Assembly (NCBI GenBank): GCA_015178975.1
Contig: WHVD01000007.1
Coordinates: forward strand, 496,001 to 560,000
Source of the DNA: Hysterangium stoloniferum
Taxonomy: Eukaryota; Basidiomycota; Agaricomycetes; Hysterangiales; Hysterangiaceae
Direction: 5' to 3'
Length of the DNA stretch: 64,000 bases
This document shows, in pieces, positions 1 to 64,000 of the stretch. The notes beneath the pieces were generated by a model that worked only from the letters and a program-made list of their open reading frames with translations, searched no databases and had not been told where the DNA came from. The position numbers and the translations under genes were made by a program. The first letter of the stretch is position 1; each line of letters opens with the position of its first letter.

Positions 1-503
1 GTATTAACTGCGGGAGGTTATATGCGTCTTGAACACCCTCTTAGACGACAGAAAGCTGCTCACGGATCATATCAACCAGCTGGATGTGGTTTGTTCGCTC
101 ATTGAGCCCCTCCTATGGTATATTGGCAAACTTGTACCTTCCAGCATCATCTCATATTCGCCGATGAAAATATCGTATCCACCCATGAATATATCGCATC
201 AGTTGATACAGATACAAACTAGTCATTGGTCGCTCCCCGCGTGTACCACAGTCCGCAGCCTGAATATCATCGCCATTCTCGCTCGTCTTCCACCTTGTGC
301 GGCAATGCGCGACTCAATCAACGATGAATCCCTCGTAGATGGCTGGGGGCAATTAAACGTCATGACTCATTTCCTCCTTTGCGTGATTGCCACCCCTTTC
401 ACCGGTGTATGCGTAAGATCCAATTAAAACTCCAAATTAGTATTGGAGGACCATGACTTGTGGGCCGATGCTCTTGTTCCATCCATTCGGCACCATTTAT
501 CAT
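1..503 (+). pseudogene. 3' part of family gene, copy 0 (exons 4-5)
   Basis: The window opens inside a copy of the repeated gene family. The text reads the exon 4 end (DHINQLDVVCSLIEPLL), a degenerate intron 4 region, then exon 5 (ACTTVRSLNIIAILAR, VIATPFTGVCV). It lacks exons 1-3, which would lie left of the window edge, and the frame does not stay open, so I call it a pseudogene. The first part of the family 3' flank follows to about 660. It then joins abruptly to the 5' flank of the next copy, which shows a rearrangement there. The function is unknown. The family assignment is firm because the same blocks recur in over ten places in this window. Confidence 0.75.
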
Positions 504-1779
504 GATTTCTCGTGGATAATATACTGACACACTCTCGTAACCAGGAGGAAGGAAAGAACTATTACTCTTTACTTAATACGCCTTTTGGAAATATTTATAA
601 TTTATGTAAAGTTACATATTTAACCTAATTCAAAGGGCCTATAGGCACTTTTTACCGCTTTCATTCTGAAAATATAACAATAATCTTTTCAGACCATCCT
701 ATGAAGTATAATGTTGGAAGGCAGGCCACATAATGGTTCTAGAATGGAGGTACCAACGGATGTGAGCTTAGAAGTTCACACGGACTCACAGCACTATTTC
801 GCTCCTACCACAAGAATCTTGAAAAAGTGAAAAGTGGAAGGTCAACTGGTGTCCCAAACTCAGATACGATACAAAATCACTATTGTGGTAGGGAATGAAG
901 ACCGCTACGACAACCGTTGTGAAGTCACCAGGGACAAAGGAGTGGCCTCTTTCGAAGGAGCCGACAAGTTGGCAGGAAAAGGGGACGTAAAAGCATATCG
1001 AGTATCCTGAATCGTTAGAAACCCGAAGAGCTCTCCTCCAAGAGGTCAAACTACGGAGACCTGCAATGTTTGATCTGTCTCGACATTGTCGAGTCGAAAA
1101 GACAAATAACTGAAAAATAACGTGAGTCTGGGGCGAATTAGTTCGCTGAAAAAGACAAGATAACTAGTGTGTAATAAATAGTGATTGGATGTTGAGTACA
1201 CACACAATTTGCTAATGAAAGGTTGAAGGATTCGCCGCAAAGAAGGATATCCAGGATCGACGCCAAATAACCTCATTAGACAATTATTCGAATGGTTGTC
1301 TCGTTGGAGTTGGGAAATAATTGAACACGAAGCGCTCCTGTCCGTGAGATATGGCTAGAGTGGAAAGTGCCTTGGGCTGTACCTCATCAGCACTGCGATG
1401 AATAGCCTCCACTATACTTACATGTTCCATCCATGAAGGCGTCACTTCTGATTGAAACTGGATTTCCATGAAATCTAACGCTCAAGAACTCGGAAGTTAA
1501 CACATTATGCGGTGACGACCTGTCAATTTATTCTCAGCCGCCATGTGTGTTTTCTGCCGTAGAAAATCAGATGAAATGTAAGGAACAATAGTGAAGTAAC
1601 TTGAGAGTATCTTGCCTGTCTTATACAAGAAGGATTAGTGGGCCTTCAAACTGGGTAAAAGGAATGGATGGAACGGTGGAGCACGGCCACAATACTATGC
1701 CTGGAAATTGACTATCGGGCTAACTACACCTTAAAGGCGGGGAATTCCCTTCCGGGATGATCATGACTACTACCCACCA
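504..1779 (+). other. Family 3' flank start joined to 5' flank of copy 1
   Basis: No gene is supported here. About 504-660 matches the start of the family 3' flank (GGATAACACTGACAC-like block, then CTTTTTACCGC). From about 660 to 1779 it matches the conserved 5' flank seen before other copies, including a block at 786-1049 that is readable on the minus strand and recurs near 24.3, 37.6, 46.0 and 56.6 kb. The sequence CCCACCAATG ends the flank at the start codon position. Confidence 0.6.
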
Positions 1780-3680
1780 ATGTAAACGTCCAAAGCGATC
1801 ACTATGAGAAGTCAAGATATCATATCCCTCCTATGAGAGTTTGAGCGGGTACAGCCCTTGGTCCCCCAGAGCCCAGAACAACAGGCGATCAATGACACGA
1901 GAATGAGGGAATTATTCCAGATAAAGCTCGCAGAACGATGTAGCTGCCTCGAACATGGGCACTGCGTATGTTACCGAGTACCCGATGACGACCAGCACAT
2001 GCCATTGTCTGAAGAAGACGTGGGAGTTTGTGTGGGGGAATAGGTACGTAAAGCGAAATGACCTTTTTATGTACACTGTTCACGAACCGGATGTTTTCAG
2101 TGTCAAGGAGGGAAATTGCGATGACCCACAGAACAATATTAATATACGAGGGAGATTCACCAACGCTACATACAAACTCAGTCCATCTCGAGGCATGACA
2201 TAGACTGGGGAGTCGTTTCAACGCCGGACAGCTCATCTTCCAGTGTGGGAGTTAGCCCCGGGTATTACTGTGGAGTCGGTTTGGAAAGGGTTGGGATGAA
2301 AGTCCTTTACAGCGCAAAGAAAGCATCGTTGATGACAAAGTTGATGATATATGAGCGAATGACGCGTGGACTATGGGAAGGGCCAGAACGTCGTTGACAA
2401 GTTTCTACTCAGGTATGTCACACAACCACGACTGGTAATAATAATTCAAGAGAGCGTTGATGTAATGAAGTAGGGATCAGACAGTGCCAATCAGTGAATA
2501 CACTCACAGTACTCACGTCTTCTAGACCCAGCGCCTCGAATTCGACAACAGGGGTCAATGGTATTAGGGGGGTTCTGGAATTCGAGTGATATCCATTGGA
2601 CGAACCAAGGTCAGCTCATGACATATTTGGCTTGGCCCTTCAATTGTTGTCCCGGCGCTCGATGGCCAGATAGAGATCGGACATCGACTGCAATTACGTC
2701 ATCGCTTTACAATACTTTAATCAAATCACCGCTACACACCAACTTGGACGAGGTTGCATCAACATTCATCATACAGATCGTACGATGTTTGTCATCCGAT
2801 CACCATCCTTTACTCGCTGCCGGCCTTAGCAATATCGTGGAAAATACCTGCCATGTTCGTCAGCTGTCCGGGAGTTCACCACGTTCAGATATTACTTTAA
2901 ATGCTGGTGACACCCGTGCGTCGCACGATCACATCTTATCACCATGTTGACGACAACCATAACAGACAAACTCTGCAGGGAGGACGCTTTGATATTTATC
3001 TTATACAGCCTTTCTTGCGGTGCATATACCAAGGTGCGTGGTTTCTAGATATTGCTGGTGATGTATTGAAGGGTATAGTGGACGACACGAACATCCATAC
3101 AGCATCATTGACAGTTGATATCGATGAGGACACCTCACATTCACTGTGGCGCTATATATGGGCCCAGAAAACCATCTTCGAGGACAGCACGCTTCGCACG
3201 GAGCATATCAACCAGCTTCATGTAGTTTCTTCGTTGAGAGGCACCCTTATACGGTATTTGGGCAATATTTGACTTACCATCATCGTCTCACACCCACTCA
3301 TGAAACTCTCTTACCAGTCTGACTCTGACACACACGTGGCCAAATTGGCCGCTCCTAGAGTCTAGAAAGGGACTAATCGAAGTCACCCTGAAGCTGATAG
3401 CTGGGTTTTCCGACACCGAATCCGCGTATACCACAGTCCGCAACCTCAATATTATCTCCATCCTCGCTCGTTTCCTTCTACATTGTGACACAATGCGCCG
3501 CTCAATTAACGATCAATTTTGTAGTAGCTGCCTACATTTTTTAAATGACATTGTACATTCCTTCCTTTGAGTTATCGCCACACATTTCACTGGCGTATCG
3601 GTAACGTCTAATTCAAACTCCACATCAGTGTTGAACAATCATGGATCGCCCGTTGAAGGCCTTGCTCCAAGACATATAAT
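1780..3680 (+). pseudogene. Family gene copy 1, decayed
   Basis: This is a full-length but broken copy of the unknown five-exon gene. The conserved start context is present but the second codon is a stop. Later frame breaks separate recognisable pieces: exon 1 CSCLEHGHCVCYR, exon 2 STNAT and YYCGVGLERVGMKVLY, exon 3 SLYNTLIKSPLHTNLDEVAS, exon 4 EHINQLHVVSSL, and exon 5 ESAYTTVRNLNIISIL. The donor GTACGT after exon 1 and the acceptor TTTTCAG are still visible, as in the intact copies. Its exon 5 and 3' flank form a subgroup with the copy near 53.4-54.9 kb (shared text TTTTGTAGTAGCTGCCTACA). No product is expected. Confidence 0.75.
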
Positions 3681-5801
3681 CAGTTCTCTGGATAACGCCA
3701 ACACGTCTTATAAAACCAGGAGGAGAGATAATGCCATTACTCCCTACTTCACTCGCTTTGTAACAGGAGTTACAAGTGGTATAACACTACATGGTTTGGG
3801 GAAATTTATAGCGCATACAGTCACTTTTTCCCATTTCCCTTCCCGGTGTGTTGTAGCTTCTCGTTCATGCCATGCACATGTAAAATAATATTTGCGAGCC
3901 TTAGGCGTGGCTAGAATCACCTCTGATTTATGAACGACAACTACGTCAAATAGAATCACACTGATAATTCTCCAAAGACAGCCCCACCACCGTGGTTTTG
4001 GTGTCAGTGAAGCAAAGCAAAGAATACCCGCAACAATCCTCACTAAATGGCAACGTGCATCTCGGTCAGACTCATCTAATCTTCAAAGGCTATGTTCAAT
4101 CTCGGGATCGGCTATCACGAGGCAACAAACCAGGGAATAAAAGGAGGGCCCTTTAGACCGTACAGGCGTTGGGTGGATTCCATAAAGGATATCTCTCAAT
4201 TGGAAACCTGGACCCGACGTTGGAGCGCCTCGTACCCATTGTATTCGACTTAAAAAAAACGACAGTCGTAAGTGTTGCAGAGGAGCCAAACGAGCGCCGC
4301 GAGTCACTGTGGAGGCGCGTATAATGCATCACTGATGCTTTCCGATACAGGAGAAGTACGAGGAATGTAGATGCCATGAAACTTGATAGAAAGCAGTTTT
4401 AAATTAGATATCACAAAGCCTGCCGGGTTACATCCCTGTATATGACCGATATTCTGTGACCGCGGCTTGAATATCTTTGATCACAAGGGGAGTTGATTGG
4501 TCGTCCGAAAATTATTGAGTGAAGTAAATAAAGAGGAAGAATCACGACGAAGACAGGATGTTTTAAAGGAGATGGAGCATCTGTAAATTGGGATTTGATC
4601 CGGACGGTTTACGCAGGGAAGTCCTTTCAATCTAGAATAGGCCCTGGCGGGAATACCCTGGAGCATCCCAGATGGCCGGACTTGCTCCGAGTGATTAAAC
4701 CCATTTTACTCATTAGTTTTTAATTTCACCAAACTCGTTTATTTTCTTTACACGAAACATTTTAGAGCACCTGCCGGGATTCGTGTTCCGAGTACCGCAA
4801 ACAAGGACCAGAGTGAGACATGTTGTCGCCATTATCCGGGAGAATACGTTCCTCGGCATCCGAGGTCCTTTTTCCATTTCTCACCGACCATTTCACGATT
4901 CCTGGCAATTCAGAGTTCTCCCCATTACATAGCTAAGGCTCTTAGGCCCCATCAGTTAAAATTAAAGTGACTATCGTGCAAGATATAATTACGGGGGAGG
5001 TATAAGGAGCAACACTAAGACTGGTGCTTTGGGTCCTGGCCTTGTGGAATCACATCTTGGCGCGGCAGACGTTCATTTCCAAACTTTGCCGCTGGGCGCC
5101 TGTTGCTTTCCATTGAAGCTTTACTTTACCCTTGTTAGCTGACCCAAATCACTTCAATCGGAAGGACCGTGAAATAATACTAGCGTGTGATTAGTTATCA
5201 CTGAATATTTGATTACATGTACAATTTGTTCATGAAAACCTGACGGACTCCCCACAAACAGGCAAATTCATGATAGACGCCAATTAGCTTAAATAAAGAA
5301 TTATTGGTCTTGGAATTGGAATTCGGAAAGAATTGAACACGAAGCGGATATTTCTGTGGGACATAGCCCGAGAAAGTGCCCGAGGATGTAGTTGAGAATC
5401 AGTGTCATGGATAGCACCCACTGCATTTATATATTCTATCAATCGAGATGTCACGTCTCAACTAACGTAAAAGCCGAATTGCCGAAAGATCTAACGGTCA
5501 GGAGGTGGGAAGTTGCCACATTATACAGTGACTGCTCATGAAACGTTCGTGGTTGCCATATGTGCTCTCTTCTTCAACCGATCTGTTGAAGAGTAGGGAA
5601 TTAATGTATACCATAGTGAGTGAACCTGAGAGCATCCTGGCGCCGATGCGAACGAACATGTTGAGGGGCGTCAAGTTATTTATAAGGAAGGGATGAAACG
5701 GTGTGTCCCACAATACTATGGCTGAAAATATACCACCCTGATAACTTGACATTAAAGGCGCCGACTCCACTTCTGGTATCACAGCAACCTGCTACCCACC
5801 A
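3681..5801 (+). other. Long family 3' flank of copy 1 running into 5' flank of copy 2
   Basis: This is the longest uninterrupted example of the 3' flank (3681 to about 5150). It is followed directly by the 5' flank of copy 2 (about 5150-5801) without the extra upstream block seen before copies 1, 11 and 15. It holds only short, frame-broken readings, mostly on the minus strand (for example MLQGIPARAYSRLKGLP near 4.6 kb). These recur in other flanks but never as one open frame. It preserves the empty sites for the solo LTRs found at 53.79 and 53.98 kb. I see no gene here. Confidence 0.6.
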
Positions 5802-7635
5802 ATGTCAACTTCAAACGAAACGACTCTGAGCAGCGACGATATGGGACGCGCTCGAAACCTCCTACAAGAGGTTGAGTGGTTACAACCCCTGGTCTCCGCA
5901 GCTGCATTGAGCTCAGAAGAACGCGAGGAGATCATTGACGTGGGGATAAGGTAAAGATTGCAGATGAAGCTCCGAGAGCGATGGACCTGTATAGAACATG
6001 GGGACGGTGTATGTTATCGAGCTCCCGAAGACGACGAGCATATACCACTGTCTGAAGACGACGTGGAAGTTTGGGTTGAGCAATGGGTGCGTAAAATGAG
6101 ATAACCTTTCATGTACACTGTTAAAAAATTGGACGCTTTTAGTGGCTAGGAGAGACCACTTGTCATGATCCACCGACGATTATTAATATGCGAAGTAGAT
6201 CCACCAATGCCACATCCAGCCTCGGCTCACATGAGAGTCATGACGTGGACTGGGGAGTGGTCTCACTGTATGAGAGCTCATCGACATATTCAAGTACTAC
6301 TATTGAGCTGGGGCATTACTGTAGACTCGGTTTGGAAAGGGTTGGGAGGAATGTGCTTTACACTGCAAAGACAGCTGCACTGATGGCAAAGTTGATGATA
6401 TACAAGCGAATGGTGTATGGAGACGACAAGGCCTGTAATAAGTTCCTACGCAAGCATCTCACTCTGCCAATACTCGGAATAGTAATTCAAGAGACCATTG
6501 ACTTAATGAGGTGGGGATACTTCGAGGCCATCATTCAACAAACTCAAGATACTCACGTTTTGCTAGACCCACTTACCCGGTTCGAATTCGAGAACAGGCG
6601 TGGGTGGTCTCAGAGGGGTTCTGGAATTCAAGGGCTGTACAGCGGAGTAACGGAGGTCACAACGCCAACCTTATGGTATATTTGGGTTCGGCCTTCTACT
6701 GGTGTCCCGGCGCTCGATTGGGACATAGAGATCGAGTATCAACTGCAATTACGTCATCGCTTTACAATGCTGTAATGAAATCACCGCACGAACGTGGATG
6801 AGGTTGCGTCGACATTTATCCTAAAAATTATATCGTGGAAAACATCTACGAATTGCGTCAATTATCTGTAGAGGACCTCACTGCTATCAGAGGTGCCATT
6901 GAATTCTGGTTACAACAGTGCGTCGCGACATTATATCCTGTCCATGAAAACCACAACAGACAAACTTACCCATCCCGACCTGCCTTGTATGGCTTTCCCA
7001 TATGGCTTCTCGTGTGTTGCATGCACCAAGATCCCTGGTTTCAAGATATTGCTGGAGATGTATTTCAGGTTATCATGGACGACACAAAACTCCATATAGC
7101 GTCATTGACACTTCATATCGATGAGGGCGTGTCCTATTCACTTTTGATTCGTATCTGCTCCCTAGAAGCCTTCTTCCACGACAGCACGCTTCGCACTGAT
7201 CATATCAACCAGCTCAATGTGGTTTCTTCGCTCATCGAGCCCCTTTTAAGGATGTTGACAATGATTTACCTTCCAGCATGATCTCATATGCGCCCATTGA
7301 AATATTCTACCATCCTGATTCTGACGCATCCGAGTCCAAATTACTGGCTCTTCTGGGCAGGCGAGGAACTAATTGAGGTTACTCTGAACTTGATAGCGGC
7401 ATCGGCCGACATAGAATCCGCGTGTACCACAGTGCGCAGTCTCAATATAATCCCGATTCTGGCTGGTCTCCTTCCACATTGTGACGCAATACGTGGCTCA
7501 TTCGGCGATCCATTTACCCGTACGCACTTAAACATCACGGTACATTCCCTCCTTTGCGTCATCGCCATCCCTTTTACTGGTATTTCGGCGACCTGTAATT
7601 CGAACTCCACATCAGTGTTAGATGATGGTATTTAA
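5802..7635 (+). pseudogene. Family gene copy 2, near full length but interrupted
   Basis: The copy starts at the conserved ATG (MSTSNETTLSS) and keeps all five exon regions. Exon 1 contains an early in-frame stop, so the copy is probably dead. Exon 2 has STNATSSLGSHESHDVDWG and RVGRNVLYTAKTAALMAKL. Exon 3 has SLYNAVMKSPHER and ELRQLSVEDLTAIRG. Exons 4-5 have DPWFQDIAGDVFQVIMDD and LIEVTLNLIAASADIES. Introns 1, 2 and 3 retain GT and AG ends. Intron 3 here is 42 nt, a multiple of three without a stop, so the reading frame runs straight through it by chance. The function is unknown. Confidence 0.75.
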
Positions 7636-8198
7636 TCCGTGAGGCTCATGAAGGGAAGTGCCCATAATCTAGAATGCGTTCCTGGACTTGGTGTAGCGTT
7701 TGGAACTCCCGGAGCATCCCAGATAGCCGTTCTTCCTCCCAGCGTTTAAAAGCATTGTAGTGATAAGTCCTCAATTCGAACAGTCTTTTCTTTAATTTAA
7801 ACGGAACCACTTTAGTATCTCACTGAATTTGGGCTACTATTACCGCAAACAAGCAACATAAGGAGCGATCCTGTGGCCATTATCCAGGTGAATACGTTCC
7901 TCGGCGTCCGAGAACCTTTTCCCATCTCTCACCGACCATTGCACGATTCCTGGCCATTCAGAGGTCTCTTCATGGTGTGTCTAAGGTTCGTAGGCCTCAT
8001 CAGGTCGGCTTCAAGAATTAAACCACGATCGGGACCGAGTGCACAAGTGAGTCCGACGATGGCCTTCAGCTCAATAAATACCAATACGGCCGAGAACAAC
8101 ACCTTAAAGCAATCAAATTTCATGCATTTCATGTGAAGATAAGCCCGAATACACGAATACCTCCTGGACAAATATAATGGCCTTGTGACATTGCTGAT
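7636..8198 (+). other. Truncated 3' flank of copy 2
   Basis: Downstream of copy 2 the flank skips its first half and resumes at the TGAAGGGAAGTGC block, then runs to about 8198. There it joins head-on to an inverted exon 3 piece of copy 3. Only short non-conserved readings occur. I see no gene. Confidence 0.55.
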
Positions 8199-8295
8199 AT
8201 TTTGCACGATATTGTTAATGCCGGCAGCGATAAGGGATGGTGATCAGATGAAAAACATCGTGCGATATGTATGATAAATGTCGATGCAACCCCAT

Positions 8296-8686
8296 TGTAA
8301 TCCTGGCCGTCTTACCACAGGCACATATTACCGATCAGTCACTGCACCACAGGCACATTACGGATTAGGCCTCTGTTGTTCAAATGAATTCCTTTGTCCT
8401 TCGACGGGACCGGTTCCTTTTCGATCAAGCCTCTATTGTCTGAACGAATTCCCTTTGTCCTTCGATAGGACCGGTTCCCTTTGTTCTTCCGTTTTCGACA
8501 TATCTTTTTGTTCTCCGGTCTGTGATATCGACACCTCATTGTTCTGTGAAAGATATATTAATCCTCAGGAAACGTAGCTAGAAAGTAGAAGCTTCCACTT
8601 GTATTTTCCACCTTCCACTACTACTCGAACAGAGAAAGCTTAGTCCTGTTTGCATCGATTGAGTGAGGTCACACCGCGACCTTACA
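8296..8686. mobile_element. Solo LTR-like insertion with CCCAT target duplication
   Basis: The insert of 391 bp begins TGTAATCC and ends CCTTACA. It is flanked by CCCAT at 8291-8295 and 8687-8691. Uninterrupted family copies read CAACCTCATCCACG here, so the insert is clean. It carries two adjacent 60-bp repeats (8368-8427 and 8428-8487, each with GGACCGGTTCC) and a smaller repeat of ACCACAGGCACAT. No coding capacity is seen. It is most simply a solo LTR of an unidentified family, and the strand is unknown. Confidence 0.65.
8368..8487. repeat. Two 60-bp tandem repeats inside the solo LTR
   Basis: Two head-to-tail copies share CCTCT(A/G)TTGT, GAATTCC, TTTGTCCTTCGA and GGACCGGTTCC, with a handful of differences. 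They occur only inside the inserted element, not in the host gene family. Confidence 0.7.
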
Positions 8687-9885
8687 CCCATCCACGTTGG
8701 AGTGTAGCGGTGATTTGATTACAGCATTGTAAAACGATGACGTAATTGCAGTTGATGGCCGATGTCTATCTGACCAACGAGCGCCGGGACACCAAATGAA
8801 GGCAAAACCCAAATTTCCCATGAGCTTTGCAGTGTGCCCTTCGCTCCTCTACCATAAATAGCTTGAATCCCGGAGCCCCTCTAAGACAATTGGCCCCTGT
8901 TTTCGAATTCGAGGGGGATAGTGGGTCTAGAAAGACGTGAGGATTTTTAATGATTGACGCTGTTGTATCCCTACCTCATCAAATAAATGGTCTCTTGAAT
9001 TACGATTACCAGTCTTCGCACTGTGAGATACCTGAGTGGACACTTGTCAACGACGTTCTGGCCTTCCCAAGGTCCACGCGTCATTCGGTCGTATGTCATC
9101 AACTTGTCATCAGGGAAGCTTTCTTTGCGCTGCAAAGCACGTTATTCCCAACAGAGTCCACAGTATTACCCGGGGCCAATTTGTACACTTGGAGACGAAC
9201 TATCTGGCGATGAGACGACTTCCCAGTCTATGTCTATGTTATACCGACCATATGGAGGTGGCGTTTGTGGTTCTCCCTCGTTTCTTAATATGATTCCGTG
9301 GGTCATTGTAATCCTGGTGCCCCCAGTCTTACGCACGGACCCTTTAGTTTTACGTGATTACATAATCACCGTGTTGTACGGTATAAGTAGCCGGGAAGTT
9401 TTCAGGACCTTAGATCTTACCGTACGCTGCACTTGCCTGTATCTTGTTCTGCTCTGGACAATACACCGTGGTCCTGTCAACTTGTGTGACCGCCAGTGAT
9501 CCCAATTGACGACGGGATTACAGTCATCGCCAGTTCTCTCTCCTTGACTCTGAAAACATCCGGTCTGTACACTGGGTACAGAAAAATATTTTCTATTACG
9601 TAGCCATTCCTCGACCCAACCTTCCACGTCTTCTTCAGACGATGGTATGTGCTGGTCGTCATCGGGTGTTCGGTAACATAAACAGTCTACGTGTTGGAGA
9701 CAGCTACATGGTTCTCCGAGCTTCATCGGGAATCTTTCCCTCATTCCCGTGTCATTGATCTCCTGGCGTTCCAAACTCAATATAGCCGGTGAAACCAAGG
9801 GTTGCAGCCACTCAACCTCTTGTAGGTGGCGTTCAACCCGTCTGATATCGTGGCTGCTCAGAGTGGTCGCATTTGAAGTTGACAT

Positions 9886-10829
9886 TGGGTGGTAACAGAT
9901 TGCTGTGATACCGAAGAGGACGCTGCGCTTTTAAGGTGCTGTTATGAGGGGAATTATTTTCCAGGTCTCGCATTGTGGCGGTGCGGTATACATGATACCC
10001 AGCGTTTCATCCCTTCCTTTGAAATGCCTTGAGGGCCCGTTCCTCCTTTTCCAATAATACAGCCAGTATACTCTGAAGTTACCTTACCATTTTCCTTTGC
10101 CGCTATTCCTTAACCTCATCAGATCGCATACTGCAGATGCCACATGTGGCCGCTGGGAATATATTGCCAAGCTCTCACCGTATATAAATGTGGGAACTTC
10201 TCAGTTCATGAGCGCGAGATTTAATGTCAATCCAGCTTTTCCGTCAGTTGAAAAGTTATATCTCCATGGATGGAATATGTAAATGCAGGTATGGCCTTAG
10301 GCACTTCGGACTCCGGCTATATGTGACGGACATATGCGCTCCGTGTTCATTTATTTCAGAATTCCAACGTTCAACCAGTTGAATAATTCTTTATTCTAAT
10401 TGGGGTCCAACCTGAATATTTTAGGTTGCGGTCAGTCCATCAGTGTGTCCACCAACACATTATGTGTACTCTATATTCAATCATTACTGCTTAGACCCGT
10501 GGGTTCATTATTCCTCTGTCCCGTTGAACTGACCCGATACTTTCTTTGAGACCTCTGAGTGGTATTCTATTTGAAGTGATTCTAATTGGTAAATCGGATA
10601 TCATTCTAATCACAACTAGGGACCCATATATGCGGCGTCTCTATCCCATCAACGAGAAGCTGCCAAGAGCACAAAGGCGGTAAAAGGTGACTATATGCGC
10701 TCTTTATTTGGCTCAAACTATATAGCTTTACATAAATTAGAAATATTCGCAAAAGGCGATTTAAGTAAACGCTAATAACACCGTCCTTCCTCCTGGTTCG
10801 GATAATGGATCGGTGTCATCTAAGAGAAA
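9886..10829 (-). other. 5' flank of copy 3 and 3' flank of intact copy 4
   Basis: About 9886-10480 is the conserved 5' flank of copy 3 in reverse. About 10481-10829 is the proximal 3' flank of copy 4 in reverse (block TATTCTATTTGAAGTGATTC). The central and distal 3' flank is absent between them, so copies 3 and 4 are closer than copies 1 and 2. I see no gene. Confidence 0.6.
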
Positions 10830-12799
10830 TTAGAATATATCGCGTGGAAGGGGTAGAGCAAATGCATCGACAGGCCAAGCATCTTCCTCTAACGCAGACA
10901 TCCAGTTAGAGGTAGGGGCTACTGACACGCCGGTAAAGGGTGTGGCGATGACGGAAAGGAGGGAATGACACATGAGGTGTAATCTCTCAAAGGGATTATG
11001 GGGGGATTGATCGTTGATGGAGCCACACATTGGGTCACAATGTGGGAGAAGACGTTCGAGAATGGTAATCATATCGAGGTTGCGCACTGTGGTACACGCG
11101 GATTCGAAGTTGGAAGATCCAGCTATCAGCTTCAGAGTGAGGTGAAGTAGTTCTTCGCCTGAAGAGAGGAGCCAGTAATTTGGACGCTTGTGTGTCAGAA
11201 TCAGACTGGTAGGATATTTTCATGGGTGGATATGAGATGATGCTGGAAGGTAAAACATTGTCAACATACCGTACGACGGGTTCAATGAGCGATGAAATCA
11301 CATTCAACTTGTTGATGTGATCCGCGCGCAGCGTGCTGTCGTTGAAGAAGGCTTTCAGAGCCCGGATACCACACTGCAATGAATACGTTGTGTCATCATC
11401 CATAATAAGAGTCGTGGACGCTATGTGGTGGTTTGTGTCGTCAATTATAACCTTGAATAAATCCCCAGCAAAATCACGAAACCAGGCATCTTGGTGGATG
11501 CAATACAGGAGGAGGCGTACAGGAGATTTATCCAAGGTTCGTCGGTGTGAGGAATTTTGTCTGTTATGGTTTTGGTGGGCAGGATAAAATGATATGATGT
11601 CGCGACGCACGGTTGTACCCAGAATTCAATGCAACCTCTGATCGCAGTGACCTCCTCCACAGTCAATTGACGCACGTGGCAAATATTTTCCACGATAACC
11701 CCAAGGTCGGCGCAGAGGATTAAGGGAGATGGATTGCATGGGGATGATAGATACCCAGCGATTTGTAGAATGAATGTCGACGCAACCGTATCCACGTTCG
11801 TGTATAGCGGTGATTTGATGACAGCATTGTAAAGCGAAGACGTCATTGGAGTTAAGCCGAGTCGCCGATTTACATTTGCCCATCGAGTGCAGGAACACCC
11901 GAGGAAGGCCCAAGCCAAAGTTGTCAGAAGCCTGGCAGTGTCACCTCCGTTCCTCCGGTGTATAAGCCTTGAATACCAGACGGCTTCTAAGACCCCCCAT
12001 GCCCTTCTTTGAATTCGATCCGGATAAGTGGGTCTAGAAAGCCGTGAGTATTTTGACTGTATTCAATTATTGGCGCTGAAGTATCCCCACCTCATTAAGT
12101 CAATGGTTTCTTGAATTACTATTCCGAGTCTTCGCATAGTCCGGTGTTTGCGTAGGAACTTGTTACAGTCCTCGTCGTATCCATACATCATTCGCTTGTA
12201 TATCATCAACTTTGCCATCAGTGCAGCTGTCTTTGCAGTGTAAAGCACTTTCCTCCCAACCCTTTCCAAACCGACCCCACAGTAATACCCCGGCTCAATT
12301 TTAACACTTGACGATGTCGATGAGTTATCATCCAGTGAGACCACTCCCCAGTCCACGTTGTGACTGTAATATGGACTGAGGTTGGATGTGGCGTTGGTGG
12401 ATCTACCTCGCACTTTAATAAAATTCGGCGGATCATGACAATTTGTCTCTCCTAGGAACTGAAAGCGTCGGGTTTGTAAACGGTATACATTAAAGGTTAT
12501 CCCATTTTGCGCACCCATTCCTCAGCCCAAAATTCCACATCTTCTACCGACAATGGTATATGCTGGTCGTCTTCGGGAACTCGATAACACACACCGTGCC
12601 CGTGGGCGATACAGCTCCATCGGTCTCGAAGCTTTCCCCTGAATCTTTCCCTTATCGCCGCGTCAACCACCCCCTCCCGTTCTTCTGAGCCCATTGCAGC
12701 TGGGGAGACCAAGGGTTGTAGCCACTCAACCTCTTGTAGGGGGCTTTCAGCCTGTACGATATCGTGGCTACTCAGAGCAGTTTGGTTTGGAGTCGACAT
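10830..12799 (-). CDS. Intact five-exon gene of unknown family, copy 4 (580 aa)
   Basis: I do not recognise this protein. Five exons on the minus strand give an open frame: 12799-12515, 12458-12091, 12033-11611, 11560-11270 and 11205-10830 (TAA). The introns are 56, 57, 50 and 64 nt with phases 0, 2, 2, 2. Their donors are GTGCGC, GTGGGG, GTGCGT and GTATGT; acceptors are TTCAG, CTAG, ACAG and CCAG; introns 1, 2 and 4 hold a YTNAY branch site. The ATG at 12799 is chosen because MST(S/P)N is conserved in all copies. Residues 63-80 hold CxxHxHxxC plus a later His, and Cys102-His103 lies just after the first splice, so a zinc site is possible (inference). Exons 4-5 look helix-rich. No signal peptide or clear membrane span is seen. 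An open frame in two diverged copies argues for past or present selection on the protein. Confidence 0.75.
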
Positions 12800-14370
12800 T
12801 GATGGGTGGCAGGTTATTGTGATACCGAAAGGGGATGCTGCGCTTTTAAGTTGCAATTATCAGGGGTATGAATTTCAAGGTATAGCATTGTGGCGGTGCT
12901 TCATGCAGGACACCCAGCGTTTCCTCCCTTCATTTTAAACAACTTGAAGCCGCTCAACCTCCTTAATGCAGACACATCCACGTTACTCTCAGGTTCACTC
13001 AATATTTTAGAGTCTAATTTCTTACTCTTCAACAGATCGCCTACGGCAAAGCGCACATATGGCAGCCACGATACATTTGAAGAGCCTTCACCACATAATG
13101 TGGCCACTTCCGGGGTCTTGAGCGGTAGAGTTTGGGGTAATTCAGCTTTTACGTTAGTTGAGAAGTGACATGTCGATTGTTAGAATATGTAAATGCAGTG
13201 GATGCTATCCATTACAATGCTTGTCAGGTACAGCCTCGGGCGCTCTCGATTCGGGCTATGTCTAAGAGACATGTGCGCTTCGTTTTCAATTCATTCTGAA
13301 TTTCCACTTCGCTAATTCTTTACTCAGGCGAATTGGCGTCGATCATGAATGCATGAGTAAGCGCTGTGAGGAAGTCCGGCTATCTGGGATGCTCCAAGGT
13401 ATCCCAGTTCGGGCGCATTCTAGATTGCCGGGACTTCCTTATCATCCGGATCAAATACCAATTTACAGACGCTTCATCTTCTTCAAAACATCCTGTGTCC
13501 TTAGTGCTTCTTCCTCTTCATTTCCCACCCTCAAGAATTTTCGGACAACCAATCAACTACACTTGTCATCAAAGATATTGCAGCTGCGGTCACAGAGTAT
13601 CGGTCATATATAGGTGTCGTCCGGCAGGTTTTGTTTTGGCTAATTTACCACCGTTTGGAATCAAGTGGTCATGGCATCTAGATTCCTTGAACTTCTCCTG
13701 TATTGCCAAGCATCAGCTATACATTATCCCGGTCCAAATTAGGAACGTTTGTAGAAAGTGATGGATGGTATCTACATTCCTCCCAGTTCTCCCGTAGCGC
13801 TACCTGGGGGGTACATTTCTCTTTCCATGGGATGTTTTGGTAGGAAGAATTTGAGAAATATAATTCTATTTTTCAAATCTGAACCCAAGGGAAGGAGACG
13901 CTACAGGGTCGGGTTAAGACAGATAATAGAGAGACATGTGTTATGAAATCTGATCCATGCTGTCCCCATGTGCTTTGAAGGCCCCTCAGGAGCGAATCGT
14001 CGGCATGGATTTATGCGTGATTGTAGCCAGTGTTCTTTGTTGTTTTCCAATAACTTGTTTCGTCCTATCCCAAACTATCACGCTGCTTGCTTTGAGAACT
14101 CCGAGGATATTCCATTTGACGTTAGTTTTTTTTCGTAAATTGCATGTGATTCTAGCCACTACTAGGGACCACGACTATATGCAACTACGTGTGGATAGGG
14201 TCAGAAATAAGCTACAAAGCAGAAAAGGTGACTATATGCGCTCTATAATTGGCTAAAATTATGTAGCTTTTAAGAACTTTGAAATATTGCCAAAGGCGGA
14301 TTAAGTAAAGAGTGATAGCACTATCCTTTCCTCCTGGTTCGGATAATGTGTCGGTGTTATCCAAGGGACA
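12800..14370 (-). other. 5' flank of copy 4 and 3' flank of copy 5
   Basis: About 12800-13345 is the conserved 5' flank (candidate promoter) of the intact copy 4 in reverse. The start codon context on the minus strand is CACCCATCAATG. About 13346-14370 is the 3' flank of copy 5 in reverse. Readings such as MLQGIPVRAHSRLPGLP near 13.39 kb on the plus strand also appear in other 3' flanks, but with frame breaks, so no gene is called. Confidence 0.55.
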
Positions 14371-16263
14371 TTATTGTATATCGTGTGGAATGAATGGAAC
14401 AAAAGATGGGCAGGCTAGTCATGGTTCTCCAACACTGATCTGGAGTTTGAATTAGATTTTGCCCACACACCTGTTGAAGGTGTGGCGATGAGAGAAAGGA
14501 GGGAATGAGCCGCGACGGTTATTCTTTCAAGGTAGGTACCGACGTATTGATAGTTGATTGAGCCACGCATTGCGTCACAATGTGAAAGAAACGGGAATAT
14601 ATTGAGGTTCCGCATTGTGGTACACGCTGATTCGATGTCTGAAGATGCGGCAATCAGCTTCAGAGTAACCTCGATTAATCTTTCGCCTGACCAGAGGAGG
14701 CACACATTTGCACTCTTCTACGTCAGAATCAGACTGGTTAGGATGTTTTAATGGGCAGATATGAGATGATGGCGAAAGGTAAAACATTCTCGACATACCA
14801 TAGGAGGGGCTCAATGAGTGAAGAAACCACATTCAGCTGGTTGATATGATTCCTGAGAAGGGTGCTGTCGTCGAAGAAGGTTGTCAGGGCCCGGATATCA
14901 TGACACAGTGAATACGTTGTGTCCGCATCGATATGAAGAGTCAAGGACGCTATATGGAGGTTTGTGTCTTCCACTACAACCATCAATACATCTCCAGCCA
15001 TATCTCGAAACCATTTATCCTGGTGGATGCAACACACGAGAAGCTGTATAGATGATTCATACGAGGAACGTCGGTGTGGGTAATTTTGTCTGTGGTGGTT
15101 TTGGTGGGCTGAATGAATGATGTGAGGTCGCGACTCACGGTTGTACCCAGAATTCAATATGACCTCTGATCTCAGTGAGCTCCGCCACAGGCAGGTGACG
15201 CACGTGGCAAATGTTTTTCACAATGCGCACAAGGTCGCCGAGGAGGATGGGACCAGGGAAGTTCACAAAGGGACGATAAATATCTGGCAATTTTTTGAAT
15301 AAAGGTCGACGCAACCTCATCCAGGTTGGTGTGTAGCGGAGATTTGATGAGAGCAATGTAAATCGTTGACGTAATTGCGATTGATCGCCCATCTTCATCT
15401 GACCATCGAGCGGTGGGACACCCCAAGCCATATATGCCATAAGCTGGACACTGTGACATTCCTCCGCTGTATAACACCTGAATACCACATACCCGCTAAG
15501 ACCACTGAGGCCTGTTGTCGAATTCGAGGCGGAGAAGGGGGTCTACAAAGGCATGAGTATTGTGAGTGTATTCCCTGATTGACGCTGTTTTATCCATCAG
15601 TCTTGCCAATGTGAAATGCCTGAATAGAAACTTATCAATGACGTTCTGGCATTTCCGTGGTGCACGCGTCATTCGCTCGTATATCATCAACTTTATCATC
15701 AGCCAAGCTGTCTTTGCGCTGCAAAGTACTCTCATCCCAACCTTTTCCAAACCGACTCCACAGTAATACCCGGGGCTAATTTCAACACTTGAATATGAGC
15801 TATTCCGAGATGAAACGCCTACCCCAGTCTATGCCACCTCTGGGATGTGGACTGAGTTTGAATAAGGCGTTGGTGGATCTCCCTCGTATCTTACTATTAT
15901 GCGGTGGGTCATGGCAATTTCTCTCTCCTTGGGACTGAAAACATCCCGCCTGTGAAGAGTGTCCATAAAAGGATATTTCGTTGTGCGCACCCATTCCTCC
16001 ACACAAACATCCACGTCTTCTTCAGACAGTGGTATGTGCTGCTCGTCATGGTGTTCTCGGTAACATAATCAGTGCCCATGTTCGAGACAGCTACATCGCT
16101 CTCGAAGCTTCACCCCGGATCTTTCCCTCATTCCCGTGTCATCGATCACCTGTCGTTCCATCCTCAATACAGCCGTGGAAGCCAAGGGTTGTAGCCAGTC
16201 AACCTCTTGGAGGAGGGATAGGATATCCTCCCTCCTCGGAGTTATCTCGTTGGAAGTTGACAT
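14371..16263 (-). pseudogene. Family gene copy 5, full length but interrupted
   Basis: The copy starts at the conserved ATG at 16263 (MSTSNEITPRREDILSLLQ). Exon 1 carries RCSCLEHGH and then an in-frame stop. Exons 2-5 are recognisable: NCHDPPHNSKIRGRSTNA, SPLHTNLDEVASTFIQKIA, KWFRDMAGDVLMVVVEDT, and LIEVTLKLIAASSDIESA. The intron 4 donor GTATGTCGAG and acceptor ACCAG are present. At least two further frame breaks lie in exons 2-3. The function is unknown and the copy is presumed dead. Confidence 0.75.
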
Positions 16264-17373
16264 TGGTAGGTAGCAGTCGTACTCATACACTAAGGGAATG
16301 CTGTGCCTTTAAGGTGAAGTTAGTCGGAGAGTCAACTTCCTGGCATAGCATTGTGGCCGTTCTCCTACAGGATACACACCGTTCCATCCTTTCCTTTTAA
16401 ACAACTTGAAGGACCACTTATATTTCTTGAATAATACAGGCAGGACACTCTCAAGTTACTTTACCATCTTTACGCTTCATCCTTACCCTTCATCAGATCA
16501 TCTACCGCAGGAAACACACATGGCGGCTGAGAATAAATCGACAGGTCGTCACCGCATGATGTGCTAACTTCCGATTTCTTGAACGATAGATTTCATGGCA
16601 ATCCATTTTTCCGTCAAAAGTGACATCTTCATTGATAGAATATGTAAGTGTAGTGGCGGTTATCCATCGCACTGCTGATGAGGTATAGCCCCCAGGCAGT
16701 TTGGGCTCCGGCCCTATCTAACGGAAATATCCGCTTCGTATTCAATTCTTTCATAATTCCAACGAGATATGCATTCCAATAATTCATTAGTGATTCTAAT
16801 TGACGTCGATATTGAATATCCATATTTGTGGCGAATCCGTCAGCTTTTATTAACGGAATTGTGCGTGTAAACAATATTCAGTCATTATTACTCACAGGCT
16901 AGCCTTATTATTACTGTCCTTCTCAGTGCACGAATCCGCCCCAGGCTCCGTTATTTATCACGGACTTGTATATTCGACTCAACAATGTGAAGGCAGATCA
17001 AACATTGTCAGCCACTGCCCGCATGACCTGTCTTGTTATTTTCATTGTTCTATCGCCTTAATTTGTTTTAATATATTTTTTAAAGTAAATATATTTTAAT
17101 GTTTTGAATATTTCTGGTGCGTTTGTATTAATACATGATTACATATATTATGATAGGCAACTTGGCAAGTTGATAGCTGGGTATCTCACTTGACGTCGCT
17201 AGCCCGCATTTTGTATCCACATATTTGGCAATTCAAGGGTGGCGGGTGGTCTTGCATTGAAGCGGGTTGACCTCGTGTGCGTTCACACTGATTCCATTAT
17301 ATGTGGAAGGATATAAGGGGATGTGAATTGACTATAACTCTACACAATAGAGGAGGAAAGACTACCTGAATGG
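16264..17373 (-). other. 5' flank of copy 5, then unassigned AT-rich stretch
   Basis: About 16264-17010 is the family 5' flank in reverse, ending near the AACATTGT block. From about 17011 to 17373 the sequence matches nothing else in the window. It is AT-rich around 17060-17150 and has no convincing open frame. I could not find duplicated target sites, so I cannot say whether it is an insertion or a unique host sequence. Confidence 0.45.
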
Positions 17374-17981
17374 GTGATTGGTCGCCAGCGTCTAACTGTT
17401 TTATATATGACCAGGACGGATATGAGTGAGAGGGAGTGTAGAGATGGAATTCATAAACGACTTCTCGTTAATATTAACCTCATGGAGTTGTTTAACCATA
17501 TTGGCCCTGTCAAAGTGAGACCCAGGTTTGGAGACTCAACGATCCACCCATGCATGGCGGTATTCGACAAGTATTCCAGTCCTATGGTGTTCAGATCCTG
17601 CGGAGGTCCAGATTGGGCCTACCTATACTAGAGTCCTAGGCAGTCGTGAGCAGCACCGGGAGTGACAACACAGAAAATGATCTTGTCGGTATCGCGTGCA
17701 ATTACGATTCTTCTCTGACGTTTGGGGCAGAGAGAGTGTCAGTAGTTGATGAAACCTCAGAGCCCGCGCAAGCAGATGGATCTGGGCAGAGGATTAATCG
17801 GTCGACTGGCGAGGGTAAAGCAGGGATGGAGAGAAAAAGGTCTCGAGCGGTGAAGTATGGTACTGAAGGTTTGCAGGACCGAGAAATGATTCCACAAATC
17901 GGGGAACCAAAAGTGACATTTGAAGAAAAACTCCACCCGATGAGCGTTATGCCTCCCCGTAATGACAACCTTGGACGATAG
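17374..17981 (+). CDS. Candidate gene fragment: two adjacent protein-like open stretches
   Basis: Two open stretches sit side by side: 17374-17631 (85 codons) and 17646-17981 (111 codons). Both look protein-like in composition: the first has GPVKVRPRFGDSTIHPC, the second is hydrophilic with AGMERKRSRAVKYG and ends PPRNDNLGR. They could be two exons of one gene, since an AG acceptor (CCTAGGCAG) lies just before the second. The second has no ATG near its start, only GTG. The latter half of the second stretch is homologous to the outer end of the family 3' flank, where other copies are frame-broken. I do not recognise a domain. It may be the best-preserved remnant of a second gene belonging to the repeated unit, or a chance frame. 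Confidence 0.3.
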
Positions 17982-18796
17982 TGACATGAACCCTACATGA
18001 TTAGGCCTAAGAACCCTACATATATATTGATGCGAACTCTCAATCGCCAAGAATCGTACATTGGTTGATGAGAGATGACAAAGGGTGCCGGATGACGAGG
18101 AACGTATTCATCCGGATAGTGGTGACAATGTCTTACTCTGTTCCTTGCTTGCGGGAATAGGAACTCAAAGCGAGCCAGGTGCTTAAAAGGGTTCCGTTTA
18201 AATAAGAAAAGACTTGGTCGAATTGAAGACTCGTCAGGAAAATGGCTTGCAGCGCTGGGAGGCAAAACAGCTATCTGGAATGCTCCAGGCCGTTCCAGAC
18301 GCTCCACCATGTCCAGGCGCGGTCTAGATTACGGGGATTTTCCTTCGTGAGTTTCTCGGATAAAATCCAAATTCACTGGTGCTTCATACTGGTGCTTCAT
18401 ATTTTTCAAGACATCCCGTGGTGGTACACAACACACCGACTGCACTTGTGATGAAAGATATTCAAGCCAGTCTCACAGAATATCGATCACATACAGGTGT
18501 GTCATCTTGCAGGCTGTTATTTCTGAATTAGAACCGTTCCTTATCAAGTGGTCATGGTATCTAGATTCCGTTCACGTCTCCTGTATCCCTAAGCATGAGT
18601 TGTATATAATACCGGTCTCAAAAGTGCCTTGGGGTGCTCGTTTGACCTTCTTTGTAATATTTGCGGTTGTGTTTTTTTTTTCAATTTGAATCCCATGAGA
18701 GTGAGGTGCTCCGGCATCGGGGCAAGTTTTCGAATGCAGAGAAATACATTATGTAACCGCCTAACACCGTCCCTGTATATTTTAAAAGGCCCCTCC
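17982..18796 (-). other. 3' flank of copy 6, interrupted by a copia LTR
   Basis: This stretch matches the family 3' flank in reverse (AACGTATTCATCC, CGTTTAAATAAG and GGAATGCTCCAGG blocks). It breaks off at 18796 in the GGCCCCTCC block, where the LTR begins. The same block is continuous near 61.37 kb. No gene is seen. Confidence 0.6.
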
Positions 18797-20412
18797 TGTT
18801 GAAACAGTTGAATAACACTTTGCAGAACACGCCTGTGAGTGTGATTGGAAAGTAAACACTAAGGAGACTTTTCCACACCCACAGTGGACTATACTACTAG
18901 GTGCTTATCTAAGCACCTATACAGTAGTTACTGACCTAAGGTAACTCACTCAATACTGCACCTACAGTGCTGGGAAAAATACTACAAATATCAGAAAAAT
19001 ATGGCGATCTAATAGACTATGTTAGAGCTGTAGTATTATACTCTAACTGTAATGTATTCAGGGGATTCTCTTAGATAGCTCAATATATGCTATAGTGTCA
19101 CAGAGCTTCAACAACAAAACAAGCAAAGGTCCAGTAATTTAAATACTGATAGATTAATGAGCTGCACTATGAAGCTTAAACAACTCAAATCAATGCTTAT
19201 TTTGATTATTGAAAGGTTCAATAGAACTGTGTATGACTCTTTTAGAAAATAAAAGAACTATTCCTTGAGAATAGGGGCTGGAAGCTGAATATATGCGCAG
19301 TAACTTGGCAGAGACTTGATATAAGAGCTTCGGATTCTTGTATGCTTATTTGTAACTATTAATAGTTATTTAACAAGGTGTTAAATAATTTATTAATAGA
19401 GAAAATAATTTGTATTGGATTATCTGAGTGCTTGTACTTGATTAATTCAATAAACTTAGGGCTGGGCCTTGAATAATCTAGTATTGGCAGTGATTTCAGT
19501 AAGGATACTTAGATACTTATTAGGTTTATTATCTAATTAATAAGCCTAAAGGGTAGCTGTGAGGCTGGGGAACTTAGATGATTAGCTAAGTCCAAGAGTT
19601 GCTGACAAAGATTCAAGATGCTGCAAGTGTAGGTGCTTGCAGTGAGTGTATCAGACTAAGGCTATTATTGTCCTTAGGATGATGAGGTAAGCTTCTGTGC
19701 TGTACTGTAAAATGTGAGAGAGATAAGATGATTTTATTGGAAAGTTGGCCCTCCTTATATACATTTTGACAACTCAATGATTAGCTAACTATTTAGTTTA
19801 TGAGGTCATTAGTTAGGTCATAATGACCTCATATTCTACTCATTATTTACCCTTTGTCTATCATGTGATTCCCTTCTCTGAGACAAGGGTTCTAACCTCT
19901 TGCTTGAACATGAAGGTTCAAGGCCGCGGTCCCGGGGACGGAAGCAAACGATGAGTCGGCGGGATCAAATAATGACTCGGGTAGTCACAATTGTGACCTG
20001 TGTGACATCCCGATACCGGACCGTGACCTGTGTGACAGTTACTCGTGTGACTAGTGTTACAGTCACTCGCGTGACTAGTGTTACAGTCACTCGTGTGACT
20101 AGTGTTACAATCACTCGTGTGACTTTAGTCATGTGACGCCCGAATGCACACATACAAGCAAGTAATGTGCCGGACAGTAATAACTAAGTAAATAAAATAT
20201 AAATAATTAATTAAAAATTATAATAAATTAATTGAGTAATAATAGCATAATATGAGTCCATATATGCTATTATTTATGCGAAGTTAAAAGGAATAGAGCC
20301 TATATTTCACAATAAAAATATAATAAAAATACAATAAATTCGAGAAAATATTAATAAATTCAAAGAAAATTAAGAGAAAATTATGAGATAAAGCTGATAC
20401 CTCACACTAACA
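18797..20412 (-). mobile_element. Long LTR (3' LTR) of a Ty1/copia-type element
   Basis: The LTR starts TGTTGAAAC and ends CACTAACA. A polypurine tract (minus strand AGGTGGGAG) lies immediately inside it, and the copia RNase H region follows, so this is the 3' LTR of a minus-strand element. At 1616 bp it is long for copia. Minus-strand TATATAAGG at 19761-19753, followed by AATAAA, fits a promoter and poly(A) signal. The outer 250 bp recurs as a short solo LTR at 60783-61035. It is inserted in a 3' flank of the gene family. A matching right-hand target site is lost because the other end of the element is missing. Confidence 0.7.
20044..20124. repeat. 24-bp tandem repeat in LTR U3 region
   Basis: There are about 3.4 copies of a 24-bp unit containing GTGACTAGTGTTACAGTCAC, a near-palindromic TGAC/GTCA arrangement. 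Related GTGACCTGTGTGAC motifs precede it from 19992. It lies upstream of the LTR TATA box, where enhancer repeats are expected; a binding role is inference. An AT-rich tract fills 20165-20400. Confidence 0.7.
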
Positions 20413-21271
20413 CTCCCACCTAATGAGACAGCTCTATGCTAGTCCCAATAGTTTTCTCAAATATTCCATCTTTGGCTTAGCCAATGGTTTTGTTAATAAA
20501 TCTGCAGGCATCTCTGAAGTAGGTAGATGAACAACTTTAATCTTCCCACTATCAACCTCCTGCCTTAACCAATATGTCCTCAAATCAAGATGCTTCATTC
20601 GACCATGGTGTTTAGGATCCCTGGCAACTGCCATAGCAGATTGGTTGTCAAGGTACAAAGTGGATGCAGTCTTTTGAGGATATCCCAATTCCTCAAATGA
20701 GTTCCACAACCATAATACCTCTGCACCTGCTGATACTGCTGCAATGTACTCTGCTTCAGTAGTAGAGAGAGTAACAATAGTTTTTAGTTTATGCTGCCAG
20801 TTAATGGCTCCAGTACCCATTTTAACCACATATGCACGAGTAGATTTTCCAGTGGATTTATCACCTCCATGATCAGTATCTGAATAGGATACAAATAGTT
20901 CCTTGTCATTACTAGAGCCATAAGTTAAACCCAAGTCAAGAGTGCCTTTGAGATACTGGAAGAGGTGTCTTACTGCTAGCCAATGAGCCTTTCCTGGATT
21001 TTGATTGAATCTAGCCAATACACCAACAGTGTAACCAATGTCTGGATGAGTGGCAACAGCCAAATACATATATAAGAGACCCAATAGCATGGATATATGG
21101 AATGTCCTTCATATATGCAATCTCGTCAGGGGACACTGGAGCCTGGTCTTTACTCAGTTTCAAGTTAGGCACTATAGGTGTACTAATTGGATTGCAATCA
21201 GCAAGACCATAATGCTGTAACATGTCCAAAATATATTGCTACTGTGATAGAGTAATGATTCACTTCTTCCC
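20413..21271 (-). mobile_element. Truncated Ty1/copia interior (RT end and RNase H)
   Basis: The minus-strand text reads the end of reverse transcriptase (PYIHAIGSLIY) and RNase H (LSTTEAEYIAAV, NQSAMAVARDPKHHGRMKHL, MPADLLTKPL). This identifies a Ty1/copia fossil. Only this 3' part and its LTR remain; the 5' LTR, gag, protease and integrase are absent. At 21271 it meets exon 5 of the gene family directly, so the loss came with a rearrangement. The element is broken, with roughly four fifths of it missing. Confidence 0.8.
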
Positions 21272-23045
21272 CCTGTTGAAGGTGTGGCGATGACAGAAAG
21301 GAGGGAATGAGCCGCGACGGTTATTCGTTCAAGGTAGGTACCGACGTATTGATCATTGATTGAGCCACGCATTGCGTCACAATGTGAAAGAAACGGGATT
21401 ATATTGAGGTTCCGCATTGTGGTACACGCTGATTCGATGTCTGAAGATGCGGAAATCAGCTTCAGAGTAATCTCGATTAATCTTTCGTCTGACCCAGAGG
21501 AGGCACACATTTGCACTCGTCTACGTCAGAATCAGACTGGTAGGATATTGTCATGGGCAGATATGAGATGATGGCGAAAGGTAAAACAATTCTCGACATA
21601 CCATAGGAGGGGCTTAATGAGTGAAGAAGCCACATTCAGCTAGTTGATATGATTCGTGAGAAGGGCGCTGTCGTCGAAGAAGGTTGTCAGGGCCCGGATA
21701 TCATGACACAGTGAATACGATATGTCCGCATCTCCAGCAATATATCGAAACCAGTCATCTTGGTGGATGCAACACACGAGAAGCTGTATAGATGATTCAT
21801 ACAAGGAAAGTCCGCACGGGGAATTGTGTCTGTTGTAGTTTTGGTAGGATGGATGAAATGATGTGAAAATGCGGCGACGAACGGTTGTACCCAGAATTCA
21901 AGGCAACCTCTGACCGCGGTGAGCTCCTCAATAGACAGTTGACGGACGTGGCAGATGTTTTTCACAATATCCCAAGGTAGCCGACGAGGACGGTACATTT
22001 CACAAAAGACGATAAATATCCGGAGATTTGTAGAATGAATATCGACGTAACCTCATCCAGGTTGGTGTGTAGCGGTGATTTGATGACAGCATTGTAAAGC
22101 GATGACGCAATTGCAGTTGACAGCCGATCTCTATCTGCCCATCGGGCTCCGGGACAGAATACGAAGGCCCAAGCCAAATATGTCATAAGCTGGGCAGTGT
22201 GACATTTGTTCCTCCGCTGATAATTCCACATCCTCCCTAAGACTACCCACACCTGTTGTCGAATTCGAAGGGGATAGGTGGGTCTAGAAAGGCGCGAGTA
22301 TTTTGAATGAATTCAATGATTGACGCTGTTGTGTCCCCACCTCAACAAATAAATGGTCTCTTGAATTACTAGTCCGAGTCTTCACAGAGTGAGATGCTTG
22401 CGTATACCTGTTAAATGTCATGTCGTCTCCATCACCATTCGCTTGTATATCATCAACTTTGTCATCAGTGAAGCCTTCTTTGCGTTGTAAAGCCCACTCA
22501 TCCCAACCCTTTCCAAACCGACTCCACAGTAATACCCCGGTTCAATTTTAATACTTGAATATGTCGATGAGCTCTCATAGAGTGAATCCACGGCCCAGTC
22601 CACGTTATGACTGTAATTTGGACTCAGTTGGATATGGCATTGGCGGAACTACCTCGCATTTTAATAATAGTCGGTGGATCATGACAATTTGTCTCTCCCA
22701 GGCACTGAAAGCGTCGAATGGGTCAACAGCGTACTTGAAAGGCTATCTCATTTTTCACACCCATTCCTCAACCCACCCGTTCACATCTTCTTCAGCCAAT
22801 GGTATATGCTGGTCGTCTTCGGGAACTCGATAGCACACACCGTGTCGATGTTTGATACAGCTCCACTGTTGTCGAAGCTTTACCCGAAATCGTTCCCTCT
22901 TCCCCGTGTCAATGATGCCCTCCCGTGCCTCTGAGCTCAATGGACCTGGGGAAACCAAGGGCTGTAACCACTCAACCTCTTGTAGCAGGCTTTCAGCCCG
23001 AACGATATCGTGGCTTCTCAGATTCGTCTCGTGTGAAGGTGACAT
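21272..23045 (-). pseudogene. Family gene copy 6, 3' end lost at copia junction
   Basis: The copy starts at the conserved ATG at 23045 (MSPSHETNLRSHDIVRAESL) and exon 1 is open to the GTGTGA position of intron 1. The exon 1 motif is SCIKHRHGVCYRVPEDDQH. Exons 2-4 are present in frame-broken form (YYCGVGLERVGMSGLYN, TNLDEVTSIFILQISGYL), with part of exon 4 missing. Exon 5 stops at the copia fragment, after the HSLLSVIATP block. A chance open stretch spans this junction but is not a fusion gene. The function is unknown. Confidence 0.7.
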
Positions 23046-23764
23046 TGGTGGGTAGAAGGTTGTTGTGATACCGGAAGGGGATGCTGCGTTTTTGAGGTGA
23101 AGTCATCAGGGGAATTTATTTCTAGGTATAGCATTGTGGCAGTGCTTTATACCAAGTGTTTCATCCCTTCCTTTTAACCGACTTGAAGCCCCTCAACCAC
23201 CTTCATTCATGCAGGTTCCAGGATACTCTCAAGTTTCCCAACTATGTGATACTATAATGTCTTACTCTTCAACAGCTCGTCTACGGCAGAGAACAGATAT
23301 GACAGCTACGAATAGTTTGATAGTCTTCACCGCATAATGTGGCAACGTCCGACTTCTTGAGCGCTAGATCTTTGGGCAATTCGGCTTTTGCGTTGATTGA
23401 GAAGTGACATATCGATTGATAGAATATGTAAATGCAGGGGATGCTATCCATGAAGTCCTTTTGTACAGCCTTGGGCGCTGTCCACTCGGGCTACATCTGA
23501 CGCAAACATCCGCTTCGTGTTCAATTCTTTCAGAATCCCAACAAAGATCCCATTGTAATAATTCATTACTTAGGGTGGGTGGTTGGCGTCGAGCGTGAAT
23601 ATGCCTGTTTGTGGCGAGTCTCTCAGCTTTTCATTACCAAATTGTGCATGTAATCTATAATCAGTAATTAATAACTCATGTTATTTATTAGGGACTTGTT
23701 TTTAGGCTCATGGATGTGAGTAGGCAACGGAGCTCAACCTCTTTGTGGGTTCCGCTATGAAGGA
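23046..23764 (-). other. 5' flank of copy 6
   Basis: About 23046-23690 is the family 5' flank in reverse, degenerate at its outer end. The short stretch 23690-23764 before the next insertion is not matched elsewhere. No gene is seen. Confidence 0.5.
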
Positions 23765-24011
23765 TGTAAGGGAGTGAGACTCCCTACACTGTGATTTGGT
23801 AATAATTAGTTCTATTGTTGTCCACATCCCATTGTAGTCCACATCCCATTGTAGTCCACATCCTATTGTAGTCCACATCCCATTGTTGCTGACATCTCAT
23901 TGTTCTCCACTAGTATATATTATGTACATGTGGATTTCAATACAGTAGTGGTTTATTCCTTATCACTCATTCTAGTGTCTGTCTGCACCTGCAGCAGATA
24001 CTAGTCTTACA
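23765..24011. mobile_element. Probable solo LTR with 17-bp minisatellite
   Basis: The insert begins TGTAAGGGAG and ends AGTCTTACA. AAGGA precedes it (23760-23764), and the A that ends it is followed by AGGA, so a 4-bp AGGA duplication is certain and 5 bp is possible. It contains about five copies of a 17-bp repeat (GTCCACATCCCATTGTA) at 23820-23904 and a TATATATTA box near 23914. It lies between the inner and outer 5' flank blocks of copy 6. The family is not identified. The 24016-24270 stretch beyond it is also unmatched, so the real insertion may be longer. Confidence 0.5.
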
Positions 24012-25054
24012 AGGAATAGCGTAATCCCTCAGAGAGCTCTTTGCAAAAGGGAACAAAATGAGTAGGACTAGGTTCCTATTCGAAAGAGACTAAGGTAACA
24101 ATACAAGGGATCTACCTATTATTTATGATAATAGTAGCATAGTCCCTTGCAACAAGTAAAAACCCATGAAACAACCAACTAGTAGTCCAAGACACCACGG
24201 GCCAGGTGGGCCCGGTGGGCCCAGCAGCCCCGATGTCAAGTCCACCCTAACCCAAGTCCGCTACCGTTACACTCTTGCATGTGGAGCTCGTCGGGCTTTT
24301 AAAGATTCAGCATTCTCACTATGTTTTTGGGTGACCTTTTACTACCACCTTGTCGACCTCTACGGCGCTGCCCACTCCATTCTTCCCTGGAACTTCACAA
24401 AAGTTCTTGTACTAATCTTAATTCCTTACCACTATAGTGATTCGGTATCGTACCCAGGCTTGTTATGTCAGTTGAACCTTTTACTTTTTTGCAAGGTTCT
24501 TGGGTTCACAATCAAAGAGTAGCGGGAGTCCGTATGAAGTGCTAATATCACATTTGTGGTGCCTTTGGTCTAGAACCACTCTGTGGGCCAATCTACCAAC
24601 AGCATACCTGATGGGAGGGTCTGAACCTGTCGTGGGGATATTCCCATATTTCTCTTCCCTAATTATATCATTCTTCTGGCTCTAGCATTTTCATTTCCAC
24701 TGTTCCTACATGATCCATTATGAAATAATTAGGGCTTCATCTGTGCATTAATTTTGGCCAACGTCTCTTCTCCTCACTCACCACTTGATTTCCCCAAAGG
24801 CTTATGTCTTTCCAAGTTCTAAATTCATGTTCAAGCCTCCTAAGGTGGACATCAGGGTTACACCGACTTGAATTAAACTGATGCTGGAAACAGCAGGAGC
24901 GGAGCAGTGATTGTGACTTGGACTGGAGTATTTCCATCTATGGGAACACTGCTTGACTTGTTGGAGTGAAAGGTAGGGTGGGGGAAGGGAAGGAAGGGGT
25001 GAAAGGCATGCATTTCCTTGTGCTGGTGAGCGCTGGCCCATGGCTTTGGATCAT
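24012..25054 (-). other. Unassigned stretch, then outer 5' flank blocks of copy 6
   Basis: About 24016-24270 matches nothing else; it holds a short open start (MKQPTSSPRHHG) with a GC-rich tract but no recognisable domain. About 24290-24960 matches the outer 5' flank blocks of the gene unit in reverse (compare 45.9-46.6 kb). At 24971-25007 there is a purine run with five G-runs. No gene is called. Confidence 0.45.
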
Positions 25055-25481
25055 GCATAGAAGTCAGGGTACAACCGTGTGCCGCAACATCACATCCTTT
25101 TATCAACCAACAACAGACACGATTACCCACACCGACTTTCCTTCTATGAATTACTATACAGCTCCTCGTGGACGTGGCTGGTTTCGAGATATTTCTGGTG
25201 GTGTATTGAAAGTAGTAGTGGGCGGTATACACCTCAATATAGCGGCTTTGACTCTTCACATGGATGAGAACACGTCACATTCACTGTGGCACAATATCTT
25301 TGCCCTGGAAACCTTCTTCGATGACAGCACACTTTGCCTGGATCATATCAACCAGCTGAATGTGGTTTCCTCACTCGTTGAGCCCTTCCTAAGTTATGTT
25401 GACATTGCTTTACCTTCCAGCATAATTTGATATCCGCCCCATCAAAATATCCCACCAGTCTGATTCTGATACACATGTGTC
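25055..25481 (+). pseudogene. Family gene copy 7 fragment (end of exon 3 to exon 5 start)
   Basis: A forward fragment starts at the GGGTACAACCGTG block at the end of exon 3. It continues through intron 3 (CAACAG acceptor), exon 4 (GWFRDISGGVLKVVVGG, DHINQLNVVSSLVEPFL) and intron 4 to TCTGATTCTGATACAC. The copia element at 25482-30800 interrupts it within the first codons of exon 5. Exon 5 resumes at 30806 for about 50 bp only. There is no upstream exon, so no product is expected. Confidence 0.7.
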
Positions 25482-25801
25482 TGTTAGAAAGTAAAACCTA
25501 AATGTAACTCAGTCACGTTTATCATATAATGGACTGGTATTTTATGTACCTAAATGTAACTAATAAACATTTATTAGTTACATCAAGTATAGATCCATAA
25601 CAACTTTTACTTACCTCAGTCACATTTATTGTATAATGGACTGAGGTAGTACTACTGTAATTCCAGATTATATACTTGACCACGTACATTGCTAGGCACC
25701 ACTAATAACGTGTTGTGGATACCGGGTGCCTGTATCCGATGTTACATGGTCTTGGGATCGGTCAACTTGGGCTGCATGTATTTCGATGGTGTTATCCAAC
25801 A
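25482..25801 (-). repeat. 3' LTR of the copia element
   Basis: 320 bp, TG...CA. It contains a perfect 14-bp inverted repeat with a 2-nt loop at 25554-25583 (arms start ATGTAACTAATAAA). On either side lie two related copies of a GAGTCACATTTATCGTATAATGG-like block. Confidence 0.9.
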
Positions 25802-28800
25802 CTCCTCCTCACCATTGAAACTCCTCACCATTATAACTCCTCCTCGCATGGTGCTTCCTGCATCAAAGACGTAATAAAAAAAACTGTGAGTCTTCGCAAG
25901 TTTCATTGAAGACCTAGAAAACCGCGAATCTTGACAAATTTAGATGGTTCAAGTGGTTTGGTAAAAATATCGGCAAGATTATTAGAAGTATTGACATAAT
26001 ATAGGAAAAAATCTTGTGAAAGGACGCATTCCTGCAGGAAGTGGAATTTAATATCGATGTGTTTGACATGGGAATGTAGGAGAGGATCTTCGGAAAGGTT
26101 AATAGCCGCATTGTTATCACAAAAGATGGTGGTGGAGGTAGAGCAAGGGAATGAGATCCTGGATAGTAATGATCAAAGCCAAGTGCCCTCTTTGACAGTT
26201 TCGAAGGCAGCGACATATTCAGCCTCACAGGAGGAGGCAGCAATGGTTTTTTGTTTCTTCGTGCTCCATGATATGATGCCAGATCCTAAAGTGAAGGTAT
26301 ATCCGCTAATGCTGCGACGGGTATCGAGGCAGTTGGCCCAATCAGAATCAGTATAGCCGGTAAGCATGATATCATTAGAACCACCAAGGCATAGTTTAAT
26401 GTTTCTTGTTCCTTTGAAATAGCAAACAACGTGAATGGCAGCATTCCAGTGTGATGTGGAGTAGCTGTCGAGGAATTGCGAGAGTTGTTGAACAGCAAAA
26501 GATATGTCAGGCCACGTGGATTGCTAAATAAAGGAGTCATCCAATGAGAGATCAATAAGGTATTTTGAGTAGGTTAGTGATTTCAATAGTCGATAGTGAG
26601 GTTCAGTCAAATTTACAAGGTTTGAGGCTGTGATCCATAGGTGTAGAGACAGTAGTAGAATCTGCCTGACCAAATTGACGTATGATTTTATTGATAAGTG
26701 CAGTTTGGGATAGGTGGATGGACTTCGTGGGTCAATCCCAGTCCACCGCGATGCCAACAACAAAATGGATGGAGCCAAGGTCTGAAATAGTCCATACACG
26801 ACGCATTTCATCCTTAAAGGCATTGTTTTCAGTGGCAGTACTCGCTATCGAGAAAAAATCATTGACATGTACTGCAGTGATGATGATACCATTGGGAGTT
26901 TGCCTATAATAAATACACGATTTGCATGTAAGTCGAGTGAAGCCCAAGCGAGCATTTGCTCGTTCATGGTTTTGTTCCATATTCGACCACTTTGTTTCAT
27001 ACCATATAGGCCCCGGACTATCATCCACACGTAGTCTTCTTTCCCAGATTCCTCAAAACCTTCAGGCTGTGCCATGTATTGTACTTCATCATCAGGTAGT
27101 AGACCATAGAGAAAGCGGTTTTGATATCGATTTGTTGTGCATCCCAACCAAGAGTGGTGGCAATATGGAGCAGAATTCACCAGGATTCCATGCATGCAGT
27201 CGGTGAGGTAGTTTTATGGTAGTCTTTTCCATACACTTGTTCAAAACCTTTAAAGACTAACCTGACCTTCCAACGAATGGCTTTTCCAGATTCATCACGT
27301 TTGATGCGAAAAACTGGGTGCCCTTTTCGGATTTTGCATCCCTTGAGGAACTTCAGAACAGGGGATTAGTTTGTACACCCCCATATTCTTGAGGGAGTCC
27401 AACTCTTCCTGGAATCCAGCCTGCCATCTTGAAGCGTCCCCTGAACGAAGGGCTTCAGCCCAAGTAAGTGGCTCATCATTGCATGTTAATGGGTCGATTC
27501 CAAGTGTTTCAGGTAAACCAGGTAAGTCATTATCAGTACTTACTGAATTAGAGAAAGATAACAGGATATGTTGGAGATTATCGTCATTAAGAGTTGGTGT
27601 CAAGGCAGGGATTGCTGTGTGTAACTCATTGATGGTATGTAAACATTCCTGTCGCTGTAATCTCAAATGCTCAGCACTATCCTTTGATTCCTGAATGGCA
27701 CGATCAAGTCGAGCAGTTGACACAGGTTGCCCAGCAGTTGATCGACTTGAATGCCGAAGGGAGAGATCTGGTGGATCATTGATCTCCTGCATGGGAGGTA
27801 AAGTCTGCTGTGGTATGATCACTGGAGAATCAGGCAGGACAGGATTATCAAGGGATTGATAGTCAGGAGATGAGGGTATTAATTCCGGCTCTGATTCAGT
27901 GTCTAGAGGGTCAGTAGACTTGTTGGTAGTAATATGAGGATGACCATCGTGGCTTTCGAGAAATCAAACATGATAAGAGGTGTAGATGAGCCATGTTTTT
28001 GGATCAAAACACCTGTATGTTTTAGATTTTTCATTATATCCAATTAGAACACATTCAATGGAGTGTTCGTAGATCTTCAGATTTACCCTATTTGAATTAG
28101 GACAAAAGCGTGACAACCTATTTCTCTCATGTAAGAATAGTCTGGTTTTCGTCCATGCCATAGTTCCCATGATGTTTTACCCATTAAGGATTTTGTAGTT
28201 GTTTTGACATGTAAATGAGTCGCGGTGAGATAAAATTTGTCCCATAAATTAGGAGGTAGTCCTGCATATATTCTCATTGTTCTGGCTTTGGCCATTAAAG
28301 TGCGATGCAGCCGTTCAACACGTCCAATGTGTGCAGACGTGTATGGAGCCGTGAATTGGTGATTGGTTCCCCGAGAGGCCAACCAATGAGCCATTTCATG
28401 GCTTTTGAGTTTGCCATTGTCAGTCTGATAAGTTCCAACTTTTAACCCAGTTTCGACTTTGCGTGCACATTCCCATGACTGAAGATAGGAGAATGCTTCA
28501 CTTTTTAGTTTGAGTAAAATAGTCCAAGAGTAACTCAAATAATCATCTACAATATTCATGATGTAGTTCTGTCCAGTATGTGAAGTGACTGAATTAGGGC
28601 CAGATAAATCTATCCACACTTTCTCCAATTTTCTCGTTGCTCTGTGCCCTTCTCCTGTTTGACGTATTTTTGGGACAGGGGTTTTTGTCTGTTTGCCAAG
28701 AATACAGGCATCACATTTAGTAGGAGTGATGGAAGTGTTGGGGGGTATCACACCTTGGATGAGTCCTGTGTTAAGCATGTTGCGAATGGCTTGGTAATTC

Positions 28801-30480
28801 ACATGACCGAGCCGGCGATGCCAAGATTCAATGGTGGGTGTGTGATGAGCGATGAGAATATGTTCGGTTTGGGCCAAATAGAGATTGAGGGAGTATAGAT
28901 GTTTATGGGGGAGTAGAGTACCTTGGGCTATAGTAGCTCCAGATGATTTTGAGGTAAGCCAACATGAGATGTCATCGAAGTGTGCTATGACGTTTGAATC
29001 TTTTGCCAAGCAATGGGTGGATATTAGTCATACTGTAGCATCCGGGATGTATAAGACATTTTTGAGCAGTATATGTGTACCACAACCTATTCGTAATTTT
29101 ATGTCTCCAATACCGATTGCCCAGACGGAAGAACCACCCAAACCCTTAACAGAGCGGGGAGTGACTGCTTTCAAGGTGAGAACGTCAGTGTGGTTAGGAG
29201 AGATATGTATGGAGGCACCACTATCCATCCAAAAAGGATGCAAGTCATTGGAGATAGGCATTTGAGTGGTGTGGGACACAGGGGTGATATCAGTAGTGTT
29301 GATAGCAGCCATTGTAGGTTTGCTATGTTTAGACCAGTCGATATTTGTCTTCAACTCCTCCTCAATGACAAGCCAGCCATCATACTCAAGTTGATCATCC
29401 GGTGATAAGGGAAGGGAAGGAATGGAGGGTTGGATGACAGAGGCCAGGTTGGCAGTGGGTGTGTTCGAAGAGGAAAGATCAGGTGGGTCAATGTTGATGA
29501 TGTAGATCACACCATCAGCGCCTTGCAGCCAAATGGGGATTTTCAGTTTGGGTGTAGAAGAAATTGAGCTGCTCAGTTTGGGTTCAGGGACAAGTGTGTT
29601 TGGAGCCAGGCCAGTAGATTTAGGGCTACGGGTAGCACGGCGAGCCTGTTTGAATTCCTCAAGGGATTTTCCTGCCATTCCTCCACCAGGACGGATGCAG
29701 AATTCCACCTCATGGTAAGCACGTTTGCAGTTCAAACAGATGACAGATCCAGACTTTGATTGGACTGAGAGGGAAATAGAGTCAGTGGTATGGGTCTTAT
29801 CGGAGTTAAGTAGATTTTGCTCATTATCTAGATAAAAACGTAGTTGGGTAGAGGTGAATGGAGTAGAGTCTGTGGATGCTGAGATATCTCGGGTGATGAT
29901 TGATCACACATTACTGAAGTCATTCCCAAGTGAGCCCAAAAGAGAAATGCATTCAATAAATCCTTTGAGATGTCGCCCATTTCATAGGCACGGTCAATGA
30001 GGGAGCAGATCTTTTCTGCAGTAACGGGTAAGGGAGTAGAGCAGGCACAGCGAGCAGTGAGAGCTTCCTGCAGCAATTGTACCTGGCAGATAGGCCCTTC
30101 GCTTTGGTGGCGTTGCCATATCATCTCCCAACAAGCCTTCACACCCAATTTGCGATCCAGGTAATCCTGCTCAGATGCCTCGACGGTGGAAATAATGAGA
30201 GCAGCAGCTAGGGAATTATTTGCTACCCAGTTGGCCTTGGCGTGAGGTTCAGTGATATCGGGTTCAGGGATTGTGCCATCGATATAACCAGATAGGCCAG
30301 TGAGGGTAATGAAGAGGTCCATGGCACGCAACCAAGGCCGGTAGTTCAATTTTAGTTTGTTGAGTTTAGGACCAGTATAGGTGATATTGGTATGGACAAG
30401 AGTAATAGAGGGTGCAAGTGCATCCATAGATGTTGGGGATGTCATAGTTTGGTTTTACTCAAAGAAATAGGCCCATAACC

Positions 30481-30800
30481 TGTTAGAAAGTAAAACCTAA
30501 ATGTAACTCAGTCACGTTTATCGTATAACGGACTGGTATTTTATGTACCTAAATGTAACTAATAAACATTTATTAGTTACATCGAGTATAGATCCATAAC
30601 AACCTTTACTTACCTGAGTCACATTTATCGTATAATGGACTGAGGTAGTACTACTGTAATTCCAGATTATATACTTGACCACGTACCTTGCTAGGCACCA
30701 CTAATAATGTGTTGTGGATACCGGGTGCCTGTATCCGATGTTACATGGTCTTGGGATCGGTCAACTTGGGCTGCATGTATTTCGATGGTGTTATCCAACA
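30481..30800 (-). repeat. 5' LTR of the copia element
   Basis: 320 bp, about 97.5% identical by eye to the left LTR. It carries the same perfect hairpin at 30553-30582. GTGTC follows at 30801-30805. Confidence 0.9.
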
Positions 30801-30805
30801 GTGTC

Positions 30806-31451
30806 CAAATTCGTGGTTCCTGTGGTTAGACAAGAGACTAATCGAGGTCGATCGTGAGGCTGGCTGAATACAAAGAGGCTCCAATACTATTGCTAAGTCA
30901 GTTTTGAAGATAGCTTTGAATTGCAAGTGTACTTTCCGGTTGCCACAGCATGACTAGTGAAAACAAGAGAAGAGAAATTGCAACTTGATATATAACTATC
31001 CTCATATGAGGAGGGGGTCGACTTCGAATGGGTGGTCGGTAGGTAGTGTAAGACACCTGTCAAGATATTAGGCCCCTTGGTTGTTACGTATATGTTATCA
31101 ACAAACTTCCTTTTTTATCTGCTTCGGATGATTTTTTGGAGGGTTGACTCACAGTCATTTATGTCATTAGCGTAAATTGTTAAGCTTACTATTTTTTGGG
31201 ATTTATTCATGTATGTTGCAAGCCGTTGATTTATTCTGACCCTCGGCGGGGGTCGTACTTTACAGTAGCTTAGTCATACAAATTTAGCCTTGTCCGTTTT
31301 TCTATATACTATCAAGACCTAATACTATTCAAGCCACGAACGGGACAGAGTGCACTACAATCTTCAAGGGTGCTCGCTAATAGCCGGATCATCACGAACG
31401 TGTGCACGCATGGGAGTGGCGCTGAGTGCAGGTCGAAAGGATACGTGAAGT
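30806..31451 (+). other. Copy 7 exon 5 stub, unassigned stretch, outer 5' flank fragment
   Basis: The first 50 bp continue copy 7 exon 5 (CCAAATTCGTGG, ACTAATCGAGGTC). About 30856-31340 is unmatched in the window and has no convincing open frame. About 31340-31451 matches the outer 5' flank block found near 36.96 kb (TGGCGCT(G/C)AGTGCAG). No gene is seen. Confidence 0.5.
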
Positions 31452-31471
31452 CCCTAAACCCTAAACCCTAA
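31452..31471. repeat. Telomere-like CCCTAAA tract at a rearrangement junction
   Basis: The 20-bp tract CCCTAAACCCTAAACCCTAA is nearly three TTTAGGG-type repeats. It lies exactly between a 5' flank fragment on the left and an exon 3 fragment (GTAGTGGAGCTCACTG) on the right, neither of which contains it elsewhere in the window. Confidence 0.6.
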
Positions 31472-31760
31472 GTAGTGGAGCTCACTGAAATCAGCCGTTT
31501 CATTGAACTATGGAGTAACATCTGATTCAAAATACAGATCAGTGTTGGAGGACCACGACTGGCGTGCCGATGCTCTTGTTCCATCTATTCCTCACGCATA
31601 ATTTCTCTTGGATGACACTGGTACACTATCCGAACGAGAGGGAGGGATAGTACTATTATTTGTTCCTTAACTCTCCTTGTGGGAATATTTCTCATTTATG
31701 TAAAGCTAAATTGTATGAAGCAATTCAAAAGTAGATATAGTCACTTTTGATCGGCTTTGT
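31472..31760 (+). pseudogene. Family gene copy 8 remnant
   Basis: A short exon 3 piece (about 50 bp from GTAGTGGAGCTC) is joined directly to the last part of exon 5 (CAGATCAGTGTTGGAGG), followed by the start of the 3' flank to about 31750. Everything between has been deleted. No product is expected. Confidence 0.6.
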
Positions 31761-32470
31761 ATGCCTTGAAGCTGCTGTTTTCAATGCCCAGGAGAGGGAA
31801 ATTGTTATGACACCGCTTCTGCTGTACAATTTACATCCTACCATCCACAACAAAGACAACATTGTCCTGTCTGTGACCGACCGAGTGAGGTTGACGCAAG
31901 AACCTTATAATTATGCCGCCAAGACTGGAATAGTTATTGAAGGAAGGATTGATTTCATGATGTGGGGATACAACACGTCAATCATTAAACACCGGACATA
32001 CATACTCAATGTTTGTAGACCCCCCCCTCCGAATTCGACAGCCGGCATCAGTGCTCTTAGGGTGGCTCTGGACTTCAGATTATATACAGTGGAGGAACGA
32101 TTTATCGTACAAATCGCTCGGCATGTGTCATGTAATCAGCATCCCTTCCTCGTTGACGAACTTGTGTATATCGTGAAAAACATCAGCCATGTGCGTCAGC
32201 TGTCTGGAGAGGAGCGAAGGACTAAACGATGTCATTCTGAAGCTGAGAACTGGATCTTCTGACATCGACTCTGCATGGATCACAGTGCGCAGCTTCAATA
32301 TCATCGCCATTCTCGCTCGTCTCCTTCCACATTGTGAGGCAATGCGTGGCTTAATCACCGAGCAATCCCTCGGTGTCGACCCTTACAGATTGCACCACAT
32401 GGTGAATTTTTTCCTTTGTGTCATCGCTACACCTTTCACTGGTGCATCGGTAAACGTCTAATTCGAACTC
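31761..32470 (+). pseudogene. Family gene copy 9, internally deleted
   Basis: The copy begins at the intron 1 acceptor (TTTTCAATG...GAGAGGGAAATTG) and keeps pieces of exons 2, 3 and 5 with large deletions; exon 1 and exon 4 are missing. An open stretch of 171 codons (31747-32262) runs through exon 2-3 remnants, including VYIVKNISHVRQLSGEE. It crosses former intron positions, so it is unlikely to be a real protein. Exon 5 text CVIATPFTGASVNV ends near 32460. Confidence 0.65.
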
Positions 32471-32990
32471 CACATCAGTGCTAGAGGAACATGGTTGGCC
32501 TGCAGAGGGCTTTGCACCATGCATTCCGCACGATATATAATAATTTCTTTTATATCACGCGGGAAAATCTCATCCAAACTAGGAGGAGGAATACTGCCAT
32601 CGCTCTTCACTTACTCGCTTTCTAACAGGATTTGTATAACCCACGTAACCTGAGCCAATTTATGAGCACATACACTCACATTGTACAATCTCCCTGCGCT
32701 TTTCAGCTTCTCGTTGATGCCTTGCACATGTGGAATGGTATTGACGAGTATTAGTTTGACATCCGATTTATGATAGACCATTACTTCAAATAGAACACCA
32801 CTGGAAAGTCTCAAAGACAGCGACGCCACCGTTATTCGAATGTCAGTTATTTAGGATGGCACCAAGAAAGAAAGCCATTGAAGAACAACACAGGACACTA
32901 GCCATAATCATTCCAATCCAACGACCAATCACCCAGCTCTGTCATCGGAGCATCATTCGGCTCTGCTCTGTTCCTCCGTCACGTCTTCTT
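32471..32990 (+). other. 3' flank of copy 9
   Basis: This matches the proximal 3' flank (ATTATAATTTC, TTCTCGTTGATGCC and GAACACCACTGG blocks), then fades near 32.95 kb. No gene is seen. Confidence 0.5.
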
Positions 32991-33700
32991 CATCCTATGC
33001 TTCCAAAACCCCCCCATACATGACCTCCTGGTGACGTTCCCTATTGGGCCGGCACCGGGAGAAATTATTGCCGCGGTCATATTTCATCTGGCCTGGTGCA
33101 GGGAATTCATCACATGTGTCGTTGAGGCCACAGAGGAGGTTTCTACAATGCAAGAAATGGGACATTCTGTAAGATATACAATATATGCAGATGTCCCGGA
33201 CTTTGAAGATGGAGTAGGGTTAGCGGCGGTTATCTAGTGAGCTTCAAGAGATAGCTGCGAAGCCAGGGAGACCTCAGCAGCACACGGTGTATGAGGGACA
33301 GCTTCTCGGAATAATTATCGCGTTCCATCTCCTAAGCTAACTGACGGACTTCTCGTCGGCAAACATTTATGTTCACAATGAAGCAGCTATTTCGCCACCC
33401 ACAGCCTCAAGGTCTCCTCTTCGTAGATTGGATATATCACCTGGCAACAGCACAGTATGTATCGGTCCCCAATGTTCAAGTGGAGCTGCGATGGGCCCCG
33501 GGACGTAAAGACGTCGCTGGAAATCAAAGAGGTGATAAGTAAGCAAAACGCCCTGAAGGGCATCCCACCAGACCATAGCTCTTCCTCCTCATGTTACACG
33601 ACCACTTACCCATTAGTAAATCCTATCTTATGTAGCCTGGACTTCGTGGCTTGTCTTTGTATGAAGTAAATATAAGGTAATAATGAGAGTGAAATTCATG
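32991..33700 (+). mobile_element. Fossil retroelement RNase H region (LINE-like)
   Basis: Plus-strand text carries RNase H motifs in order: YTIYADVPDFEDGVGLAAVI, then HTVYEGQLLG, then ELRWAPGRKDVAGNQRGDK (33.49-33.54 kb). This pattern is common in non-LTR retrotransposons of agaricomycete fungi, although other retroelements also carry such a domain. The motifs lie in more than one frame, so the copy is decayed. No reverse transcriptase is seen beside it, and it is embedded between family flanks. The last 120 bp, to about 33700, are unassigned. Confidence 0.65.
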
Positions 33701-35018
33701 GAACAAGTGCAAAGGTTTCGGATGAGAGGTCAGCAACTTTTATACCAGTTGGAGCCATATTGATCTACTATAACCACCTCCACATGGTAGTTATGGCCAA
33801 GGAGACACCACTAGATGTACCCTTACAGGTTCATACGACTCACAGTACTCATAAATTCAGGAGGAACAATCTTGGAAAAAAGTGAACGTGAAAGGTTCAA
33901 CTGACGTAGTAAACATGAATACCATACCGAATGGAATGTAAGGCTGTCGTCAATCAGCGTCACTGAATGTCTGCTGGTCACACAAGTTGAGAGGACAACG
34001 CTATATTGTTCGGAACGGAACAGCTTTGGCGGGAGTACAGGAAAAAGTATGCTTATCTAACGTAGTTAAAGGTCCGCTGTAGTATGCCTGGGGCGCCAGG
34101 CTTACACCGAATCACTATTAGAAGGAATAAAGCTTTGTACAACAATATTTGTGAATTTACAGGGACAATGAAGTTGGAAGCTCTTAGGAGTCGACAAGGG
34201 GGCATGAAAAGGCCGCGCAGAAGCATAGCGAGCATGCCGAATCATTACAACCCCGAAGAGCTTCCCCTGCAGGAGGTCGAGCTACGCTGGCTCACAATCT
34301 ATGATCTGCCGTGACATCTTCGCAAGCTGATAACTAACGTGAGACTGGGGCGAATTACTCTACTCATAAGGACTGGGTAATAAAAATTCTGGCGTGTATT
34401 AATTATGACTGAATATGTATTACATGCATAATATGTTAATGAAAACCTGACGGACTCGCCACAGACAGGCATATGTACTTTCGACCCCACTCATCCTAAG
34501 TACAGAATTATTAAAGTGGGATGCTCGTTGGAATTTTGAAAGAATTGAATACGATGCGGATGTTTCCGTTAGATATAGCGCCCGAGATTGTACCTAAGAA
34601 GCACTGTCATGGATAGCATCCAATGCATTTACATATTTTATCAATCGAGACGTCACCTCTCAACTAACGTAAAAGCTGAATTTCCCAAAAATCTAACGCT
34701 CAAGAAGTCGGAAGTTGCCACATTATGCGGCGAAGGCTCATCAAACTATTTGTAGCTGCCATATGCGCACTGCCGTCGACGATCTGTTGAAGAGCCAGGA
34801 ATCAGAGTATAACATAATGAGTGAACCTGAGAGTGTCCTGGAGCGAGGAGGACTCAAAGAGGTTGAAAGGCTTCAAGCTGGTTAAAGGACAGGGGTAACA
34901 CGCTGGGGATCCTGTAAAGGAACGTCACAATGCCGTGCCTGGAAGTTCATTCCCCTGATAACTGCACCTTAGAAGCACAGTATCCCCTTCCGGTACCACA
35001 ACAGCCTGCTACCCACTA
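33701..35018 (+). other. 5' flank of copy 10 with a small inserted element
   Basis: This matches the outer and inner 5' flank blocks, in forward orientation, up to CACTAATG at the start codon. The 170-bp insertion at 33937-34106 lies inside the outer block. No gene is seen. Confidence 0.6.
33937..34106. mobile_element. 170-bp element with TGTAAGGCTG...CAGGCTTACA ends
   Basis: The ends form an imperfect inverted repeat (TGTAAGGCTG against TGTAAGCCTGG). The first 29 bp match the start of the 996-bp element at 55487-56482, so both belong to one family. CCGAAT occurs to the right (34107-34112) and 4 bp further out on the left (33927-33932). There is no coding capacity. It may be a miniature DNA transposon or a deleted LTR-like element. 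Confidence 0.55.
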
Positions 35019-36525
35019 ATGTAACCCTCAAACGAGACGAATCTAAGCAGCGGCGATATCGTACCGGCTGAAAACATCTTCAAGTATTAAAATTGAGTCG
35101 GGGTATTACTGGAGAGTCAGTGTTGGGAGGAATGTGCTTTACAATGCAAAGACAGCTGCACTGATGGTAAAGTTGATGATTTACAAGTGAATGGTGTATG
35201 GAAACGGAAAGGCCTTTACCAAGTTCCCACGCAAGCATCTCACTCTGCCAAGACTCGGAAGAGTAATTCAAGAGACCGTTGACTTAATGAGGTGGGGATA
35301 CTTCAGAGCCAATAATTGAATACACTCAAAATACTCACGTCTTCCTAGACCCACTTACCCGCGTCAAATGCGAGAACAGGCAGAGGTGGTCTTAAAGGGG
35401 GTCTGGAATCCAAGTATTATACAGCGGAGGAACGAAGGTCACACTCCCAGGCTTATGGTATCTTTGGTTCGCCTTTCTACTGGTGTCCCGGCACTCGATG
35501 GTCATGGCCATATGTAGATCGTCCATCAACTGCAATGACGTCTTCGCTGTACAATGCCTTAATTAAATCACCTCTCCACACCAACTTGGATGAGGTTGCG
35601 TCGACATTTATTCTAGAAATCTCCGGATACTAATTATCCCCATGCGTTCAACCTCCCTTCCTCCTCCGAATATTGTGGAAGAAATCTGCCACTTGCGTCA
35701 ACTGTCTGTAGTGGAGCTCATTTGGATCACAGGCTGAATTTAAATCTGGATCCAACCGTGCGTCGCGACCTCTCATCATTCTATCCTGCCCACCAACCCA
35801 CAACAGACAAAATTACCCAAACCGAATTTTTTTATGCATCTCCTATACACATTCTCGTGTTGCATCCGCCACTTTTCTTGGTTTCAATATATTGCTGGAG
35901 ATGCATTGATGATTATAGTTGACGACACAACCCTCCATATAACGTCCTTGACTGTTCATATCGATCTGGACACATTGTGTTAGCTTTGGCGTGCTATATT
36001 TGCCCTGAAAACCTTCTTCGAACAACAGCACGCACCGCAAGGATCATATAAACCAGCTGAACGTGGTTTCTTCGCTCATTGAGCCCCTCCTACGGTATGT
36101 TGACAATGTTTTACCTTCCAGCATCATCTCAATCCGCCCATTCAAATATCCCACGAGTCTGGTTCCGACACACGAGTCAACATGTCTGCCTCCTTTTGCC
36201 AGGCGGGCAACTCATTGAGGTTACTTCGAAGCTGATAGCTGCATCTTCCAATATCGGCTCTGCGTGTACTGCGCAGCATCAATATAAGTGGTATTCTCGC
36301 TCGTCTTCTTCGACATTGTGACGCAATGCGTGGATCAATCAACGATCCATCCACCAATACCCGCTTTGAGAAATTAAACCCCATGGCTCATTCCCTCCTT
36401 TGCGTTATCGCCACACCTTTTATCGGTGAGTTGGTAACCTCTAATTCTAAATCCACAAAAGTGTGACAGGATCATTGTTGGCCTTCTGATGCTCTTGTTC
36501 CATCCATTCCGCACGATATATTATA
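35019..36525 (+). pseudogene. Family gene copy 10, most of exons 1 and 2 lost
   Basis: The start codon is followed at once by a stop. Exon 1 jumps after about 50 bp to mid exon 2 (TCTTCAAGTATTAAAATTG). Exons 2-5 remain in broken form: LYNALIKSPLHTNLDEVAST-like text, an exon 4 with DLDTLC-like text, and exon 5 TGAGGTTACTTCG. The 5' intron 4 donor GTATGTTGAC and its acceptor region are visible near 36.1 kb. Several frame breaks are present, and no product is expected. Confidence 0.65.
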
Positions 36526-38538
36526 ATTTCTCTTGGAGAACACAGACACATTATGCGAACCAGGAGGACGAATAGTATTATTACTCTTTACCTAGCTCCC
36601 TTTTTGACAATATTTATAATTTATGTAAAGCTACATAGTTTGAGCAAATTCACGAGTGTATATAGTCACTTCTTACCGCATATGTGTGGTTGGCAGCTTC
36701 TCGTTGATGATATACACACGTTGCATATATTTGTGACTCCCACTATGGTCTTCATTTCCGGAGGGAACAATATGGTCGAATAAACACGCCAAAGCATTCA
36801 AATTTGATGTGTTTCATGAGGAGATATGCCCGCATATCGTCTGGACAATTAATATGTCCCTATGACATCGGGCTAGGTTTAACCGAGTTAAACATTGTGA
36901 GCTGCGAGACTTAGGACCAGTGTTCACTAAAAGAATCCTTGTTCCTTGCCAAACTCTCGATCAAAGCATACAATATTCAAGAGCTCTTGCCAATAGCTGG
37001 ACTACGCAGGGCACAAACGTGTTCATAAACAAGAATGGCGCTCAGTGCAGACCGAGTGGATATGTCCATTCATCTCCATTGGACCATGTTTCATGATGTA
37101 CTATAACCAGCTTTTCTGCCAAAGGTGAGTGGTCCTGAATGTGAAAATGAGACCAGAAAGTATACTGTAGCATGACTTCAATTCAAGTTGGTTCAACCCT
37201 GATGTGAGCCATGAGCACGTTCAAAGGGCAAAGGGTGTTTAGCCTTCTTGAAAAACACAAGCCATTGGAGAAGTCAAGTGATGAGTGAGAAGAAGAGATA
37301 ATGGCCGAAAAAAACGCACAGATCAAGCTCTAATCATTTGCGGTACAGATCGTGTAGGATAGTAAAAACAAACTACTGCTGCGGAAAGCATGTTATGGCT
37401 TTGAGATGAAAATTCTGAGAAAATAGCGATGATGCTTGCAGGCCCTCCCATCAAGTATGCAAGGCAGGCCAAATATAGTTCCAGCAGGGACGGACCAACG
37501 GATGTGAGCTTAGACGTTGATACAGATTCACAGCACTAATTCTGTCTGAACACAAGAATCATGAAAACAAGTGAAGATGAATGGGTCAACTGAAATAACA
37601 CCCCCGGATATGATAGGGAATAACTATATGGTAGGGAATAAAGATTACTACAACAACCTTTGTGAAGTAACCGGGGACAATGAAGTGACCGGCTTCGAAG
37701 GGGCGGACAAGGTGGCAGGAAAAGAGCACGTAAAGGAATATAGAGTATGGTGAATCATTACAAACCCGGAGAGCTCCGTCTCCGAGAGGTCAAGCTATGG
37801 TGGTTCATAATGTTTCATCTGCCTTGACATTGTCGAGTCAAATAGACAAATGCTTTATACATTAGGTGATACTGGGGTGAATTAGTTCACTGAAAAGGTC
37901 AGGATAATAATAAGACTAGCGTGTAAGTAATAGCCACTGAATATTGATTACGCGGACAATTTGTTGATCAAAACCTGACGGAGTCGCCACAAAGAAGGAT
38001 ATTCAGGGTTGACCCCAATTAGGATGTAATGGATTGATCGTTGCCATTATGAAAGAATTGAACACGAAGTGCAGATTTCCGTTAGATCTAGCCGGAGTCG
38101 AAAGCGCCTGGGCTGTACCTAATAAGCACCGCCATGGATAGCGTCCACTGCGCTGACATATTCTATTCGTGGAGATGTCACTGCTGACGGGAAAGCTAGA
38201 TTGCCCTGAAATATAGCGCTCAAGAACTGGGAAGGTAGCACAATGCGCGGTGACGACCTGTCAATTTAATCTCAGCTGCCATGTATATTTTCTGCGGGAG
38301 ATGATCTGATAAAGTGGAAGGAATATGTGTGTACAGATGGTAAGGTAACTTGAGTATATCTTGGCTATATTATTCAAAGAGGATACGTGGGACTTCAAGT
38401 TGGTTACAAGGAAAGGATTGAACGGTGTGTATCCTGAGGAGCACGGCCACAATGCTATGCTTGGAAATAGACCCTCGGGCTAACTTCAACTGAAAAGCGC
38501 AGCATTCCCTTCCTGTAAGAGTACGACTGCTACCACCA
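36526..38538 (+). promoter_or_regulatory. 3' flank of copy 10 and complete 5' flank of intact copy 11
   Basis: About 36526-36800 is the proximal 3' flank of copy 10. From about 36800 to 38538 lies the fullest 5' flank of the unit: an outer block (36.8-37.4 kb), a middle block (37.4-37.8 kb) with a conserved 60-codon open stretch at 37571-37753, and the inner block (37.8-38.5 kb). The start codon context is GCTACCACCAATG. Specific promoter elements cannot be assigned; the promoter role is inferred from position and conservation upstream of every copy. It also holds the empty site (GAGCTTAGACGTTG, 37508-37521) of the 996-bp element. Confidence 0.45.
37571..37753 (+). CDS. Conserved 60-codon open stretch upstream of the intact gene
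   Basis: It starts MKMNGSTEITPPD and ends KEYRVW, 785 bp upstream of the intact gene. The duplicate at 56544-56726 keeps the same length and ends. Other flanks (copy 1 and copy 10) do not keep the frame. The opposite strand is also open over this block in several copies (for example 786-1049), so which strand, if any, is coded is unclear. The protein is unrecognised and short; it may be chance. Confidence 0.25.
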   Translation: MKMNGSTEITPPDMIGNNYMVGNKDYYNNLCEVTGDNEVTGFEGADKVAGKEHVKEYRVW

Positions 38539-40467
38539 ATGTCAACATCCAACGAGATAGCTCCGAGTGGTCAGGATATCCTATCCCTCCTCCAAGAGGT
38601 TGACTGGCTACAACCCTTGGTTTCCCCGGCTGTATTGAGGATGGAACGACAGGAGATTGATGACACGGGAACGAGGGAAATATCCCGGATAAAGCTTCGA
38701 GAGAGATGTAGCTGTCTCGACCATGGGCACTGTTTATGTTGCCGAGCACATGATGACGACCCGCACATAGCACTGTCGGAAGAAGACGTGGAAGTTAGTG
38801 TGGAGGAATGGGTGCGCAAACGAAACGTCCTTTTTATGGAGACTGTTCACAGAGCAAATGTTGTCAGTGCCAAGGAGAGAGAAATTGCCATGACCCACCG
38901 AATAATATTCAAATTCGAGGGAGCTCCACCAACGCCACAGCCAAACCCAGTCCATATCGTAGGCATGTCATAGCCTGGGGCGTCGTCTCATCTCCAAATA
39001 GCTCATATTCAAGTATGGAAATTAGCCCCGGGTATTACTGTGGAGTCGGTATGGAAAGGGTTGGGAGGAATGTGCTTCACAACGCAAAGATAGCTGCACT
39101 GATGGCAAAGTTGATGATATACAAGCGAATGGCGTGTGGAGAAGATAGGGCCTTTAACAATTTAATGAGAAAGCATCTCACTCTGAGAAGAATCGGAAAA
39201 GTAATTCAAGAGACCATCGACTTAATGAGGTGGGGATACTTCGGCGTCAATCATTGAATACACTCAAAATACTCACCTTTCTAGACCCACTTACCCGCGT
39301 CAAATTCGACAACAGGCGTCAGTTATCTTAGTGTGGTTCTGGCATCCAAGTGTTATACAGGGGAGGATCGAAGGTCAGCTTATGACAGAGTTGGGTTTCG
39401 CGTTCCTCTGGTGTCCCGGCACTCGATGGGGAGATAGAGATCAGCCATCTGCAATGACGTCATCACTTTACAATGCTGTCATTAAATCACCGCTACACAC
39501 CAACCTGAATGAGGTTGCGTCGGCATTCGTTCTACAAATCGCCGGATATTTATCATGCCCATGCCATTCACGTACCTTCCTCCTCGCCGGGCTTGGGTTT
39601 ATCGTGGAACAAACTTGCCACATGCGTCAACTGTCTGTAGAAGAGCTCACTGCGATTAGAGGTTGCATTGAATTCTGGGTACAACCGTACGTCGCGACAT
39701 CACATCATTTCATCTGGCCCACCAAAACCACAACAGACAAAATTGCTCACATCGACGTTCCTTGTTTGGATCTCCTATGCAGCTTCTGGTGCGTTGCATG
39801 CACGAAGATGTCTGGTTTCGAGATATTTCTGGAGATGTATTGAAAGTTATAGTGGCTGACATAAACCACCATATAGCGTCCTTGACTCTTATTATGGATA
39901 TGTACACAATGTATTCATTGCTGTATGGTATCTTGGATCTGAAAACCTTCTTCGGAAACAGAACGCTTCACACGCATCACATCAAACAACTGAATGTGGT
40001 CTATTCACTCATTGAGCCCCTCCTACGGTATGTTGAGAGTGGTTTACCTTCCAGCATCATCTAATATCCGCCCTGGAAAATATCATACCAGTCTGATTCT
40101 GACACACCCAAGTCCAAATGTGTACCTCCTCTGGTCAGGAGACAAACTAATTGAGGTCACTCTGACCCTGATCGCTGGATCTTCCGACATCGAATCCGCG
40201 TGTAGCACAGTGCGCAACCTGGATATAATTGCCATTCTCCCTCGTCTTATCCCACATTGTGACACAATGCGTGGCTCACTCAACGATAAATACCTCGTTT
40301 TCCGGCTTGAAACATTAACCCTCGCGGCTCAGTCCTTCCTTTGTGTCATCGCCACACCTTTCACCGGTGTGTGCGTAACATCTAATTCAAACTCCAGATC
40401 AGTGTTGGAGGACCATGGATGGCCTTCCAATTCTCTTGCACCATCCATTCCGTCCTACCTTTCATAA
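38539..40467 (+). CDS. Intact five-exon gene of unknown family, copy 11 (567 aa)
   Basis: I do not recognise this protein. Exons are 38539-38811, 38868-39229, 39285-39686, 39737-40027 and 40092-40467 (TAA). The introns are 56, 55, 50 and 64 nt with phases 0, 2, 2, 2. Donors are GTGCGC, GTGGGG, GTACGT and GTATGT; acceptors are GTCAG, CTAG, ACAG and CCAG. Branch-like TTCAC, CTCAC and CTAAT occur in introns 1, 2 and 4. The total is 1704 nt with no internal stop. Residues 57-68 are CSCLDHGHCLCC, with His76 and, just across the first splice, Cys98-His99; these Cys/His positions are shared with copy 4, so a zinc site is possible (inference). Residues about 346-567 look helix-rich. No signal peptide is seen. 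The layout matches the diverged copy 4 exactly, which supports the model. Confidence 0.78.
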
Positions 40468-43291
40468 TTTGTGTCGGATAACACTGACACATTATCCGAA
40501 TCAAGGGATAGTAATATTACTCTCGCCTTTGGAAATATTTCTAATTTATGTAAAGCGACATAGTTTGAGCCATTTAAAGAGCGCATATATTCACCCCTTT
40601 CCGCCTTTGTGTGCTGGGCAGCTTCTCGTTGATGCTATATACACGTTGCATATATTCGTCGGCCGTGGTAGTGGCTATAATCAAATCCGATATATCAACG
40701 AGAATCACCTCAAATAGAATACCAGTCGAAGGTGTCAAAGAAAGCAATGTGTTAGTTAGTTGGGATAGCATAAAGTAAGTCATTGAAGAACAGCAAAAAA
40801 ATACCCGTGACAATCACTTGATGGCCGATCTACATCTGACCATCGACCGCCGGGACACCAAATGAAGGCCCAACCTTCTGCTTGGCAGTGTGACCTTCGT
40901 TCCTGTGAATGCCACAAGCTCATACAAACTACGGACGCCTTTTTTCGAATTACAGGGGCATAAGTGACATATGCCCTTCGTGTTGAATTCTGTCGGAATT
41001 GCAATTCCGATAATTCTTTACTTAGGTTAATTGGCGTCCATCGTGAATATGCCTGTTTATGAGGAATCCCACAGCTCTTCATTAACAAATTGTGCGCGTA
41101 ATCTATATTCAGTCGTAACTAATTACATGCTACTATTATGACACCGCCCTTCTAAGTACAGCAATTTGCATCAACTAACACCCCCAAAGCCCGTATGGAA
41201 TGCAAAAGGCTCCGAGCGGCAAAGTAGAAATCAAAGTCTACGGCACCGATATATGATTCCACAAACCTAGGATCCAAAGTGAGAGTGGTGGGGACACTTC
41301 ACGCTATGAACCTTATCCCTCCCGTAATGATAACTTGGACGATAGTCACCCGACTCCGACCTGATGACGCGTAAAAACATTAGAGACATAATGACAAGAA
41401 CTCTTGATCTCCAGGACTAGTGAAATGGTCGGTTATAGATGACACAAGGTGCGCAGACGCCGAGGGACATATTCTCCCGGATAATAGCGACAACATGTCT
41501 CACTCTGGTCCTCGTTTGCGGTACTGGGAGCACGAATCCAGGCAGGTGCTCTGAAACCTTCCGTTTAAAGAAAATAAAACAGTTGGTCAAATTAAAAACT
41601 CATGAGTAAAATGGGTTTAAGTGCTGTGAGGAAGTCCGGCTATCTGGATGCTCCAAGGTATTCCAGCTCGAGCAGACTCCAGATTGCCGGGAATTCTCCG
41701 TGTGAACTGTCCGGATGAAATACCAATTTACACATGCTTCATCTTATTCAAGACATCCGGTGTCCTTGGTGTCCTCTTCATTGCCCTCCCTCAAGAAATT
41801 TCGGACAACCAATCAACTCCACTTGTCATCAAAGAGATTCAAGCCACGGTCACAGAATATCGGTCAAATGCAGGTGTGTCATCCGACCCGCTTTGTTATG
41901 TCTAATTTAGAACCGTTTGGTACACATCAAAGTGTCCTCCCTGGCGATTTCGTCTGTTATGGTTTCCGTGAACATGGTGATAATATGTGATCGTGCGACG
42001 CACGGTTATACCCAGTATTCAAAGTACTCTCTGATCGCGGTGAGCTCCTGTAAAGACAGCTGACGCACATCGCAGATATTTTCCACGATATTGCTAAGGC
42101 GAACTCTGAATCTCCAGGAAGCGTACAATTGTCGGTGAAAGATGGGACACAGTGCTCAGACGCGAGGAACGTATTAACCTGGATAATGGCGACTACATGT
42201 CTCACACTACTCCTTGTTTGCGGTAATGGGAAAGAAAAGCCATTTAGGTGCTCAAAGAGGTTCCATTTAAATACAAGAAACAAATTTGTCGAATTGAAGA
42301 CTCATCACTGATGGTTTTGCGCGCTGGGAGGAAGACGGCGATGTTGCAGACGCTCCACCATATCGAGGGGCAAGCTATATTACGGGGACTTTCCTCCGTG
42401 AGCCGGGCAGATCAGATACCAATTTGCTCATCCATCCTCTTCTTCAAGACATCACGTGTCCTTGGTGCTTCTTCCTCTTCATATTCCTACCTCAGTAATT
42501 ACCCGACAAAAAGCAATGACACTTGTGACGAAGGATAAGCAAGCCGCGGTCACAGCATATCGGTCATCACATGTGTCTCCCGGAAGGCTTTGTTATATTT
42601 AATTTAGAACCGTTTGCCATCAAGTCATCACGGTATCTAAATTCCTCTTAATTTTCCTGTATCGCTAAGCAGCAGTTATAGATCTACCCGCTCTCAAAAG
42701 TGGTTTTGGGTGCTCATTTGACTTCTTTGGAATGTACCTGTTTGAAGTAGGATCCCATTGGAGCGAAGCACTCCCGTATCGGGTAAAGGTTTTGAACGGA
42801 GAGAAATACGTTATTAAATCCGCCTAACGCCGTCCGTGTACAGCCCCCTGCTTTTATTCCAGAGTTTTGTGCCTCATGATGGCCAATAAGGATATTGAAC
42901 ATACTAGATGAAACTGACCGAGATAATCGTCGGCATGGATTAGTGAATGATCGTTGCGGGTGGGCTTTGCTGTTCTTCAATGACTTGTTTCATGCTATCT
43001 TAACTGACATACTGCTTTCTTTGAGACCTACCAGTGGCATTCTATTTGAAGTGATTCTCGATGATAAATTGGATCTTATTCTTGCGACTACTAGGGCTCA
43101 CGAATATATACAAGGTCAGTATAGCATCAACAAAAGACGGTACAAAGTGGCTATATGTGCTCTTAAATTGACTTAAACTAGGCAACTTTAAATTACTGGT
43201 CAACATTGCCAAAAGGCGAGTTATATCAAGAGTAATACTACTATCCCTTCTCCTGGGTAGGATAAATTGGATTGGTGTTATCAAAGAGAAA
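40468..43291 (-). other. 3' flank of copy 11 and mosaic of inverted unit pieces
   Basis: About 40468-40815 is the proximal 3' flank of copy 11 (forward). Inverted pieces follow: an exon 3 fragment (40815-40980), an inner 5' flank piece (40980-41140), a 3' flank piece (41140-41930), a second exon 3 fragment (41930-42120), then a longer 3' flank belonging to copy 12 (42120-43291). The proximal 3' flanks at 40.5 and 43.1 kb are inverted copies of each other. Open stretches here such as MLQGIPARADSRLPGIL are flank readings. The block GGACAACCAATCAACTCC near 41.81 kb is the empty site for the solo LTR at 60783. Confidence 0.6.
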
Positions 43292-45196
43292 TCATGATAT
43301 ATCGTGCGGAATGGATGGAACAAGTGTATCGGCTGGCCAGTCATGGTCCTCCAACACTGATCTGGAATTTTAATTGAATGTCACACACACCGGCGAAAGG
43401 TGTGGTGATGACACAAAGGAGGGAATGACCCGCGAAGGTTAGTTCTTCAAGGAAGATACCGAGCCATTGATGGGTGATTGAGCCAAGCATTACGTCGCAA
43501 TGTGAAGTAATATGAGCGATAATGGCGCTTATATCAAGGTTGCGGACTGTGGTACACGCAGATTCGATATCAGAAGATGCAGCTATCAGCTTAATTAGTT
43601 CCCTGCCTGACCAGAGGAGCGATAAATTGTACTTAGTGTGTGTCAGAATCAGACTAGTAGGATATTATAATGGGTGGATATGAGTTGATGCTGGAAGGCA
43701 AATATTGTCGATATACCTTAGGAGGGGCTCGACGAGCGAAGAAACCACATTCATCTGGTTGATATTATCCGTGAGGAGTGTTCTGTCGGCGAAAAAGGTT
43801 TTCAGAGTCCGGATATCACGCCACAATTAATCAATTGTATCCCTATCAAACGCCAAGGACGCTATATGCAGGTGTGTGTCGGCCACTATGACCTTCAATA
43901 CATCTCCAGCAATACCTCGAAACCTGGCATCTTGGCGCATGCAAGAAACGAGAAGTTGTATAGGACATTCATCCCAGGAAAGTCGGTGTGGGGAATTTTG
44001 CCTGTTGTGGTTTTGGTGGGCGGGCAGGAAGAAATGATGTGATGTCGCGACGCACGGTTGTAGCAACAACTCAATACAACCTCTGATCGCCGTGAGCTCC
44101 TCTACAAACAATTGACGCACGTGGGACAGATTTTCCACGATGTACCCAATGTCGACGAGGAGGAGGGTACTTTGAGAACAGCATGATAAATATCCGGCGA
44201 TTGCAGAATGAATGTAGAAGCAACCTCATCCACGTTGGTTTGCAACGGTGATTTGATGATAAGCAATGACGTAATTGCAGTTAATGACCGATCTCTATCT
44301 CCCCATCGAGCGCCGGGACACCAGTAGGAGACACAAGCCAAATATGCCATAAGCTTGGCAGTGTCACCTTCTTTCCTCCGCCGCATAACACTTGAATTCC
44401 AGAACCACCCTGAGACAAGTGACGCCTGTTGTCGAATTTGACGCGGGTAAGTGGGTCTATAAAAGTGAGTATGCTGAGTGTATTGAATGATTGGCGCTGA
44501 AGTATCCCCACCTCATTAAGTCGATGGTCTCCTGAATTAATATTCCGAGCCTTGGAGGAGTGAGTTGCTTGCGTATGAACCTTTTAAAGGCCGTCGCGTA
44601 CACCATTCGCTTGTATATCATCAACTTTGCCATCAGTGCAGCTGTCTTTGCGTTGTGAAGCACAGTCCTCCCAACCCTTTCCAAACCGAGTCCACAGTAA
44701 TACCCGGGGCTAATTTCCAGACTTGATGATGAGCTAGCCGCCAATGACACAACTCCCCAGTCTATGGCACGCCTACGGTATGGGTTGAGTTTGGATGTGG
44801 CGTTGGTGGAGCTCGCTCGAATTTGAATATTATTCGGTGGGTCATGGCAATTTCTCTCTCCTTGCCACTGAAAACATCCGGTCTGTGACCAGTCTTTATA
44901 AAAAGGACGTTTCGTTTGCGCACCCATTCCTCCACAATAACTTCCACGTTTTCTTCCGACAGTGCTATGTGCTGGTCGTCACCATGTGCTTGGCAACATA
45001 AATAGTGCCCATGTTCGAGACAGCTAGATCGCTCTCGAAGCTTTATCCGGGATCTTTCCCTCGTTACCGTCTCATTTATCTCCTGTCGTTCCATCCTCAA
45101 TACAGCCGGAGAAACCAAGGGTTGTAGCCAGGCAACCTCTTGGAAAAGGGATAGGACATCCTGCCCACTCGGAGCTATCTCGTTGGAAGTTGACAT
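43292..45196 (-). pseudogene. Family gene copy 12, exons 1-2 open, rest broken
   Basis: The copy starts at 45196 (MSTSNEIAPSGQDVLSLFQ). Exon 1 (SCLEHGHYLCCQAHGDDQH) and exon 2 (NCHDPPNNIQIRASSTNATS) are open, with intron 1 GTGCGC...TTTCAG intact. Exon 3 has small deletions and frame breaks, and exon 4 is shortened after DVLKVIVADTHLHIASL. Intron 3 here is 54 nt, a multiple of three, so the frame reads through it by chance. Exon 5 is recognisable but broken. It is among the closest relatives of intact copy 11 in exons 1-2. The function is unknown. Confidence 0.7.
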
Positions 45197-47220
45197 TGGT
45201 GGGTGGCAGCCGTACTCGTACCGAGAGGCAATGCTGCGCTTTTGAAGCTGAAGTTAGCCCGAGAGTCGGTTTCCAGGCATAGCATTGTGGCCGTGCTCCA
45301 CAGGACACACACCGTTTAATCCCTTCTTTGTAACCAACTTGAAGTCCCACTTATCCTTCTTGAATAATGCAGCCAGAATATTCTCAAGTTACCTTACCAT
45401 CTTTACACATATTCCTCCCGCTTCGTCAGATCATCTCCCGCAGAAAACACACATGGCAGCTGAAAATAAATTGACGGGTCGTCACCGCGCATTATGCTAC
45501 CTTCCGAGTTCTTGAGCGCTAGATGTCAGGGCATCCAGCTTTCCCGCCAGAAGTGACATCTCCACGGGTAGAATATGTCAGTGCGGTGGATGCTATCCAT
45601 GGCAGTGCTTATTAGGTACAGTCCCAGGCGCTTTCGACTCCGGCTTTATCTAAGGGAAATCTCCGCTTCGTGTTCAATTCTTTCATAATGGCAACGAGAA
45701 ATCCATTACAACAATTCACTACTGATGCTAATGGGCGTCAACCCTGAATATCCTTCTTTGTGGCGACTCCGTCAGGTTTTTATCAACACGTTGTGCGCGT
45801 AATCAATACTCAGTGACTATTACTTACACGCTAGTCTTATTATTATCCTGACATTCCCAGTGAACTAATTCGCCCCAGGATCACCTTATATATAAATCAT
45901 TTGTCTATGTGGCTCGACAATGTCAAGGCAGATGAAACATTGTGAGCCACCATGGCTTGACCTCTTGGAGACGGAGCTCTCCGGGTTTGTAAAGATTCAC
46001 CGTACTCTATATTCCTTTACGTGCCCTTTTACTGCCACCTTGTCCGCCACTTCGAAGCCGGTCCCTTCATTGTCCCCGGTGATGTCACAAAGATTGTTTT
46101 AGTAATCTTTATTTCCTACCACTATAGTTATTTCCTATTATATCCGGGGGTGTTATGCCAGTTGACCCATTCACCTTCACTTGTTTTCATGATTCTTGTG
46201 TTCAGACTGTATTAGTGCTGTGAATCTGTATCAACATCTAAGCTCACATCCGTTGGTCTGTGCTCGCTAAAACCATATTTGGCCTCCCTTGCAAACAGTA
46301 TACTTTATGGGAGGGCCTGCAAAGATCATCGCTATTTTCTCAGAATTTCCATCTCAAAGCTATGTCATGTCCTCCGCAGCAGCATTTTGATTTCACTATC
46401 CCTACAGGCTCTGCACACGCAATGATTAGAGCGTGATCTGTGCGTTCGTTTCGGCCATGATCTCTTCTGCTCAGTAATCACTTCATTTCTCCAAAGGCTA
46501 GTGTTTTTCCAGGAGGCTAAACCCCCTTTGAACGTTCTTATGGCTCACGTCAGGGTTGAACTAACTTAAATTGAAATCATGCCACAGTATACCTTCTGGT
46601 CTCGTTTTCACATTCAGGACCGCTCACATTTGGCAAAAAGGGTGGTTATAGTACATCATGCAACATGCTCCAACTGAGATGAAAGGAGATATCCACTCGG
46701 TTTGCACTGAGCGCCATTCTTGTTTATGAAACTCGTTTGTGCTTTGCATAGTCCAGCTATTGGCAAGAACTCTTCAATATTGATCAAGGGTTTGACCAGA
46801 CAGAAGGTTTCTTTTATTGAGTGCTGGGTCTAAGTCTCGCAGCTCACAATTCTTAACTCGGCTAAATATAGCGCGATGTCATAGGGAGATATTATTTGTC
46901 CAGACGATATGCGGGCATATGTTCTCCACATGAAATACAAGAACGAATTTGAATGCTTTGGAGCGTTTTTACACCATGTCGTTCCCTATGGAAATGAAAT
47001 CCATCGTCGGACTCATAAATATATGCAATGTGTGGATAGCATGAACGAGAAGCCGCCAACCACACATATGCGGTAAAAGGTGACTATAAGCGTTCCTGAA
47101 TTCACTCAAAGTATGTAGCTTTACATATATTATAAATATTTCCAAAAGGGAAGCTAAGTAAAGAGTAATAGTACTATTCTTCCTCCTGTTTCGCATAATG
47201 TGTCTGTGTCAGCCAAGAGA
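45197..47220 (-). other. Complete 5' flank of copy 12, then 3' flank of copy 13
   Basis: About 45197-45900 is the inner 5' flank, 45900-46300 the middle block and 46300-46900 the outer block, all in reverse. About 46900-47220 is the proximal 3' flank of copy 13 in reverse. The middle block is open on the plus strand at 45920-46215 (VPFYCHLVRHFEAGPF) in a way that recurs in other copies. No gene is called with confidence. Confidence 0.5.
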
Positions 47221-48310
47221 AATTATGATATATCTTGCGGAATGGATGGAACAAGAGCATTAGCAGGGAAAAAATTATCTTTAAACACTGATGTGGAGTT
47301 CTAATTAGAGGTTACCGACACACTGGTAAAAGGTGCGGCGATAACTCAAAGGAGGGAATGAGCCATGATGTCTAATTTCTCAAAGCGGATAGGTGGATGG
47401 ATCGTTGATTGATCCACGCATTGAGTCACAATGTCGACTAAGACGAGCGAGAATGGCGGTTATATTGCTGCTGCCCACTGTGGTACACGCGGAGTCGATG
47501 TGGGAAGATGCAGCCATCAGCGTCAGAATAACCTCAATGAGTTTCCTGCTTGACAAGAGGAGCCATAAATGTTGATGCGTGTGTCGGAATCATACTGGTG
47601 GGATATTTGAATGCGCGGATATGAGATGACGCTGGAAGGTAAAACATTGTCAACATACCGTAGGAGGGGCTCAATGAGCGAAGAAACCACGTTCAGCTGG
47701 TTGATATGATCCGTGCGGAGCATGCTGTGGTCGAAGAAGGTTTTCAGGGTAAAGATATCACGCCACTGCGAAAACAATGTGTCCAGGTCGATATGAACAG
47801 TCAAGGACGTTATATGGAGATTTGTGTCGTCCACTATAACCTTCAATGCATCTCCAGCAATATGTCGAAACAAGGAAAATTGGTGGATGAAACACAGAAT
47901 GTGTATAGGAGATGCATGAGAGGGGAGTCGGTTCGTGTGATTTGTCTGTTGTGGTTTGGTGGGCAGGCTAAAATGATGAGAGGTCGCGACGCACTGTTGC
48001 ATCCAGAATTAAATACAACCTCTGATCGCAGTGAGCTCCTCTACAGACAGTTGACGCATGTGGGAAGTTTGTTCCACGATATGCCCAAGTTCGGCGAGGA
48101 GGTACGGTTACAAAAGGATGATAAATATCCGGCGATGTGTAGAATGAATGCCGACGCAACCTTATTCAGGGGTGTAGCGGTGATTTGATTACAGCATTGC
48201 AAACCGATGACGTCATTGCAGTTGATGGCTGATCTCTATCTTCCCATCAAGCGCCGGGACAGCCCTCGCCCAAATATGGCATCAGTGTGACCTTCGTTCC
48301 TCCGCTGTGT
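47221..48310 (-). pseudogene. Family gene copy 13 (exons 3-5)
   Basis: This reverse copy has the end of exon 3, an altered intron 3, exon 4 (HIAGDALKVIVDDTNLHITS, DHINQLNVVSSLIEPLL) and exon 5. The intron 4 donor GTATGTTGAC is present. Exons 1 and 2 are missing; at about 48310 it abuts a second partial copy in the same orientation. Frame breaks occur in exons 3 and 5. No product is expected. Confidence 0.65.
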
Positions 48311-48795
48311 CAGATAGATATGAACAGTCAAGGACGTTATATGGAGGTTTGTGTCCCACAATAATCTTCAATGCATCTCCAGCAATAGAGAACATTTGCA
48401 ACTAATATCTCGAAACTAGGTATCTTGGTGGATGCAACACACGATAATGTGTATAGGAGATCCATAAAATGAAAGTCGGGGTGGGTAATGTTGCCTGTTG
48501 TAGTATGGTGGGGAAGGATAAAATGATGAGAGGTCACGACGTATGGTTGTATCTAGATTTCAATACAGCCTCTGATCACAGTGAGCTCCACTACAGATAG
48601 TTGACGCACGTGGCAGATGTTTTCTACAATACCCGCAAGGTCGCGGAGGAGGAAGGGAGGTTGAGTGCTTGAGGATGATAAATATCCCGCAATTTGTAGA
48701 ATAAATGTCGACGCAACCTCATCCACGTTGGTGTGTAGCGGTGATTTCATGACAGTATTGTAAAGCGATGACGTAATTACAGTTGATGAGTGCAT
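48311..48795 (-). pseudogene. Second partial copy beside copy 13 (exon 3 to exon 4 start)
   Basis: A tandem partial copy in the same orientation: exon 3 (SSLYNTVMKSPLHTNVDEVA, GIVENICHVRQLSVVELTV), intron 3 with GTACGT-like and ACAG-like remains, and the exon 4 start. It ends in exon 3 at the AGTTGATG block, where unmatched sequence begins. It looks like a local tandem duplication or unequal exchange with copy 13. Confidence 0.65.
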
Positions 48796-50647
48796 CTGTC
48801 AAGGGTTATAGGGAGGAGTCCGACGACACACATTGCCATCGCCGATATTGTGGCATCACCCTTAATGTATAAAAAATGGCTTTCGTTCTACAACTGCAAA
48901 TGTTGCTAAGATGTGGATTTAGAGCCGAAAGGGATGCATAGGATATATATCACGCATCTGAATTGTGTGTTAGAGAGCGGCATGAATTTACTTGATCATA
49001 AATATAGTCGATTTTGTATCGGATGATGACCCGGACAACGCTGGTGGTTCTCCAGCGAGGAATCCGAAGAACGACCCCAAAGATACAGAATATCGAATAT
49101 CTTGAACGAGGCGACGTTTCTCATTGACCAAGTCTCCCTTTTATCCAAAATGACACTCTTTGCCCACCTGGCTAGCGCAAAGTAGGAGAAGTTCTTCCAT
49201 TGTCCTAATAAATAGGTTCCTTGGCGTCCGCGCCTCTTTCGACATCTCTCACCGGCCATTGCACGATCTCCATGTTGGCACTCACTATATCCGCCTTTGT
49301 AATAGAAAACAGTCACACGCCGGCGGATAAACGTAGGAAGACTTTCTTCCTCCATTGCGTGGTGATCGGTCGATTTATCCCTTTTGTATGTCTTTCCAGA
49401 TATAATAATATCAGGTGAAGGCACACAAGGTCGACTCCCTCGGCTACAGGACTACCAGACACTCATTAATGTTTATAGAAGTACATCAAAAATCCGAGTC
49501 AGGCACATCAAGTCGGATCCCGAGATGTCAAGTTCTCAACTCACAGATACGACTCTATCGCCGTGAAGCTATTAGCCAGCTTTTAGATAGACTGGAATAT
49601 CTGCTGGATAAATCATATCACCTTGTGACATTGGACTAGATTTAAGAAAATTAAAGAATTGTGAGCTGCAAGACTTAGGACTTGCACTTCCAACGAAACT
49701 CTTGTGCATCGTCAAACTCTGGATCAACGCATACAAGCCTCCACTAATAGACGGATCATCAATGGCACAAACGTTTGCACACACGGGGGGTGGTGTTCAA
49801 TTCCAGTCGAGATAATACGGTCAAGCCGGCATGGGTGCCGTGTCTTTCTATGAAGTAGCCAAAACGAATGCGCAGGTGAACTCTACGTATTGCATGGACG
49901 GATCGGGAAAGGATAGTGGGGATGAAGATACTGCAGCGAGAAGCATGATATAACTTTGAGAAGAAAACTCTGGGAATATGGCCATGAGGCTTCAGACCCT
50001 CCCATCAAGTATGCTGTTGGAAAGTGAACCCAAATGGTGGTTCTAGCCCAGGAAACACCACCAGATGTCCCCTTAGAAGTTCATTCCGACTGAGAGTACT
50101 CATTGATTCCGAAGCCAAGAAACTGAAAAGGAAAAACACAATGTGATATTCAGGTGTGACCGCAATTAGCATAATTAAGGAATTATTAAAATGGGTTCCT
50201 CGTTGGAATGCTGAAACGAGCGCCTGAGGCTGTACCTGATAAGCACTGCCATGGATAGCATCTCCATTTACATATTCTATCCATTGATATGTCACGTCTG
50301 AAATGATGGGAAAGCTGGATTGGCAACGCTCAAGATCTGCGAAGTTACCACATTATGCGTTGACAGCTTGTCAATAAATTCCCAGCTGCTACATATGTTG
50401 TCTGCAGTATGTGATCTAATGAAGTTCAGGAATATCAGTAAACAGTATTAAAGTAACTTGAGAGTATCCTGGCTGTATTTTTGGAAAAGGACGAGTGGGC
50501 CTTCAAGTCATTTAATCGGAAACGATGGAACAGTGGGTATCCTGTAGGAGCACAGCCTCAAAGCTATGGCTGAACATTGACTGTCCAGCTAACTGCACCT
50601 CAAAAGGGCAGCATTCCCTTCCGGGATGAGCATGACTCCTATCATCA
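48796..50647 (+). other. Unassigned stretch, small 3' flank piece, 5' flank of copy 14
   Basis: About 48796-49200 is unmatched elsewhere. A minus-strand open stretch of 142 codons (49424-48996, RRRVTVFYYKGGYSECQHG) is present, but I recognise no domain and it overlaps flank sequence. About 49200-49270 matches the 3' flank (GTTCC(T)TGGCGTCCG). About 49640-50000 matches the outer 5' flank block and 50000-50647 the inner block of copy 14. No gene is called. Confidence 0.45.
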
Positions 50648-53050
50648 ATGTCAACTTCCACCGAGATAACTCCGAACAGGCAACAACATATCATACCACT
50701 CCTACAAGGGGTTGAGTGGCTACAACCCTTGGTTTCACCAGCTATATTGAAGGTAGAACGACAGGATATCAATGAAACGAGAATGAGGGAAAGATTCCAG
50801 ATGAAACTTCGAGAACGATGGAGCTGTCTGGAACATGGTCAAGGTTTATGTTACCGAGCACCTAAAGACCGCGGGCACATACTACTGTCTAAAGAAGATG
50901 TGGAATTTTGGGTGGAAGAATGGGCGTGAAAAATGAAATATGCTTCTCACATACACACTTGACAAACCTCATGCCTTCAGTGCCAAGGAGAGAGAAATTG
51001 TCATGACCCCCCGACAATTATTAAGATGCGAGGGGGGTCCACCAACACGACATCATATCTTGGTGCATATCAGAGCCGTAATATCGACTGGGGAGGGGGC
51101 TCACTTCCTGATAGCTCATCTTCAAGTATTAAAATTGGCCCAGGATATTTCTTAGGAGTCGGTTTGGAAAGGATTGGAATAAAAGTGCTGTTCAACGCAA
51201 AGAAGGTTTCGCTGATGACAAAGTTGACACTATACAAGCGAATGGCGCGTGGATACGGAGACGACAAGGGCTTTAACAAGCTTCTACAAAGGTATATTAC
51301 GCTGAAAAGACTGGGAACAGTCATTCAAGAGAGCATTGATTTTATGAGGTAGGGCCACAACATGGCAATCATTAAACACCGAACATACTTAGTCAATGCT
51401 TGTAGACCTATATACCCACTCCAAATTGGACAACAGGCATCAGTGGTATTAGTGGGTTCTATAGTTCAAGTGTTATATAGCGGAGGAAGGGAGGACACAC
51501 TGAAAAACTGATAGTATCTTTGGGTTCGGCCTTCCTCTGGCGTCCCGGCGCTCGATCGCCGGATGTAGATCGGCGATCAGCTTCAATTACGTCTTCACTT
51601 TACAATGCTGTCATAAAATCACTGCTACACACGAACGTTAATGAGGTTGCATCGACATTTATTCTTCAAATCGCCCAATATTTGTCATCCCCCTGCAATC
51701 CACCTCCCTTCCTCCTTAGCACCTTGCGGTTATTGTGAACATGACTTGTCATGTGTGTCAAGGTTTTTTTTTTTTTTTTTTTGATATATTTGTATCCCAC
51801 TTCAAGCAACAATGGCTAACTGCGGCTAGGGGGTGAAAAGGCCCCCAGAGAAACTATGCTATGGTGGTATGAAGTTCCGAGTGAGCTACGTGCATAGAAG
51901 GGATTTTAGTAAGCAAAGGGAGGGCATGTAGATATATACATGGTATAGAGCTGAGGCCTTGAGGCCTTGGGCCAAAGCCCCAAGAAAAGCCCAAGATCCT
52001 GCTAGCAGGCATCGACAAGGCCTGCAGGCACACCGAAGTCTTGCATTGCTAGTGCATAGGTGAATGCTGGAGTTGGGGGTAGGTAGGAAGGGTAGACCAC
52101 TGCCGGGCAGCAGTCATGGTTGGTAGGTGCCAGTGAAGTTCCGCAGACGACACTGGTGTGCAGCTGAAGGCTGCCGACTTTGACAGAGCGGTAAATTCAG
52201 AAGCCCCCAAACCTGTTCACTGTCATCCGCCTCTCCACCCCTCACCACGAGCACTGGGGGCCCCAACACCAGGGCAGGTGGTGGTCACGGAACAAGAGAG
52301 CCTTGTCACATGTGTCAACTGTCTGTAGTGGAGCTCACTGCGATCAGAGGCTTCATTGAATTCTGGGTAAAACTGTGCATCCCAACATCACATCCTTTTG
52401 TCCTGCTCACCAAAACCACAACAGACAAAATTACTCATACCGACTTTCCTTTTATGAATCTCCTATACAGCTTCTCGTGTGCTGAATCTATGGTTTCGAA
52501 ATATTGCTGGTGATGTATTGAAAGTTGTAGTGGACGACATAAACCTAGATATAGCGTTCTTGACATTTCACATCGATGAGAACACATCACATTCACTGTG
52601 GTGCAATATATTTTCCCTAGAAACATTTTTCAATGACAGCACACTCCTCCTAGATCATATCAACCAGCTGAATGTGGTTTTTTCGCTCAATGAGCCCCTC
52701 CTAAGGTCTGTTGATATTGTTTTACCTTCCAGCATCATCTCATATCCTCCCCATCACAATATCCTACCAGTCTGATTCTGACACACATGTGTCCAAATTC
52801 GTGGTTCATGTGGTTAGGCAAATGACTAATCGAGGTCACTCTGAAGCTGATAGCTGCATCTTATGACATCAATTCCACATGTACCACAGTGTGCAACCTC
52901 AATATCATCCCCATTCTCGCCCGTCTTCTTCCACTTTGTGATGCAATGCGTGGCTCAATCACCGATTAAAAGCTCGGTGCTTCCCTTGAATGAGTAACTG
53001 TTGCCGCTCATTCCTTCTTTTGTGTCATCACCACACCTTTCACCGGTCTG
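50648..53050 (+). pseudogene. Family gene copy 14, split by a LINE tail
   Basis: The copy starts at the conserved ATG (MSTSTEITPNRQQHIIPLLQ). Exon 1 is open (SCLEHGQGLCYRAPKDRGH), but the intron 1 donor has changed from GTGCGT to a non-GT sequence, so splicing is probably lost. Exon 2 (NTTSYLGAYQS, KVLFNAKKVSLMTKLTLY) and exon 3 (SLYNAVIKSLLHTNVNEVAS) follow. A LINE tail at 51762-52301 splits exon 3. Exons 3-5 resume at 52302 (VVELTAIRGFIEFWV, DVLKVVVDDINLDIAF, DHINQLNVVFSLNEPLL). It is a pseudogene with several breaks. Confidence 0.7.
51762..52301 (-). mobile_element. 5'-truncated LINE tail (or SINE) with 17-bp target duplication
   Basis: The insert of about 540 bp has a run of 19 T at its left end (a poly(A) tail on the minus strand). 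Matching 17-bp flanks, CTTGTCATGTGTGTCAA (51745-51761) and CTTGTCACATGTGTCAA (52302-52318), differ at two places and are single in other copies. This is target-primed insertion of a non-LTR element. There is no open frame of note and no clear Pol III box, so a truncated LINE 3' end is favoured over a SINE. The body is GC-rich. Confidence 0.8.
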
Positions 53051-53700
53051 TGTGTATGTAGTTTTCTTCGTTGATTGGCCCCCTTCTATGGTATGTGTAC
53101 AACATTTTCCTTTCCATCATCTTCTCACATCCACCTATGAAACTATCCTACCAGTCTGACTCTGACACATGTTGGAAAGCATCATGGACAACAGTGTCTA
53201 TACTTAGAATGACAAAGGGGTGGTCTCCGGAACTTGTGGGCACACGGGGATATAGGGCCATATCACCTTGTATAAATACTAAGAGTCTGTCACTATGTTA
53301 CCTAGTCTGTTATACTTATCCATAGCTCCCTAATGATATGGGTCTTGAATCTTAACAACACACACATGTCCAAATTGGCCACTCCTAGAGTCTAGCAAGG
53401 GACTATTGAGTTCATCCTGAAGCTGATATCTGGGTCTTCTGACACCAAATCTGTGTGTACCACAGTCCCCAGCTTCAATATTATGACCATTGTCACTCAT
53501 TTCCTTCATTGTGACACAATGCGCCCCTCAATTAACAATTAATTTTGTAGTAGCTGCCTACATTTTTTAAATGACATCATAACTTCCTTCCTTTGCATGA
53601 ATGCCACACCTTTCACTGGTGTGTCAGTCACATCTAATTCAAACACCACATCAGTATTGAACAATCAAGGCTGGCCTGTCAAAGGCCTTGCTCCATGATC
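53051..53700 (+). pseudogene. Second exon 4-5 tail after copy 14, holding a solo LTR
   Basis: After copy 14 exon 5, a second tail begins at TTTTCTTCGTTGATTGGCCC (exon 4 end), with intron 4 (GGTATGTGTACAAC) and exon 5 (TCCTGAAGCTGATATCTGG). A solo LTR at 53170-53357 sits at the intron 4/exon 5 border. It groups with copy 1 (shared TTTTGTAGTAGCTGCC). Many CpG sites of copy 1 read TpG or CpA here. It is decayed, with no product. Confidence 0.65.
53170..53357. mobile_element. Solo LTR, 188 bp, with ACACA target duplication
   Basis: It begins TGTTGGAAAG and ends CTTAACA, with ACACA at 53165-53169 and 53358-53362. TATAAATA is present near 53.27 kb. Sister copies are uninterrupted here (CTGACACACACGTGG near 3.33 kb). 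The family is not assigned; the length is consistent with a copia-like LTR. Confidence 0.75.
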
Positions 53701-53789
53701 TAGGCTCGACATATAATCACTTCTCTGGATAACCCCGACACATCTTATGAAACCAGAGGAGAGATAATGCTAGTACTCCCTACTTTAAT

Positions 53790-53950
53790 TGTTAGATTTA
53801 GTAACTTGGCACAGTAGCTACAAGTTGTGTACAATTGTGGGTCTGTAGTGTGTGCTGGTGAAATTTGCATTCACTTGTTCATGTCTGTGTCTGTGTCTGA
53901 GCTCTCACACTTCTTGTGTTTCATATCCACCTCCCTTCTTTATTCTAACA
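53790..53950. mobile_element. Solo LTR, 161 bp, TGTTAGA...TCTAACA
   Basis: The ends form a 7-bp inverted repeat. The flanks are TTAAT (53785-53789) and TAAAT (53951-53955), a 5-bp duplication with one mismatch. Copy 1 has the empty site (CTACTTCACTCGCTTTGTAAC near 3.76 kb). Confidence 0.65.
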
Positions 53951-53980
53951 TAAATTGCTTTGTAACAGGAGCTACAAGTT

Positions 53981-54331
53981 TGTTGAACTTTAGGCTCTTG
54001 CACTCTGACTTACCAGCATTGAACAAACAGCTACCTCACACTGTATCTGGATATGCCACACCATACATGGTTATACCAAGCCGCATTATTCCCTGTCAAA
54101 TATACCATGGCTTACTACCATCATCTCCACCTAATTTAGACATTTTACTATTTAGTCTCAGACGCTTCAATACCTATACCTCAGTTGAGTCACTATTTGT
54201 GTCAACTGAGGTATGTTACCACAACTATATCTTGCCTTCACACTCGTACCTTGATGTAACATAGCATATTTCTTACAGGTAGTAAATATTAGTTGAGTCA
54301 CTATTTGTGTCGACTGAGTGTATTTCTTACA
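53981..54331. mobile_element. Solo LTR, 351 bp, with AAGTT target duplication and 12-bp hairpin
   Basis: It begins TGTTGAACTTTAGG and ends TTTCTTACA. AAGTT lies at 53976-53980 and 54332-54336. The empty site in copy 1 reads GGAGTTACAAGTGGTATAAC. Inside are a perfect 12-bp inverted repeat (54177-54188 and 54202-54213, TACCTCAGTTGA) and a repeated GAGTCACTATTTGTGTC block. Confidence 0.75.
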
Positions 54332-55486
54332 AAGTTGTATAACACTACATAGTTTGGGGAAATTTATCATGCATACAGTCACTTTTTACCATTTCCTGGT
54401 TTGTTGTAACTTCTCGTTCATGCCATGCACATGTAAAATAATATTTGCGAGCCTTAGGTGTGGCTAAAATAACCTCTGATTTATGAACAACAACTATTCC
54501 AAATAGAGTAGCAATTATAATTCTCAAAAGACACCACTGTGAGTTTGGTGTCAGTTAGTTGGGATAGCATGGAGCGAGTCATTGAAGAAAGCAAATAATA
54601 CCTGCAACAATCCACACTAATCCATGGTAACATGGATCTCGGTCAGACACATCTAATCGATCACACAAGGCACAAAACTCGGTAATAAAAGGAGGGGCCT
54701 TTAGACCGTACAGGGATGGTGGCAGAGATGCCATGCACATGTGAGATGAAATGGTTCTAAATTAGATACAAGAAACCCATCCGGGTGACACACCTCTACA
54801 TGGCCAATATTCTGTGACCGTTGCTTGAATATCTTTAATCATAAGTGTAATGGATAATTCCTGAGAGAGGAAAATGAAGAGAAAGGAACACCAAGGATGC
54901 AGGATGTCATGAAGAACATGAAACATCTGTAAAAATAGTATTTCATCCAGATGGTTCATGAAGGGAAGTCCCGGAAATCTAGAATGCACCTGGACTGGAG
55001 CACCTCGGAGAAAACCAGATCGCTGTACTTTCTCACAGTGCTCAAAACCATTTTACTAATGAGGTTTCAATTTAACAAATGCTTTGTTAAATTTGATGAT
55101 GAAACACACCTTTTTATGAGAGGAGTCCACCAATATTGCAACTTTTTATATGGAGATGCTAATTGTGGACCATGCATTTGGAGTGTAATGTGTGTCAGAA
55201 CCACTATACACCTCCCAGAGCACCAAACCTATATTGTCAGGAGGTGCTACACTAACTGACACAAGATATTGAGACACAAGTACTTTCATTACAAGCTAAT
55301 TAAACCCTTGTAGATTGTGTCTTGCAATAGAGTCAACTCATACTATTTTTAATACTGACATAGCTTTGAGATGGAAATTCTGAGAAAATAGCAATGATCC
55401 TTGCAGGCCCTCCCATCAAGTATACTGTTTGCAAGGGATGCCAAATACAGTTCTAGCGAGCATGGACCAACAGATGTGAGCTTAGA

Positions 55487-56482
55487 TGTAAGGCTGTCGG
55501 TATCAGCCTCACTCGGTCAACACAGACAGGACTAAGTTTTCTTTATTTTTACATATCAGTAGAATACAAGGTGAATGTGAGGTTCCCTAGGGAAGAGTGG
55601 GGAAAGGATTAATGGTCAAAGAGAAAATATACTATCACTATAGGATATGGGGTTTTTCATATAGAGTCAAGGTGAATGGAGTGGAAGAACAAGGAACTGC
55701 ATGATCAGGCACAGGGGTGCTACTTAACAATAAAGTGGCGGATCAATGAGTGGCTGATGGGAGAGGTTGGTGATGATGACTGCATGATAAGGCACAAGGG
55801 TGCTACCAAGTGGCGGACCAATGAGTGGTTGATGGGAGAGGTTGGTGATGACGTATAGAGGATAACCCAAAACTTTAAAAATTACTTATCCACTAAAGTA
55901 TATATATTTATATTGTTTGTTGTAAAATTAATATTTAATCAAATTCAGTTGATTAGGTATCACTCTGAAGAATGCAAAAATATTAATATTTATCCTATAT
56001 CTGACAAAATTTAGTCAAACAATCATCTGTAGATTATTCTTTTGGAATAAATTGCACAATGGGGATTGGTACTCCAGATAGTTCTGGTTAACTCTCTAAA
56101 CCAACTAAATTTAAATTATATGAAATATATTTGAAAGTTTGCTTGTATACAACAGAATACATCATAACCCAAAGATTAAGTCATAACCCAAATAATCTTG
56201 TTTAACCCAAATGATCTTGTTTAACCCAAATGATCTAGGTTAACCCAAATAATCTAGGTTGACCCAAATAATCTCGTGTAACTATATCATTTGCGTGTAT
56301 TTTAAAAGGACATGCATATTTTAAAGATGAAATTTCAGGTAATTAAATATAAACTCATAGAATATGTTGTCATGCCCAGAAGGAATGGACTCACTTGGAA
56401 AATATGAGGATTATTCAGTAAAAATTTGTATATTCAATTAAGTGTGACCATCCTCCTATGTGGTAAGGTGGCCAGGCTTACA
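55487..56482. mobile_element. 996-bp element, TGTAAGGCTG...CCAGGCTTACA, TTAGA duplication
   Basis: TTAGA lies on both sides (55482-55486 and 56483-56487), and the sister segment shows the empty site GAGCTTAGACGTTG. The ends are imperfect inverted repeats shared with the 170-bp element at 33937-34106. It contains an about 80-bp tandem duplication (55698-55779 and 55780-55854) and about six 19-bp AACCCAAATAATCT repeats (56164-56280). No transposase or retroelement protein is seen. The TG...CA ends and 5-bp target fit a solo LTR or non-coding LTR element; the extended inverted ends also allow a DNA transposon. Confidence 0.65.
56164..56280. repeat. 19-bp minisatellite, about six copies
   Basis: Successive units contain AACCCAAA(T)(A/G)ATCT followed by TGTTT or AGGTT. 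It occurs only within the 996-bp insertion. Confidence 0.7.
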
Positions 56483-57524
56483 TTAGACATTGATACAGAT
56501 TCACAGCACTAATTCAGTCTGAACACAAGAATCATGAAAACAAGTGAAGGTGAATGGGTCAACTGGCATGACACCCCCGGATATAATAGGAAATAACCAT
56601 AGTGGTAGGAATAAAGATTACTACAACAACCTTTGTGAAGTCACCGGGGACAATGAAGTGACCGGCTTCGACGGGGCGGACAAGGTGGCAGGAAAAGGGC
56701 ACGTAAAGGAATATAGAGTATGGTAAATCATTACAAACCCGGACAGCTCCGTCTCCAAGAGGGCAAGCTATGGTGGCTCACAATGTTTCATCTGCCTTGA
56801 CATTGTCCATTCAAATAGACAAATTCTTTATGCATAAGGTGATCCTGGGGGATATTGGTTCACTCAGAAGGTCAGGATAATAATAAGACTAGCGTGTAAG
56901 TAATAGTCACTGAATATTGATTACGCACGCAATTTGTTGATAAAAACCTGACAGAGTCGCCAGAAAGAAGGATATTCAGGGTTGACGCACATTAGCATCA
57001 GTAATGAATTTCTATAATGGATTGCTCGTTGCCATTATGAAATAATTGAACACGAAGCGCGGAGTTCCGTTAGATATAGCCGGAGTCGAAAGCCCCTGGG
57101 GCTGTATCTAATAAGCACTGCCATGGATAGCATCCACCGCACTGACATATTCTATCCCTGGATGTCACTTCTGGCGGGCAAGCTGAATTGCCCTGAAATC
57201 TAGCACTCAAGAACTCGGAAGATAGCACAATGCGTGGTGACGACCCGTCAATTTATTCTCAGCTGCCATGTGTGTTTTCTGCGGGAGATGATCTGACGAA
57301 GTGGGAGGAATATGTGTAAAGATGGTAAGGTAACTTGAGAATAATCTGGGTGCATTATTCAAGAAGGATAGGTGGGACTTCAGGTTGGTTACAAAGAAGG
57401 GATTAAACGGTGTGTATCTGTGGAGCACGGCCACAATGCTATGCCTTGAAACTGACTCTCGGGCTAACTTCAGCTTCAAAAGCGCAGCATTGCCTCTCAG
57501 TACGAGTACGGCTGCTACCCGCCA

Positions 57525-59449
57525 ATGTCAACTTCCAACGAGATAGCTCCAAGTGGGCATGATGTCCTATCCCTCCTCCAAGAGGTTGACTGGCTACAAC
57601 CCTTGGTTTCCCCGGCTGTATTGAGGATGGAGCGACAGGAGATTGATGACACGGGAAAGAGGGAAATATCCCGGATGAAGCTTCGAAAGCGATGTAGCGG
57701 TCTCGAACATGGACACTGTTTATGTTACCAAGCACATGATGACGACCAGCACATAGAACTGTCGGAAGAAGACGTGGAAGTTAGTGTGGAGGAATGGGTG
57801 CGCAAACGAAACGTCCTTTTTATGGAGACTGTTCACATACCGGATGTTTTCAGTGGCAAGGAGAGAGAAATTTCCATGAGCCACCGAATAATATTCAAAT
57901 TCGAGGGAGCTTCACCAATGCCACATCCAAACTCAACCCATATCGTAGGCGTGCCATAGACTGGGGAGTTGGCTCATCTGCGGATAGCTCATCATCGAGT
58001 CTGTACATTAGTCCCGGGTATTACTGTGGAGTCGGTTTGGAAACGGTTGGGAGGACTGTGCTTCACAACGCAACGACAGCTGCACTGATGGCAAAGTTGA
58101 TGGTATACAAGCGAATGGTGCAGGGACACGACAATACGCAAGCATCTCGATCTGAGAAGAATAGGAATAGTAATTCAAGAGACCATCGACTTAATGAGGT
58201 GGGGATACTTCAGCGCCAATCATTGAATACACTCAAAATACTCACCATTATAGACCCACTTACCCGCGTCGAATTCAAGAACAGGCAGGGGTGTTCTTAC
58301 AGCATTTCTGGTATTCAAATGTTATACAGCGGAGGAGCGGAGGACACACTGCCAATCTTCTGGCATCGTTGGGTTCGGCATTCTACTGGTGTCCCGGCGC
58401 TCGATGGAACGATAGAGATCAGCCATCAACTGGAACTACGTCATCACTTTACAATGCTGTCATAAAATAACCGTTACACACCAACGTGGATGAGGTTGCG
58501 TCGACATTCATTCTACAAATCGCACGATATTTGTCATGTCATCAATATCCCTTCCCCTTCGACCAACTTGTGGATATCATGCAAAGCATCTGCCATGTGC
58601 GTCAATTGTCTGTAGAGGAGCTCACTGCAATCAGAGGTTGTATTGAATTCTGGTTACAACCGCGCGTCGCAACATCACACCATTTCATTCTGCCCACCAA
58701 AACCACAACAGGCACAATTACTCACACCGATTTTCCTTGTATGGCACTCCTATACCGCTTCTAGTGTTCTGCATGCACCAAGATCCCTGGTTTCTAAATA
58801 TTGCTGGAGATGTATTAAAGGTTATAGTGGCTGACATAACCCACCATATAGCGTCCTTGACTCTTATTATGGATATGGACACAACGTATTCATTGTGGTA
58901 TGGTATCTCGGATCTGCAAACCTTCTTCGGCAACAGCACGCTTCACACGCATCACATCAAACAACTGAATGTGGTCCATTCACTCATTGAGCCCCTCCTA
59001 CGGTATGTTGAGAGTGGTTTACCTTCCAGCATCATCTAATATCCGCTCTTGAAAATATCATACCAGTCTGATTCTGACACACCGACACACCCAAGTCCAA
59101 CTGTGTACCTCCTCTCATCAGGGACAAACTAATTGAGGTCACTCTGAACCTGATCGCTGGATCTTCCGACATCGAATCCGCGTGTAGCACAGTGCGCAAC
59201 CTGGATATAATTGCCATTCTCCCTCGTCTTATCCCACATTGTGACACAAAGCGTGGCTCACTCAACGATAAATACCTCGTTTCCCGGCTTGAAGCAATAA
59301 CCCTTGCGGCTCAGTCTTTCCTTTGTGTCATCGCCACACCTTTCACCGGTGTATGCGTAACATCTAATTCAAACTCCAGATCAGTGTTGGAGGACCATGG
59401 ATGGCCTTCCAATTCTCTTGCACTATCCATTCCGTCCGATATTTCATAA
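57525..59449 (+). pseudogene. Family gene copy 15, duplicate of copy 11, broken
   Basis: It starts at the conserved ATG (MSTSNEIAPSGHDVLSLLQ) and keeps all five exon regions and all four introns with GT and AG ends. Compared with intact copy 11 it has a 17-bp deletion late in exon 2, a stop in exon 3 and frame shifts in exon 5, so it cannot make the full protein. By eye, exon 1 and the exon 4-5 region are about 95% identical to copy 11, exon 2 about 87%, and exon 3 only about 80%. This uneven pattern suggests mosaic origin. The exon 1 motif is RCSGLEHGHCLCYQAHDDDQH. Confidence 0.75.
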
Positions 59450-61834
59450 TTTCTGTTGGATAACACTGACACATTATCCGAATCAAGAGGAGGGATAGTA
59501 ATATTACTCCCGCATTTTGGAAATATTTCAAATTTATGTAAAGCGACATAGTTTGAGCCATTTAAAGAGCGCATATAGTCACCCCTTTCCGCCTTTGTGT
59601 GCTTGGCAGCTTCTCGTTGATGCTATATACATGTTGCATATATTCGTCGGCCGTGGTAGTGGCTGTAATCAAATACGATATATCAACGAGAATCACCTCA
59701 AATAGAATACCAGTCTAAGGTGTCAAAGAAAGCAATGTGTTAGTTAGTTGGGATAGCATAAAGTAAATCATTGGAGAACAGCAAAAAAATACCCGTTACA
59801 ATCACTTGATGGCCGATCTACATCGAGCGCCGGGACACCAAATGAAGGCCCAACCTTCAGCTTGGCAGTGTGACTTCGTTCCTGCGAATGCCACAAGCTC
59901 ATCCAAACTACGGACGCCTTTTTTCGGAATCCAGGGGGATAAGTAACATATGCCCTTCGTGTTCAATTCTTTCGGAATTCCAATTCCGATAATTCTGTAC
60001 TTAGGTTAATTGGCGTCCATCGTCAACATGCCTGTTTATGGGGAATCCCACAGCTCTTCATTAACAAATTGAGCGCGTAATCTATATTCAGTGGTAACTA
60101 ATTACATGCTACTATTATGACACCATCCTTCTAAGTACAGCAGTTTGAATCAACTAACACTGGGAAAGCCTGTATGGAAAGCAAAAGGCTGCGAGCGGCA
60201 AAGTGTGGAAATCAAAGTCTGCGGCACCGATATATGATTCCACAAAGCTAGGATCCAAGTGAGAGTGATGGGGACACTTCACGCTATGAACCTTATGCCT
60301 CCCATAACGATAACTTGGACGATAGTCACCCGACTCCGACCTTAGAGACATAATGACAAGAACTCTTGATCGCCAGGACTAGTGAAATGGTCGGTTATAG
60401 ATGACACAAGGTGCGCAGACGCCGAGGGATATATTCTCCCGGATAATAGCGACAAGATGTCTCACTCTAGTCCTTGTTTCTGGTACTCGGAGCACGAATC
60501 CAGGCAGGTGCTCTGAAACATTCCGTTTAAATAAAATAAAACAGTTGGTCGAATTAAAAACTCATGAGTAAAACGGGTTTAAGTGCTTTGAGGAAGTCCG
60601 GCTATTTGAGATGCTCCAAGGTATTCCAGCTCGGGCAGACTCTAGATTGCCGGGACTTCTCCGTGTGAATTGTCCGGATCAAATACCAATTTACAGATGC
60701 TTTATCTTCTTTAAGACATCCGGTGTCCTTGGTGCGTAATCCTCTTCATTTCCCTCCCTCAAGAAATTTCGGACCCCCAATCTGTTGAAACAGTTGAATA
60801 ACACTTTGCAGAACACCCCTGTGAGTGTGATTGGAAAGTAAACACTAAGGAGACTTTCCCACACCCACAGTGGACTATACTACTAGGTGCTTATCTAAGC
60901 ACCTATACAGGAGGTACTGACCTAAGGTAACTCACTCAATACTGCACCTACAGCACTGGGAAAAATACTACAAATACTAGAAAAATATGGAGATCATAAT
61001 AGACTATGTTAGAGCTGTAGTATCATACTCTAACACAATCAACTCCACTTGTCATCAAAGATATTCAAGCCATGGTCCCAGAATATCTGTCAAAAGCAGG
61101 TGTGCCATCCGCCAGGCTTTGTTATATCCAATTTAGAACCGCTTTCTATCAGGTGGTGCCATTTAGAATCCTCGCACTTTTCCTGTATCGCCAAGCATCA
61201 GTTATACATTATACCGGGCTCAAAAGCCCCTCCGGGTGCTCTTTTGACCCTCAGTGCAATATTCACGACTGTCGGCTTTGAAACTTGGATCCCATGGGAA
61301 CGTTTTGATTGGAGAGAAATACTTAATGGAATCCTCTCAACGCCATCCCTGTACGTTCTAATGGCCCCTCTTTTTGCGCCTCGTGATAGCCGATCACGAG
61401 ATTAAAGATAGACTTTAAATATTAGATGAGTCTGACCGAGATAACCGTTGCCATGGATTAGTGAGTGATTGTTGTGGGTCTTTTTTGCTTTTCTTCATGA
61501 CCTTCTTCATGCGATCCCAACTAAGTGACACGAAAATCACGGTGATGGGGCTGTCTGCTGAGAATTATCAGTGCTATTCTATGTGGACTCGTGTCGTTCA
61601 TAAATCCGAGGCCATTCTAGCCACTCCAAAGCCTCCAAATATTATTCTACATGCGTATGGCATGAACGAGGAGCTACCAAACACCGGGAGATGGTGAAAA
61701 GTGACTGTATGCGCTATACATTGCCCCAAACTATGTAGCGTCATACAACTTGTAAGTACGGTTACAAACGATTTAATCGTAATAGCACTATCTCTGCTTG
61801 TTTTGATAAGTTACGTCGGCGTTATCCAGAGAAA
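59450..61834 (-). other. 3' flank of copy 15, then inverted unit pieces and 3' flank of copy 16
   Basis: The order matches 40.47-41.93 kb: forward proximal 3' flank (to about 59790), inverted exon 3 fragment (59790-59940), inverted 5' flank piece (59940-60110), inverted 3' flank (60110-60777 and 61041-61834), the last interrupted by a solo LTR. No gene is called; open stretches such as LFLYRQASVIHYTGLKS are flank readings seen, frame-broken, in other copies. Confidence 0.6.
60783..61035. mobile_element. 253-bp solo LTR with CAATC target duplication
   Basis: It begins TGTTGAAACAG and ends CTCTAACA, with CAATC at 60778-60782 and 61036-61040. The empty site is present at 41.81 kb (GACAACCAATCAACTCC). 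Nearly its whole length matches the outer 250 bp of the 1616-bp LTR at 18797. The interior lacks the remaining 1.36 kb. Confidence 0.85.
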
Positions 61835-63672
61835 TGATTGTATGTCGTGCCTAAATCGTGAGGAGGTCCTTTGACAGCCTAACCATAATTCTTCAACACT
61901 GACGTGGAGTTTTGATGACACGTTACCGACACACCAGTGAGAAGTGTGGCGATTACGGAAGGGAAGGGATGAAGAATGTGATTTCCAAAATGTAGGCAGC
62001 TACTGCACAATTTATCGTCAACTGAGCGGCGCATTATGTTACAATGTGGAAGGAAATGAGCGAGAAATGGAGATAATATTGAGTATGTGGACTGTGCGCC
62101 CTTTCCAGACTGGTAGGATAGTTTCATGGGTGGATGTGAGACGATGCTGGAAGGTAAAATATTGTACACATACTGTAGAAGGGGTCAACGCAACGAAGAC
62201 ACTATGCAGCTGGTCTATATGATCCGTGCGAAGCGTGCTGTCCTCGAAGAAGGTTTTAGGGCCCAGATATTACGCCACAGTGAATGTGACTTCCCCTCAT
62301 CGATATGAAGAGTGAATGTGACCTGCCCTCATCGATATTAAGTGTCAATGACGCTATATGGATATTTTTGCCGACCATATAGCCTTTAATAAATCACCAG
62401 GTATATTTCGAAGCCACGCCTCTTGGTACATGTAACGCACGAAACGCTGTATAAGGTACACATCAAAGCGTCCTCCCTGGCAATTTTGTCTGTTATTATT
62501 TTCGTGAAGATGGTGCTAATATGTGATCGTGCGACGCACGGTTGTAACCGGAATTCAAAGCAATCTCCGATTGCGGTGAGCTCTCTTGTACAGACAGCTG
62601 ACGCACATGGCAGATATTTTCCACGATATTGCTAAGGCCGGCAACGAGTAGGGTTTGGTGATCGGATAAGAAACATCGTGCAATCTGTGTGATAAATTTT
62701 GATGCAACCTCATCCAAGTTGGCGCGTAGCTGTGCTTTGATCAAAGCGATGACATATTTGCAGTCGATGTCCGATCACTATCTGCCCATTGAGCGCGGGG
62801 ACACCAAATGAAAGCCAAAGCCAAATATGTCATAAGCTGACCTTGGGTCGTCCACTGCATATCACTCTAATTCCAGAATCCCCCTAATACCACCAAGGCC
62901 TGGTGTCGAAATCGAGGCGGGCAAGTGGGTCTAGAAGACATGAGTATTGTGAGTGTATTCACTCATTGACACTGTGTTATCCCTGCCTCATTAGATCAAC
63001 GCTCTCTTGAATGATTATTCCCAGTCGTGGCTGCGTGACAGACCTTAGTAGAAACTTGTCAACGCCGTTCTGGCCTTCCCGTAGTCCATACGTCATTCGT
63101 TCGTATATCATCAACTTTGTCATTAGCGAAGCTCTCTTTGCGCGGTAAAGCACTTTCATCGCACCCCTTTCCAAACCGACTCCACAGGAATACCTAGGGC
63201 TAATTTCCACACTGGACGATGAGCTATCCGGCCAGGAGACGATTCCCCAGGCCATGTCATACGTGCGAGATGGACTGAGTATGCATGTGGCGTTGGCGGT
63301 TCTCCCCCGTCTCTTGATATTATTCGGTGGTTCGTGGTAATTTCTCTTTCCTTGGCACTGAAAACATCCTGTCTGTGAACAGTCTACATCAAAAGGACAT
63401 TTCGTTTTACGCACCCATTCCTCCGCACACACTTCGACGTCTTGTTTGGAAAGTGGTATGTGCTGGTCGTCATTGGCTACTCGGTAACATAAACAGTGCC
63501 GATGTTCGAGACACCTAGATCACTCCCGAATCTTCATCCTGGATCTTTCCCTCATTCCCCTCTCATTTATTTATCTGCTGCCGTTCCATGCTCAATACGG
63601 CTGGGGAAACCGAGGGTTGTAGCCACTCAACCTCTTGTAGAAGGGATAGGATATCCTGTCTCCTCGAAGCTA
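61835..63672 (-). pseudogene. Family gene copy 16, start codon lost
   Basis: The reverse copy begins inside exon 1: the stretch before TTCGAGGAGACAGGATATCC, including the ATG, is deleted. Exon 2 is open (NYHEPPNNIKRRGRTANAT, GVGLERGAMKVLYRAKRASL) and intron 1 retains GTGCGT and TTTCAG. Exon 3 (NLDEVASKFITQIARCF, VENICHVRQLSVQE), exon 4 and a shortened exon 5 follow with frame breaks. No product is expected. Confidence 0.7.
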
Positions 63673-64000
63673 TATTGTGGCCGTGCTCCTACCCGTTCCA
63701 TCCATTCCTTTTAACCAACTTGATGGCCCACTAATCCTTCGTCTATAATACAGGCAGGACACTCTCACGTTCCATTACCATTTTTACACTTATTCCTTAG
63801 ACTTCATGAGATAATCTACCGCAGAAAAGACACATGGCAGCTGAGAATAAATTTAGAGGCGGTCACCGCATAATGGGCTAAATTCCGAGTTCTTGAGCGG
63901 TAGATTTCATGGGAATCGAGTTTTCCGTCAGAAGTGACATCTCCATGTATAGAATATGTAAGTGTAGTGGAAGCTATCTATGGCACTCGTTTAACCTTTT
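63673..64000 (-). other. 5' flank of copy 16
   Basis: The inner 5' flank in reverse continues to the right edge of the window (CACATGGCAGCTGAGAATAAA block). No gene is seen. Confidence 0.6.

Follow-up and report, generated by a model that had tools for sequence, protein, structure and literature searches.

Most of one 64-kb stretch of the Hysterangium stoloniferum genome is taken up by copies of a single gene and their flanks, which raises the questions of whether these copies belong to a host gene family or travel as the cargo of a mobile element, and of what their product might do. The stretch (hereafter the window) spans positions 496001-560000 of contig C522 (WHVD01000007.1), in an assembly of 111.1 Mb and 554 contigs.

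Gene Copies in the Window

In a self-alignment, 76.5% of the window was covered one or more times and 63.9% four or more times, in line with a preliminary description in which gene copies and their flanks were said to fill most of the 64 kb. An exon-by-exon map gave 79 exon matches (22.1 kb exonic), which were grouped by eye into 10 five-exon copies (five on each strand), 3 partial copies (one on the + strand, two on the − strand) and about 8 fragments. The initial count of at least 14 copies holds provided that fragments are included, and both orientations and all stages of decay, from open and non-open to partial and fragmentary, are represented as had been described. The two copies regarded as intact, at 10830-12799 (−) and 38539-40467 (+), keep an open frame across their five exons. 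The features are as follows:

19-503, + strand: fragment, exons 4-5 (exon map)
1780-3643, + strand: five-exon copy, not open (exon map and copy alignment)
5802-7622, + strand: five-exon copy, the exon 3 match being shortened to 350 bp (exon map)
8188-9885, − strand: partial copy, exons 1-3 (exon map)
10830-12799, − strand: five-exon copy, spliced frame open, 580 aa (GT..AG at 4/4 introns)
14371-16263, − strand: five-exon copy, not open, one donor lost (exon map and copy alignment)
21277-23045, − strand: five-exon copy, exon 4 split in two pieces (exon map)
25117-25480, + strand: fragment, exon 4, then an LTR retrotransposon, with an exon 5 piece beyond it at 30803-30861 (exon map and self-alignment)
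31472-32543, + strand: exon 3 and exon 5 fragments, scrambled (exon map)
35019-36526, + strand: partial copy, exons 1-2 truncated, exons 3-5 present (exon map)
38539-40467, + strand: five-exon copy, spliced frame open, 567 aa (GT..AG at 4/4 introns)
40815-40966, − strand: exon-3 fragment, inverted, within a 3′ flank (exon map and locus alignments)
42004-42099, − strand: exon-3 fragment, inverted (exon map)
43294-45196, − strand: five-exon copy, not open (exon map and copy alignment)
47223-48303, − strand: partial copy, exons 3-5 (exon map)
48303-48788, − strand: fragment, exons 3-4 (exon map)
50648-53056, + strand: five-exon copy, about 540 bp separating two exon 3 parts, with an extra exon-5 fragment at 53358-53674 (exon map)
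57525-59449, + strand: five-exon copy, not open, one donor GC (exon map and copy alignment)
59803-59944, − strand: exon-3 fragment, inverted, within the 3′ flank of the copy at 57.5 kb (exon map)
61866-63684, − strand: five-exon copy, exons 4 and 5 matched in part (exon map)

The LTR retrotransposon, at 25481-30800, is of Copia type, with LTRs of 321 bp that are 97.5% alike. It lies within a decayed gene copy, has GTGTC on both sides (by eye), and is, judged from this arrangement, a later insertion into that copy. Its LTR divergence, set against a mean intron divergence of 0.18 between gene copies, indicates that the element is much younger than the copies. Thus, the one LTR pair analysed belongs to this insertion and is not part of the repeated unit, and it gave no sign that the family itself is an LTR retrotransposon. 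A second copia-like ORF, seen by eye at 20434-21090 (−) with a sub-threshold Pfam match, adjoins a gene copy.

Gene Model and Open Copies

The gene model was obtained from a three-frame reading of reference copy L020 and an alignment of 32 near-full copies. There are five exons (273, 362, 408, 291 and 379 nt in L020) and four introns (56, 55, 50 and 64 nt), and the product of open copies is 566-580 aa long. Donors were GT at 124 of 128 sites and acceptors AG at 128 of 128 across the aligned copies, which bears out the description of the gene as intron-bearing. Nine of the 32 copies were stop-free and in frame, and three more were in frame with one stop; the copies counted as not open, these three included, numbered 23, yet splice sites were kept across the set. 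This set consists of the best matches to one query, the window copies and samples, and is not random.

The nine open copies compare with 2.0 expected if terminal branches were neutral (simulated P of 3e-5 for nine or more), in a sample weighted towards near relatives of the query and made up of copies that recombine. The test is conservative because frameshifts were ignored.

Copy Number, Arrays, and Subfamilies

It was found that an exon-3 motif, with up to two mismatches allowed, had 716 matches in the 111-Mb genome (361 + and 355 −), an exon-2 motif 560 (265 + and 295 −), and a further motif 546. Chance was excluded because the reversed-motif controls gave only 0-1 matches (1 for exon 3 and 0 for exon 2). 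On known copies, mostly of the subfamily designated A below, the exon-3 motif matched 75 of 84 and the exon-2 motif 57 of 69; from the counts and this calibration, we arrive at about 700 to 800 copies, and we therefore estimate the family at several hundred. The local expansion first noted was thus real, but its scale had been underestimated. Such a size would rank among the larger fungal gene families. The family matches listed are spread over at least 49 contigs.

C522 was sampled at 15 places of 3 kb each. Of the seven samples lying within 80 kb to 1.2 Mb, six had a family cover of 0.79-1.0 and one of 0.12. The other eight, located at 1-3 kb or from 1.3 Mb onwards, had 0-0.21, the value of 0.21 being due to a match to window 55.9-56.5 kb, outside the gene. 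Matches on this contig, among the 150 scored of 1597 candidates, begin at 15 kb and end at 1,282 kb. One subfamily (A) stretches over about 1.27 Mb of C522, and another (B) is found mainly on other contigs. With a query from C149, which contains translated intron 3 so that its stop counts were left unused, 140 of the 150 matches scored among 1597 candidates were on C522, C8, C106 and C149; with a query from C524, 4 of the 150 scored among 1461 were on those four contigs, 29 were on C388 and 18 on C257. The mean exon-3 identity was 0.79 within A on C522 and 0.81 within B, and 0.67-0.68 between A and B.

Subfamily B has the same exon/intron layout as A. Exons 2-4 were stop-free in 7 of 8 B copies from eight contigs, all chosen from matches with exon 3 listed as stop-free, and the matched exon-3 stretch was stop-free in 141 of the 150 B-query matches scored (of 1461 candidates; stops judged by eye). 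Open copies are thus present elsewhere in the genome, as 9 of the 32 near-full copies were open and the B copies on other contigs were largely stop-free. In the B copies L069-L074, L054 and L055, the intron-1 donor reads GTGAGT, against GTGCGC in the A copies shown, and the C-termini seem to end differently.

Similarity within C522 did not fall with distance (Spearman −0.058, a value reached or undercut in 56 of 500 permutations, for 67 exon-3 stretches with 91 or more aligned query residues each). Therefore, the copies appear shuffled over the 1.27-Mb block in both orientations, and purely tandem growth was rejected.

Some other features of the assembly were recorded. The SSU, 5.8S and LSU rRNA matches were eukaryotic, and the rRNA reads as that of an agaricomycete; by eye, the rDNA unit at L035 (C15) appears to begin inside the SSU gene and to break off inside the LSU gene, and the SSU at L036 (C516) is fuller. 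An open frame of 829 codons at L051 (C522:1611087-1614086), outside the sampled array, looks by eye like a Ty3/gypsy gag-pol. All 15 STE3-type pheromone receptor matches clustered at C553:189684-199876, and a link between the family and mating type was rejected because these matches are confined to that one locus.

Flanks and Breakpoints

Related copies align over 4.9 kb, flanks included, at 89%, so the earlier remark that flanks travel with the gene stands in this respect; the copies do not, however, form a unit whose two ends are shared throughout. This was evaluated by pairwise alignment of 19 copies (171 pairs; 2 of 21 copies were dropped for want of an anchor). Upstream of the exon-2 anchor, the alignments stopped at 1.17-1.20 kb in 64 of the 171 pairs and at 0.59-0.61 kb in 32, and in 17 they ran through the recurrent 5′ point and ended only where the retrieved sequence did. 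The 3′ extents were scattered over 1.27-2.96 kb in several piles. The constant unit ends that had been proposed as a check therefore appeared as recurrent breakpoints with no agreed pair among the 171. In ten loci, the recurrent 5′ junction abuts a piece of exon 3/4 from a different copy. Several alignments terminate near window 40816-40818, the start of an inverted exon-3 fragment. Inverted repeats were searched for in four regions and found in two; they were rejected as terminal repeats around the gene because they match the 5′ flank or exon fragments of neighbouring copies in opposite orientation.

We give a small probability to the view that the gene is carried by, or is part of, a mobile element not yet described, whose insertion close to its own relatives would scatter close kin over one region. 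Such an element would account for similarity that is flat with distance over 1.27 Mb of shuffled copies, and for flanks that travel and breakpoints that recur, both at the most frequent 5′ point and near 40816-40818. Yet the copies do not agree on a pair of ends, many close pairs extend past the recurrent points, the inverted repeats examined are pieces of neighbour copies or 5′ flank and not unit ends, the subfamilies sit on different sets of contigs, and Pfam searches of three spliced products found no mobility domain. The suggestion of a large mobile unit found no support in the ends, the widely spread 3′ extents or the domain search. A stretch of 4.9 kb or more is common to contigs C157 and C524 at 95.9%; the two may be alleles or may stem from a recent duplication. 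The alignments seem better explained by array segments that were duplicated and kept their breakpoints than by a discrete mobile unit, although this falls short of proof.

Recombination and Selection

Sites close together in the alignment were incompatible less often (0.294) than in shuffled order (0.346), and none of 1000 permutations was as low. The lower incompatibility of nearby sites indicates recombination between copies. That the copies form a gene family that is large, recombining and in part open is well supported. By eye, copies L060 and L063, about 132 kb apart on C522, are the same in exon 2 but diverge strongly over the opening half of exon 3, a pattern that conversion or local selection would produce.

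Over the whole gene, dN/dS was 0.79 for 12 intact or near-intact A copies, with none of 66 pairs above 1, and for exons 2-4 of 8 B copies, it was 0.74, with 6 of 28 pairs above 1. These values appear close to relaxed constraint. In the 32-copy alignment, introns differ no more than exons between copies. Exon 3 is patchy: a scan from which 18 of 67 stretches were dropped for stops or shortness showed conserved stretches (pN/pS about 0.3-0.5) alternating with hypervariable stretches (above 1).

Codon models were fitted to exon 3 of 41 A copies, that is, all those off the eight B contigs, dispersed copies included. For 73 hypervariable codons, omega was 1.754 (lnL −3928.9 versus −3946.9 at omega 1), and for 65 framework codons, it was 0.582 (lnL −2009.5 versus −2020.2), values obtained with exon 3 alone, a partition drawn from the same alignment and a single tree for recombining copies, and which gene conversion and the gappy alignment may inflate. 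All exon-3 codons of A together gave 1.18, and a split-half check of the partition gave 2.46 versus 0.36. In the 8 B copies, the hypervariable codons gave 1.02 (neutral) and the framework 0.61; therefore, an omega above 1 was found for A alone, the value of 1.41 for the hypervariable part of all 49 sequences coming from a simpler model.

These numbers bear on the possibility that a once-useful gene was multiplied through unequal exchange within repeat-rich DNA and is now drifting in passive arrays, the positive selection being an artefact of conversion or alignment. The gene-wide dN/dS of about 0.75-0.8, the introns that evolve no faster than exons and the 23 of 32 sampled A-type copies that are not open would all be expected of drift, whereas the excess of open copies (9 against 2.0), the largely stop-free exon 3 of subfamily B and the constrained framework codons (0.58 in A, 0.61 in B) would not. 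We consider this account unlikely, if the least so of the alternatives to a host family with a function.

The Predicted Product

Nine raw ORFs and three spliced products were searched against Pfam, one product each against NCBIfam, PADLOC and PDB, and two profiles against PDB. The copia ORFs gave copia matches; otherwise, the raw-ORF results were at chance level, and no significant match to the family product was obtained in any of the four databases. For viral contigs, there were 25 pattern matches, none of them confirmed. The original statement that the protein could not be placed in a known family is thus upheld by profile searches, and the clear hit to a transposon or host family that would have spoken against it did not occur. 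An RTC4-like domain (E 0.024 in one of the nine raw ORFs) was rejected, being absent from the three spliced products and from 25 of 25 members of alignment A3.

AlphaFold models of two contiguous stretches (exons 2-3, containing translated intron 2, and exons 3-5, containing translated introns 3 and 4) were all-helical or nearly so, with mean pLDDT of 42 and 53 and ten-residue blocks of exon 3 reaching 88. A Foldseek search with the exons 3-5 model returned nothing at E 0.001 or better, and its weak matches included designed helical repeats and importins. In a hydrophobicity scan, 12 of 12 intact or near-intact products lacked an N-terminal hydrophobic stretch; one C-terminal segment was borderline (KD19 up to 2.0), so a membrane protein is still conceivable. 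We infer that the product is probably intracellular and alpha-helical, and possibly of the helical-repeat kind. A surface or secreted variant repertoire, comparable to parasite antigen families, would share the large size, the inter-copy recombination and the hypervariable segments, but the lack of an N-terminal hydrophobic stretch in all 12 products makes it very improbable.

Comparison with Known Systems

The wtf genes are multi-exon genes with decayed members, and their proteins are membrane proteins. In Schizosaccharomyces pombe, they undergo non-allelic gene conversion and rapid amino-acid change (PMC6526906), and 25 members are named for the reference genome (PMC5478263); wtf genes are also the subject of PMC9562144. 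By description, the present family resembles them in its multiple exons, decayed members, inter-copy conversion and rapid amino-acid change. The same features (for conversion and coding change, see PMC6526906) would suit a selfish killer or drive family, whose members harm meiotic products lacking them or act as antidotes, and spread and diverge through conflict as wtf genes do. We nevertheless regard this as distinctly unlikely: the copy number, in the hundreds and not the tens, is far above the 25 reference-genome members (PMC5478263), and the family products show no clear multi-pass membrane pattern in the hydrophobicity scan. As to a sequence relation with wtf, the Pfam search of the three spliced products returned no significant family.

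Fungal NLR-like genes, which are linked to non-self recognition, form large families of intracellular proteins whose repeat parts are under positive selection (PMC4986451), and in family size, probable intracellular location and apparently positively selected parts, the present family is similar to them. It differs from them in that the three spliced products gave no Pfam match to NACHT or NB-ARC at E values up to 10 and none to WD, ANK or TPR repeats, with helices predicted at low confidence. The KDZ transposon and TET/JBP families have expanded to very high copy number in mushroom genomes. The likeness here is in copy number, and the difference is that no transposase or dioxygenase match was found in the three spliced products.

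A Possible Recognition Repertoire

We favour, at somewhat less than even confidence, a host family of several hundred coding genes with intracellular, probably helical products that would have been diversified, perhaps for recognition, by duplication, recombination and selection. The weakest step is the recognition role, which is suggested by hypervariable segments under selection in one subfamily, the lack of an obvious secretion signal and the size of the repertoire. The hypervariable parts of the product would bind varying partners, and the arrays of open and broken copies would supply the material that duplication and gene conversion could assemble into new variants, used, as in recognition repertoires, for non-self recognition or defence inside the hypha. 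A more far-reaching version, which we think rather doubtful, is that this is an undescribed intracellular recognition repertoire of mushroom-type fungi, with hundreds of alpha-helical proteins in which conserved and hypervariable segments alternate, renewed by recombination in megabase arrays and acting in non-self recognition or defence.

Hypervariable, clustered and recombining families are already known as a kind; for this family, we recognised no prior description in the open-access literature, to which the search was confined. If the density elsewhere resembles that of the window (11 motif matches per 64 kb), the family would take up, very roughly, 4 Mb of the genome. Its several hundred open and broken members, for which the products searched gave no known domain, escape domain-based annotation. 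The mixture of constrained and hypervariable segments makes a role in recognition directly testable.
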